Origin: Ilex aquifolium
Taxonomy: Eukaryota; Streptophyta; Magnoliopsida; Aquifoliales; Aquifoliaceae
NCBI GenBank assembly: GCA_951799425.1
Contig: OX637402.1
Span: 9,328,001 to 9,392,000 of the forward strand
Length of the DNA: 64,000 nt
Direction of reading: 5' to 3'
Part shown: piece after piece, positions 1 through 64,000 of the stretch
How the letters are laid out: every line of letters begins with the position of its first letter
Position numbering within the stretch: the stretch's first letter is position 1
Program-made: the position numbers and the translations under genes
Notes under the pieces: model-generated
Told to the model about the DNA's origin: nothing
Seen by the model: only the letters and a program-made list of their open reading frames with translations
The model's database searches: none

Positions 1-974
1 CTAGACTCTCCATTTTCTGAGACAATTTGGTGATTTTGGCAAGCAAGTCTTCCCAATCCCGTAAAGCGTACATCCCTCCCCCACTTGGTTGATTAATACC
101 CGGAGAAGACTTTGGTACATCGGTGAGATCCATAATATCCCATGATTGGGCATTTTGTGCCAATGTATTGAAGTACTCTAGGGTCTCATCGGGATCCTTG
201 TTTAAAAACTCCCCATTGCACATCATGTCGATGAACTGTTAATGGCCCGGTGTAATCCCTTCGTAGAAGAAACTCACCAATTGCCATGGTTCAAAACCAT
301 GATGTGGAATGGATTGTAGTAATTCCTTATAGCGATCCCAACATTGATAAAATTGGTCATTGGGCTTTTCTGAAAAATTTTGGATTTGCTTTTTAAGAGT
401 AGTGGTCTTGGGCACCGGAAAAAATTTGTTCAAAAACTCAGAAAGCATTTGTGCCCAATAGCTTATTGATCGAGGCTTCAAGGAGTTCAACCACGTTTTA
501 ATTTTGTCTTTAAGGGAAAAGGGGAACAATTTCATGTGAGCTATGTCTTCCATGGCATGATTAGTGAGGAAGGTTGCAACTATTTCCTCAAATTCTTTAA
601 TGTGCAAATAAGGATTTTCTCTTTCAATCCCATGGAATTGAGGAAGTAGTTGTAACATTCCTAGCTTAGCAATGAAGGAATGAGCTTGGACTGGTAGAAG
701 TATGCATGAGGGAGTGGTTCTATTAGTGGGTTGGAGATAATCCCGCATTGACCTCGTTGGAGGATCAATTGGGATATTGTTTCCCTCATTCCTAGTAGGG
801 GGAAAATGCATTTGGGGGTTTGGCATTCTAGGGTTTTGCATTCCCCCACCCCTTGGAACATTAGCATCCTCATCCTCGAAGTTATCACCAGCATCCTTGG
901 TGGGTCTTGGTCTAGGTTCATGTTTGGTCCTTGGGCACGTCTCGCTAATCTATTTTGATCGTCCCGCCCCACAT
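1..974 (-). pseudogene. gag: gag of element A, frameshifted and truncated by the window edge
   Basis: The reading begins at an ATG at 974-972, the same place as the gag start in element B (M-W-G start, then R-D-D). A one-base difference early on moves the conserved reading to another frame, and a further shift lies near 840. The long open piece (841-239) carries the plant Ty3/gypsy gag (Retrotrans_gag) core, with the D-Y-L-Q-P-T, P-S-C-I and F-Y-E-G-I-T motifs seen in B. An in-frame stop at 239-241 replaces an arginine codon of B, and homology continues leftward beyond it. The product would be the capsid/nucleocapsid precursor. It is non-functional as it stands. Confidence 0.85.
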
Positions 975-1109
975 GCAAAAATAATATCTACACTTGAAAG
1001 GAAAAGTAAACAAAAATATATACAAGGAGCAACGTACCTCGGCCCATGATGAGAATCACGGGACTTAACTCCGTTTTCTGAAATCACCTTCTAATTCAAC
1101 GCTTTGCCT

Positions 1110-1127
1110 TCCCTGGCAACGGCGCCA
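1110..1127 (-). other. Primer binding site of element A (tRNA-Asp type)
   Basis: On the minus strand the 18 bases match the complement of the plant tRNA-Asp 3' end (TGGCGCCGTTGCCGGGGA) with one mismatch (A for G). It lies 8 bases inside the LTR end, where reverse transcription would start. The exact motif is present in elements B and D. Confidence 0.88.
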
Positions 1128-1135
1128 AAAATACT

Positions 1136-2778
1136 TGATTCGCGTTCACCCTAATCTCCAAACACTAACCCAGACTAAGTGTATATGGCTTATGTGTGTA
1201 CGTGAGTGTCACTCTCCCTTAGGTTTGATGCTAGAAATAGGGAAAATGTGTGTGTGGATGAAAATGTGTGTGTGTGCAAAAGTGGTTCCCAAGCGGAGTG
1301 AGACTTTCGAGTGTCGTTTTTTACTTGGAATTGGTATTCCAAGGTCGTCTCCTCAGGGAAGGAAGGTTGAATTGTAGTGAGGTGATTTTGTGAAAAATGA
1401 AAAGTGTAAAATCTTGTGAGTTTGTGTTTTTGGTGAGTGAAGATTTTGATAGAAAATGTAATGAAAACAAGGTTGGTTAATCCAAAGGGGTCATTCCAAT
1501 GGGAATGTCAAATCAACTCAAAACATTCTTCCAATGGTGTCTCGGTGCTTGATTGATTCGTAGGAAGTGAGAGATTAATGTGGAGGTGTAGGCTCAAGCA
1601 TACCCCGTGACAAGTCTACGTTGTATCAAGAGCTCACAACCTCGTCCGCACTAAACCTAGTCAAACCAAACTACTTACACTACGAGGAGGAATGAGAAAT
1701 AGTTGATTTAGCATATCAAAGAGGAAATCTCCCTTGGATTAACCAACTAAAACTTAGCTACACATAATAAATGCAAAGACATACAATGTGTAAAGAGACA
1801 TGGTAATGAAATGGAGATTCAAACTTGTATTAATGTAAGGAAAAGTTAACTACAAAGATAAGTGCATTTAATACCCAACTAAAAAGCTTGAAGTGAAAAA
1901 CTCAACATGATAGATTCCAAGATACGTAACTAAACTTGAAATACACTTGAAATAACTACGATTAAAGTGCACTAAATGAAGATTACAAGAGTATTGCAGC
2001 TTACTACAAGCGAAATGGGTAAGAAAATGCAAAAATCCAAACTTTCTCTCTCTAAACTATGTCTTCTTCCTTGAGCTTCTCTCTCTAAAATGTTGTATAA
2101 TGGTGTAGCACCCTTGCATTTTCTTCCATCAGCCCCCTATGACCTGTGTGTCCAGGCTTCCCATCAATGGGAAGTGATTTGATGCTTGGACAGGCTAAGA
2201 CAAGCCTAACCTGCAACCCACCAAGCTCCTTCTTTCTCTCTCTTCCTCTTAAATGCATTTTCCTACAAAGTCCAACCTTAGGTGTAGGGAGGCATGCTTG
2301 GATGTATAACATGTCAGGGATGTGTAGGAGAAGTAGAGTTGGGCCCCACAAGCAAAGAAAACTTGAGTTATAGAATCTGGCATTTTTCAGCAAAACCTAC
2401 CGGTAGGTCGATGAAAAACCTACCGGTAGGTTTTGTTCTAGTGAGCAAAAGCTTTCGAAAGGTTTCCAGTAGGTCCAACTCTAGTGTGCAAAATCTGCCG
2501 GTAGTTTTATGAGCAAACCTACCGGTACATTTTTACTTGGTTTGCTCCTATCTTGATCTTTTCACCTTCCAAGCCACCCGTTAAGCCTCCCTTTCATCTC
2601 CATTGACTTTGAGCACTACGACGGGGGCTTAACTCAAGCCATTTCCAACTCTTTACCTACAATCACGCAACAACTTCATTAATTTTTTGATTAATTATAT
2701 TTCTCCCATTTTCACCACAAAAGCAAGTATAAAAGAGATACAAAAGCATACATGATGTGTAATATTTTGTGCTAATCA
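1136..2778 (-). repeat. 5' LTR of element A (about 1.64 kb)
   Basis: The LTR is bounded by TG at 1136 and CA at 2778 (+ strand reading), adjoining the PBS on the left. It shares text over most of its length with LTR A2 (3461-5206) and LTR C (7839-7887 plus 22613-24181). Examples are the GTGTCACTCTCCC block near its left end and the TGTGCTAATCA end. It carries a CCTACCGGTAGG palindrome array and, about 145 bp promoter-downstream on the minus strand, a TATA-like TGCATTTAAGAGG (2243-2256). Confidence 0.88.
2392..2530 (-). promoter_or_regulatory. CCTACCGGTAGG palindrome array in LTR A
   Basis: Five perfect or decayed 12-bp palindromes have their central tetranucleotides at about 2400, 2423, 2455, 2498 and 2522, giving spacings of 23, 32, 43 and 24 bp. 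The middle site is of a different type (CTTTCGAAAG) and the fourth has lost one arm. The same order and spacing recurs in LTR C and in the interior of C. The array sits in U3, upstream of the TATA-like box on the minus strand. Function is unknown. Confidence 0.8.
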
Positions 2779-3460
2779 ACGTCTAAAGAATGGGACTTTC
2801 GAGATCAAAGCCTTGAGTCTTGAGTTGAGTTTCTTAGTGTTTCTACTACGTGTATTATGCTTCAAAAGGTAGGGTTCCTTTCCTAACTAGGTTTATTTCT
2901 AACCTAGGGTTGATATATGAAATGGGTAGACTGTTAGAGATGTAATCTCATGTATAACACATACCTAGTGTTGTTGAAATGCAAAAAATGGGTATGAGAA
3001 TGGGTTAAAATCAACTCTTGCATGAATTGGGTTTTGGTGAAATTGCTTTCTTTGGAATTTCATGAGAAATGTGCTGAATTTGACATTCTATGTGTTTACA
3101 TAATTTTGTGCCTTATATGTGTTTGATAAAATGCCTATGATTGATTAAGTATGTTGTTTGAATGAAAATGATATAACATGCTTTGTGAAGATTTTGGAAT
3201 GTAGTTATATGCTTTATGATATAAATTACATTGAGAAATTGGAAATGGTGATAGACACTGAAATTGTTCATAATGCTGTCATGAGATATTGAACATGATG
3301 TTATGATGTTGTAATTGGAATTGAAAACTTGATTGCATAGTGATATGAAATGCAACTATTCATTAAATTTGCATAGGCATGGGTAGCATTACATTCGAGG
3401 GCATTTGACATGAGTGTAGGTGTGTGTGCAGGATTTTGATGAAAGACCATCCTTAGTGTG

Positions 3461-5206
3461 TGCTTGACTTATTTCCTTGTTGTTCCTAAGCTCCGGACAT
3501 CACTCTCTCAAGGTATGTATGATATATGTGTGAAAGGGGAAGTGTCACTCTCCCTTGGAATGATGTCAAAATAAAGGGCAAGGGAATGGTGGAAAATGAA
3601 ATGTGTGAGTAAACAAAAATGATTCCCAGGCGCAAGAAGACTTTTGTATGTCGTGTTTTACTTGGAGAGTACTCCAAGGTCGTCTCCTCGAGGAAGGATG
3701 TGAATCATATAGAAGGTGATTTTGGTGAAAGAAATGTGTAAAATCTTTTGTTGTTTGGAATTGGTTTGTGATTTGAGTTGTAATGAAATTAAGATGGGAA
3801 AATAAGTGTTGGCTAATCCGAAGGGTTCACTCCGATGGGGATGCCAAGACAACTCGAGTCCTTCCTCCAATAGAGCATAGATGTACGATTGATTCGTGGG
3901 AAGCTAGGGATGAGATGGAAGTGAGGATCCAAGCATAACCCGTGACCAGGCCTACGGGATATCAAAGACTCACAACCGCATCCACTCTCAACCCAGTCAA
4001 ACCGAGCCATCGTACTCTAAGAGGAGGAAGGAAAATGAGTTGTATAGGCATACGCAAATGGAGGTCTCCCTTGGATTAGCCAACTAGAAAGCTTAGCTAC
4101 TCATGTTTAAGGTAAAGACAACAATATAATAAGAAGACATTATAAAGAGATGAAGTTTGTATCTAAGTTAATGGAAGAAACATAAACTAAAAGAGGATGC
4201 ATTTACTACCCATTTTAAGCTAAGAAAATGAAGAACATGAATGCATTAATGGTAAAAGCTTGAATAGATGATTAAACTTAAAAGCAACTTGAAATAACTA
4301 GCATTAAAGACTTCAAACAAAGCTTAAAAAGATCTTACATGAAATTACAAGACAATGTGTGGAAGAAAATGCAAAAATCTCAACTTCTCTCTCTAACACT
4401 ATTCATCTTCTTCCTAGACTCTCTCTCTCTCTATATATATATATTACAATGTATCTTAGCTCATGCAAAATAATGGTGGAGAAGCTTGCAAAAAATGACC
4501 ATGGAGTGTCCCCCAAGCCTATGTGATGTGATTCCAATCATAGGGGGCTGAAAGGGATGGGATGGTGCAGGCTAGGACAAGCCTAGCATTTCTCTCTCCT
4601 CCTCATTATTGCAATGGCCTTCCAAGTCCAAGTAGAGGTGAGGGGAGGCTCCTAGACGTGCATGGGATGTCAGAGGATATGTTGGAGAAGTGTAAGTGGG
4701 ACCACCAAATGGCAGAACTTGAGTTACAGGCTGTCTGGGCAAAACCTTCCGGAAGGTCAATAGAAACCTTCCGGAAGGTTTGTGTAGGAACAGTTAAATG
4801 AAGAAGTCAACAGGAAAAACCTTAAATGAAGAAGTCAACAGGCAAAACCTTTCGGAAGGTTCATTCCAGTAGATAAAACCTTCTGGAAGGTATTGGCAGT
4901 GAAAAAGAAATCCAAGGCAAAACCTTCCGGAAGGTTTTTACCCAAACCTTCCAGAAGGTTTTCAACTAATTTGAATTTTCTTGGTTTCTTTTCCCTTAAA
5001 ACCTTCCTCTAAGCTACCCCTTCGTCTTCATTGACATCAAACACTTTCATGGGGGTTTAACTCATACCATTTACATCATTTTACTTGCATTCACACAAAA
5101 CTCCATAAGAACGAAGATTAAACGCATTTCTCCTCAATTTCATGACAAAAGCAAGTATAAAAAGGCATATTAGCATACAAAATATGTCATGTTTTTGTGC
5201 TAATCA
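3461..5206 (-). repeat. Solo LTR A2 (Athila type, about 1.75 kb) inserted in LTR I
   Basis: It is bounded by TG at 3461 and CA at 5206 and flanked by the direct repeat GTGTG (3456-3460 and 5207-5211). Removing it restores continuous LTR I sequence. It belongs to the same family as LTRs A and C (GTGTCACTCTCCC and TGTGCTAATCA blocks), but its palindromes are CCTTCCGGAAGG rather than CCTACCGGTAGG. No internal retroelement sequence is present, so it is a product of LTR-LTR recombination. Confidence 0.88.
4743..4960 (-). promoter_or_regulatory. CCTTCCGGAAGG palindrome array in solo LTR A2
   Basis: Centres lie at about 4749, 4771, 4852, 4883, 4927 and 4951. The spacings 22, 31, 44 and 24 mirror those in LTRs A and C. 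An extra segment with a tandem AAATGAAGAAGTCAACAGG (about 4796-4845) separates the second and third sites. Several sites are decayed by CCGG to CTGG or CCAG changes. Confidence 0.8.
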
Positions 5207-6082
5207 GTGTGTTGATATGTGAGCTCGAGAAAGTTGGACCTAGGTTCGACTGAGTCACACGGGTTGGATTGAAAACAAGGGTCGGGATTAGCAAAAAGGG
5301 CTAGATTCTCCCTTAGGTGCAAGAATCGGTAATTTTGGATACACACTTTGTTGGTGTTGAGTCCATAAAGTGTGTCCGCATATCCAGAGCCATTAGTGGA
5401 GGTTAATAGATGCCGTGTCGGTTGGGTGCCCATTGGTCGAAGTGCATAATACCCACCCCAAGAAAGACCTGGGATTTTGTAAAATGGCCATTGGATGTTC
5501 AACATCAATGGCTGGAGCTTGGGATGCCCGGATGCATACACATAGCATTGCATATATTATGGAAATCGGTGGAGGCACGGGTTTCATTGCATGTGTGAGT
5601 ATCACCTCATGACATGGCATGACATTGTGGAAATTCATTTATGAGTTTCATATTCTTGAATGGATGTTTAATTGATTTTTGAATTGCATGTGAACATTTC
5701 ATATACCTCTGAGTTGGGGAGTAGCCTCTTTAGGAGATACCCTATTGAGCGTGGCTCACCCTTTAGGAGAACAATATTTCAAGTGTGGGACAGGCGTCGG
5801 TGGACAGCCCTCACATGGACCCTTGTTGAGAAGAAGCCGAAATGTTGCTTTTAAATTACCATTTTTAAATAAATTGTGTAGTCCGTTCTGAACTTGTAAA
5901 ATTGTGTAAAGAGTTTTGTAATGGACTCTTATGGACTATAATTTGTGTTAATTAATGTATAGATGTATTTGGGAAGTGATTGGATGGTTAAAGGTTAAAG
6001 ATTGGAAAGAATTAGGAAAAATCTGGGCCCAAGTACTGATATCTAAGTGATTAAGTAATGGTATGACGTTGTTGGATGGCCC

Positions 6083-6345
6083 AGGTACCGGTACCGTTAC
6101 TTACGGGTACTAGTACCTGAATTCCAGTGGGCTTAGGTACTAGTACCCATGCATCAGGTACTGATATCTCGATGAACAGTGGGCTCAAGTACTGGTACCA
6201 TGATATATAGGTATCAGTACGTAGCAAACAGTGGGCTCTGGTACCGGTACTTATGTGATTAGTATTGGTACCTAGCAAATGGAAAGACATGGTAGACAGA
6301 AGGCTCAGGTACTGGTACCACGTGTCTTAAATACTGATACCTCTT
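6083..6345 (+). promoter_or_regulatory. GGTACCGGTACC / GGTACTAGTACC palindrome array in LTR I
   Basis: About ten imperfect copies occur. Their centres (6088/6110, 6140/6164, 6192/6214, 6244/6265, 6312/6334) fall into pairs 21-24 bp apart, and the first four pairs start 52 bp apart. The spacer CAGTGGGCTC recurs. The array lies upstream of a TATA-like AAATATAAC near 6367. In LTR H, a relative with no array, the equivalent place has plain sequence before TATAAATGGAC. Confidence 0.75.
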
Positions 6346-6651
6346 CCAAAAATTTTCCAAAATTTAAATATAACACTTCCAAGGTAACTAGCTATGTGCA
6401 CATGTTCGAATGGTCAAGTGGTTGATATGTGCACAGGTTAAGCATTTGGGAGTGCTCCAGTACAAGGGAGACTCTGCTCAAACTCTATATGGGTTACGAT
6501 CCCGGTGAAGGGGATGTGATGACGTGTTGTCGGGTTATACGACATTCATTGATTCTTTCACGGGTTGATGGGTGATCAACGGGTCGAGAAAGGACCTTCG
6601 AATTTTGGGGTGTTACAACAGTATAATAATATATCTAATAGCCTTGTCATG

Positions 6652-6865
6652 GTTAGGTGTCAAGTGTGCCTAGGTGTTAAGTGTGTAGGTGTGCTTGGTG
6701 TTCTACGTAACTAGCTAGGTGTCAAGTGTGTAAGTGTTTTTGGTGTCCTAGATAACTAGCTAGGTGTCAAGTGTATGGGCGTGCTTGGTGTCCTAGAAAA
6801 CTAGTTAGGTGTCAAGTGTGTGGATGTGCTTGGTGTCCTAGACATAGGTGTAGAGTGTGTGTGAG
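6652..6865. repeat. Minisatellite with a unit of about 45 bp
   Basis: The phrase TAGGTGTCAAGTGTG recurs at about 6654, 6716, 6761 and 6806, followed each time by a variant of GTGCTTGGTGTCCTAGA and AACTAG. A partial unit ends near 6865. The last full units are spaced exactly 45 bp. It is non-coding. Confidence 0.8.
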
Positions 6866-7380
6866 TTAGATATATTGCTTCATGGGGAAGGCCGACTGGA
6901 GGTGGAAGGATTTACAACAAGGGTTGGGGGGGGGGGGGGGGGGGAAGAAACAACCAAGGAAAAGGCAATGGAAAGAAGAGGTGGTGTGAGACCTAAACAT
7001 ACATTTTATGGCATTTCATAAGATGTTGGGGTCTAAAGTGAAAATTAATAATATTAACTATGGGATAAAATCAAAAAATTATTGACAATATGGAAGATAA
7101 AGTATGAAACCAAAAAATTGTCCTTAAGGACTTGGTTATATAATGGGCATTCCATATAGTGTGGGATATCTAAGTGTAAAAGGTTGATGTTAGTCATGGG
7201 ACAAAATTTAACTATTAGAAAACTAAGATAAAAATATGAACTCCGACGATTAAAATCTAAGGATTAAACTAAAAAATTGTAACATGAGGGGTGTGATTGG
7301 CTAGCTGATGGAAATTAAAATATGGGTTTTAAATTAAAGGAAATTAGGAGGGGGTTTGGTGTATAATTCTTAGTAGTGGG

Positions 7381-7383
<3 letters not shown>

Positions 7384-7435
<52 letters not shown>
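7384..7435. repeat. (CA)n(TA)n microsatellite
   Basis: An uninterrupted CA run (about 7384-7410) changes directly into a TA run (7411-7435). It is a simple repeat with no coding content. Confidence 0.95.
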
Positions 7436-7540
7436 GCATATACATTAGTGGAGGGTTTTAGATGCATGTGTATACAGTTGTCTTGAGAAGAGTTTCCCAA
7501 CTAAGGGAAAAACCAGTGGGAGGGAGAGAGCTGTCTTTTG

Positions 7541-7624
7541 TTGACAATATGGAAGATAAAGTATGAAACCAAAAAATTGTCCTTAAGGACTTGGTTATAT
7601 AATGCATGTGTATACAGTTGTCTT
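7541..7624. repeat. Templated duplication built from two nearby segments
   Basis: 7541-7604 is an exact copy of 7082-7145 (64 bp). It runs directly into 7602-7624, an exact copy of 7462-7484, and the two overlap at the shared ATG. The unit is flanked by TGTCTTTTGTT on both sides (about 7532 and 7620). This looks like filler DNA from break repair. Confidence 0.75.
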
Positions 7625-7838
7625 TTGTTTTGCATGCAAAACTCTTGGTGTTGAGGGAGAGTTAAGAGAAAATGGAGAAAAAACTCTTCAACATTCCGTT
7701 GTGGGTTTTTGGCTTGGAGAAGGGAGATCTTACTCAACCAAGGTAAAGGTAATTTCTCTTTCTTCTTCTTCTCTTCACAACCTTCGTAGCTCTAAGATAG
7801 ACTGCTTGATTTATTCTATCGTTCCTAATTTTTGACCA

Positions 7839-7887
7839 TGATTCCGGTAATGTGTATGTGGCTTGTACGATTAGGTGAGTGTCACTC
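7839..7887 (-). repeat. 3' LTR of element C, terminal fragment left of the B insertion
   Basis: It begins TGATTCC, like the TGATTCG start of LTR A, and reads into GTGAGTGTCACTC. It continues after element B at 22613. The last five bases (CACTC, 7883-7887) are duplicated at 22608-22612 as the target site duplication of B. Confidence 0.88.
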
Positions 7888-8132
7888 TGATTAGCACAGA
7901 ACAATGACATGTATTGTGTGCTAAAGTGTTTTTTGTTTCACTCCTTTTTGTCAATAAATGGGAGTGTTTTGGTTTTGAATATGGCTTGATGGAATTTTGG
8001 GTGAATGCATGTAAAATGATGTAAATGACATGACTTAAACACCCATGTTGTTGTATGAGGCTAATGGAGTGTATGGGGTAGTTTTAAGGATGGTTTGGAG
8101 AGGAAAGAAATCCAAATTGTGCTCACAGTCTG

Positions 8133-8726
8133 AAAACCTTCCGGAAGGTGTATGTCGGCCTTCCGGAAGGTTTTGCTAAAAGCCCTGGATGATCTTGTCA
8201 CAGCTAATACCCTCCGGAAGGTTTTGTCCACTGGAATGAACCTTCCGGAAGATTTAAGCTACTGGAGTAAAACCTTCTGGAAGGATTTGTCTACTGGAAT
8301 GAACCTTCCGGAAGGTTTTGCCTTGGGTTTCTTTTTGACTGCCAAAATCTTCCGGAAGATTTAGTCTACTGGAATGAACCTTCCGGAAGATTTAAGCTAC
8401 TGGAGTAAAACCTTCCGGAAGGATTTGTCTACTGGAATGAACCTTCCGGAAGGTTTTGCCTTGGGTTTCTTTTTGACTGCCAAAATCTTCCGGAAGGTTT
8501 TGTCTACTGGAATGAACCTTCCAGAAGATTTAAGCTACTGGAGTAAAACCTTCCGGAAGGATTTGTCTACTGGAATGAATCTTCCGGAAGGTTTTGGCTA
8601 CTGGAATGAACCTTCCGGAAGATTTTTGTTTCTGATGTCGACCTTCCGGAAGTTCTTGCATTTGATTCTTTTCATTGAACTGTCTTTCAGCGACCTTCCG
8701 GTAGGTGTGTGTCGACCTTCCGGAAG
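8133..8726 (+). promoter_or_regulatory. CCTTCCGGAAGG palindrome array in the 5' LTR of B
   Basis: About eighteen sites have AACCTTCCGGAAGGTT as the full consensus. From 8241 the site starts are 8241, 8273, 8304, 8348, 8379, 8411, 8442, 8486, 8517, 8549, 8580, 8611 and 8642, that is steps of 31, 32, 31 and 44 repeated. The 31+32+31+44 block forms a 138-bp tandem unit. A variant near 8693 has mixed arms (CCTTCCGGTAGG). The array lies upstream of the TATA-like box. Several mutated sites are CCGG to CTGG or CCAG. Confidence 0.92.
8231..8600 (+). repeat. 138-bp tandem repeat in LTR B (about 2.6 copies)
   Basis: The phrase CTGGAATGAA recurs at 8231, 8369 and 8507, exactly 138 bp apart, with near-identical sequence between, including the TTGGGTTTCTTTTTGACTGCC spacer in the full copies. 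The same repeat is present in the 3' LTR, so it predates this insertion. Confidence 0.9.
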
Positions 8727-10105
8727 GTTTTTGCACTTTTCTCCAGACAGCCTGCAACTCAACTTTGCAGCTTGGAGGGTCCCACATGCATTTCTACTAC
8801 ATGCTTCCTGACATCCCTTACACACCCTGGAGCTTCCCTCACCCCTGCATTGATATGGATTGCAAGATGGCATTAAATAAAAGAGAGAGAATGGGACCTG
8901 CTGGGGACCTGCTGGGTTTGCAGACAAAGTCTGCACTTCCCCCTTCCAGACTTAGCTCTACTGTAGGGAGTGACTAAGGGAGTTGCAGAGATTGACCAGG
9001 CACATTTTGGAGAAAGAAGAAAAGTTCTCCAAGGATGGATATACCAGGAGGGAGGAAGACAGAAAAGAGGATTATTATTCATTCAGCATATTATTGAAGA
9101 GTTTTTAGAGAGAGAAGCTCTGGGCGGAGAAGATGATGAACAGTAGTTTTTAGAGAGAGAAACTTGAGATTTTGCATTTTCTTCTACTGCATTTGTCTTG
9201 TAATCTTGAGGAAGGATTTTAATAGTTCATTGAATGCCATGAATGCCATGAATGTTGTTTTCCCTTCATGTTCAGTTAGTTGAATGCTCATTTAATATTT
9301 CACCATTAATGCTTCAAGTGCTCCACTTTCATATCTATGTAATGGGTTTAAATGCATGATATTTTAGTTCATAAATTCTTACACTTAGTAGCTTTAGAAG
9401 TTCATAGATTTGCAATGCACTTCCATTACCTAATCATTTCCATTCCTAGTATGAGTAGCTAAATTCTCTAGTTGGCAAGACCAAGAGGGATCTCCTTTGG
9501 GGATCCCATTTCAACTCTTTCTCCTCTCTCCCTTTAGAGTCAAATGGTTCATTTTGACCGGATAGAAGATGGATGATACGATGAGTCTTTGATAAACCGT
9601 AGGCCTAGTCACGGTTTATGCTTAGATACTCACCGATGTCATCCTCGGCTTTCCGTGATTCAAGTGTTCATTCATGCTCAATCGGAGGAGTGATTTGAGT
9701 TGAGGTGGTATACCCATTGGAGTGATCTCTTGGAATTGCCAACACTTGTTTTTACCATTACATTTTCATTAGCACACACTTCACCAATCAACTCTCAAGA
9801 CAAAAGATTTTACATTTCCGTGTTTCACCAAATCACTTCAATCTTGATTCACTACCTTCCCTGTGGATACGACCTTGGAATACTCTTCCAAGTAACTCAC
9901 AACACACGAAAGTCTCCTTGCGATTGGGGAGCATTTTTTGTGCATACATTCCCATATTTACATCGTCCCATTTCCCTTTCCTCATTACCCATTCTTTTGA
10001 CTCTATCCTTAGGGGAAGAAATTCTTCTCCACCGTCCACACATTGCATACATTGAGGGATAGTAATTAGGGGTTAGGAAAGGTATCGTTTTTGTGCCAAT
10101 CATTT

Positions 10106-10123
10106 TGGCGCCGTTGCCGGGGA
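10106..10123 (+). other. Primer binding site of element B (tRNA-Asp)
   Basis: All 18 bases (TGGCGCCGTTGCCGGGGA) match the complement of the plant tRNA-Asp 3' end including CCA. It begins three bases after the LTR end. tRNA-Asp priming is typical of Athila and related plant elements. Confidence 0.95.
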
Positions 10124-10260
10124 AGGCAAGTGTAAAATCAAGGAAGTGATTTCCGAACAACCAAGGTAAGTCCCGTGATCTTCATCACGGGCTGAGGTAC
10201 GTTGTCTCGTGTACATCTTCTTGTTTTTGGATAATTTCATTTGTATAGATATTTTGTTGC

Positions 10261-13200
10261 ATGTGGGGAAGGGACGACTATCATCGATTAGTTAGACAAC
10301 CCTTAGGCCCCAACATGAACATCGACCAAGACCCACCCGAGAATGTGGGTGACAATGTTGAAAATATAGCTGTCAACCAAAACATGCAAGGGGGTGGGAA
10401 TTTTGACAATGTAGGTGCAAACCTAAATGACCAAAGGGGTGGGGGAATGCCCGAACATAGGGAGCATGACCCAAGATTACACTATCCCCTTCCCGATCAA
10501 TTTGACAATGTGGGTGTCAACCCAAATATGCGAGGTGGTGGGGGAGTGCAACCACCTAGAATGCCCAACCAACAAGCGCATTTTCCCCCACCAAGGAATG
10601 AAGGGAACATCCCACTTGATTTTGAGGCAAGAACTATGCAAGAGTACCTTCAACCGACCCGTAGCACCACACCATCATGCATCCGTCTCCCTGTCCAACA
10701 TCACCTTTTTGTGTTAAAACCGTGGATGTTGCAACTAATCCCCAAATTCAGGGGGGTTGAAAATGAGAACCCGTATAACCACATAAGGTCTTACGAGGAA
10801 ATGGTTGCAACGTTTCTCCCAAATCACAATTTGGAAGAGATAGCCAGGATGAAATTGTTCCCTTTCTCTATGGATGGGAAGGCAAGAGTGTGGCTTGATT
10901 CCATGGGACCACGGACTATGCTATCTTGGGATAACATTGTCTCCTTTTTCTTAAAAAAAATTTTCCCGGTTCATCGAACCACCTTTTTGAAAAAGGAAAT
11001 CCAAAACTTTTCTGAAAAACCCAATGAGCAGTTTTATCAATGTTGGGACCGTTATAAGGATCTACTTCACTCCATACCACATCATGGTTTTAACTCATGG
11101 CAATTGGTGACTTTCTTCTACGAAGGAATCACCCCAGACCATAGACAATTCATAGATATGATGTGCAATGGTGAATTCTTGAACAAAGATCCCGATGAGG
11201 CCCTAGACTATTTTGGTACCCTCGCTGAAAAGGCACAAACTTGGGGTGTTCAGGATCCGGATGACATACCTAGGACAATGCCGGGTAGTAGTCAACCACC
11301 ACGGGGGGGGATGTATGACTTAAAAGACCGTGAGGATCTACTTTCCCAAATTTCCAAATTGTCTAGGAAAGTGGATAGCCTTGAGGTGGAGAGGAGACGA
11401 AATGTCTCTCATGTGTCAAGAGCCGAGGAGGTTTGTTCTGTTTGTGGTGGTGTCGAGCATTCCACATCGGAGTGTCCGAGCATCCCGGCACTTAAGGAGG
11501 CATACCATGACCAAGTTAATGCCTTCAACCAACCAAGGCAATCATTTCCTCCAAATCCCAACACTTACAATTCGGGGTATCGTGATCACCCTAATTTCAG
11601 TTGGAGGAATGAGAACCCCATTCCTTATGGCTCAAACACATATACACCTCCTGCACCTCCCAAGCAAGGTCCGTACCAATCCCAACATCAAGGTCAGGGG
11701 CAAACTTCAAGCTCCCAATACCCACGGTCCAATCCACAAGGATACCAATCCAACCCTCCCCCACAGAATTTTTCCGGACAAGGCCCATCTAGTTCTTCCA
11801 GCTACCAACCACCTCATAAACGGAGTCTAGAAGATGTGGTTCATGCCTTCATTCAAAGCCAAACCACCTTCAATAAGGACATTTCGGCCCAACTCACCAA
11901 GATCACCAATGCCATTGGGTTGTCTCAACAAGAGAAGGGAAAATTTCCCTCTCAACCCCAACAAAATCCCAAAGGTCAAAATGTGGTTGAGTTGGCCGAA
12001 ACTTCCCAGGAGAGTTGTGAGCAACTCAAAGCCGTCACCACACTTAGGATTGGTAAACAAATTGAAAAGATGGTGGTGCCAAAGTTAACACCAAAGGCCA
12101 CATTGCCAAAGGAGAAAGAAATTGAGAGTGAGGCCAAAGAAAGTGTGGTCGACAAGGGTGAGTCGAGTGAAAGAGATGGGGTTGATAAAGAACATTTGAT
12201 TGATAATGGGTTATGCTCTCCTTCTATACCTGCCCCTTTTCCCCATCGGTTGAAGTCACCTGTCAAGGTGGCTAATTATTCTGACATTTTGGATTTGTTT
12301 AAGCAGGTAAAAATCAACATCCCGCTCCTTGATGCCATCAAGCAAATTCCGTCATGTGCCAAGATATTGAAGGACCTATGCACGGTGAAAAGGAAGTTGA
12401 ATGTCCGAAAGAAGGCATTTCTCACCGAACAAGTGAGCTCCATATTGAGAACCAACACTCCTCCAAAATTCAAGGATCCCGGTTGTCCAACAATTGCCAT
12501 CACCATTGGAAATTGCCGGGTTGAGCAAGCATTGCTTGACTTGGGGGCGAGCGTCAATCTTCTTCCTTACTCCGTGTACCAACAACTCAAGCTTGAAGAG
12601 TTGAAGCCCACCTCAGTTACACTTCAACTGGCGGATCGGAGCATACGCACACCAAGGGGAGTAGTGGAAGATGTGCTTGTCCAAGTTGACAATTTTTACT
12701 TTCCAGTCGATTTTATTGTATTAGATACACACCCGGTTGCTAACCTTAATTCCCAAATTCCCGTTATTCTTGGAAGACCTTTCCTTGCTACCGCTAACGC
12801 TGTGATTAATTGCAGGAATGGTCTAATGAAGTTGGCTTTTGGGAACATGACCATGGAGCTGAATGTTTTCAATTTAGCAAAACAACCCGGGGATGATGTG
12901 GAGGTGAACGAGATCAATAGAATCGACACTTTGATTGAGGAGCAAGTGGAATTAGAAGGGATGTTGGACTGCATGGAGGAGGACTTTGTTGAACTTGTAA
13001 AGTTAGATGAGGAAGAGAGCATGGAAGAGCTGAAAGGGGTAACAAAATCGATTCCCACCTTTGAGGAGTTGCCTAAGCAAGAAAAGAAGATTTTCCGGTC
13101 GGAGGAACAAAAGCCAAATTTGGAGTTGAAGCCGTTACCCTCACACTTGAAGTACGTCTATCTTGGCAAGGGAGATACATTTCCGGTGATCATTAGTTCC

Positions 13201-16035
13201 ACATTGAACAATGAGCAAGAAAAAGAACTCTTGGAGGTTTTGAGAAGACACAAGGGAGCAATTGGGTGGACCATTGCGGATATCAAGGGAATAAGCCCTA
13301 TTATTTGCACTCACCGCATTTACCTCGAGGAGGATGCAAGACCTTCCCGACAGCCTCAATGGAGTTTGAACCCTCATATGAAGGAGGTGGTGAGGGAAGA
13401 GGTTCTTAAACTACTTGACGTGGGCATAATCTTTCCAATTGCTGATAGTAAGTGGGTGAGCCCCACGCAAGTGGTGCCCAAGAAATCCGGAGTCACAGTG
13501 GTAGAAAACGAGGAGAATGAATTGATACCTACAAGAGTGATTACGGGATGGAGGGTGTGCATCGATTACAGGAAATTGAACTCATGCACTAGGAAGGATC
13601 ATTTCCCAATGCCGTTCCTTGATCAAGTGCTGGAAAGAGTGGCGGGGCACCTCTTCTACTGTTTCCTTGATGGATACTCCGGTTATAATCAGATCGAGAT
13701 TGCCCTCGAAGACCAGGAGAAAACCACCTTTACATGCCCCTACGGTACCTTTGCGTACCGGCGCATGCCGTTTGGACTTTGTAATGCTCCAGGAACTTTC
13801 CAAAGATGTATGATGGGCATTTTCAGTGATATGGTGGAGGAAATTGTGGAGGTGTTTATGGACGATTTCTCCGTATTTGGTGATTCCTTCGACGGATGCT
13901 TAGGAAATTTGGAGAAAGTGTTGGGAAGATGTGAAGAAAAGGACCTTGTGCTGAATTGGGAGAAGTGTCACTTTATGGTGACGGAAGGGATTGTGTTGGG
14001 TCACATAGTGTCGGCAAGGGGCATAGAAGTTGACAAATCCAAGGTGGAGGCCATCTCCAACCTCCCCACGCCGACGGCCATCAAAGGGATCAGGTCATTT
14101 TTGGGTCATGCAGGTTTCTATCGCCGGTTCATTCAAAATTTTAGTGCATTGGCCCGACCCCTGACCAATTTACTGTCCAAGGATGTTCCCTTCGAGTGGT
14201 CGCATGAGTGTGAGGCATCTTTTAAGAAACTAAAAAGCATGCTTGTCACGCCTCCCATCATGCAACCACCCAATTGGGATCTACCCTTCGAGCTTATGTG
14301 CGACGCGAGTGACTACGCGGTCGGCGCAGTGCTTGGTCAGAGGAAGGACAATCGACCGCATGTTATACACTATGCTAGCAAAACACTTAATGAGGCTCAA
14401 ATGAATTACACTACCACTGAAAAGGAATTGCTAGCTGTAGTGTTTGCTCTTGATAAATTCCGTTCATATATCATTGGTTCACCTATTGTTATCTTCACTG
14501 ACCATTCTGCTTTAAAGTACTTGTTATCTAAGCAGGATGCAAAGCCAAGACTCATTAGGTGGATTCTCCTCCTGCAAGAATTTGATTTGACTATTAAAGA
14601 CAAGAAGGGAGTTGAGAATGTCGTGGCGGATCACTTATCCCGGCTGGTGGCACAAGAGACAAATGAGCACATCCCTATCTCAGACTCTTTCCCTGATGAG
14701 CAGTTATTGTCCATTCATTCTCATTGTCCTTGGTATGCTGACATTTGCAATTATCTTGCAACAGGACAAATTCCACCACATTGGAGCCCTGAGGATAAAA
14801 GGAGATTTATGGCCGACGTGAAGTACTTCTACTTCGATAATCCGTATCTGTTCAAGTATTGTCCAGACCAGATCATGAGGCGATGCGTGCCTGAAACTGA
14901 ACAGCGGAACGTCCTGGCCTTCTGTCATTCCCAAGCCTGTGGTGGGCATTTCTCTGCTAAGAAGACCTCAGCCAAGATTCTCCAATCAGGTTTCTACTGG
15001 CCTTCTCTGATTAAGGATTGTATTTCATTTTGCAAAGAATGTGATAGATGCCAACGTTTGGGTGGCGTGACCCAAAGGAATATGATGCCCCTCTCCCCTG
15101 TACTTGTGATAGAAATATTCGATTGTTGGGGCATCGATTTCATGGGTCCCTTCCCTATGTCGTTTGGCTATCTATACATTCTGCTGGCAGTGGACTACGT
15201 GTCCAAATGGGTGGAGGCTATCCCGACAAAGACTAACGACCACCGGGTTGTAGTCAAGTTCTTGAAAGAGAACATTTTTTCGAGGTTCGGGATGCCTCGT
15301 GCTTTGATTAGTGACAGTGGATCACACTTTTGTAACAGGCCAGTTGCATCGTTAGTGTTCAAATATGGCGTTACACATAAAGTATCCACCGCTTATCACC
15401 CACAAACAAATGGCCAAGCCGAACTAGCCAATAGGGAGATCAAGACCATCCTTGAGAAAACAGTTAACCCCAATAGGAAGGATTGGTCTGAGAGATTGAT
15501 TGATGCCCTGTGGGCATATCGTACTGCCTACAAGACAGTTTTGGGCATGTCCCCCTATCGGCTTGTCTATGGAAAGGCTTGCCATCTGCCGGTAGAAATG
15601 GAACACAAGGCCTATTGGGCCATCAAGACTCTAAATTTCAATATGAGAATGGCGGGTAAACATAGGATGTTGGAAATGAATGAATTGGAAGAGATTCGGC
15701 GGGATGCATACGAGAGTTCAAAAATTTCAAAGGAACGGGCGAAAATCTTTCATGATAACTCCATAGTGAGGAAATCATTCGAGCCCGGGCAAAAGGTACT
15801 CTTGTATAATTCCCGCCTCTCCATCTTTCCCGGAAAGTTAAGATCCCGTTGGGATGGCCCCTATCTTGTCAAGGTGGCCTACCCCAATGGAGCTGTTGAG
15901 ATCACCAACCTCAAAGATGGCCAAACATTCAAGGTCAATGGCCAAAGACTTAAGCCATTCTTTGAGGGTTTTGAAAACCAAGTGGTGGAGGAAGAGTTAA
16001 CCGACCCGGTGTATCCGGATGTGGTTGAGGAATAA
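10261..16035 (+). CDS. gag-pol: gag-pol polyprotein of element B, intact (1924 aa)
   Basis: One uninterrupted ORF encodes capsid, protease, reverse transcriptase, RNase H and integrase. Gag core is at about residues 110-300. A CX2CX4HX4C zinc knuckle spans residues 392-405. The protease motif L-D-L-G-A-S has its aspartate at about 760. RT (about 1040-1270) has the F-M-D-D catalytic pair at 1201-1202. RNase H begins near 1345, with D1348. Integrase has an HHCC zinc region (about 1545-1600) and the D,D35E triad D1626, D1685, E1721, followed by a GPF/Y-like C-terminus. There is no chromodomain. The first ATG, about 140 bp after the PBS, is the natural start, and the homologous position is used in element A. 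Gag and pol in one frame is normal for this lineage. No missing catalytic residue is seen. Confidence 0.96.
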
Positions 16036-18090
16036 CAATTGGACCCTTGTTTGCATGTACAGTTTCTTTTGTTTTAATTATGTCATGTTTTTCTTTTATT
16101 TCATGTCACTTACTTGTTGTTGGTGTATAGCTTGTTTTCTCTTGAATCCAGATCTTGGTGCTTTTGTCAAAAGCGCAATTGCGAGGTGTTCTCTTACCCT
16201 ATTTATCTTTTATTGTCTTCCATTGCATAGTATAACCTTTTGTTGCATTGAGGACAATGCATGATTCAAGTTGGGGGGTGAGGTGCACCATTTGTATGCT
16301 ACACCAAGGTTGCTGGGAAGTATTCTGCTTTTGTCGCATTAGTACAAAATATGTGAGAAATTTTGAAAATTGTTGATGAAAAATACCTTTAAGTTGATCT
16401 GTATTCCCTTATGAAGCGAGTATGAACTGGATGACATGTTGATCGTTGTTCTGAACCTTGTGCACATGAGCTTACTATAGAAATGGATCCTATGCATAAG
16501 TATCACATATGTATTGATTTTCGAACTCATCTGTATGTGATTTCTGAAGTTGTAATTTCAGTGATTTACGGGTTGGATTCATGTTTTAAGCTTGACATAA
16601 GTAGTGAAGATGAGTAAAGACCCATGAGAGTTTTAGTGCCAAACCTTTTTGGAGGGAACTTACGTTTACTCAAAGAACAATTTTTGATATCAAGGTTGTT
16701 CAATAGTCTCATTATGCTTGTTTTGGTTAGTTGCATTTGGTTAGTAGACTGATTTGTCTTAATCATGTAATGCTCTCCCCAGGTGGACCTGGAAGTGATC
16801 TTAGGCCATTGTTGAATATTTTGAGCCTTAGCCCTTTTTTTTTCTTGAGGAAATTTTATCCCTAGTGCCATGATTGAGCCCAGTTTAAAATTCGTTTCTA
16901 TGCCACACATTTGACCAAGCCAATGCAAGATGATAAAAATCTACCTCACCGTGGTTGTTCCTAGAGCTGAATATGAGTGAGTGCAAAAGTGAAGAAAGTA
17001 TGATGTGGAAACTCCAAAAAAAGGGATGAATGATTTGAAATTCAAAGAGTTGAATGAAAATCCAAGAAAAGGAGAAAAAAGGGGTGAAAAGAATAAAGAA
17101 TGATCAAAAAGAAAAGGAAGATGTTAAGAAGAATAAAGAAAATAAACGAGGAGTGTGGTGATGGTGAGAAAATCAAAATCCCATGAAAAAGGAAGTGTTC
17201 TTTCCAACATTAAAGTCTCTCACTCGGAACAACTCTTTTTGTACCCTGAATCATTCATTCCTTTTTACCTATATATATCACCCCAAGGCCCCATTATAAC
17301 CTTTAAAAGCCCTAGGTGATCTAGAGAAGCATGGGAGGCGCATAAATTCAAAGAAAATGACAAGTTGTGTCTTACTACCTAATGCACTAGCATCCTTTTC
17401 ATGAGACTATGCCAAGGTCGCTTTATTTCTACATATGAACTTCATTTTTGGATTACATGTGTGCACTTTGGTTTGAATACAAGATTCTACATCACATGTA
17501 CACATGGAGTGCATACCTGTATAACGTGAGTGCGGTTATTGCTTAAGAGTGTCCCTTGGTGAGTTTTTGCATTGAAACTGAGTTTGTCTAGCCTGTCGAA
17601 TGTGAATTCTACTTCGTAAATGCCCAAATTACTTGTTTAAATTCACATGCACACGAGTTGAAAATAAATTGGTACGTGCATACTTCTGACTAGCATTGTG
17701 GACTATGGTTTTGCTCATGTGCATCTAGTTCATTCAATTGAGAAATTTGTTTAAAAAGCTCCATGCTCGCAAGAATGAGGAAATATTTCTCAAGTTTCAG
17801 ATATTTGAAGTAATGTAGGGATGCGTGAGTGTTCTTTAATTGTCTGATTCACATGCTTAGGTGTCATTTTGATTGATAAAGGTTGTAATCAAATCCTTGA
17901 ACATTGAATGTATAAAAATCTTAAATCATATTGCAAGTTTGGAAATGACTGTGGGGATGATCAATTGTGGTTGATTGATGTGATCCAAGTTGTGGGTGGC
18001 TTAGATGTCCTTAGATAGGCACTTAAGGGGTTGGAATGGAGGAAGAATGGTTTGGAAGTGATTCTGTTGAATAAAGGATAGGTTTTGCTG
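16036..18090 (+). other. Conserved non-coding block of element B between pol and the array
   Basis: There is no long ORF. Homologous segments occur in the same order in element C (about 30136-28740, minus strand) and element D (about 55200-53450, minus strand). Landmarks are CAATAGTCTCATTATG with TTGTTTTGGTTA, the ATCCCTAG...ATGATTGAGCC block, a purine-rich stretch (about 16980-17160) and CCAAGGCCCCATTA (17283-17296). Such long post-pol non-coding regions are known from Athila elements. Its conservation among divergent copies suggests a role such as RNA packaging or processing (inference). Confidence 0.75.
16246..16280 (+). promoter_or_regulatory. Internal polypurine-tract-like motif after pol in element B
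   Basis: CATTGAGGACAATG (16246-16259) is followed nine bases later by AGTTGGGGGGTG (16269-16280), nearly the same as the 3' PPT before the LTR (20381-20392). Element D has the same pair in the same place (56968-56933, minus). It may be a second plus-strand priming site; this is inferred from sequence only. Confidence 0.65.
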
Positions 18091-18097
18091 GAAAGGC

Positions 18098-18392
18098 AAA
18101 ACCTTCCGGAAGGTTTTGCCAGTAAGTAAAACCTTCCGGAAGGTTGACATCGACCTTCCGGAAGATGCTACCTACTGGAAGTGCTCGATTGTCCAGTGAG
18201 TGAAACCTTCCGGAAGGTATACATCGACCTTCCGGAAGATACTACCTACTAACTATTTTAAAACAGTCAACAAGTAAAACCTTCCGGAAGGTTCTCATAG
18301 ACCTTCCGGAAGATTTTACCTACTGACTGTTTTTTAAAATAGGCAGTAAGTAAAATCTTTCGGAAGGTTCTCATACACCTTCCGGAAGATCG
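18098..18392 (+). promoter_or_regulatory. Internal CCTTCCGGAAGG array upstream of the post-pol ORF of B
   Basis: Nine sites start at about 18102, 18132, 18154, 18206, 18228, 18280, 18302, 18356 and 18378. From the second site they form four pairs exactly 22 bp apart, with pairs repeating every 74-76 bp. The arms are the same as in the LTR of this element. The array is followed by a weak TATA-like TTTTAAATC (about 18418) and a CT-rich leader (18470-18530) before the ATG at 18679. It looks like a separate promoter for the downstream ORF (inference). Confidence 0.85.
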
Positions 18393-18678
18393 AGTCTGAA
18401 ACCCAAAAAAACAAGGGTTTTAAATCTAAATTTTTCGGAAACCCTTTCATTGCCTTTCTCAAATACAACTCCCCCAAACTCTCTCCTCTCCTCCTTCTCC
18501 TTCCTGAGCTTCGAAACCCCTCTCCAATCATCTTTACCTTCTATTTTCCCTCGATTAAGGGTGAATCTTGGAACTTTTGAGCCGAAATCCCAAGGAATTC
18601 TTGTAAAACCCTAAGGTTTATTTCCCCCAAAATTCACCACTTTTCCATCCCCTCTCCAAATCACCCTACTCACCTACC

Positions 18679-20064
18679 ATGGCTCGATTGAATGAGGCAA
18701 CTATGGACGCATGGGGGACCCTTGAAAACATATGGTGGTGGTTCATGATCGCTTTGGGGTTTGGAGTGTTCGTCTCACTCATGGCCAAGACAAAGAGGAC
18801 TGGCCCCGAGTCTCCACCCCCCTCTGGCTCAGCTTCTAGGAAAAGGACCGGGGAAGGTCCTAGCTCTCAGGAAAAGGCGGAGCGGAGGACAAAGGCAAGG
18901 CATGATGAACGAAGAAAAAGGATTGAGGAAAAAGGTGTGACGTGTGAGAGGTATGTTGATAGAATCTCCCTTGGTATTACGGATGAGGTTGTGAAAATTA
19001 TTGAGGAACGGGGTTTGGGTGTTTGGTTTGTTGAGGTGAAGGGGTACAACCTGGGAATGTGTCGAGAATTTTATCAGAAATTGTTTGTTTTTGGGGATGA
19101 TGGAAGTAAGTTGAAAACTAATGTGAGGGGGAAATCATTTGAGGTCACCCCTGATACAATTGCCATGGCAATGGGGTATGCTAGACCTCCCGCATCCACC
19201 CCTGTCTACCCACACAACGTGGATGCGAACAAAACACTTGAGGAGTATGTGAACCTCACGTATGAGGATCCGACAACGTTTAAGGGAACGACATTCGTCG
19301 GGGGCCTCAAGCACACTTATGGGGTGATGAACAAAGTACTACATTACAACTTGATGCCCCGGGGTTCGGAAAAAAATCCAAACGTGGAGAAGTTGTCTCT
19401 ACTGCATGCTTTTATGACAGGGGTGGCGTTTGATGTGGCCTACTATATTTGGTTGGAGATGCGGGAGTTTGCCCGGATGGATAAGCCAAAGGCGAACCTA
19501 CCCTTTCCCAACCTGGTCACTAAGTTGTGTGATTAGGCGAATGTGAAGCACTATGGCCAGGAAAAGCTGCTCCCTCCAGAGTTTGGAGCAATTGGGATGG
19601 CCAGCAGTCAGAAAAGGGCTGCCAGGGCTAAGGGTGAGAGGAGCAGGGATCCAGGACCCCAGCCACAACCCCAGCCACAGCCGTCTGATGCTGGAACTTC
19701 TACTGAAGCCCCTCCTACGGCACCAGCCCCTGCACCTACCCCCGATCATGCTATTCCACAGCGCCTCGATGCACTGGTGGGTGAAGTGCAGGGAATTAAG
19801 GGAGAAGTTCAAGGAATCAAGAATGAGGTGCGTGGGATGAAAGAGACGGTGCAGGGGATCGCTGCCATGATGACACAGCTCTTTCAGCGTAAGTTCCCAG
19901 GGAACCCCATTCCGGGCCAGGGTAGCTCAACCTCCCCCTATCCTTCTGCCTCTACCATGGTTGAGATTGGAGACACTGATGAGGAGTTTGAGGACGAGAC
20001 TGAGGGGGAGAGTGACTTTGACCTACCTCCTGATCATGATAATGATGGTGGTGGTGAGAAGTAG
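18679..20064 (+). pseudogene. Post-pol (env-position) ORF of element B, one in-frame stop
   Basis: The frame runs from ATG 18679 to 20064, with a single TAG at 19534-19536 dividing it (285 codons, then about 175 more). The N-terminus has a hydrophobic stretch (residues about 18-36), then a second Met at 18781 followed by basic, Ser/Pro-rich sequence. Residues about 90-285 are a conserved domain (R-E-F-Y, V-R-G-K and the K-H-T-Y-G-V-M-N-K motif), which I relate to the Pfam putative plant transposon protein family. After the stop come a Pro/Gln-rich linker, a heptad-like coiled coil with V-Q-G-I-K repeats (about 19770-19870) and an acidic C-terminus. Homologues are in C and D. It occupies the place called env in Athila, but no fusion peptide, cleavage site or C-terminal anchor is visible. 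Readthrough or a recent nonsense mutation are both possible. Confidence 0.85.
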
Positions 20065-20380
20065 AGGCTGGATTTGGTTGTGTTTCTTTGTTTTTGTTGT
20101 TGTGTCTGGTAAGGGTGGGGCAGAGAATTAGGGTTACTCTCTCTTTGATGTCGGCCTGTAGAAGTGTCCTTAAGTTCTGGCCATTTTTTGTTGTGATTAT
20201 GCCCACATTGTACTGAACTTGTCTATGAAATACCACAAAAGGTTGATTGTAGTTGAACAAAGTCAAAACCATTTTTGCAACATGATTTTATTGATTTTAC
20301 CTTGTTGAGTTTTTACGAAGGTGTGTGTGCATATTGGTTTGGGACTGGAAATTATATTTGCTAGGGACTAGCAAATCGCA

Positions 20381-20392
20381 AGTTGGGGGGTG
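20381..20392 (+). other. 3' polypurine tract of element B
   Basis: AGTTGGGGGGTG directly precedes the 3' LTR start (TGATTAG at 20393). It is the expected plus-strand primer site. The preceding GCTAGGGACTAGCAAA phrase is shared with C and, in diverged form, D. Confidence 0.88.
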
Positions 20393-22607
20393 TGATTAGC
20401 ACAGAACAATGACATGTATTGTGTGCTAAAGTGTTTTTTGTTTCACTCCTTTTTGTCAATAAATGGGAGTGTTTTGGTTTTGAATATGGCTTGATGGAAT
20501 TTTGGGTGAATGCATGTAAAATGATGTAAATGACATGACTTAAACACCCATGTTGTTGTATGAGGCTAATGGAGTGTATGGGGTAGTTTTAAGGATGGTT
20601 TGGAGAGGAAAGAAATCCAAATTGTGCTCACAGTCTGAAAACCTTCCGGAAGGTGTATGTCGGCCTTCCGGAAGGTTTTGCTAAAAGCCCTGGATGATCT
20701 TGTCACAGCTAATACCCTCCGGAAGGTTTTGTCCACTGGAATGAACCTTCCGGAAGATTTAAGCTACTGGAGTAAAACCTTCCGGAAGGATTTGTCTACT
20801 GGAATGAACCTTCCGGAAGGTTTTGCCTTGGGTTTCTTTTTGACTGCCAAAATCTTCCGGAAGATTTAGTCTACTGGAATGAACCTTCCGGAAGATTTAA
20901 GCTACTGGAGTAAAACCTTCCGGAAGGATTTGTCTACTGGAATGAACCTTCTGGAAGGTTTTGCCTTGGGTTTCTTTTTGACTGCCAAAATCTTCCGGAA
21001 GGTTTTGTCTACTGGAATGAACCTTCCGGAAGATTTAAGCTACTGGAGTAAAACCTTCCGGAAGGATTTGTCTACTGGAATGAATCTTCCGGAAGGTTTT
21101 GGCTACTGGAATGAACCTTCCGGAAGATTTTTGTTTCTGATGTCGACCTTCCGGAAGTTCTTGCATTTGATTCTTTTCATTGAACTGTCTTTCAGCGACC
21201 TTCCGGTAGGTGTGTGTCGACCTTTCGGAAGGTTTTTGCACTTTTCTCCAGACAGCCTGCAACTCAACTTTGCAGCTTGGAGGGTCCCACATGCACTTCT
21301 ACTACATGCTTCCTGACATCCCTTACACACCCTGGAGCTTCCCTCACCCCTGCATTGATATGGATTGCAAGATGGCATTAAATAAAAGAGAGAGAATGGG
21401 ACCTGCTGGGGACCTGCTGGGTTTGCAGACAAAGTCTGCACTTCCCCCTTCTAGACTTAGCTCTACTGCAGGGAGTGACTAAGGGAGTTGCAGAGATTGA
21501 CCAGGCACATTTTGGAGAAAGAAGAAAAGTTCTCCAAGGATGGATATACCAGGAGGGAGGAAGACAGAAAAGAGGATTATTATTCATTCAACATATTATT
21601 GAAGAGTTTTTAGAGAGAGAAGCTCTGGGCGGAGAAGATGATGAACAGTAGTTTTTAGAGAGAGAAACTTGAGATTTTGCATTTTCTTCTACTGCATTTG
21701 TCTTGTAATCTTGAGGAAGGATTTTAATAGTTCATTGAATGCCATGAATGCCATGAATGTTGTTTTCCCTTCATGTTCGGTTAGTTGAATGCTCATTTAA
21801 TATTTCACCATTAATGCTTCAAGTGCTCCACTTTCATATCTGTGTAATGGGTTTAAATGCTTGTTATTTTAGTTCATAAATTCTTACACTTAGTAGCTTT
21901 AGAAGTTCATAGATTTGCAATGCACTTCCATTACCTAATCATTTCCATTCCTAGTATGAGTAGCTAAATTCTCTAGTTGGCAAGACCAAGAGGGATCTCC
22001 TTTGGGGATCCCATTTCAACTCTTTCTCCTCTCTCCCTTTAGAGTCAAATGGTTCATTTTGACCGGATAGAAGATGGATGATACGATGAGTCTTTGATAA
22101 ACCGTAGGCCTAGTCACGGTTTATGCTTAGATACTCACCGATGTCATCCTCGGCTTTCCGTGATTCAAGTGTTCATTCATGCTCAATCGGAGGAGTGATT
22201 TGAGTTGAGGTGGTATACCCATTGGAGTGATCTCTTGGAATTGCCAACACTTGTTTTTACCATTACATTTTCATTAGCACACACTTCACCAATCAACTCT
22301 CAAGACAAAAGATTTTACATTTCCGTGTTTCACCAAATCACTTCAATCTTGATTCACTACCTTCCATGTGGATACGACCTTGGAATACTCTTCCAAGTAA
22401 CTCACAACACACGAAAGTCTCCTTGCGATTGGGGAGCATTTTTTGTGCATACATTCCCATATTTACATCGTCCCATTTCCCTTTCCTCATTACCCGTTCT
22501 TTTGACTCTATCCTTAGGGGAAGAAATTCTTCTCCACCGTCCACACATTGCATACATTGAGGGATAGTAATTAGGGGTTAGGAAAGGTATCGTTTTTGTG
22601 ACAATCA
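20393..22607 (+). repeat. 3' LTR of element B (2215 bp)
   Basis: It is equal in length to the 5' LTR, with about 15 single-base differences by eye and no indel noticed. Several differences fall in the palindromes (e.g. near 20950 CCTTCTGGAAGG and 21222 CCTTTCGGAAGG here, 8276 and 8523 in the 5' copy). It carries the same array (about 20639-21231) and 138-bp tandem repeats. Its right end abuts the TSD CACTC. Confidence 0.95.
20639..21231 (+). promoter_or_regulatory. CCTTCCGGAAGG palindrome array in the 3' LTR of B
   Basis: This is the counterpart of the 5' LTR array, with the same number and spacing of sites. Comparing the two copies shows which sites have mutated since insertion, because both were identical at that time. 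Confidence 0.9.
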
Positions 22608-22612
22608 CACTC

Positions 22613-24181
22613 TCCCTCGAATATCATGCAAGAAATGGGAAAACGGGTGTGTGAATGAAATGTGTGTACAAAAGTGCTCCCCAAGCGTAGAGAGACTTTT
22701 GAGTGTTGTGTTTTACTTGGAATTGATATTCCAATGTAGTCTCCTCAGGGAAGGAAGGTGAATTATGTTGAAGTTGATTTTGGTGAAAATGGAAAAGTGT
22801 AAAATCTTTTGAGTTTGAGTTTTGATGAGTGAAGTTTGTGATAGAAAATGCAATGGAAACAAGTGTTGGCTAATCCAAAGAGGTCATTCCAATGGAAATG
22901 TCAAATCAACTCAAGACATTCTTCCAATGGTGCTTAGACGTTCGATTGATTCGTAGGAAGCGAGGAACTAAAACGGAGGTGAGGATTCAAGCATACCCCG
23001 TGACAAGTCTACGGTGTATCAAGAACTCACAACCACATCCACGCTAAACCTAGTTAAACCAAACCGTCTTACACTACGAGGAGGAATGAAAAAGAGTTAA
23101 TTTAGCATACCCAAGAGGAATTCTCCCTTAGATTAACCAACTTAAAGCTTAACTACTCATATTTAATGCAAAACCATACAAAGTGTAAAGAGACATGGTA
23201 TTGAAATGGAAGTTAAACTTGTATTAAAGTGAAGAGAAGTGAAACTACAAAAATAAGTGCATTTAGTACCCAACTAAAAAGCTTGAAATGTAAAACTTGA
23301 ATGTAACAATGGTAGATTGAAAGATACTTTACTAAACTTGCAATACACTTGAAATAAATGACATTCAATGCAATAAATGAAGCTTACAAGAGTCTTACAG
23401 AAGATTACAAGTGAAATAGGTAGAAGAAATGCAAAAACCTAACTTCTCTCTCTAAAACTATGTCTTCCTCCTTGAGCTTCTCTCTCTACAATGCTCAAAA
23501 TATGAAGTGCAGCTTGCATTTTCATCAATGGAGGCTCTCTAGCATGTGTGACAGGCTTCCCATCCATAGGAGGCTGAGTTGATGGCTTGGGCAGGCTAGG
23601 ACAAGCCTAGCCTGCAACTTCCCAGGCTCCCCCCTCCTTTCTCATCCTCATAAATGCAATGGCCACCAAATTCCAAGCTTAGGTGTGGGGAGGCATGTAT
23701 GTGTGTAAGGGATGTCAGGGGAAAAGTGGGAGAATCATAGGTGGGGCTCCCAAGTGATAGAACTTGAGTTGCAGGCTTCAAGCGTTTTTCAGCAAAACCT
23801 ACCGGTAGGTCGATGGCCAAACCTACTGGTAGGATTTACTCCAGTAGTCAAAACCTTCCGGAAGGTTTCTGGTAGAACCAACTCTAGTAGACAAAAGCTA
23901 TCGGTAGTTTTATGAACAAACCTACCGGTAGGTTTTTACTTGTTTTGCTCAAATCTTTGGTCTTTTCACCTTCCATGCCATCGTCAAGCCTCCCCTTCAT
24001 CTCCATTGACTTTAAGCACTACGACGGGGGCTTAACTCATGCCATTTGCAACTATTTGCCTACAAACATTCCGAAATCTCATTTATTGTAGAAATATTCC
24101 AATTCCTCCCATATTCACCGCAAAAACAAGTTTAAAAAGGTTGCAAATGTGGAAATGATGTGCAATATTTTGTGCTAATCA
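22613..24181 (-). repeat. 3' LTR of element C, main part right of the B insertion
   Basis: It continues from 7887 after removal of B and one TSD copy, giving an LTR of about 1.62 kb. It ends TGTGCTAATCA at 24181, next to the polypurine tract. It is homologous to LTRs A and A2. A TATA-like TGCATTTATGAGG (minus; 23645-23657) lies about 145 bp promoter-downstream of its palindrome array. Confidence 0.9.
23793..23935 (-). promoter_or_regulatory. CCTACCGGTAGG palindrome array in LTR C
   Basis: Centres are at 23802, 23826, 23858, 23901 and 23925, giving spacings 24, 32, 43 and 24. Four sites are CCTACCGGTAGG or decayed forms, and the third is CCTTCCGGAAGG. Exactly the same order and spacing recurs inside element C (28590-28730). 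Confidence 0.85.
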
Positions 24182-24195
24182 CACCCCCCAACTTG
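24182..24195 (-). other. 3' polypurine tract of element C
   Basis: On the minus strand CTCAAGTTGGGGGGTG lies immediately before the LTR start TGATTAGCAC, as in element B. The flanking CTAGGGACTAGCAAAA phrase is also shared. Confidence 0.85.
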
Positions 24196-24504
24196 AGTTT
24201 TGCTAGTCCCTAGCAAACTTTTATATTCAACCACAATGTATAAAACTACAACAATCCATTTAAACAAGTATATCACCAAACATTCCAAAATGCAAAAATC
24301 ACATGCAATTAAAGAAATGAACTTGGGCAAGTTAGAACAAACAACTATGGCATTTTTCATTAATCGCTTTCAAAAGTTCAGTACAAGAGGTTAGAGTTCA
24401 AAACAAAATGGCCCAAAATCCTAAAGACACTTCTACTAGGCCGACAAAACTAACCCTAACTGTGTACAATCTGAAATGAAAAGAAACAAAACAACCAACA
24501 TATC

Positions 24505-25839
24505 CTACTCATCACCCTCGTCTCCATCATCATCATCACCATCATCGTCATCTCCGGCATCATCATCTCCACCCTCGTCATCACTCTCATCATCCTCCTC
24601 GTCTTCATCTGAATCTCCCACCTCAACAACAGTGGAAGCTGAGGGGGCGGAGGTGGAAGGTACAGTAGTTGGAGGTGGAGGTCCACCGGGGATCGGCTCG
24701 CCCAGGAAGGTATGCTGGAAAAGCCTGGTCATCATCATCGATATCCCCTGCACTGTCTCCTCCAAAACGTCCAAGCGCTGAGACACTGTGCGCATAGGGG
24801 CGAAAGTAGATGGACCAGAAGCAGACAGCCCCGCATTAGATGGTCCTATAGTTGATGACTCTAGCCTCGGGGCTCTTGCTCTTTCACCCCTATTCATGGC
24901 CGTCCTCTTGCTACTGCTCGCCTTCCCAATGGCTTCGGTCTCCAGGGGAGTCATCACGTCAAAGATGTATCCCTTGACTTTGCAGTGGTTGCACATCTGG
25001 GTGACAAAGGTTGCCAAATGGGAGATTCGCCTTCGATTTTCTAGCCTGAGAGAATTCCTTCATAAACTCCCATATCAACAAGGCTACATCCATAGCCTTC
25101 CCAGTCATAACGGCATGCAGGAGGGTGAGCTTTTCCACATTCGGGCTCTTCTCAGCTCTCATGGGAAGCAAGTTATAATGCAACATTTTGTTCATTATCC
25201 CATAGGCGTGCTTAAGGCCCTTGACTTGGATCGTTATCCTAAGTTGGGTCAGGTTCTCATACATCAACCCTGCATACTTTGAGATGGTCTTTACCCCAGG
25301 GATATTGTGTGGGTACATTGGGACACTGGGGGGAGGCCTCTTATACTTCATCAGGGTAGCAATCAAGGCTGGGGTCACATCGAAGGTTTTCCCCCTCACA
25401 TTCATCCTCAAAATACACGCATCCTCGTCCACCACCTTTAATTATTGGTAAAAATATCTACACAAAGCCAAGTTGAACCCACTAACGGGCTCAAACCATA
25501 TCCCTATCCCATGGCCCTCAATGATCCTCACTACTTCATTGTTCGGGCCAAGGGAGATCCTATCCACATATCGCTCACAAGTCACATTCCTCTCCTCGAT
25601 GCTTTGGTAGCTAGCATCATTCCTAGCTTTCTTCCTTTGCTCCCTCCTATCACCACTCGACCCCTCACCACTCCTCTTGCAGGCACTAGCACCCGCGGGT
25701 TATGGGGAACCCGGCCTAGTGCGCTTGGTGCGGGCCATGAGAAGCAATAGTGCCCAAACACCAAGAATGACAAGAACACCATCAAAAACCCCTCAATAGG
25801 AACAACAATATCAAGAAAGATCTTCCCTGTGTGAGCCAT
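24505..25839 (-). pseudogene. Post-pol (env-position) ORF of element C, broken
   Basis: Reading from ATG 25839 the product starts with a hydrophobic segment (residues about 16-35), then loses frame. The conserved sequence continues in other frames with in-frame stops near 25700 and 25443 and another shift near 24990. The middle domain is clear (V-R-G-K, Y-P-H-N and the K-H-A-Y-G-I-M-N-K motif), as in B. The C-terminal part (25017-24505) has a linker, a predicted coiled coil around the R-L-D-V-L-E-E motif and a long Asp/Glu-rich tail. Homology to B covers nearly the whole protein. It is not functional. Confidence 0.85.
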
Positions 25840-25912
25840 TGCAAAGAATTTGAAACTTTTTGGAAGGATTTAAGGGGAAATATGATTTGGGGGAAAATCA
25901 GCAAACCTAGGG

Positions 25913-28368
25913 TGTAAAAACCCGAGTAAATTTGAACTTTTTGTGAATAAGGGCAAAATGGTCATTTGCCATCCTAATGCGTATTTGAGATACTCATGCT
26001 CTAGACCTCGGATGATGAAACGGATTTCACCATTGGATTCGTATCGCGAAATCGAGTCACCCTGTCAAATTTCGTCAAATTTTGAGATAGTCAGATTTTT
26101 ACACGTCGTTCGAGGCGACTGCGTGGCGAATGACATTTTAAAGGTCCCCATAAATATATTTTATATAATTTCCTTATAATTGGATTAAAGTTCAAATTAA
26201 ATTAATTTGAACTTAAACCGGGATGTAATGAATCGTTTCGGGGCGAAAAACGGACCCGAAAGTAGTAAACGAGCGGTGCGATGTGGACCGCACAATCTAA
26301 GGCTATAAATATCGACAAATATCTGATTTTTTCAGAGATTCTTCAGCTGAAACCAGTGGGTTTGTTGGCTGAAAAACGTGGGTAGGAGGAGAGGAAAAAA
26401 AGAGAGAAATCCAAACTTGTTTCTCAGATCTACGGAGTTCCGTCGGTCGGAATTCTTTGAACCAAGAATCAAAGTCAATCTCCTCGACGAGGGCTACATC
26501 TACGTACCAAGAATGAGGGATTTCACCGAAGATTCCAAGGGGAGATTTTGAAGAAATCAAGTTCTTGGGCTTTGGTTGGTAATTTTGGAAGTTCTATCAC
26601 TTCCTCCACGCTACAAGAGGTAGGGTTCTTCCTACTTTGGTTTATTCCTATCCTTTTGGGCTGTTTTAAGGGATGGTTATGTGCTTGCATGTGGGCTGTC
26701 CAAGGGTTGTCCAAATGGACTGAAAATGGACTGTTTTTAGTGGGTGAATGTGTCTTGTATGTGGGCTGTCCAATGGTTGTCCAAATGGACTGTAAATGGA
26801 CTGTTTTTGGTGCCCAAATGTGGACTGTTTTTGTGTCCAAATGTGGACTGTTTTTGTGCCCAAATGTGGACCCTAATGTGAACTATTTTTGTGCCGAAAT
26901 GTGGACTATTTTGTACACTAATAAGGGGCTGTTTTTGGACTGTTTTATGGCCTATATAGGGGTTGGTTTTATGGCCTATATAGGGGCTGTTTTGGTGGCT
27001 TATATAGGAGCTATTTTGTGGCTTATATAAGGGCCGTTGTGTAGGCTATTACATGGGTTGTTTTTGTGTTATATTGTGCCTTTGTGATTAAGTGTGTTAA
27101 TTGCATGTGGTTATACTATAACATGCTTGAATGATGTGGTTAAATGAAATCATATGCATATGATATAAATTGCCATGGTATACTTGGATATGTAGAAATT
27201 GTTCATTTGGCATGCATTGCAATATGGACATGGAATTGGCATCACATTCATGGGCATGAATCATGAGTGTGGGTGTGTGAATACATGGTTAATCAAACAC
27301 CATTCTTGGTGATTGATATGTGGAATCCGTAAAGTCGGATCGAAGATCCCATTGAGCCGTATGTTGCATGGAAAACTTGTGTCGGGTATAGCAAGAAGGG
27401 GTAGATCCCCCCCTCGGGTGCAAGACCCGACGACTTGGTTATACACTCCCCTGTGGTGAAATTCCGGAAAAGTGTAGTATGGTATACGGAACCGGCGGTA
27501 TAAAATCCAAAATCCGTTGCCCAACAAGACACAAGATTTTAATTTATAAAGTACTCATTCAATGAGTAACACCCATCAATGATTGGTTTTATAATGAAAC
27601 AACTTTTATTCCAAACGATCATCGGATGGATTTTTCGTCAAATGACGGTTCATTTCACAAGTGCATTGCATTGTGTTGTGGGAGTCGGTGAGGACTCGGG
27701 TTGAAGTTGCATGAGTGAGTCTCATCTCATTTCATGGCATGACATTATGATTTTTCAACATGGAATTGCACGTTCTTGTTGAAATGGATATAGAGTGTTA
27801 TCGTTTGCATTTAAACATTACATATGCACATAGGTGGGGAGTAGCCTCTGTAGGAAATACTCTACTGGGCGTGGCTCACCCTATACGGGAAAACATTTCA
27901 GGTGCGGGATTCACTCCGGTGGATGGCTCTTATATGGGGCCGCAAGAGTGAAGAAAGCCGATTTGTGGCTTTATAACCCCTTTTGTAAAACTTTTGGAGC
28001 AAACTATGTTTTTGGGCATGTATATGTAAAAGAATTGTAATCGAACTGTTATGAACTATTTTTGATACAACATTGCATGTTTTGATAATGGTATGGATAG
28101 TTGGACCCGGTGTGGCCAATGTTTACTTATAAATGGACCCAGTGCGGTCATTGTTTTATATTGGGCCTCGGATGGGTCATGTGAAGTTATATTGCACAAA
28201 TTGGGTTTTGGGTAGAGCTCCCTGTACAAAGGAGACTCTGCCCGAATTTCGTTAAGTTGTGGACCCCGGTAAATGGGGCTAACAGTGTGATATCGAGTTA
28301 CTCGGTATCTACAGGTATTCCGCGGGTTGATGGATAATCAACGAACCCCCGAATTTTGGGGCGTCACA
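25913..28368 (+). repeat. Solo LTR H (chromovirus/Tekay type, 2456 bp)
   Basis: It starts TGTAAAAACCCG, ends GGGGCGTCACA and is flanked by TAGGG (25908-25912 and 28369-28373). It aligns with LTR E throughout and with LTRs G and I. It lies in the leader between the array and post-pol ORF of element C. A TATA box (TATAAATGGAC, 28128-28138) is conserved with E, but no palindrome array precedes it. GGACTGTTTTTG-type repeats (26700-27010) form a loose internal tandem array. Confidence 0.92.
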
Positions 28369-28589
28369 TAGGGTTTTAGTGACAAAATCCACAAATCTTC
28401 GGCAAAAATCCACTCAATAATCGCCCCTAGCAATGAAATATAAGAGATTAAGGTGATGGGTGGGAGATTTTGAAGCTTAGAGATGTTTTGAGGGAGAGAG
28501 GAGTGTCTGGGAGTTCGAGTGTAATAGGAGAAATGAACAGTCCACCACGAAAAATGGACTTAAACCTTCAATTTTTAACCTTCTGGGCA

Positions 28590-28735
28590 AAACCTACCAG
28601 TAGGTCGATGCCCAAACTTACCGGTAGGTTTTACTCTAGTGAGCAAAACCTTCTGAAAGGTTTGTGGTAGGTTCAGATCCAGTGTTCAAAACTTACCAGT
28701 AGTTTTGTGAACAAACCTACCGGTAGGTTTTTTCA
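28590..28735 (-). promoter_or_regulatory. Internal CCTACCGGTAGG array of element C
   Basis: Centres are at 28597, 28621, 28653, 28696 and 28720, with spacings 24, 32, 43 and 24, identical to the LTR C array. The odd third site is of the CCTT..AAGG type in both places, and spacers such as TAGGTCGATG are shared. The array lies upstream of the post-pol ORF of C. The two arrays are copies of one cassette. Confidence 0.88.
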
Positions 28736-28739
28736 CTTA

Positions 28740-30136
28740 TTTGCAAAAAACATGTGCTCTCCAATTCACTTCCTCTCCACTTTACTTCAACTCCTACACA
28801 TTCTAACACCTTATTTATGACCTCTACTCAACCAAAAACATAAGTTACTCTTGTGAACCACAATTGAAGGATCATACCCCGAGTCATTTCCGAAATTGCA
28901 ATATGATTTAAATTTTTAATGCTTTCAAAACACAATACGAAAATGAATACCCGAAATGTAAAACACATATTCAAACGACAAGGGCATTCCTAATTCCTAC
29001 AAATATCAAAAGTTTGAGCAATATTACCCCATCCTCCAAGCATAGGGCTACAAAACACATCATTCAAATACCCGAACCAAGCACACATGAGCATCACTAT
29101 GGCTTTAAATGCTAGTCTAGAGTATGCACCTACACATTCATTTTCAAACTCGTGTGTGTGTGCAATGGACATGTAATTTAAGCATTTACACAACATAATT
29201 CACATTCACTTTGGCTATCCAAATTAAGCTTCAATGCAAGCTCACCAAGGGTGTCTCTCAACAATGAATCACGCTACAGTTATCCTGACATGCTCTTCAT
29301 GTGTATATGTGAGATAGAATCTTGTGCACAAAACGAAGTATGCTAACATATAATCCAAAATGAAGTACATGCATGAAAATGAAACAACCTTGGCATAATC
29401 TCATGAAAGGAATGCTAGGGCATTAGATAGCAAGATCAACTTCTCTTTTTCTTTAAAGGTATGCATCCCGCATGCTTCTCTAGATCATTTAGGACTTTCA
29501 AGGGTTATAATGGGGCCTTTGGGTGATATTGAGGTAAGCAAAACGAAGGATAGAAGATAACAAAAAGGATTGTTCCGAGTGAATGACTTTTATTTTAAAA
29601 GCATCTCCTTTTTCATGGTATTTTCAGTCTAACACCATTACCACACTCTTTGTTTCTTTTCTTTCTTTTCCTTAACATTTTCCTTTTCTTTTGTCATTCT
29701 TTTCTTCTTTTCACCCCCTTTTTCTCCTTTTCTTGGATTTTTCATTCTTTTCTGTTGAACTCTTTGAATTCAACTTAATTCATCCCTTTGGTTAAGTTTC
29801 CTCATCACAATTCCTTCTCTTTTATGATCACTCATATTCAGCTCTAGGAACAACCAATATGAGGTTGATTTTTATCATTTTGCACTAGCTTGGTCAAATG
29901 TGTGGCATGAAAACGAATTTATAATTAAGGCTCAATCACGGCACTAGGGATAAAATTTTCACCAGAAAAAGGCTAAGGCTCAAAGCAAATCAAGGATGGC
30001 CTAAGATCATTTCCAGATAGGCATGGGAGAACATATTGCATTTCTAGACAAAGTCAATCAACTACCCAAATGCATTTAACCAAAACAAGCATAATGAGAT
30101 TATTGAACAACTTTAAAATTTGAAAAATTGTTCCTT
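28740..30136 (-). other. Conserved non-coding block of element C
   Basis: On the minus strand this corresponds piecewise to 16620-18060 of element B, with the shared CCCTAGTGCC and GATTGAGCC blocks, a purine-rich tract and CCAAAGGCCCCATTA. There is no coding content. Homology to B ends at about 30136, marking the truncation of element C. Confidence 0.75.
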
Positions 30137-30233
30137 GAGTAAATGGGTTGATAAACTTTCGCCGGTTGAGTAACTTTTGCGGGTTGATGGATGATTAACG
30201 GGTTGAGAAAGGATTCCCGAATTTTCGAGCATC
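30137..30233 (+). repeat. Fragment of a chromovirus-type LTR 3' end
   Basis: GGGTTGATGGATGATTAACGG followed by CCCGAATTTTCGAGCATCAC resembles the last 60 bp of LTRs H, I and E. It begins abruptly at the break of element C and has no matching 5' part. It may mark a recombination junction. Confidence 0.55.
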
Positions 30234-30425
30234 ACTATCTATGATTGGGCCTTGCAAGTTTCCATGAAATTCCTACTATTCCTCGTTAAGTGACAAGGTT
30301 GGTAGATGATTTGGCTTTGTAGGGTTCCACATAATTCCTACCATTCCTTCATTAATGACATAGGTCAGTAGATGATTGGGACTTGTGATGTTCCATGGAA
30401 TTCCTACTAACCATGGGAGGAGGGT
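30234..30425. repeat. Short minisatellite, about 66-bp unit, three copies
   Basis: The pattern TGATTGGG-C-TTG...GTTCCATG-AATTCCTACTA...GGT-AGTAGA repeats three times with roughly 15-20 percent divergence. It is non-coding. Confidence 0.65.
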
Positions 30426-30459
30426 TGGTTAATGGTAATAATGTAATTGGTGGCCTTTG

Positions 30460-30960
30460 TGGCGCCCCAAAATTCCCAATACTAGTTCTCCCTAAATCCC
30501 TGAGGATCGTTACTTGATTGGTGTGGCATTCATGTGTATAGGATATTTAATGTTCTTTGCTTCTTGGTATGGAAATGTTCTTGTAGTATAATTTTGCAAA
30601 ATGGCATGTTTTATATTCTACCAGCATGCATGTTTTGAACTTTGTCTATGTTAGCTTCTTCGGAAACATCAAAAAAAAATTTATGCAAATACCTTGATTA
30701 GTTATGAAAAATCTCTATATTTCTATGAATTTTTTTGAATTTCTAGATTTAACACTTTGGCAGTTTTTGAGAAAGAATTGCCTACTGGGCTAGTTGTGCT
30801 CACCCCATACTTAACATTTTTCAAGTGTTGGTTTCACGGCCACGATAGGGTTACAAGAGATTATAAGGTTGATCCTCAAATGAACCAGAACATTGGTCAT
30901 GAGGCTAAGGATGGAGGATTAGATGTTTAGTTGTATCCAATTACTACCGATAACCCGTGA
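30460..30960 (+). repeat. Diverged LTR relic (chromovirus type, low confidence)
   Basis: Scattered similarity to LTRs I and H is visible, notably the CCTACTGGGCTAGTTGTGCTCACCCC phrase (about 30782) and the following TTTCAAGTGTTGG. A GGCGCCCCAAAATTCCC phrase near 30461 resembles the inverted LTR end of G. No ends or TSD could be set. Confidence 0.4.
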
Positions 30961-33900
30961 AATTAAAAAAAAAAATGAAAATTGATGTTAGACACAAAAA
31001 AATTACGCACTAAAACATAGACACTCATTAGGCTTGACCAAATCGTCTAATATCTAAACTGCATCCTTAATACACCCACATTTTACATACATGCTGAACA
31101 AAGCATTATCCATATCATTTTCTTTCTTTATTGATTCACCCCCACACACAAAATGAACCCAAGGTCATAATAAATCCGAACAACAAACTCAAGCATAAAC
31201 ATAAACCATGAATCACAGGAAAATTAACATTTAATAGCTAACTCATAGGTCCATTTTTGGTATATGGCTATCAATAAGTTAGTGGAAGTGAATAGCATTT
31301 AGTCGATTTAAGTGTAATGATGGACCCATGCCTAAAAGCATTGCCTAACAAAAAAAAAAATTCACCCATTAGAAAAAACACACTCAACACAATAAAAAAC
31401 TGAATCAATCACCATCTATCACGTTATACTTTTGGAAAATTAGAAACTCTAAACAAACACTTTCCAGAACAAAAATCTAATTTCCAAAAAATTCAACCCA
31501 AAACCATGTGAAACATTATATAATGCACTAAAATTTTGAAAATATTTTCATTTTCACCATATCTAGCAAAACAAAAATGAAATGAAAAAACCCAAACCAA
31601 GGGCTTCAACATTTGAACACTTTGAACATCAATTAATTCATTAGTTTTCTAAACTACAAACGACCCAAGAACAAAACAATACTAACAAATTATAAAACAC
31701 CATCCAATAGCATGGGCGCCAAAAATGGCTTCTACCACTTCACTGGTATCATGAAACCCAATGAGCAGTTGGCCTCCACCAAGAATTCCATCACTAGTTG
31801 AAAACACGGAAAGTCCTAAAATCCTACAAGATTGAAGGAAGATATTCTTTGAAATATGAAAGTAAAGGAAATCCAGTAGGATGACCTCGCCTCATTTTTG
31901 GCGAAAATACCTGGTACTATAATTCCTCAACTCCACCATAGATTCTGCCAAAAAAAACTGCTACCCATATCCCACCAGATCTCTAGTTAGTAGTTCTATT
32001 GTGAAACGAAATAGTAGTAAAAAAAAAATATATATATATATATGAAAGACAAACTAATGAATATAAGACGATCAAAATTCATTGTTTCTTAACATAGCAA
32101 CATTGTTTCAACCCATGAAGTATGAAACCCAATCAATATCTAAGACCCAAATGACAAAAATAATCAAAATTCAATCCCAAAGAGAAGGGAGAGCGGATTT
32201 TGCTAAAGACATAGTAGGCAAATATGGAACACCTAAAAATTTGTGGTTTGGGTGTGGCAGTGTTGATAGGGTAGGAAATGAGATTAAGTAGTTATCATTT
32301 TAGATATTCAAAAATGGCCGCTCATAGTAAATTTTTGCCGCCCACCAAGATTCAACCTTTTTTTATTCTCCAAGCTCCTTGATGCATCTTCGTTTTTTTG
32401 TCAAAAAAACAAAGTAATCATAAACACTTACCCCAAAAAATGTGATCTTAAACTAATAAAATCTAACTCACCAAAATTTTAAAATTTTCAAGAACCAAAA
32501 ATAGAGATGAAGATGAGATCTTCGTAATGAAAGTGAACCAAAGTTAGTACCTTCAACAATATTGTCACCAAAATGTCAACATAGGAAAGCCACCATGTAG
32601 ACAATAAATTGATCCAAAATATTCAAACAAAAAAAAATTAATTAGCAAATATGGTTGAAAATTTTGTAATGGAAGCATAGCTAGTAAACTCGTCACATGG
32701 AAAAAATGTCTCCTCCAATAACACAAAGAAAAACCCCGCACGACGGTAGAATAATATCCAAAATTGGTATTTGCCTTCCCAAGTTGAAATTGCTTAAAAA
32801 CTTAAACAACCAAAAGCTGAAAAAATAGAGATATTTGAAGATCTCCTTTTTCAATGTCCTCACCACAATCATCCAAGAGATTGTGGAAATGACTACAAAA
32901 ACTCTTCTAGTGTATTTTATCTGAACCCTCTTTCTTAGCACCATACTGCCATCAAAATATTTACCCTAAAATTCTCAAAATTTAGAACCCAACATTAATG
33001 AAATCAAACTCCAAACCAAGTAATTTAGTGGACTTACAAAATGGACCTATAATGCTCGTCCACAAATTGCATCAATTGTAACTGGTGCACACCACCCTGG
33101 CAACAACAAAGAAGGAAAAAATAAAATAGGAGCAAAGCAAAAAACAACACATGAACCAAAAAAAATTTAGAAAGCACATGTACTAAAAAATTAGAATTGG
33201 ATAAATTGAATTGATAAAAATTAGGATTTCTTTTTCGGAAAGCACTGTAATGAAGCAAAAGACAAATTGGATTCATAAAAATTAGAGATTCAAATATGAT
33301 CTATTGCATGTCCATTGCGTACTAAAAAACTTGATATGCAGAGTTGAAGTTAAAGCTCAAATGCTCAAACCAAGAATTAAATCCTCCATAAAACTCGTCT
33401 ATTTAGTACTTGGAAAAACCTAAAACTCGTCAAAAAGTAAGAGAGTCCACAAAATAAACCAACAATTAAATAATTGAACAATTAAAACTAATTTAAACTA
33501 ATAGACCCAAAACAACAAAACTCGATGAAAGCGAGCAAAGGTTCCAACCTTTCAAAGTATAATAAATAGCATTTGGTCAATTATTTAAAGCATTTGGTTA
33601 GGTTTCCATTATTTGAGAAAAGAATGGCGTTGGTTATCAGTGACGAACCCAAAATTGTTTTTTCCGTTGCATTTTTTTTTTCCCATCTATAGTTGAGTGT
33701 AATCTAAGAAAACCTCTGAATTTATACCTACTCTACAAAATCAAAAGCTGGATATCTAATTTTTCACAGAATACCATATACTAAATGAATTTATACCTAC
33801 TCTACAAAGTTCATATATTACATAACAAAAAATCAAAAAGAATTTAAGCATTTGTTTGATCTAGATCCACTAAAAAGTATAAGCCTAGGTCCAACAAAAG

Positions 33901-34552
33901 TTGTACTCTTCTCTGAACGACCGCAACCCTTTTTCTGCAATCCAAATCAAACATTAAGTTAAATAATCAACCTGCATTACTATGTGATCAAATTACAATA
34001 TTGTACAAAATCGAAAGCAATTCAAATTTAGACCAATATGAATTATCACACCAATTTCAAGTCAATTATGATCAAATAGCATCTAATCACAACAACAATT
34101 CAAACAATTGCAACATCATAAGAAAGAGAAAGCCAAAAGAAAGTTAATTAAAGCCAAATCATAGCTCTTTACAACACCCAAGCAAAAATCAAGATGAAAT
34201 ACATACAAAACAACATGAGATTAAAAAAAAAAAAAAACTGACGCAGATTAAGTAATCTAACAGTCAGAAGCTTGATCATGATCCTGATTTTGGAGGGTGA
34301 GAATGACAAAGCTAATTTCTCTTCATTTTTGTCTTAACCAGTTCTGCATCCAATTAAAAAATATGCAGACACATGATGTAATGCATTTTAGCAAACAACT
34401 TGCATGAGAAAAGTCAATGGAAATGCAAATCAATGAAATTTGCAATGGAGTGGCAAACTAAATGCGACACCAACTAAAAAATAATTAAAAAATTAATACA
34501 ATGTGGGTATGCAATAAAGTATTCCAAGCAAAGGTGAAAAATGGAGGATATG
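30961..34552. other. AT-rich region without a recognisable gene
   Basis: This stretch has many A-runs, no ORF with recognisable content and no LTR ends. One short stretch near 31690-31810 may be an exon relic (listed separately). It is probably old, decayed host or transposon DNA between the truncated element C and solo LTR G. Confidence 0.5.
31690..31812 (-). pseudogene. Possible exon relic resembling a PPC (AT-hook nuclear-localised, AHL) domain
   Basis: One minus-strand frame reads about 38 codons with G-L-S-V, then S-D-G-I-L-G-G-G-Q-L-L and V-V-E-A-I-F-G-A. This spacing recalls the G-x-x-G-G-G turn of plant PPC/DUF296 domains in AHL proteins. No flanking exons or AT-hook were found, and the stretch is short enough to be chance. 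Confidence 0.25.
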
Positions 34553-36020
34553 GGTGACGCCCCAAAATTTAGGTGTCCGTAATTACCCCGCTGATCAACC
34601 ATTTACCCGCGAAATATCCATGGATATCGTGTAACTCGATACCACGCCGTTATGCCCCATTTATCGGGATCCATAACTTAACAAAATTCGGGCAGAGTCT
34701 CCATTGTACGGGGAGCTCTACCCAAAACATAACAAGCGCAATCATACAACATTGACCACACCGGGTCCATTTATCCATATTAATAAACAACAATTACATG
34801 TCCAAAACTGAATTACATAATAGTTTTACAAAACATAGTTTAAAGCCACATCTCGGATTTTCTTTATCAATGAGGGCCCAAGTGAGAGTCGTCCACCGGC
34901 GCATGTCCCGCAACCGAAATGTTGTCCCATAAAGGGTGAGTCACGCTCAATAAGGTATCTCTTAAAGAGGCTACTCCCCAACCTAGATGCATATGAAATG
35001 TTCACATGCAAATCTCAAGCAACAATTACTCCATTCAAGAATATGCAAATCAACAATGGAATCCTCTGTACCATGCCATGATATGAGATGAGGCTCACAC
35101 ATGCAACTCAACCCGAGCCTTTACCTGTTCCCTCAACACATACAATGTCATCCATATAAATCTGGGCATTCCAAGCCCCACCATTGATGTTACACATCCA
35201 ATGACCTTTTTTTTTTTTTAATCTCGTGTCTTTCTTGGGGTGGGTATTTATGGATTTACACCAATTGGCACCCAACTGACACGGAATTAATGGATTTCCA
35301 CCAACGGCTCAGCTTACGCCGACACACTTTATGGACTCAATACCAATGGAGTGCGTATCCGAATCAACGGGTCTTGCACTCGAGAGAGAATCTAGCCCTT
35401 CTTGCTAACCCTGACCCTATTTTCATTGCAAACCGTGCGACTCAATTGAACATCAGTCCAACTATCCTGAACCCACGTATCATTCACCAAGAATGGTGTT
35501 TGATCAAACTATGCACACACACCCACACTCATGTCAAGCACCCACGAATGTGATGTTACTCGTGCATATGCAATATAAATGTACAATTGCATTTCATGTC
35601 ATTATGCAATTAGGATCTCAATTGCAATTACAACACCATGTTCAATATGTCATTAACACATTATGAACAATTCAATATCTAACAACCCTTTTTTCATGGT
35701 GAATTACATCATAAGCATATAACCAACATAAACGACCTCAATGTCAATATATCATATACATATATCAACATTTCCCAACATCAAATTCCAAGCATGTTAT
35801 AACATAATCAATGAAAATAACACACTTAATCCACATAGGCATTTAATCAAACACCTTCAAGGCACCAAATCTTTGTAATTATATAATATGCCCAATTTCA
35901 TCACATATCTCAAGAAATCACAACAAGTAATTTCTGCATACCCAATTCATGTTAGAATTGATTTTAACTAGTCTTCATACTCATTTCCCACATTTCAAGT
36001 ACCATAGGTAAGTGCTAAAC

Positions 36021-38076
36021 TGTAACGCCCCAAATACCACCCTGGACGGCATTACATTCTAAAACATTCACATCATGAGAGCACTAATATCATCCATAAA
36101 TAAATTAAACTTCATTCATCATCCATAAAATATTTACATCATTATCCAAAAGAATAGGCCCAACCATGGCATTTACATCTCAAAAATTAATTAAAGTAGC
36201 ACAGCGGAATAGCAAAAGAAACTAGACTTTACAATGTTTGTACATATTGGTTCCTAGTCTAGTACAAAAATAAAAGGGGCATCTCTACATGTCCCACTCG
36301 GGATCCAGGTACCCCTCTAATGAGGCTTCCCCAAGGCCCGGCTCATTAGCGCCAAGCTCCTCCTCTATAGCATAATCTGAAAAATGTTAATTGTAGGGGA
36401 TGAGCACGAAGCTCTGTAGCAAAATCTTACAAACTCAAACAAGATTTAGGAAAGCATATTAAAACGGTTGGTCTCATTTTCACAAATAGCATATATAACA
36501 TTTTGAAGGAAAAGCAGGACCTTTTAAATAGATCTCAAGTTTAAGTAGCAATAGTAATCGAAATGGATAAATAAACACCATATACCATTGGTAATTCATT
36601 CTACCATGAACCGTTTTTAACAAGTTCTCGCAGAATCCCATACATCCTGAAACTCTTGTCAAAACAATTTATGGTACAATGCACGATGACCCACACTGTG
36701 TGCCCGATACAACCCACGTTACTAACCCGTGATCATTAGCGATATGAAAAGTTTATACCCACACGGCGTACAAAGGCGTCTACCCACTCCATGTGGTAGG
36801 AAAAGTTCATACCCGCGTGGCATATAAAGACGTATACCCACTACATGATACCCGGTCCATAGTAATCCATGTTCGTATCATACAACCACATAAGAAGTAA
36901 AATACCAATAACTATCTCACATAACCAACAATTACACAAGTCCCCAATTCATCCTCAAAGCCTTACTTCTCAAGCATCCTTACAAGGAACCTCCTGAGAA
37001 GGAATGAGCATCCTTACAAGGAACCTCTCACCCTTGTTCCTCCAAACAACCAAACAAGACATACGATATCCACAATTTCCTCAATTAACAAATAACTCCA
37101 CAATTCCCCCAAATTTCACAATTTGTACCATAGCAAAATTGAAGAAAAAGAGCAAGAGATCACCATAAATATCATTTTGTTATACAATATCAAGCACTAA
37201 GGTTGTGATGGTGAGAACAAAGAAAATGTAAAGAGGAAAGGTTCATTTTTCTTAAAACTAGGGTTTGAGAATGAAAAATGGACCTTTAATGGTTACCCAA
37301 CTACCACAATGTTTAAGACATGGCAATAAATGCAAGAGGATCAAGAATCAAGTAAATAATAGCAAGTATATAGGATTTTGAACCAAAAGAATACATATAA
37401 TTTAATCCTAGCCTCAATGTAAGAGAATAGGAAGAAATCCCCTACCTTAATGTTCTTGGAAAAATTAGGGCTTTGATCTTGAATCAACTCTTCAATCTCT
37501 TGTTTTCTCTTGATCTTGTGTTTCTCTCTTTCTCTCTTCCTCTCTTATGTTTTCTAGGGTTTGGAGTGGTGTAATGAAGGCTAAGGAGGTGACAAAATGT
37601 ATTTATAGTGGAGGAAAATCGGCTTGTTCGCGACTTAAAATAAACAGTCTGGTTTCGGTAGTACCGGTACTCGGTACCGGTACCATTCAGTACCGGTACA
37701 AGAAACCTTCTGAAATCGGGGTACCGGTACTCAGTACCGGTACCATTCAGTACCGGTACCAATTACCCAGTTTTGCCTATTTCTTTTATTTTCCATTTCC
37801 AATCCATTCCAAAACTAACCAAATCCATCACAAACCTCTCCAACACATATTTATACACCAAACCTATCTAATACAAGTTATAGGACCTAACATTTTATAT
37901 TTTCACTCACTAAAACTAAATTTCAACTATAATTTTCATTAACATTTTAAATCTTTACTTTTCAAATTTACAAAGTTCAAACACACTTCAATACCCCTAT
38001 CCACATCTTTACAACCATTATTTGCTATATCTATATATCTATATGCATATATAAAAGAAAAATGCGGGGTGTTACA
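36021..38076 (-). repeat. 3' LTR of element F (2056 bp)
   Basis: Bounded by TGTAACGCCCC and GGGGTGTTACA, with TSD TAAAC outside. On the minus strand a TATA box (CTATAAATAC, 37599-37608) lies about 55 bp downstream of the GGTACCGGTACC array. Confidence 0.93.
37658..37760 (-). promoter_or_regulatory. GGTACCGGTACC palindrome array in the 3' LTR of F
   Basis: Six sites have centres at 37664, 37677, 37693, 37724, 37737 and 37753. The spacings 13, 16, 31, 13 and 16 show a 60-bp unit present twice. The arms are GGTA..TACC. The array lies directly upstream of the TATA box on the minus strand. Confidence 0.88.
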
Positions 38077-38097
38077 ATCCACCCCCCTTAAAGAAAG
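38077..38097 (-). other. Polypurine tract of element F
   Basis: Minus-strand TTCTTTAAGGGGGGTGGAT ends next to the LTR start (TGTAACACC). It is the expected plus-strand primer site. Confidence 0.8.
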
Positions 38098-38117
38098 TTT
38101 CGTCCTCGAAACTTACC

Positions 38118-41100
38118 TCAAGTAGCGAACAAATGTGGATACTTCTCCCGCATTTCTTGCTCCGGTTCCCAAGTAGCTTCTTCCACTCCATGGTGTTGCC
38201 ACAAAACCTTCACTAGTCGGATGACTTTGTTACGGAGCACCTTCTCTTTGGCATCGAGAATCTTCAACGGTTGTTCTTCATAGGTTGCTCCCTCTTGAAT
38301 TTCAATATCTTCCAAGTCTACGACCGGCGTTGCATCCGATTGACACCTTCTCAACATGGACACGTGGAACACATCATGTACTCCGGATAGCTGGGCTGGT
38401 AGTCGAAGTTGATATGCCGCCTTGCCTATCGCTTTGATTATCTCAAACGGTCCGGTATATCTTGGCGCTAGATTCCCCTTCTTGCCAAATCGAAACACGC
38501 CCTTCTTGAGTGACACCTTGAGAAATACGTAGTCTCCCACCTTGAATTCTAAGGGTCTTCATCTGTGGTCCGCATAGCTCTTCTGTCTACTTTGCGTTGT
38601 GCGTAGTCTCTCCCGGATTAGTTGGATCTTCTCCGTAGTCTATCGAACAATGTCCGGCCCGAACAAGCTACTTTCTCCGGCTTCCAACCAACAAGTAGGA
38701 GATCTACACGGTCTTCCATACAATGCTTCATAAGGCGCCATTCCGATGCTTGCTTGATAGCTGTTGTTGTATGCAAATTCCACCAACGGCAAATGGTCGC
38801 TCCAACCTCCCTTGAAATCCAACACACAAGCACGCAACATGTCTTCTAGAATCTGGTTCACCCTCTCGGATTGGCCATCCGTTTGGGGATGAAAGGCGGT
38901 GCTGAAGTGCAACTCTGTCCCCACAGCTCTTTGAAGACTTTGCCAAAATTACGCTACGAAACGAGAATCACGATCCGACACAATGGATAGCGGAACTCCA
39001 TGCAACCTCACTATCTCGCGAATATAGAGCTTGCTCAGGGTCTCTAACGTGTCGGTGGTCTTCATACTCAAGAAGTGAGCGGACTTGGTGAGTCTATCAA
39101 CAATGACCCATGCGGCATTATGCCCTCGTGAAGTCCGTGGAAAGCCAGATACGAAGTCCATGGTGATGTGATCCCACTTCCTCTCCGGGATAGGCAGAGA
39201 CTGTAATAATCCTCCAGGTCGTTGATGCTCAATCTTCACTTGCTGGCACACCGCACATTTTGCTATGAACCTTGCCACATCCTTCTTCATTCCCTTCCAC
39301 CAATATTGGCGCTTCATGTCCCTGTACATTTTGGTGCTACCGGGGTGGATAGCAAACTTAGAGCGATGACATTCACCAAGTATTTCCTCCTTTAGGGACG
39401 AATCGTCGGGAACGCATAGCTTCTCACCATATCTCAATTCTCCATTTCTTAAAGACCAACCCTCCATAGTTTCTCCATTTTCCAATTTAGCTCGCATCGA
39501 CGCTAATTCAGGATCCACACATTGCAATTCCACAACCCTCCGTTGGAGAGTAGGTTGAGCCACAAGGTTGAACAAACATGGTCGGGATCCATCTTCTTCA
39601 ACCCATAGATCAAAATCTCCAAGGGCATTCTTCAACTTCCATTTACTTGCAAGAACATTGAGTTCACCCCAAGACTTTCGGCTAAGTGCATCGGCGACTA
39701 CATTGGCTTTCCCCGGATGGTAATTGAGCGTGAACTCGTAGTCTTCTAAATACTCAATCCACCTTCTTTGACGGAGATTCAAATCCTTCTGCGTGAAGAT
39801 ATATTTGAGGCTTTTATGGTCTGAGAACACTTGAAATTTCTCCCCGTATAAATAACATCTCCACAACTTAAGAGCAAAAACCACAGCGGCTAACTCCAAG
39901 TCGTGAGTGGGATAGTTCTGTTCGTGAGTTTTGAGTTGCCTCGATCCATAAGCAACTACCTTCCCTCCTTGCATTAAAACACATCCCAAGCCTCGTAGCG
40001 AAGCATCCGTGTACACATCATATCCCTCCCCACTGCTCGGAATAATGAGGACAGGAGCCGTCGTCAACTTCTCCTTCAAGGTGCGAAAGGCTAACTCACA
40101 CGCTTGAGTCCACACAAATTTTTCTCCCTTCTTTGTAAGGCGAGTCATTGGCATTGCAAGCTTTGAGAACCCTTCTACGAACCTTCGATAGTAACCTGCT
40201 AAACCCAAGAAGCTACGTATCTCGGTCACATTCTTCGGTGGTTCCCATTTCATCACCGCCTCAATCTTTGCGGGATCAACAGCTACTCCTTTCTCGGACA
40301 CAACATGGCCAAGGAACTTCACTTCCTTCATCCAAAACTCACACTTGATCATATTCGCATATAACCTATGTTCTCTCAATGTTTGTAGCACAATAGAGAG
40401 ATGATGAGCATGTTCCTCCTGAGTCTGGGAGTAAATCAATATGCCATCAATAAACACAATGACAAATTGATCGAGGTAAGGCCGGAAGACTCTGTGCATC
40501 AAATCCATGAAGGCTGCGGGGGCATTAGTCAATCCGAACGGCATCACTGTATACTCGAAGTGACCATACCGGGTACGGAAAGCAGTCTTAGGAATATCCT
40601 CCTCCTTAATCCGCAGCTGATGATACCCCGTGTGAAGATCAATCTTCGAGTAATACTTCGACCCCTTCAACTGATCAAATAAGTCATCAATCCGAGGTAA
40701 AGGGTATTTATTCTTCACGGTAACCCGATTCAACCTTCGGTAATCCGTGCACAACCGTAGTGTCTCATCTGTCTTCTTTACAAAGAGGACCGGGGCTCCC
40801 CAAGGTGAGGTGCTCAAACGTATAAACCCAATGGCCAGTAGATGATCCAATTGCTTCCTTAGCTCCTTCAACTCCAAAGGTGCCATTCGATAAGGGGCAA
40901 TGGATATGGGTTCAGTTCCTGGATAGAGATCAATCTTGAACTCAATCTCCCTTTGTGGAGGTAACCCAGGTAATTCGTCAGGGAAGACATCCAGAAAATC
41001 CGATACTATCAACACTACGTCCGCATGGGATTTATCCCGATCATCTCCCATTAAGCTGGCTAAGAAACTCAACTGGCTTCCCGCCTTCACTTTCAAGAAT

Positions 41101-41880
41101 TTACTACCCGTAGTAGGAAATGGATGGGAAGAATTACGATCATTCATGAAAGTAAAGACTACCCCTCCCGGTAATTGGAATGAGATCCGCTTGCGAAAAC
41201 AATCCATCACCGCACGGAAAGCGGACAACAAATTCATCCCAAATATAACGTCATACCCCTTCATGTCTAACACAACCAAATCTACAATCAACTCTTGCTC
41301 CCCAATGCGAAGCACACATTCTCTACATACCCTAGTTGTATCCAATCGTTCTCCCGTAGGCAAGTCAACATTCAATGCATGTTCTAGCTTCTCGAAACTC
41401 AATCCCAAATTCATAGCATATGCAGTACGTATAAAAGAATGAGTAGCACCAGGATCGAATAAGATTCGGGCCCAAGAATTGTAAAGAAGAACGATACCTT
41501 CCACAACAGCATTGGAGGCATCTTCCTCCGCTTGGGTCAAGGCAAATACTCTCCCCTGAGTGGCGCCACCTGGGGCTAAAGCTCCTATGGGTCTCTGCTG
41601 CTGTGGTCTCTGTGGAGGTTGTCTCGGTAGTGGGGGCTGGGTTGCTTGCCCTTGTCCTGCCGCTTGATTGGTCCGTGGTGGAAACGATGGGCATTGACTT
41701 TTGTAGTGCCCAACCTCTCCACATGCAAAGCAGTGACGGGGGTCTGTGGCTGTCCTCCCCGGTACACCTCCTGCTCCTCGAGCTACCTGAGGTCTCTGTC
41801 CCCCTGCCTGATCTGGGCGCCGCTCGCTGCACTCCACTAGTGCTAGTGCCCGTCCTGATCGGACCTCCTCTCATAAGGCT
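38118..41880 (-). pseudogene. pol: pol of element F: PR-RT-RH-IN-chromodomain, with stops
   Basis: One frame from about 41837 to 38118 carries a zinc knuckle ([14 protein letters not shown]), protease with D-P-G-A-T-H-S-F instead of the usual D-S-G-A, RT, RNase H, integrase with HHCC and a core domain, and a C-terminal chromodomain (about 38275-38121; P-L-K-I-L-D, V-K-V-L-W and A-T-W-E-P-E motifs). The chromodomain, which reads histone marks and guides integration in this clade, looks intact. In-frame stops are at 38949-38951 (TAA), 38640-38642 (TAG) and near 38563 (TGA), all in integrase. The RT active site reads F-I-D-G instead of F-I-D-D. The element is dead for these activities. Confidence 0.92.
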
Positions 41881-42627
41881 CTGTCGCCGCTGAGTATCCT
41901 CCATGTCTCTCTCCACAAGTGCGGCTCTATCAACCAGATCCCCATACTCCCTGATCTTGAGAGCCACCAACTTCTCCCGGATGACCGGCCTCAGTCCCTG
42001 CTCGAAGCGCTTGGCCCTGTCGGCCTCAGTAGATATAAACCCCGTAGCGTAACGGGATAGCTCATCAAACCTCCTCTCATACTCGTCCACAGACATGCTG
42101 CCCTGTCGTAGAGCAAGAAAATCGGCCTTCATTCTATCTCTGACTGATTCGGGGAAGTACTTGTCTTGGAAGATTTGGTCGAACTCCTCCCAAATGAGTG
42201 TATCGGTGTTCCTCCTTCTCTTTACGGATTCCCACCAATGGTCGGCCCCCCCCTCCTCGAACAGGTAGATAGCTAAGCCCACCCGCAAGTCCTCGGCAAC
42301 TCCCATGCCGTCACAAATCTTCTTCACCCGACGGATCCATTTATCCACATCCAAAGGATTAGAGCTCCCTTGGAAAGTAGGCGGGTGTTGCCTCAGAAAC
42401 TCTCGGAGAACTACCATTCTCCTATTCTCCTCTCCGTTGCCCGGTACTTGAGCGAGAGGATGAGCTCCACCATTGTGGTTGTTGTTACCATTTTGGTTTT
42501 GTACCAAAGTGGTGAGCTCCCTCAAGCATTGGTAAATGCCTTGCATGGCATCCGAAGGTGGTGGTGGTGGTGGATTTGCTTGACCACCACGGCCACGCCC
42601 ACGTCCGCGTCCCCGTGTACCGTCCAT
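41838..42627 (-). pseudogene. gag: gag of element F, frameshifted against the zinc knuckle
   Basis: The frame from ATG 42627 (M-D-G-T-R-G start, Arg/Gly-rich N-terminus) encodes the Tekay-type gag core: P-P-T-F-Q-G, W-I-R-R-V, E-F-D-Q-I-F and L-R-Q-G-S-M-S-V-D-E-Y. Near 41840-41880 the conserved reading moves to another frame, in which the zinc knuckle and pol follow. Tekay elements normally have a single gag-pol ORF, so this is most likely an indel. A programmed shift cannot be ruled out. Confidence 0.85.
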
Positions 42628-42811
42628 CCTGCACATCAATCCATAATTTAGTTCCCTTGATGTGCAAGCTATAAACTAAAGTGATATGTAGGATGTCTTG
42701 ATTTAAACACAAGGCATATACAAAATTTAACTTAACAATTTCCTTCACCCTAAACCTACATCTCCAGTGGTAATCCATAACCTACAGCTCCCATGTAAGA
42801 CCTAAAGCCTA

Positions 42812-42824
42812 GGCTCTGATACCA
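42812..42824 (-). other. Primer binding site of element F (initiator tRNA-Met)
   Basis: Minus-strand TGGTATCAGAGCC matches the complement of the plant initiator tRNA-Met 3' end. It lies four bases inside the LTR end. This primer is typical of chromoviruses. Confidence 0.93.
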
Positions 42825-42828
42825 AATC

Positions 42829-44886
42829 TGTAACGCCCCAAATACTACCCTGGACGGCATTACATTCTAAAACATTCACATCATGAGAGCACTAATATCA
42901 TCCATAAATAAATTAAACTTCATTAATCATCCATAAAATATTTACATCATTATCCAAAAGAATAGGCCCAACCATGACATTTACATCTCAAAAATTAATT
43001 AAAGTAGCACAGCGGAATAGCAAAAGAAACTAGACTTTACAATGTTTGTACATATTGGTTCCTAGTCTAGTACAAAAATAAAAGGGGCATCACTACATGT
43101 CCCACTCGGGATCCAGGTACCCCTCTAATGAGGCTTCCCCAAGGCCCGGCTCATTAGCGCCAAGCTCCTCCTCTATAGCATAATCTGAAAAATGTTAATT
43201 GTAGGGGATGAGCACGAAGCTCTGTAGCAAAATCTTCCCAAACTCAAACAAGGTTTAGGAAAGCATATTAAAACGGTTGGTCTCATTTTCACAAATAGCA
43301 TATATAACATTTTGAAGGAAAAGCAGGACCTTTTAAATAGATCTCAAGTTTAAGTAGCAATAGTAATTGAAATGGATAAATAAACACCATATACCATTGG
43401 TAATTCATTCTACCATGAACCATTTTCAACAAGTTCTCGCAAAATCTCATACTTCCTGAAACTCTTGTCAAAACAATTTATGGTACAATGCACGATGACC
43501 CACACTGTGTGCCCGATACAACCCACGTTACTAACCCGTGATCATTAGCGATATGAAAATTTTATACCCACACGGCGTACAAAGGCGTCTACCCACTCCA
43601 TGTGGTAGGAAAAGTTCATACCCGCGTGGCATATAAAGACGTATACCCACTACATGATACCCGGTCCATAGTAATCCATGTTCGTATCGTACAACCACAT
43701 AAGAAGTAAAATACCAATAACTATCTCACATAACCAACAATTACACAAGTCCCCAATTCACCCTCAAAGCCTTACTTCTCAAGCATCCTTACAAGGAACC
43801 TCCTGAGAAGGAATGAGCATCCTTACAAGGAACCTCTCACCCTTGTTCCTCCAAACAACCAAACAAGACATACGATATCCACAATTTCCTCAATTAACAA
43901 ATAACTCCACAATTCCCCCAAATTTCACAATTTGTACCATAGCAAAATTGAAGAAAAAGAGCAAGAGATCACCATAAATATCATTTTGTTATACAATATC
44001 AAGCACTAAGGTTGTGATGGTGAGAACAAAGAAAATGTAAAGAGGAAAGGTTCATTTTTCTTAAAACTAGGGTTTGAGAATGAAAAAGGGACCTTTAATG
44101 GTTACCCAACTACCACAATGTTTAAGACATGGCAATAAATGCAAGAGGATCAAGAATCAAGTAAATAATAGCAAGTATATAGGATTTTGAACCAAAAGAA
44201 TACATATAATTTAATCCTAGCCTCAATGTAAGAGAATATGAAGAAATCCCCTACCTTAATGTTCTTGGAAAAATTAGGGCTTTGATCTTGAATCAACTCT
44301 TCAATCTCTTGTTTTCTCTTGATCTTGTGTTTCTCTCTTTCTCTCTTCCTCTCTTATGTTTTCTAGGGTTTGGAGTGGTGTAATGAAGGCTAAGGAGGTG
44401 ACAAAATGTATTTATAGTGGAGGAAAATCGGCTTGTTCGCGACTTAAAATAAACAGTCTGGTTTCGGTAGTACCGGTACTCGGTACGGGTACCCAGTACC
44501 GGTACAAGAAACCTTCTGGAATCGGGGTACCGGTACCTAGTACCGGTACCAATTACCTAGTACCGGTACCAATTACCTAGTTTTGCCTATTTCTTTTGTT
44601 TTCCATTTCCAATCCATTCCAAAACTAACCAAATCCATCACAAACCTCTCCAACACATATTTATACACCAAACCTGTCTAATACAAGTTATAGGACCTAA
44701 CATTTTATATTTTCACTCACTAAAACTAAATTTCAACTATGATTTTCATTAACATTTTAAATCTTTACTTTTCAAATTTACAAAGTTCAAACACACTTCA
44801 ATACCCCTATCCACATCTTTACAACCATTATTTGCTATATCTATATATCTATATGCATATATAAAAGAAAAATGCGGGGTGTTACA
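42829..44886 (-). repeat. 5' LTR of element F (2058 bp)
   Basis: It is near-identical to 36021-38076 except for scattered substitutions and a rearranged palindrome array (44466-44575). It is bounded by TGTAACGCCCC and GGGGTGTTACA. TSD TAAAC follows at 44887-44891. Confidence 0.93.
44466..44578 (-). promoter_or_regulatory. GGTACCGGTACC array in the 5' LTR of F, rearranged
   Basis: The first half resembles the other LTR but lacks part of the CATTCAG spacer and has one site mutated to GGTACGGGTACC. The second half has a new short tandem, TAGTACCGGTACCAATTACC repeated twice. The two LTRs were identical at insertion, so the array has changed since. Confidence 0.85.
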
Positions 44887-46029
44887 TAAACATGAGATTA
44901 CATCTCTAACACCCTACCTTTTTCTTATATATTCCAAGCATGTTATAACATAGTCAATGCAAATAACACATTTAATCCAAATAGGCATTTTATCAAACAC
45001 TTTCAAGACACAAAATTATGGAACACATATTATCCCCAAATAATCACATTTCTCAAAAAATCACAAGAAGTAATTTCTATATACCCAATTCATGCTAGAA
45101 TTGATTTTAATCATTCTTAATACCCATTTCCCACATTTCAAGTACCTATATTTTTCATGAATTTATCGAACAAGTAAATTCTACAAACCCAATTCATGCA
45201 AGATTGGTTTAGCATATTTCTATACCCATTTTCCACACTTTATGTACACTAGGAGTACATTAAACAAGATAATTCATATCAAGTCATGCTACCCATATCA
45301 TATGGAACCCTAGGTTGAAAATAAACCTAATTAAAAAAAATAACCCTACCTCTTGAAGCGTACAACAACGATAGGAAGCTCCAACAACCCGAAACAAGCT
45401 GTAATCCAAGTATTTCTCAAAATCCCATCCCTGGAATTTCACCCAAATCCAACCTTCTTGGTATGATTTTGTAGCCCTCGACGAGGGGAACAACTTTTGT
45501 TCTTGGCTCGTGTTGATTCGAGCAACATGGAGGCGTATATCATAGAGAGAATGTAGAGCTTCCCTCGCTTCTTTTGATTTTCTAAAACATCTGATGGATA
45601 TGGGGAGAAATCTGATTTTTTTCCGACATTTATACCCTTTAAATGCTTGGTCCTCATTTCGCCACAAGTTCTCCTTTCCTGAGTCCGATTTTGACCCAAA
45701 TCAATTAAATTTCATCCCGGTTGAAGTTCAAACTATTTTTATTTGAACTAACTTTAAATTATTATCCACTTTTTGAAATTTAATTCCTGGGTTCGTTTAT
45801 GAGGTCACACGACACTCGGTCGTCTCATAAAACTCAAAAAATTTGACTATCTCGGAATTCGACAAAAAATGATAGGGTAGTTAGATTTCGCGAGAAGAAT
45901 CCAATGGTGAGGTCCGTTTTGTCATCCGAGTTCTATAAAAAAATCAAGTTTTTACCCGAACTGTAGCAACAAATTACCATTTTGCCATTTTTCAAAAAAA
46001 ATTCAAATTTACCCGGGTTTTACAATATG

Positions 46030-46413
46030 CGTGTGTGTGGCTGTGATTTTCTTTTTAACAGGTGTGTTCGTGGTTCAGACTTTGTGTGTGAGTGTGAAAA
46101 ATAGAGAATGTATATCAGGGTCATTTGATCGAACAACTTGTAGGCCCACATAGATAACGCTATGTCAGAGATTAAGAGTATTGGGAGATTATGTTCGTTC
46201 TCTATGGAGCCTGTGTGGTGCGGATCAGGGGTGGTAGCATACGATGGAGCTAGAGTCAATGGGGTGGGGGCTGATAGACGCAGAAAGATAGACAGAAACG
46301 AAGAGAGAGGGAGACAAAAATTACCTTGTTGGTGGCTCTGGTGGCATCGTAGCTGTTGCTTGTGGCTGGTTGGGGTGTGGCATCAGGGGAGAGAGGAGAT
46401 CCAACAGAGAGAG
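46030..46413. other. Short flank between solo LTR G and element E
   Basis: About 380 bp with no transposon similarity seen. The minus strand has a CT-rich start and a short Pro/Ala/Thr-rich open stretch (about 46400-46325) followed by a GTAATT that could be a splice donor. I do not recognise a gene. Confidence 0.4.
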
Positions 46414-48758
46414 TGTAAAACCCAGGATAAATTTGAACTTTTTATGAAAAATGGCAAAACGGTAATTTACCACTACGGTACAAGTTACAAACTTGAATTT
46501 TTCTAGAGCTCGGATGACTAAACAGACCTCACCGTTGGATTCGTCTTGCGAAATCTAGCAACCCTGTCAATTTTCATCGAATTCCAAGATAGTCAGATTT
46601 TTCGCGTTTTACGTGGCGGTCAGGTCTCAGGTGACCCAAAAATAAATTTTTGAATAAAATTTTGAAAGTTGGAAAATAATTTAAAGCAAGTTCAAATAAA
46701 AAAAATTTTGAACTTGAACTGGGGCTAAATTTAATTGTTTCGAGGCGAAAACGGACCCGAAAAAAAGAGGTCATGTGGCGCGATGAGGACCAAGTATTTA
46801 GGAGTATAAAAAGGGGAGAAGTATCAGATTTCTCCCCATTTGGTCTACTGCTTCTCAAGTTGGGGAGGAAAAGAGGGAAAAAAAGAAAGCTCTCCACCTT
46901 CTCTCTACGATCTACGGAGATTGCGCGCTCAAATCAACGTGAGCCAAGAGGAAAAGTTGTTCATCTCGTCGAGAGCTACGCGACTATACCAAAAAGTGCG
47001 GTTTTTACCGAAGTTCAAAGAACCAAATTTTTGGAAGCTAGGGCTTTGGGCTAGAAGCGGGTTCTTGGAGCTTCCTACGGTTGTTCTTTACACTTCAAGA
47101 GGTAGAATTTTCTCCCTAATTAGGTTTATTTCCAACCTAGGGTGAGTATATGGAATGGGTAGGGTGTTAGATGTTTATGATCCTTGCCTATTGTTGTAAA
47201 AAAATTGAGGAAATGGGTACTGATATTAGGTAGAATAAATTCTATCTTGAATTGGTGTGTGGAAATTGCTAATTTGTGATTTCTTAGAAAAATGGCATTA
47301 TGTGGGCATGCTATGTGTTTATATTGTGCCTTGTGAATTAAGTGTGTTATTGGCATAGATTATGTGCTAACGTGTTTGGGATTTGTTGTTGGGTATAATG
47401 TTAAAATATGTTTTATGATATGTTAGCATTATGATGAGTGTGAAATTATATGCTTTTGATATAATTGGCAATAGATTGGTGGAAATTGCTCATTTGGCAT
47501 ACATTGCATATTGGGTAAGATGTTGGCATCACATTCATGGGCATTGGGCATGAGTGTGGGTGTGTGTGTGCATGGTTCAATCAAACACCATACTTGGTGG
47601 ATGTTGGGCAGGCTTGGGAAAAGTTGGAATGAAGTTCCGACTGAGTCGCACGGTTGCATGAAAAACTTGTGTCGGGTATAGCAAGAAGGTCTAGACTCTC
47701 TCTCGGGTGCAAGACCCGACTATTGGCTTATACACTTCCGACGGTGCAAGTCCAAAAAAGTGTATCGGTGTGCGGAGCCGGCGGTGCGACACCAAAAGTC
47801 CGCTACCCAACAAAGACACATGATTTTGTTTTATAAAATAGTCATTTGATGTGAAACATCAATGGCGGGGGCTTGGGATGCCCGAATTTTTATACATGGA
47901 AATTGCATATGTTGAGGGAGCCGACAAAGGCTCGGGTTGATGTACATGAGTGGGTCTCATCTCATGCATGTTCTTGATTGGAATGTTTGTTGTTTTGATG
48001 AATGTTGCATGTGAACATTTCATATGCACTTAGGTTGGGAAGTAACCTCTTTAGGAGATACCCTATTGAGCGTGGCTCACCTTTCGTGGGACAACATTTC
48101 AGGTGGGGGATATGCTCCGGCGGATGGCTCTCAATCGGGCCCCCATGGTTGAAGAAAAAAAAATGACATGTGGCTTTTATGTCTTATTTTTGTAAAACTT
48201 CATGTAAATTCCTGTTGGACAAGTAATTGTATGAAATAAATTATAATCGAACTTGTATTAACTATATTTGGTGCATAAATACATGTTATATAAGTTGGGA
48301 ATGAATTGGAATTGAAAAAGGAAGGAATTGTAGGAAAAAAGGCAAAACCTTCTGGAAGGTCGATGAAAACCTTCCGGAAGAACTTTTCCAGTGGGCAAAA
48401 CCTTCCGGAAGGTCTATCAAAACCTTTCGGAAGGTTTTTCAAAAATCTAAAATTTTAAGAATGATTTCCTATGCTTCCGAGCTTTGAGTTCTTTTGTTCA
48501 AATGATATAAATGGACATTAAATGAGGATAAATTGTTGTATACTGGACCTCAGATAGGTCATGTGAATGTCGTGTACGCAGGTTATGCAATGGGAGTTCC
48601 CGGTACAAGGGAGACTCCGTCCAAATTTTGGGTTTTGTGATCCCCGTTAAGGGGATGCTATTGACGTGAGGTCGAGTTGTGCGACAATCACGGGTATTTC
48701 CGCGGGTTGATGGGTAATCAATGGTTAACAAAGGACCCCCGGTTTTAGGGGTGTCACA
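46414..48758 (+). repeat. 5' LTR of element E
   Basis: It starts TGTAAAACCCAGG and ends GGGGTGTCACA at 48758, next to a PBS-like TGGTATTAGAGC. A second LTR tail plus PBS follows at 48812-48859. It carries a four-site CCTTCCGGAAGG array (48349-48435) upstream of a TATA box (TATAAATGGAC, 48506-48516) that is shared with LTR H. Confidence 0.85.
48347..48440 (+). promoter_or_regulatory. CCTTCCGGAAGG palindrome array in LTR E
   Basis: Four sites start at 48349, 48370, 48401 and 48423, with spacings 21, 31 and 22. The spacers (GGTCGATGAAAA, CAGTGGGCAAAA) resemble those in Athila-type LTRs A and C. The TATA box is about 70 bp downstream. LTRs G and H lack the array at this place. Confidence 0.88.
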
Positions 48759-48761
48759 GCT

Positions 48762-48859
48762 TGGTATTAGAGCGTATTGATATCTTAGCTTAATTCGAAT
48801 TAATCATGGGTAAATTACGGACACCCAAATTTTGGGGTGTCACAACTTGGTATCAGAGC
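48762..48859 (+). other. Duplicated LTR end and primer binding site of element E
   Basis: PBS 1 (48762-48773, TGGTATTAGAGC, one mismatch to tRNA-iMet) follows the LTR end at 48758. Then a second LTR tail (TAAATTACGGACACCC ... GGGGTGTCACA, 48811-48844) is followed by an exact PBS 2 (48848-48859, TGGTATCAGAGC). The second tail resembles the tail of LTR G rather than that of LTR E. Confidence 0.85.
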
Positions 48860-49175
48860 TTAGGTATACGATTTACCTAGGGTTTGATGGGCATGGGTCT
48901 AGACCATTGCATTCATTATGCATTTCACATTTGTACTATGTGTTATGTAGATTATATGCATGGTAAGATGTATATGGAAATGGACACACTAGGGTTAGAA
49001 AACATTACATTAGGCGTTGGAAAACAAATGAACGGGATGGTTCATGGGGTAGATGTCTACTAGTGGTTGGCACATGCTCTACTAGTTAGATAAGGAGGTA
49101 AATCTCAAAGTTTGAACGTGATCCCTACTTTGGGATAGTAAGTTAGTACTCTATTGCTATTTGGCATGTGTATAG

Positions 49176-50100
49176 ATGACAAATAGAGGGAGAGGACGCG
49201 GCCGAGGCTATGTGCGGAAAATAACCAACCACCACCGGCCTTTGACCAACAAGCCTTCATGGAGGCTATTGGCACGATGGTTGCCACCATTGCACAAGCT
49301 AGTGCAAATGTGGGGCAAGGAGGCTCAAATAACCTCCAAAGGTTCAAGGCACACAAACCTCCGACTTTTCTGGGAGGGGCGGATCTGATGGTGATCGATC
49401 GTTGGTTCCAACAAGTCGACAAGATTTTAGAGGCGATGGAGATCACCTCTGATGCCACGAAGATAAGACTAGCTGCATTCCAGCTAAAAGGAGAAGCCCA
49501 TCTGTGGTGGGATTAGGCAAAGGCCTCGAAGAACTTAGAGGCAATGACATGGGGAGAGTTCCGGGAGCTCTTCATGGGCAAGTACTTCCCAATGGCCGTT
49601 CGACATGCGAAGGCCCAAGAATTCTTAGACTTGAAGCAAGGGACTATGATGGTGATGTAGTATGTGGCTAAGTTCACCGAATTAGCCCGCTTTGCTGATG
49701 ATTATGTGGCCACCGACTTGGCCAAAGTCAAAAGGTTTGAGGATTGGTTGAAGTTGTCCATCTGGGGTAAAATTGTGGGCCACCGCCTACAGGATTTGGA
49801 CTCAATGGTCGAGACGGAAATGACCATTGAGAGAGAGGTTGACGACGTACGAAGCATCCGAGATACAGGTGTTAAGGATAAGAAGAAGGAGGGTCAATCC
49901 TCTTCTTCTAGTTCAAGGAAGAAGCAACGAACTTCTACTCCATAGGGACACCAGGGACAGGGCCGCGGCTACCAAGGCCAAGGCCAAGGTCAATCCTCCC
50001 AAGGTGGGAGACACTTTAGGGCTTCTACCCAGGCAGGCTCACAGACATGTTTTCATTGTAACCAACCGGGCCACATGAAGCGAGATTGTCCTCAGAGGCA
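49176..50100 (+). pseudogene. gag: gag of element E, broken
   Basis: An Arg/Gly-rich start (R-G-R-G-R-G near 49185) is followed, in a shifted frame, by the Tekay-type gag core: P-P-T-F-L-G-G-A-D, Q-V-D-K-I-L-E, L-D-L-K-Q-G and A-R-F-A-D-D-Y-V motifs. Stops lie near 49515 and 49658. A zinc knuckle (C-F-H-C-N-Q-P-G-H-M-K-R-D-C) is at about 50049-50090 in yet another frame. It is the capsid/nucleocapsid precursor of a dead copy. Confidence 0.88.
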
Positions 50101-50365
50101 GGGATCCCAGAGTTACGGGGCATCTCAGTCCCAGTCATCAGTGGGATAGCCGCAGACTTATTTTGTTCCTCCTTACCTCACCATGGGCCAAGGAAGCTAG
50201 TACCAGTTCCAGGGCACCACTCAGGCCCCTACCACTTTCCGAGAAAGGACTCCGCAATCAGGCCAGATGGGCCAAGGCATGGGCCGAGGTCGGGGACAGG
50301 GCATGCAGGCCGGGACTTCGGGGACCTAGGGGCGTGTCTACGCCATCACACCTCAGGCTGAGCCA

Positions 50366-52336
50366 GTGGATCAGTCAGTCATTCAGGGTATATTTCTACT
50401 CTCTCGCTTGTGGGCTAGGGCGTTATTTGATTCTGGTGCATCGCATTCATTCAGTTCTGCATCATGTGTGAGAGATTTGGACTTGGAGGTTGAGACCTTG
50501 GAAGAGCCATTGCATTTGAGTTTTCTCCTAGGGGCTAGGGTACGTGTCGATAAGATATGTTAGGATTGTGAGTTAGAGACCTCTGGGGTTCTACTCACCG
50601 TTGACCTTAGGGTCATGAACATGTCAGAGTTTGATGTCATCCTTAGGACGGATTGGTTGACGGCACATCGGGTCATCATTGATTGTGATCGGAAAAGGGT
50701 AACTGCCTGCCTACACACATGACGGTGTTTGTTTTAAGTTTCAGGGGGAGAAGCACGGTGCTTTTCCCCAATCCGTGTATTATTCTCGATGGCATGGACA
50801 GTTGATGGGTTGGCTTGCTAGCCTTACCCTGTAGGACAAGGCGAGACAGGAGTTAGGTCTACCTCTGGTGGTTTGTGAGTTTGAGGACATTTTTTCTGAA
50901 TGAACTACCGGGATTACCTCCACATAGGGATGTTGACTTCACCATTGAGTTACATCCGGCACATCCCCTATTTCTATGACTCCGTATAGGATGGCGCCAG
51001 CTGAGTTACAAGAACTTAAGGTCCAATTGCAAGAATTGTTGGACAAGGGCTTTATTAGACCGAGCACTTCACCTTGGGGCGCTCCAGTGTTGTTCGCCAA
51101 GAAAAAGGACAAGACCCTTCGGTTATGCATAGACTACCGGCAGTTAAATCGGGTCACCATCAAGAATAAGAGGAGTCCGGGTCTACTCTAAGATAGATCT
51201 TCACACTGGCTACCATCAGTTGAGGATTAGGGAGGCAGATATCCCTAAGACGACGTTCAGAACGCGGTATGGGCATTTTGAGTTCACCGTGATGCCCTTT
51301 GGATTGACGAATACCCCGGCGACATTCATGGATCTCATGCATACGGTGTTCCAGCCCTACCTAGATCAGTTCGTCGTGGTTTTTGTAGACAACATCTTGA
51401 TCTACTCCAAGACCGAGGAGGAGCATGAGGATCACTTAAGGGTTGTTCTCCAGACATTGAGAGACCACCAGTTGTACGCTAAGTTTAGTAAATGTGAATT
51501 TTGGCTTACAGAGGTAAAATTTTTGGGACACGTGGTATCGGCTTCGGGGGTGTCAGTTGACCCGGAGAAGGTTGAGGCAGTTATGAGTTGGGAGAGGCTA
51601 AAGTCAGTCTTCGAGATACGTAGTTTCTTGGGATTGGCGGGATATTACTGGAGGTTCATTGAAGACTTCTCCCGACTAGCTGCACCTATGACTAGATTGA
51701 CCCGGAAAAAGGTCAAGTTTGAGTGGAATGACTCGTGTGAGGGAGCATTCCAGGAGTTGAAGGGAAGGCTTTACCTCAGCTCTTATTTTGATAGTCCTAG
51801 AGAGAGGACAGATGTACACAGTGTACTGTGATGCCTCTAGAGACAAAACTTGGTTTTGTTTTGATGTAGTCCGAGAGGGAGGTGGCTTATGGTTCTCGAC
51901 AATTAAAGAACCACGAGCAGAATTACCCCCACACATGATATGGAGTTGGCGACCATAGTCTTTGCCTTGAAGGCTTGGCTCCACTATCTATATGGTGAGC
52001 AGTTTGAGGTGTTTTCGGATCACAAAAGTCTGAAGTATATCTTTACACAGCGGGACCTCAATATGAGGCAACGCCGGAGGATGGTGTATTTGGAGGACTA
52101 CGACTTCACTTTGCATTACCATCCCGGTAAGGTAAATGTGGTGGTTGATGCACTTAGCCGGAAGTCATGGGGAGTTGTGGCTAGTGTGGCTTCCCGAGAG
52201 TGGCGGATGCTCGAGACTATGGGACAGTTTGGACTGCATTATCGGGATCAGACTCAGGGTGTTTTAGGGACCTTGGTGGTTACGCCTTCCCTACTGAGCA
52301 GGGTGATTGAGTCCCAGGGGCAGGACCCAGAGTTAT
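50366..52336 (+). pseudogene. pol: pol of element E, part 1: protease, RT, RNase H, broken
   Basis: Protease has L-F-D-S-G-A-S-H-S-F (about 50427). RT starts near 50960 with [10 protein letters not shown] deletion of roughly 15 codons removes the Y-P-L-P-R-I-D-D region near 51167, and reading resumes at [10 protein letters not shown] (51178). The catalytic motif reads F-V-D-N instead of F-V-D-D (about 51385). A frameshift and stop near 51830 separate RT from RNase H. Part of RNase H and the connection ([22 protein letters not shown]) are open in 51940-52336. The reading is then cut by element D. Confidence 0.9.
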
Positions 52337-53408
52337 TGCTTCAACTTTAAAAGTGTAAACCCAAGCGCAGGTTGAGCAGAGTAATATAATCTCGGAAGTC
52401 CGAGGTCGATCCCACGAGGAAGTGTAACAAGGAACAATCACACAAACAACAACAGTAATTTGGAAGGAAAAAGATTTGTGTGGTAAATTGTTGATTGGAG
52501 AAAAGTGATTTTTGGTATTTGAAACAGTAATAAATAAAATACTAGAGCATCAGGTACTCCCTCTCAACTTCATACAATAATAGTTAAAGACTCAAAGCTT
52601 GACTTGAAAGAGGAATTAAATGTCAGTTAACCCAATTAACAAATCAAGTGATAAATCCAAAAGTTATAATCAAACGACTACCAGGAACCTGAATAATCAT
52701 TCAATCATATTATTCTATGAAATAATGTTAATCCTTCCAGCGTGGAATAACTAGTGATTTACACGCAGGGAAACTCAAGCAATTGATGTACGTGGCACAA
52801 CAACTCAAGAATTTATACAGCATAAACACTTTGCTAAAATATTAGGAATTAAATTAACACAGTTCCATAAATCCTTAAGTACAAGAGTCAATAAAAATAC
52901 CGTACTCCGTCGAGAGATTTTCCCCTAGCCCTAGCTTAGCCTTCTAGCCAGACATAATACAGGATGCAGAAAAAAGACTAAGAACAAAAGACCCCCCTTT
53001 ACAAGGTCCTAGGTTCGTATTTATAAATTACATTCCCAAGAGATTGCATCCCACTAGGATTCTAACTTCGGCAGCAGAGGCTTTACACGCGTCCGGACGC
53101 GCCTCTCTCAACCGTCCGGACGCAACTTCCAGAATGGTCATTCCTGCGTTTATCAACTTTCTGCCAATCGCGTCCGGACGCGTACACTCCATCCGTCCGG
53201 ACGCGTATTCCAGTGTGATCCCTCCTGAGCTATGCTTCTTCTTTCCATAATTTGTCCCCAAAACTATGCTTTTTACCTGCAAATTATCACAGATCAACAT
53301 TTACTAGCATAACACTCAATTTGGATAAACTCTTATTTTTATCACAATTTTACAATTAAAATATCATCTTTTCATAATAATAATTGTGATTATTTGGACT
53401 TAATCACA
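52337..53408 (-). repeat. 3' LTR of element D (1072 bp)
   Basis: It is identical by eye to 62715-63786. On the minus strand it starts TGTGATTAAGTCC and ends TTGAAGCA. A TATA box (TATAAATA, 53018-53025) lies about 65 bp downstream of the palindrome array. The short open stretches over the array are not genes. Confidence 0.95.
53087..53206 (-). promoter_or_regulatory. GCGTCCGGACGC palindrome array in the 3' LTR of D
   Basis: Four sites have CCGG at 53093, 53116, 53174 and 53197, forming two pairs exactly 23 bp apart, 81 bp from pair to pair. The array is directly upstream of the LTR TATA box. The copy in the 5' LTR is at 63465-63584. Confidence 0.92.
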
Positions 53409-53421
53409 CCCCCCCACTTAA
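53409..53421 (-). other. 3' polypurine tract of element D
   Basis: Minus-strand TTTAAGTGGGGGGG lies next to the LTR start. The preceding CTAGGGACTAGCAAGG phrase is shared with elements B and C. Confidence 0.85.
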
Positions 53422-54301
53422 ACCTTGCTAGTCCCTAGTGAGGCAAACAACGAAACATATAATACTATAAACAAAACAAAACCACTTTCGTAGGATTCAC
53501 GATTGCATTTAGCATATGCAACAAGCCTTTAAACCCCTAGGTTTCCCCTAGTGGACGAGTATAGTCTCGTGAGGGTTTCCAGATATGATACCCACAAACA
53601 TCACCTTGTGCTCAAATGTCTGAATAACACCTTTATAATATAAGTTGCTACCACATTATTTAAATACTAAGACACAAACTTTTTATAAGCACATGCGAAA
53701 CAACATATAGAACTATGCGGTATATAACTGTATACACTTATCATATTCACATATAAACTCGTGTGTAGTGTGAGTTAACTGTACCAAGTCAGTAATTTAT
53801 CCGGTAATCACCTCTACAACTATCAACTATTCGTCTCAATGCCAAATCTCACTAGATGATTCACTCATGAGTAATTCTCTCAGATTATAGTAGTTATACA
53901 CTCAAGTATCACATGTGAGTGGAGGGTATTTAAATCAACACAAAAGAATGCTCACATGTTCCATTAAGAAGAACGTAATCCAAAAGAAAAGGATTTGACA
54001 TAATCTCATGAAAGGAAATCAACACATCATAAGTAAATACTCACCCTTCTCTTCCTTATTCACACAAGTCATGCATCCATCAATACACTCTTGAGATCAA
54101 ATAGGTCTTTATTTAAGGTTGTAATGGGGCCTTGGGATTAGGGTTTTGAAACGAAAGATATTTAGGAATTCAAAAGACTATCCCGAGAGAACATGTACAT
54201 TACACAACCAAACTTCTTTCCATGGCCTTTCACTCTCCATCCTTTAGAAGCACAATTTACATCACTTGCTTATATTTTTTTTTCTTCTTGTCAAACGCAT
54301 G

Positions 54302-54344
<43 letters not shown>

Positions 54345-54381
54345 CAGGACATCGAATGCAAATATTCACAAGTAAGTAAAA

Positions 54382-54440
<59 letters not shown>

Positions 54441-55260
54441 GCCAACATCTCCAAAATTACATAAACAATACAAGTTCAATCTCAGGATAACCAAGGGTAA
54501 AAGATATTATTATTATTTTTTTTTTTTTCATTGGCTTGGTTATTATATGTTGGGCATAAGAAATAAAATTTTTCTTTAAAGGCTCAATCATAGCTTCTAG
54601 GGATAATAATATTCAAAGAATAAGGTTTAGGCTCAAATAATGACAAAGATGGCCTAAAATCATATCTCAAGAGCTTTTGATAACACACTTCTCATGCAAA
54701 TAATTCAAAGTCAAGCAATTATTCACCATATTGGTGTTAACCAAAACAAAAATAATGAGACTATTGAAGGAGATTAGCTGAATAAAAATATTTTTTATTG
54801 AGTAAATGTAAATAACCCTCCAAGAAAGATTGGAACAAAACTCACTAGGGTTTTTATGCATCTCCACTATATGTCTCAAGTTCTCAAGGTAAAATACCTA
54901 ACAAATTTTCAACTTGGTAATGTCTAAAGTGCACAAATTTTGAGTTTTTATAAGAACATGATATGAGATACAAAAATATAGAATAAAGTTCTATGTGATG
55001 CTTAAACAGTTGCAAATTTAAAGCTAAGCAAATTATTTCTATATTGTGGTATCAAATTACTCATAACAACGTTATTTAGATATTTGATAACACATCAAAC
55101 AACATATGCATCTTATATAATACTGAGAATTTTGAGTACAATGCATATTCAAAATATAAAAGAAATCAAGCCTAACAAAAACTACCCAAAAGAGGCTTTG
55201 ATTTCTACATAAAACTGGAAAAGAAAATAACAGAAATAACTTTCAAACACCGGGACCGAG
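53422..55260 (-). other. Conserved non-coding block of element D (after the post-pol ORF)
   Basis: It has the same landmarks, order and orientation as the block at 16620-17420 of B: CAATAGTCTCATTAT, TTTGTTTTGGTTA, ATCCCTAG...ATGATTGAGCC and CCAAGGCCCCATTAC. It contains two long T-runs on the + strand (54308-54341 and 54386-54437), where B has a purine-rich tract. Here the block is between the post-pol ORF and the 3' LTR. The long phenylalanine-rich or lysine-rich open stretches are homopolymer artefacts. Confidence 0.75.
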
Positions 55261-55268
55261 AAAAAATC

Positions 55269-56345
55269 CTAAGATGAGGGGCCTGCCTGATCACGAGAAC
55301 TATGTCCTAGTCCCCTCATCTCAGCCCTCAACTCTCTCATCTCCTTCCTCATCTCTCTCTGACCTCTCAATAACTCGAACAGAATCTGCCGGTCAGTCCT
55401 GGGATCAGTGTCTTCATCCACTGGCAAATCAAAATCTTCATCGAAATTGAAGAGCTGATCCCACTCCTCCACCGGTACATCCCCCTCAGCTGCAGCCTCC
55501 CCTTGCTGGCCCCTCGTCCCCACTGGCCTCGCCACACTCCGACTCTTTAGAAGAGAGCCGGAGGTGAGTGCAACAACTTTCTTTGCCTTCTCCATCGTGG
55601 CGTCAATCACCACCCCCGCCCTCTCACAAAATGCGGTAGCCAGACCGGGAAATGGGAAAGATGGCTTCTTATGGTCAACAGTGGCCCTACGCATCTCTGA
55701 GAAAATAAGGGAGGGTAGGTCTATGGTCTTGCCAGTGCCTATGGCATACAGAAGTCGGGCTCGGTCAGGGTATATGTGATTATTCCTCAGCAAAGGAAAA
55801 ATGTTGGAGACTGAAATCAGATTGAGAATCTTGTACTTATTGGTCAAGTCTCCCTGCTGAAGGAATTTCACTCCCTCAGTCCACACAAAACCTTGCTCAC
55901 CCATTAACTCCCTACCCACCTCATCACCCCCAAAATTCTGAGGGTATTCGGGGACAGCCACCCGGGCTTGAGTCATCTCAGTCAGTTGGGCAATGGCTGA
56001 AGCATCTATATTGATGTGCTTGCCTCGGACATAGGTGGTCAGCTGACCATTCCCGAGGTCATCGGCATTGCTGTAGAACTCCCTTGCCAGGATGGGAATG
56101 CAAGGCCACTCTCTACCCATAAACTCGGCCCACCCTCTAGATGTGATGATCTCTTGGATTCCTAAACGAGAGAAATCCTTGAGTTCAATCCTCCTCTCAC
56201 AGACAAAGGGCTTGGAGGCATAGTATTTCTCAAACCTTACACGCTCCTCTAGTATTTGGAAACGTATGGGGTCATATGTGGTGTCCTCCTCTTCTTGGGT
56301 GCTTGCTCGGGCTCTCTTTGAGGAGGAGGCTCTTGGTGGTGCCAT
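55269..56345 (-). CDS. Post-pol (env-position) protein of element D, intact (358 aa)
   Basis: The ORF is intact. The N-terminus has a basic S-S-K-R-A-R stretch (residues about 8-13) that could act as a nuclear localisation signal. Residues about 60-240 form the domain shared with B and C (R-E-F-Y, Y-V-R-G-K, L-T-N-K-Y-K-I-L-N and P-D-R-A-R-L-L-Y-A-I-G-T-G-K motifs), which I relate to the putative plant transposon protein family. An acidic region (about 285-315) is followed by a short coiled coil rich in R-E-M-R heptads (about 320-346). There is no signal peptide, membrane segment or cleavage site. The start aligns with the internal Met of the B protein. A TATA box lies about 96 bp upstream of the ATG, so it probably has its own promoter. 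Function is unknown; see the findings for the binding hypothesis. Confidence 0.85.
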   Translation of the reverse strand: MAPPRASSSKRARASTQEEEDTTYDPIRFQILEERVRFEKYYASKPFVCERRIELKDFSRLGIQEIITSRGWAEFMGREWPCIPILAREFYSNADDLGNGQLTTYVRGKHINIDASAIAQLTEMTQARVAVPEYPQNFGGDEVGRELMGEQGFVWTEGVKFLQQGDLTNKYKILNLISVSNIFPLLRNNHIYPDRARLLYAIGTGKTIDLPSLIFSEMRRATVDHKKPSFPFPGLATAFCERAGVVIDATMEKAKKVVALTSGSLLKSRSVARPVGTRGQQGEAAAEGDVPVEEWDQLFNFDEDFDLPVDEDTDPRTDRQILFELLRGQREMRKEMRELRAEMRGLGHSSRDQAGPSS

Positions 56346-56440
56346 AGTTGTTAGAGTATAGCAGAGAGGAGTGGAAAGGGTGGGAGGTGTTTGAAAATCG
56401 GTTTAGAAATGTGTTGAACAAGTTAACTGACAAAGCCTCT

Positions 56441-56447
56441 ATTTATA
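56441..56447 (-). promoter_or_regulatory. TATA box of the post-pol gene of element D
   Basis: Minus-strand TATAAATAGAGGC lies between the internal palindrome array (nearest site about 11 bp upstream) and the ATG at 56345. It would give a 5' leader of about 65 bases. The LTR promoter has the same array-then-TATAAATA order. Confidence 0.75.
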
Positions 56448-56455
56448 GATTTTCA

Positions 56456-56716
56456 CACGCGTCCGGACGCATGAGGTGTTTCCGTCCGGACGCGGCTCAA
56501 CTGCAGGCATTAATAGGCTTTGAATGACACGCGTCCGGACGCATGGTGAGGTCCCGTCCGGACGCGTGTTCTGAATTTGAAACGTTTAGACTTCCGTCCG
56601 GACGCGTCGCAAATCACCGTCCGGACGCGTGTGCCAGTATGTTCAGCCTATTCTCCCCCCATCCGGACGCAAACTCCAGAAGATTTTATACTATAATTTG
56701 TGCGTCCGGACGCGAG
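56456..56716 (-). promoter_or_regulatory. Internal GCGTCCGGACGC array upstream of the post-pol gene of D
   Basis: Eight sites have CCGG at 56463, 56486, 56535, 56558, 56598, 56621, 56663 and 56706. The first six form three pairs exactly 23 bp apart, the same pair spacing as in the LTR. The arms are those of the LTR array. They occur nowhere else that I noticed in the window. Confidence 0.92.
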
Positions 56717-56932
56717 TTCCAGTGAATTGATTACTCTATACTTAGAAAAATTTGCACTTTTCTTCAACTATTTCTCTCCCAAGTGATTCCCTTCTACTTC
56801 TAAAAATTTCTAAGGACAAAAAAAAAGAAAAAAAAAAATAAGAAAATTCTACTTAGCTATCTAAAAAAAAATAAACACAATAACCACAGTTTCATGTGCA
56901 CATCAACTTCAAAATTTTTCAAGTAAATGCTC

Positions 56933-56968
56933 CACCCCCCCACTCAAAAATTTTCATTGTCCTCAATG
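56933..56968 (-). promoter_or_regulatory. Internal polypurine-tract-like motif after pol in element D
   Basis: Minus-strand CATTGAGGACAATG (56968-56955) is followed ten bases later by AGTGGGGGGGTG (56944-56933). It matches the motif pair in element B (16246-16280) and lies about 145 bp after the integrase stop. Confidence 0.65.
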
Positions 56969-57113
56969 TATGAATACATAGAGTAAGATCACATAAGGGA
57001 TAGAAAGAACATACCGGATGCGCGTAAAATGTGCCCATGCATCTGTAGAAACATTAAAGAGAAAACAACATACACTAATATACAACAGTACACACCAAAT
57101 GGTTAGAGACAGA

Positions 57114-58550
57114 TTATTCATAGTGGGGATCCATCAATTCGATGGATTCCACTTCCACAATACCCTCCTCCAAGAATGGTTTCAATCGTTGCCCATTAAC
57201 TTTAAAAATGTTTCCATTACTTGGGTTTTCAATCTCCACTGTTCCATATGGGAATACTTCCTTGACAACGTATGGACCACTCCATCTAGTCCGAAGCTTT
57301 CCCTTAAAGATGTGAAGCCTAGAATTATATAAAAGAACTTTTTGGCCAGGTGTAAACGTTTTTCGCACAATATTCTTATCATGAACCACCTTCATCCGTT
57401 CTTTGCTAATCTTAGAATTATCATAGGCTTCATTCCTAATCTCATCAAGCTCATTTAGCTGTAATTTCCGTGCGGTGCCGGCTTGGTCAAAACTAAAATT
57501 GAACATTTTAATGGCCCAATATGCTTTATGCTCTAATTCCACGGGCAAGTGACAAGCTTTTCCATAAATCAATCTATATGGAGACATACCAATCGGGGAT
57601 TTATATGCAGTTCGGTATGCCCATAATGCATCGAGTAGTCGTAACGACCAATCTTTACGATCAGGATTTACCGTTTTTTCCAAAATGTAAGAAATTTCCC
57701 GATTGGCAAGCTCTACTTGACCACTTGTCTGTGGGTGATAGGGAGTTGCTACTTTATGTGTTACACCATATTTTTTCATCAAATTCTCAAAAGGTCTATT
57801 ACAAAAGTGCAATCCCCCATCACTGATAATTGCTCGGGGTATACCAAATCTGGACAAAATATTTTCCTTTAAAAATTTCAAAACAACTTTATGATCATTC
57901 GTCCGACATGGTATAGCTTCAACCCACTTAGAGACATAATCTATACCCACTAAAATGTACATATACCCAAAAGATGGAGGGAAAGGACCCATGAAATCTA
58001 TACCCCAACAGTCAAAGATTTCTATGATCAAAATCGGGTTTAGGGGCATCATATTCCTACGGGTCAATCCCCCCAGTTTTTGACATCGCTCACACACTTT
58101 GCAAAAATTATGAGCATCCTTAAAAATTGTAGGCCAATAAAATCCACACTGCAAAACTTTTGCAGCGGTCTTTTTCATAGAAAAGTGGCCCCCACAAGCT
58201 CCCGCATGACAAAAGAATAGAAGGCTACTTACCTCCTCATCAGGTACACATCTTCGGATAATCTGATCCGGGCAATATTTGAAAAGGTATGGGTCATCCC
58301 AGAAGAAACTCTTTACTTCAACTAAAAACTTCCTCTTATCTAAAGCAGTCCAAGCCGGTGGCATGTTACCTGTAACAAGAAAATTTACAATGTCAGCAAA
58401 CCATGGTAAGGAGGAAACTGCCAATAACTGTTCATCCGGGAAAGTATCTTTAATCGGCATTGTCTCAATGGGCACATCACTCACAAGTCTAGACAAATGG
58501 TCAGCCACTACATTTTCTACTCCTTTTTTTATCTTTAATAGTAATATCAA
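57114..58550 (-). CDS. pol: Integrase region of element D pol (separate frame after an A7 frameshift)
   Basis: This frame continues the polyprotein after the connection region (V-A-D-H-L-S-R-L). It holds the HHCC zinc region, the catalytic core with G-I-D-F-M-G-P, I-S-D-G-G and Q-V-E-L-A-N-R-E (D, D, E), and the C-terminal V-L-L-Y-N-S-R and W-S-G-P-Y-V motifs, with no internal stop. It has no plausible start of its own. It is joined to the upstream ORF only if one base of the A7 run near 58525 is skipped. The integrase inserts the cDNA into host DNA. Confidence 0.88.
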
Positions 58551-61500
58551 ATTCTTGGAGTAGTAGGATCCACCTCAACAGTCTCGGTTTTGCATCTTTC
58601 TTAGTTAATAAGTATTTGAGAGCTGCATGGTCTGTAAAGATAACAATGGGGAAACCTACTAAGTATGACCTAAATTTGTCTAATGCAAATACTACAGCCA
58701 GTAATTCTTTTTCTGTTGTAGAATAGTTCATCTGTGCACTATTTAAAGTTCTACTGGCATAGTAGATGACATGAGGCTTTTTGTCATTCCTTTGTCCTAA
58801 AACCGCCCCTACAGCATAGTCACTTGCATCACACATGATTTCGAAAGGACTACTCCAATCTGGGGATTGCATGATTGGAGCGGTGACAAGCATGCCCTTT
58901 AACTTATCAAAAGCTTCTTGGCATGCATTATCCCACTCAAAAGGTGTGTCTTTCCCTAGGAGATTACAGAGTGGTCTAGATATGGAACTAAAATCTTTTA
59001 TAAATCTCCTATAAAAACCAGCATGACCCAAGAAAGATCTAACATCCTTAAGGACTTTCGGACTAGGTAAACTAGCGATTAATTCAATTTTTGCCTTATC
59101 TACCTGAATTCCCTCAGAAGAGACAATGTGACCAAGAACAATTCCCTTTGTCACCATGAAGTGGCATTTTTCCCAGTTAAGTACAAGGTTCTTTTCTTCA
59201 CATCTTATAAGTACCTTTTCCAGATTAGCTAAACAGTCATTATAAGAATCACCAAAAACAGTAAAATCATCCATAAAGACTTCAAGAAAACGCTCAACCA
59301 TATCACTGAAAATACTCAGCATACACCTTTGAAAAGTCGCAGGTGCATTGCATAATCCAAAAGGCATCCTTCGATAAGCAAAGGTGCCAAAAGGGCAAGT
59401 AAATGTGGTCTTCTCTTGGTCCTCTAGGGCAATTTCAATCTGATTATATCCCGAATAACCATCTAAAAAACAATAGTACAAATGTGAAGCTACCCTTTCT
59501 AAAATTTGATCCATAAAAGGCAAAGGGAAGTGATCTTTTCTAGTAACAGCATTAAGTCTCCTGTAGTCTATGCACATTCTCCAACCAGTAACTGTCCTAG
59601 TTGGCACAAGTTCATTATTTTCATTAGCAACTACAGTGACTCCAGATTTCTTAGGAACTACCTGTGTGGGGCTTACCCATTTGCTGTCTGCAATAGGGTA
59701 GATAATTCCTACATCTAACAGTTTCAACACCTCTTTTTTCACAACTTCTTTCATATGTGGATTCAGCCTACGTTGCATCTCCCTAGATGTTTTAGCATTA
59801 TCTTCCAAATAAATCTTGTGGGTGCATACCAAAGGGCTAATTCCTTTTATATCAGCTAAAGTCCATCCAATTGCATTCTTATGTTCCTTAAGAAGGTGTA
59901 GCAACATACCTTCCTGTGCTGAATTCAATTGAGAAGAAATTATTACCGGATAAGTTTCATCATCTCCTAAAAATGCATACTTCAACTCTACCGGTAATTG
60001 CTTGAGGTCTAGCTTGGGAGCTTTATCCTTGGATGGTATTGGTGGATCTGTTCTTGGTGGGAGCTCCTCAAATCTCTGTCTCAACTCTCTCATTTCGAGT
60101 ACCTGCAAAGAGTTTAACATATCAGTTGAAACAGAAATTTCAGAATTCTTTGCATCTATCTCTAACTCAGAATCTTGTTCAAGCAAATATGCTTCAAGTG
60201 GATCAAACAAGGAGGAATCATATACTTTGCTTGGAACAATAGATTCAATCATGTTTACTTCATGCACATCTTCATCAATATTCCCAGGTTGTTTGCACAC
60301 ATTAAAAATGTTGAGCTCTAATGTCATATTCCCAAAGGTCAATTTCATCACACCATTCCTGCAGTTAATTAGAGCATTTGAAGTTGCTAGGAATGGTCTG
60401 CCTAAAATGACGGGAATTTGCGCACTAGTACTTAATACAGGTTGAGTGTCCAAAATTATGAAATCCACGGGAAAATAAAATTTATCAACCTGTACTAGAA
60501 CATCCTCCACTATACCCCTCGGTATCTTCACCGATCGGTCAGCTAATTGAAGTGTAACCGAAGTGGGCTTTAACTCCCCCAACCCTAATTGTTCATATAC
60601 CGAATAAGGGAGCAAATTCACACTAGCTCCTAAATCCAGTAATGCTTGTTCAATTTTGTGGTTGCCTATAACACAAGAAATAGTAGGGCAACCTGGGTCT
60701 TTATACTTTGGTGGAGTTCTGTGCTGGATAATGGAGGATACTTGCTCAGTCAAAAATGCCTTCTTTTGCACATTTAATTTCCTTTTAACAGTGCATAACT
60801 CTTTCAAAAATTTTGCATAAGAAGGTATTTGTTTAATGGCATCTAACAAGGGAATATTGATTTTCACCTGCTTAAAAATCTCTAACATATCATTATGCAC
60901 AATAGGTCTAGTAGAAGTAAGCAATCTCTGTGGGAATGGTGCAGGTGGAACATACTTTTCAGATTTATTAATTTCAGGCAGGCTAATCGTATCATCACTC
61001 TCCGTGGGTGGAGAAATCTTTTCAGAATCTTGATTTTCCAAAGGAATGGTTTTATTAATTTCTTTCCCGCTGCGGAGTGTAGTGATAGACTTTACGTGCT
61101 CGTGGACAGTCTCAGAAGTGCAAGTGTCATTCACAACAAATTGACCCTGTGGGTTCGGTTGTGGTTGTGCTGGCAGCCTACCTTTTTCCTGATGGCAAGG
61201 GTCGATGGTCAGTTTAGTGATTGCACTCCTCATATCCTCAATAGCCTGAGTTGTTTGTCTATTGTATGTTTCCTGATTATGCATGAATTGTGACAACACC
61301 TCCTCAATGTCTCTTTTTGGGCGTGGAATGTAAGGTGCAACATTTGAAGAGTTTTGTTGGGGTGGTTGTGATGCATGGTTGTCATTCCTCCAACCAAAAT
61401 TTGGATGATTCTTCCACCCCGGGTTGTATGTGTTCGAGTATGGGTTATTGTAAGGCTTTGAAAAAGTGTTTACAGCATTTGCTTGGTCATACACTTCCTT

Positions 61501-62577
61501 TAATGCAGGTAATGATGGACACTCCGTTACAGGATGTCCAGGAATTTCACAGATACTGCATATCTCCTCAACCTTAACTGTGTCAACCTGGTTAACCTTT
61601 TTGTACTCCATGGCCTCTACCCGTCTTGCTAAGGTGGCAATCCTAGCTCCTAGGTCATCCTCCTCCCTCAACTGGTATTTACCCCCACTAAATGATGATG
61701 ATTGTGCAGTTTTACCCTTAGATGGTTCCTGGGATGTAGTATCCCAAGATTGTGCGTTCTCAGCTAATTGGTCTAAATAGTCAAAAGCATCATCTGGTTC
61801 CTTATTCATAAAATCTCCATTACACATCATTTCAATAAATTGACGCAGTTGTGGGCCTAAACCTTCATAAAAGAAACTTATTATGCGCCAGCTTTCATAA
61901 CCATGATGTGGACAAGATGCAAGAAGGTCTTTAAATCTTTCCCAACTTTGATAAAAATTTTCAGACTCTTTTTGGGAAAAATTCATTATTTGTCTTTTCA
62001 AAGAGTTTGTGCGATGTGTGGGAAAAAATTTCTTCAAAAATTGTTTCTGCATCTCTTGCCATGTTCCTATAGACCTAGATCTCAACGAATATAACCAAGT
62101 TTTAGCTTTTTCCTTTAATGAAAAAGGAAATAACTTCAGCCTGACTATATCCATTGCCACATTCTGGTCATGGAACGTAGCACATACATCCCCAAATTCT
62201 CTGATATGCAAATATGGGTTTTCTTCACCTATACCAAGGAATTTTGGAAGTAATTGAATCATGCCAGGTTTGAAAACAAAATGTATGGCATTCAATGGAA
62301 AAATGATGCATGATGGCTCAGTGAGAAGAACAGGTTGTAGATACTCACGCAAAGTCCTACCCTGATTAACATTATCCACCTCATTCTCATCATGATTACT
62401 TATTCTATCAACATGATCCTCCCGTTCAGGAAGATCATTATGCCTATGATCATTAGGATTAGCAGCCATTGTGTGCAAGAAGTGATTTGACACAGATAAA
62501 TCAAATAAATTTCCAAACCAAGTATCTGAATCCTCTCTTGTTAAACGTCCACTTAAATCACGATGCCAAAAGCTCAT
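58501..62577 (-). CDS. gag-pol: gag-PR-RT-RNase H of element D (1358 aa), ends early at a frameshift
   Basis: The gag core is at about residues 75-290 and a zinc knuckle ([14 protein letters not shown]) at about 340. Protease has the L-D-L-G-A-S motif. RT has F-M-D-D at about 1103-1104. RNase H has [10 protein letters not shown] near 1245. All look intact. The frame ends at 58501, shortly after a run of seven A (minus strand) where element B has no extra base, so the integrase is out of frame by one. The LTRs are identical, so the extra A is very recent, a sequencing or assembly error, or tolerated by slippage. Confidence 0.92.
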
Positions 62578-62690
62578 AAAAAAAAATAAATAAATAAAAA
62601 TAAACTGAAAATTAGAACGAAGTTACCGGATTTCCGAAGACTCGCAAATACCGCAAACCTCAATGATGTAATGGCTCCTTGTCTTTCAAT

Positions 62691-62708
62691 TCCCCGGCAA
62701 CGGCGCCA
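62691..62708 (-). other. Primer binding site of element D (tRNA-Asp)
   Basis: It is an exact 18-base match to TGGCGCCGTTGCCGGGGA on the minus strand, six bases from the LTR end. Confidence 0.95.
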
Positions 62709-62714
62709 AAAACT

Positions 62715-63786
62715 TGCTTCAACTTTAAAAGTGTAAACCCAAGCGCAGGTTGAGCAGAGTAATATAATCTCGGAAGTCCGAGGTCGATCCCACGAGGAAG
62801 TGTAACAAGGAACAATCACACAAACAACAACAGTAATTTGGAAGGAAAAAGATTTGTGTGGTAAATTGTTGATTGGAGAAAAGTGATTTTTGGTATTTGA
62901 AACAGTAATAAATAAAATACTAGAGCATCAGGTACTCCCTCTCAACTTCATACAATAATAGTTAAAGACTCAAAGCTTGACTTGAAAGAGGAATTAAATG
63001 TCAGTTAACCCAATTAACAAATCAAGTGATAAATCCAAAAGTTATAATCAAACGACTACCAGGAACCTGAATAATCATTCAATCATATTATTCTATGAAA
63101 TAATGTTAATCCTTCCAGCGTGGAATAACTAGTGATTTACACGCAGGGAAACTCAAGCAATTGATGTACGTGGCACAACAACTCAAGAATTTATACAGCA
63201 TAAACACTTTGCTAAAATATTAGGAATTAAATTAACACAGTTCCATAAATCCTTAAGTACAAGAGTCAATAAAAATACCGTACTCCGTCGAGAGATTTTC
63301 CCCTAGCCCTAGCTTAGCCTTCTAGCCAGACATAATACAGGATGCAGAAAAAAGACTAAGAACAAAAGACCCCCCTTTACAAGGTCCTAGGTTCGTATTT
63401 ATAAATTACATTCCCAAGAGATTGCATCCCACTAGGATTCTAACTTCGGCAGCAGAGGCTTTACACGCGTCCGGACGCGCCTCTCTCAACCGTCCGGACG
63501 CAACTTCCAGAATGGTCATTCCTGCGTTTATCAACTTTCTGCCAATCGCGTCCGGACGCGTACACTCCATCCGTCCGGACGCGTATTCCAGTGTGATCCC
63601 TCCTGAGCTATGCTTCTTCTTTCCATAATTTGTCCCCAAAACTATGCTTTTTACCTGCAAATTATCACAGATCAACATTTACTAGCATAACACTCAATTT
63701 GGATAAACTCTTATTTTTATCACAATTTTACAATTAAAATATCATCTTTTCATAATAATAATTGTGATTATTTGGACTTAATCACA
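62715..63786 (-). repeat. 5' LTR of element D (1072 bp)
   Basis: No difference from the 3' LTR (52337-53408) was found by eye. It carries the same four-site GCGTCCGGACGC array (about 63465-63584) and TATAAATA box (about 63396-63403). It abuts TTAT, the right target site copy. Confidence 0.95.
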
Positions 63787-64000
63787 TTATCATCCATCAA
63801 GGACCGATTGTAGGCGAGTACCGGTGACGAGGGATAGGCCATTCACTCGGATGGCAATCTTCGGTATAGGGGAAGGGTTGTGGTTCCCCAGTTAGCGGAT
63901 CTGAGAGAGGAGATCCATAGGGAGTTCAATTGCTCCCGATTTACTGTGCACCCAGGTGGCACGAAGATGTACCACGATCTTCGTCACCAATACTATTGGA
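63787..64000 (+). pseudogene. pol: pol of element E, part 2: integrase N-terminus, with stops, cut by the window edge
   Basis: Reading resumes in the frame left at 52336 (S-S-I-K-D-R-L), with in-frame TAGs near 63808 and 63829. It then shows V-V-V-P, R-E-E-I-H-R-E-F, H-P-G-G-T-K-M-Y and Y-Y-W, the start of the Ty3/gypsy integrase zinc domain. It continues beyond the window. Confidence 0.9.

Follow-up and report, generated by a model that had tools for sequence, protein, structure and literature searches.

Family-specific palindrome arrays in LTR retrotransposons of Ilex aquifolium and a possible regulatory role for the Athila ORF3 protein

The 64,000-nucleotide stretch of contig 12 of the Ilex aquifolium genome analysed here (the window) carries arrays of short palindromes in the LTRs of several retrotransposons, which raises the question of what protein, if any, reads them. 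By comparing the window with itself, we delimited the Athila elements B and D, the LTRs A, A2 and C, chromovirus F, and the LTRs I and E (Table 1). The Athila LTRs A, A2 and C are in minus sense, and the chromovirus-like LTRs I and E are related to each other. B and D have the layout of Athila as judged by gene order and domain content, with an Athila-like gag-pol and a PF20167 ORF3 between pol and the 3' LTR; these matches bear out the first-pass annotation of the window, and we take Athila to be the right lineage name. The presence of PF20167 in sunflower Athila supports this naming (PMC11728184). Among the best 120 of 7,912 matches, the RT region of Athila B was 94% identical to an Ilex paraguariensis protein and 95% identical to an ENA protein. 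The chromovirus call for F agrees with a chromodomain match that falls just short of the Pfam cut-off (23.1 bits against 25.1; E 7e-05), while that for E links it to F through pol similarity alone (66%). The LTR families had also been described as unrelated; the arrays do lie in different LTR elements, but the LTRs of A, A2, B and C align with one another at ~70-81%, which makes the word an overstatement for these four.

Table 1. Positions of the elements, arrays, ORF3 genes and TATA boxes in the window
Feature	Position	Strand	Remarks
Athila LTR A, U3 array	2392..2530	-	class CCTACCGGTAGG
Athila LTR A2, U3 array	4743..4960	-	class CCTTCCGGAAGG
Chromovirus-like LTR I, U3 array	6083..6345	+	class GGTACCGGTACC; many C-to-T type decayed cores
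Athila B 5' LTR	7888..10102	+	99.3% identical to 3' LTR 20393-22607
Athila B 5' LTR, U3 array	8133..8728	+	18 sites, class CCTTCCGGAAGG
Athila B gag-pol ORF	10261..16035	+	1924 aa
Athila B internal array upstream of ORF3	18098..18395	+	class CCTTCCGGAAGG, 9 sites
Athila B ORF3	18679..19536	+	285 aa, PF20167; likeness to relatives runs beyond stop
Athila B 3' LTR, U3 array	20639..21231	+	
Athila C LTR, presumed 3' LTR of C	22608..24181	-	81% identical to A
Athila C, U3 array	23793..23935	-	class CCTACCGGTAGG and one CCTTCCGGAAGG
Athila C ORF3 remnant	25004..25774	-	56% identical to B ORF3
LTR remnant J, relative of E and I	27145-28367		no array
Athila C internal array	28587..28732	-	81-82% identical to A and C U3 arrays, spacers included
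K, relative of E and I	34554-35588		no array
Chromovirus F LTRs	36017-38076 and 42825-44886	-	
Chromovirus F 3' LTR, U3 array	37658..37760	-	class GGTACCGGTACC / AGTACCGGTACT
TATA box of F 5' LTR	44410..44416	-	~50 bp after array
Chromovirus F 5' LTR, U3 array	44466..44578	-	
Chromovirus-like LTR E, U3 array	48347..48440	+	class CCTTCCGGAAGG
Athila D LTRs	52336-53408 and 62714-63786	-	100% identical pair
Athila D 3' LTR, U3 array	53087..53206	-	class GCGTCCGGACGC
Athila D ORF3	55269..56345	-	358 aa, PF20167
TATA box before D ORF3	56439..56447	-	10 bp after array, ~100 bp before ATG
Athila D internal array upstream of ORF3	56457..56717	-	class GCGTCCGGACGC, 7 sites
Athila D 5' LTR, U3 array	63465..63584	-	

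Palindrome arrays in the U3 regions

All eleven arrays of the first-pass annotation were recovered, together with three internal ones that it had overlooked, and its central claim of family-specific palindrome arrays in the U3 of different LTR elements was supported. Read in element sense, the arrays of A, A2, B, C, D and F start ~200-320 bp from the beginning of the LTR, which places them in U3 (the ends of A and A2 being taken from similarity). Compared with 200 dinucleotide shuffles of the whole window, they were far commoner than chance: 41 perfect 12-bp palindromes around WCCGGW (shuffle mean 0.2, maximum 2), 81 WCCGGW sites with at least three of four arm positions symmetric (3.1, maximum 10) and 14 clusters of at least two sites within 200 bp (0.015, maximum 1), counts that are not independent events because B, D and F each contribute two LTR copies and B has tandem copies inside it as well. 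The W-CCGG-W core accounts for 41 of the 85 perfect 12-bp palindromes of any kind in the window, and ATATAT repeats for half (22/44) of the rest. Across the 800-Mb, 103-contig genome we counted 17,078 sites for CCTTCCGGAAGG and 5,913 for GGTACCGGTACC, against 175 and 76 for the reversed patterns, at any position (LTR placement was looked at in the fetched loci alone); the sites are therefore not restricted to this window. Some sites exceed 12 bp (for example AAAACCTACCGGTAGGTTTT in A), and the CCGG core, described at first as fixed, is not so across the genome, where CTAG, TCGA and split cores also occur.

Such arrays could have arisen merely through tandem duplication and recombination of U3, without ever serving as binding sites, and there are indeed tandem duplications inside the B and B-internal arrays, and spacers common to the internal and U3 arrays of C. 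Yet the palindromes persist while the spacers are unalignable between most arrays, and new arms keep the symmetry. Of the 82 WCCGGW sites that lie in arrays, 80 have a symmetric W pair, compared with 10 of the 24 elsewhere; the comparison is partly circular in that arrays were delimited by palindromes. In nine of the ten arrays with at least four sites (all but F), at least one pair of adjacent centres is separated by 21-24 bp, as against 4.2 arrays at random (P 0.0017; this spacing window was picked after looking, and some of the ten arrays are related). Another recurrent spacing, of ~52 bp, is seen in B, B-internal, I and L044, an element described below. We consider a functionless origin very improbable.

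Recurrence of the palindrome type upstream of ORF3

Within the window, a tblastn search with seven ORF3 proteins placed ORF3 in B, C and D only, and in all three an internal array was located between pol and ORF3, although in C the LTR remnant J now separates it from the ORF3 remnant. The class of the internal array is that of the same element's U3: CCTT in B, CCTA in C and GCGT in D. When the palindromes were masked, the spacers aligned only among A, C and C-internal and between A2 and B, besides two weak 18-19 bp matches to E; the paired arrays of B and of D therefore share sites and not sequence, while those of C are copies.

The arrays had been said to sit upstream of a TATA-like box. This applies to F (~51 bp), D (62 bp) and D-internal (10 bp), and weakly to E (66 bp, ATATAAAT), but not to the others: the 450 bp that follow the array contain no TATA[AT]A in A, B, C, I, B-internal or C-internal, and the only candidate in A2 is a TATATA run 300 bp away. 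Arrays upstream of ORF3 point to an internal promoter, and the order of array, TATA box and ATG in D looks like one; perhaps an element-encoded factor lies behind them.

Elsewhere in the genome, we examined the 30 best-scoring PF20167 loci, 150 of 6,661 candidates having been scored. None had a WCCGGW array within 1.5 kb (single imperfect CCGG sites were seen in three), and in 25 of the 30 the domain was preceded by palindromes of the type GCGCCTAGGCGC or GCGCTG/CAGCGC. Longer stretches were fetched around five ORF3 loci. The presumed LTR and the region upstream of ORF3 had one palindrome in common in family F422 (GCGCCTAGGCGC; L006/L035) and family F407 (GCGCTGTTCCAGCGC; L031/L036); in F407b (L038), ORF3 was preceded by CACCGTCTAGACGGTG, and the presumed LTR contained CACCACCGTCCGGACGGTGGTG, closely followed by TATAAATA; and no palindromes were seen in L037 and L039, which are one family (91%). 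The type was thus common to the ORF3-upstream region and the element's own LTR at six of eight loci and in six of seven families (B and C being related). Sharing between different elements was confined to relatives, chromovirus E with the class of B, and one chance pair, D and I. D and F407b have similar palindrome types, and their ORF3 are close. The element L044, which matches D at its 3' internal end (76% identity over 206 bp), carries seven copies of CGTTCGAACG and two of CGTTTGAACG, spaced by 18/34 bp, at the place in its LTR that corresponds to the D array. About eight palindrome classes with different cores and spacers occur in this one genome. What is constant is therefore the symmetry, the clustering and the recurrence at both places, and not the CCGG core.

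This recurrence bears on a further explanation, that the arrays are RNA or DNA hairpins, siRNA sources or methylation targets, as has been discussed for the palindromes of maize Sireviruses, whose clusters draw many small RNAs (PMC10760457). Of 16 departures from the core, 15 are of C-to-T type (the search pattern admitted only some departures at outer positions), so array sites in silent copies have probably been methylated. Such an origin leaves the same type in U3 and upstream of ORF3 unexplained, however, and a loopless 12-bp site would make a poor hairpin; we give this account little credence.

Athila-class arrays in chromoviruses

Chromovirus F is complete, with an internal region of 4.7 kb, and no ORF3 was detectable in it. 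This is a finding on F, since the window contains only parts of E and I. E and I carry different classes at the same place in the LTR, and their relatives J and K have no array. In L001, an E-like element, a 394-bp block of U3 is 87% identical to the U3 of Athila B; it includes a non-palindromic flank of 71 bp (90% identical) and a spacer of 26 bp (100%). Judged by this alignment, the block is a real sequence transfer, and because J and K are without it and A2 has part of it, the transfer would most simply have run out of Athila. Classes also change between similar LTRs: in L035 an F-type LTR has CCGT in place of F's GGTA, and in L036 an Athila LTR of the A/B/C type has GGTA/AGTA in place of B's CCTT. 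Every class among the six observed chromovirus arrays (E, I, F, L001, L040 and the L035 LTR) is also found in an Athila of the same genome. Wheat offers a precedent, where RLG_Quinta gained an LTR segment from another family, RLC_Gisela (PMC11302176). Taken together, these results make it seem that other retrotransposons picked up Athila-class sites.

ORF3 as candidate binder and comparison with known systems

Searched against Pfam up to E 10, the ORF3 proteins of D and B matched PF20167 alone, DUF1985 and DUF287 not being found, and ORF3 had no PDB match by sequence. The structure predicted for ORF3 resembles VANC21, a DNA-binding anti-silencing protein of VANDAL transposons, and ORF3 may share its fold. 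PF20167 ORF3 has long been called env-like. The function of the env-like gene has been described as unproven and highly controversial (PMC2829016), and whether such Athila proteins shape methylation as still to be investigated (PMC12844716).

We hypothesize that the arrays are clustered operator sites for a family-specific DNA-binding protein, probably a dimer, which would act at two Athila promoters, that in the LTR U3 for genomic RNA and an internal one before ORF3. The most likely binder is ORF3 itself, which would bind its own palindromes and keep or make both promoters active, by removal of silencing marks, activation or both, in a feed-forward loop on its own expression. Between families, the protein would diverge jointly with its sites, and elements without ORF3, such as chromovirus F, would hijack the factor through Athila-class arrays in their own U3.

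The main rival holds that the arrays bind host transcription factors, as dyad sites with changing arms might, that elements adopted the sites of paralogues by selection and U3 swapping, and that ORF3 is merely co-regulated. Chromovirus F, complete and with arrays but no detectable ORF3, fits this account, as does TTCNNGAA, contained in CCTTCCGGAAGG, which agrees with the heat-shock element consensus nTTCnnGAAn. Arrays of host heat-shock elements were considered and rejected: the CCTT class alone fits the consensus, and GCGT, GGTA, CCTA and GCGCCTAG do not. Host factors in general are at odds with the recurrence of one palindrome type in both promoters of an Athila family, with the similar types of D and F407b, whose ORF3 are close, and with the VANC-like predicted fold; so many classes in one genome would need many host factors, and we know of no plant factor that fits them all. 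Sireviruses, in which comparable palindromes precede both TATA and a different ENV gene (PMC2829016), speak for the host. On balance we regard control by host factors as unlikely.

We lean modestly towards the view that ORF3 regulates its own two promoters in a VANC-like manner, through palindromic operators. The full proposal is more tentative, and we would stop short of calling it probable: that the env-like ORF3 of Athila is a VANC-type, sequence-specific anti-silencing regulator and not an envelope, with its own palindromic operator in the LTR and ORF3 promoter of each family, and that chromoviruses and others took these operators, forming a network of regulatory parasitism in one genome. 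If ORF3 is such a regulator with a readable operator, the old question of the env-like gene becomes one for an ordinary binding assay, element-encoded anti-silencing reaches beyond VANDAL transposons to LTR retrotransposons, one lineage of elements is shown to steal the operators of another, and there is reason to revisit the Sirevirus arrays.

Among known systems, foamy viruses (Spumavirus) have an LTR promoter and an internal promoter upstream of the regulator gene, both answering their own DNA-binding transactivator, Tas. The two-promoter architecture is present in the sequence of D; foamy viruses are animal retroviruses with another protein, and we know of no perfect-palindrome arrays in them. 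In sunflower Athila, the aORF(+) with Transposase_32 is a PF20167 protein downstream of pol and predicted to be nuclear, for which the source passages describe no DNA target or link to VANC (PMC11728184).

The first-pass annotation knew of no described equivalent in plant Ty3/gypsy elements. For Ty3/gypsy none was found in the open-licence literature among the matches listed, where no title or abstract start joined Sirevirus-type arrays with a VANC-type system, but Ty1/copia Sireviruses do have one (PMC2829016). Their repeated motifs (Bousios et al. 2010) are family-specific, high-copy, CpG-rich palindromes in U3 upstream of TATA, which cluster again ahead of the ENV-like gene (PMC2829016). 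The arrangement and the richness in CpG are alike here, with TATA in some elements only, in elements with Athila-like and chromovirus-like pol; the Sirevirus core is CGG-CCG with a variable spacer, as against CCGG, CTAG, TCGA or split GCGCTG/CAGCGC. The passages on these motifs propose neither an element-encoded binder nor transfer between lineages (PMC2829016).

In VANDAL transposons, the element-encoded VANC protein is paired with arrays of a short family-specific motif in non-coding regions, the two co-diverge, and the motif also occurs in an unrelated transposable element that responds in trans (PMC5735166, PMC10398659). Arrays of this kind also lie in the own non-coding regions of the elements described here, and the structure predicted for ORF3 suggests a fold similar to that of VANC21. 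VANDAL elements have DUF1985/DUF287 proteins and non-palindromic 8-9 bp motifs, whereas we describe LTR retrotransposons with a PF20167 protein and palindromes in U3 and upstream of ORF3. The Sirevirus motifs are thus the nearest cis architecture, and VANC is the nearest trans system.

Palindrome arrays in LTRs

The array of the chromovirus-like LTR I contains GGTACTAGTACC twice; this is the product expected from GGTACCGGTACC after loss of both CpG cytosines, and it too is palindromic. E and I have two chromovirus-like relatives in the window, both LTR remnants, from which the array is absent. An LTR of an element related to Athila D carries a CGTTCGAACG array with a period of 52 bp (18 + 34).

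Coordinates of LTR features and of the E-like element locus
Feature	Position	Strand
LTR I array	6083-6345	
E/I-related chromovirus-like LTR remnant	27145-28367	
E/I-related chromovirus-like LTR remnant	34554-35588	
LTR of D-related element, with CGTTCGAACG array	L044:2120-2482	minus
L001 locus	G000:C1:59094-62105	

The env-like ORF3

Because its similarity to relatives extends beyond its stop codon (18679-19644), the Athila B ORF3 copy may be truncated. No recognisable shared palindrome was found in the fetched loci (L037, L039) of a PF20167 ORF3 family (384/387 aa), and this family may use another type of motif.

CCTT arrays near a contig end

Near a contig end (L001 and C1, 60-192 kb), arrays of the Athila B arm class, CCTT, are numerous and near-regular, often spaced by ~7.6 kb. 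Perhaps full-length chromovirus copies that carry the Athila-like block are clustered here.
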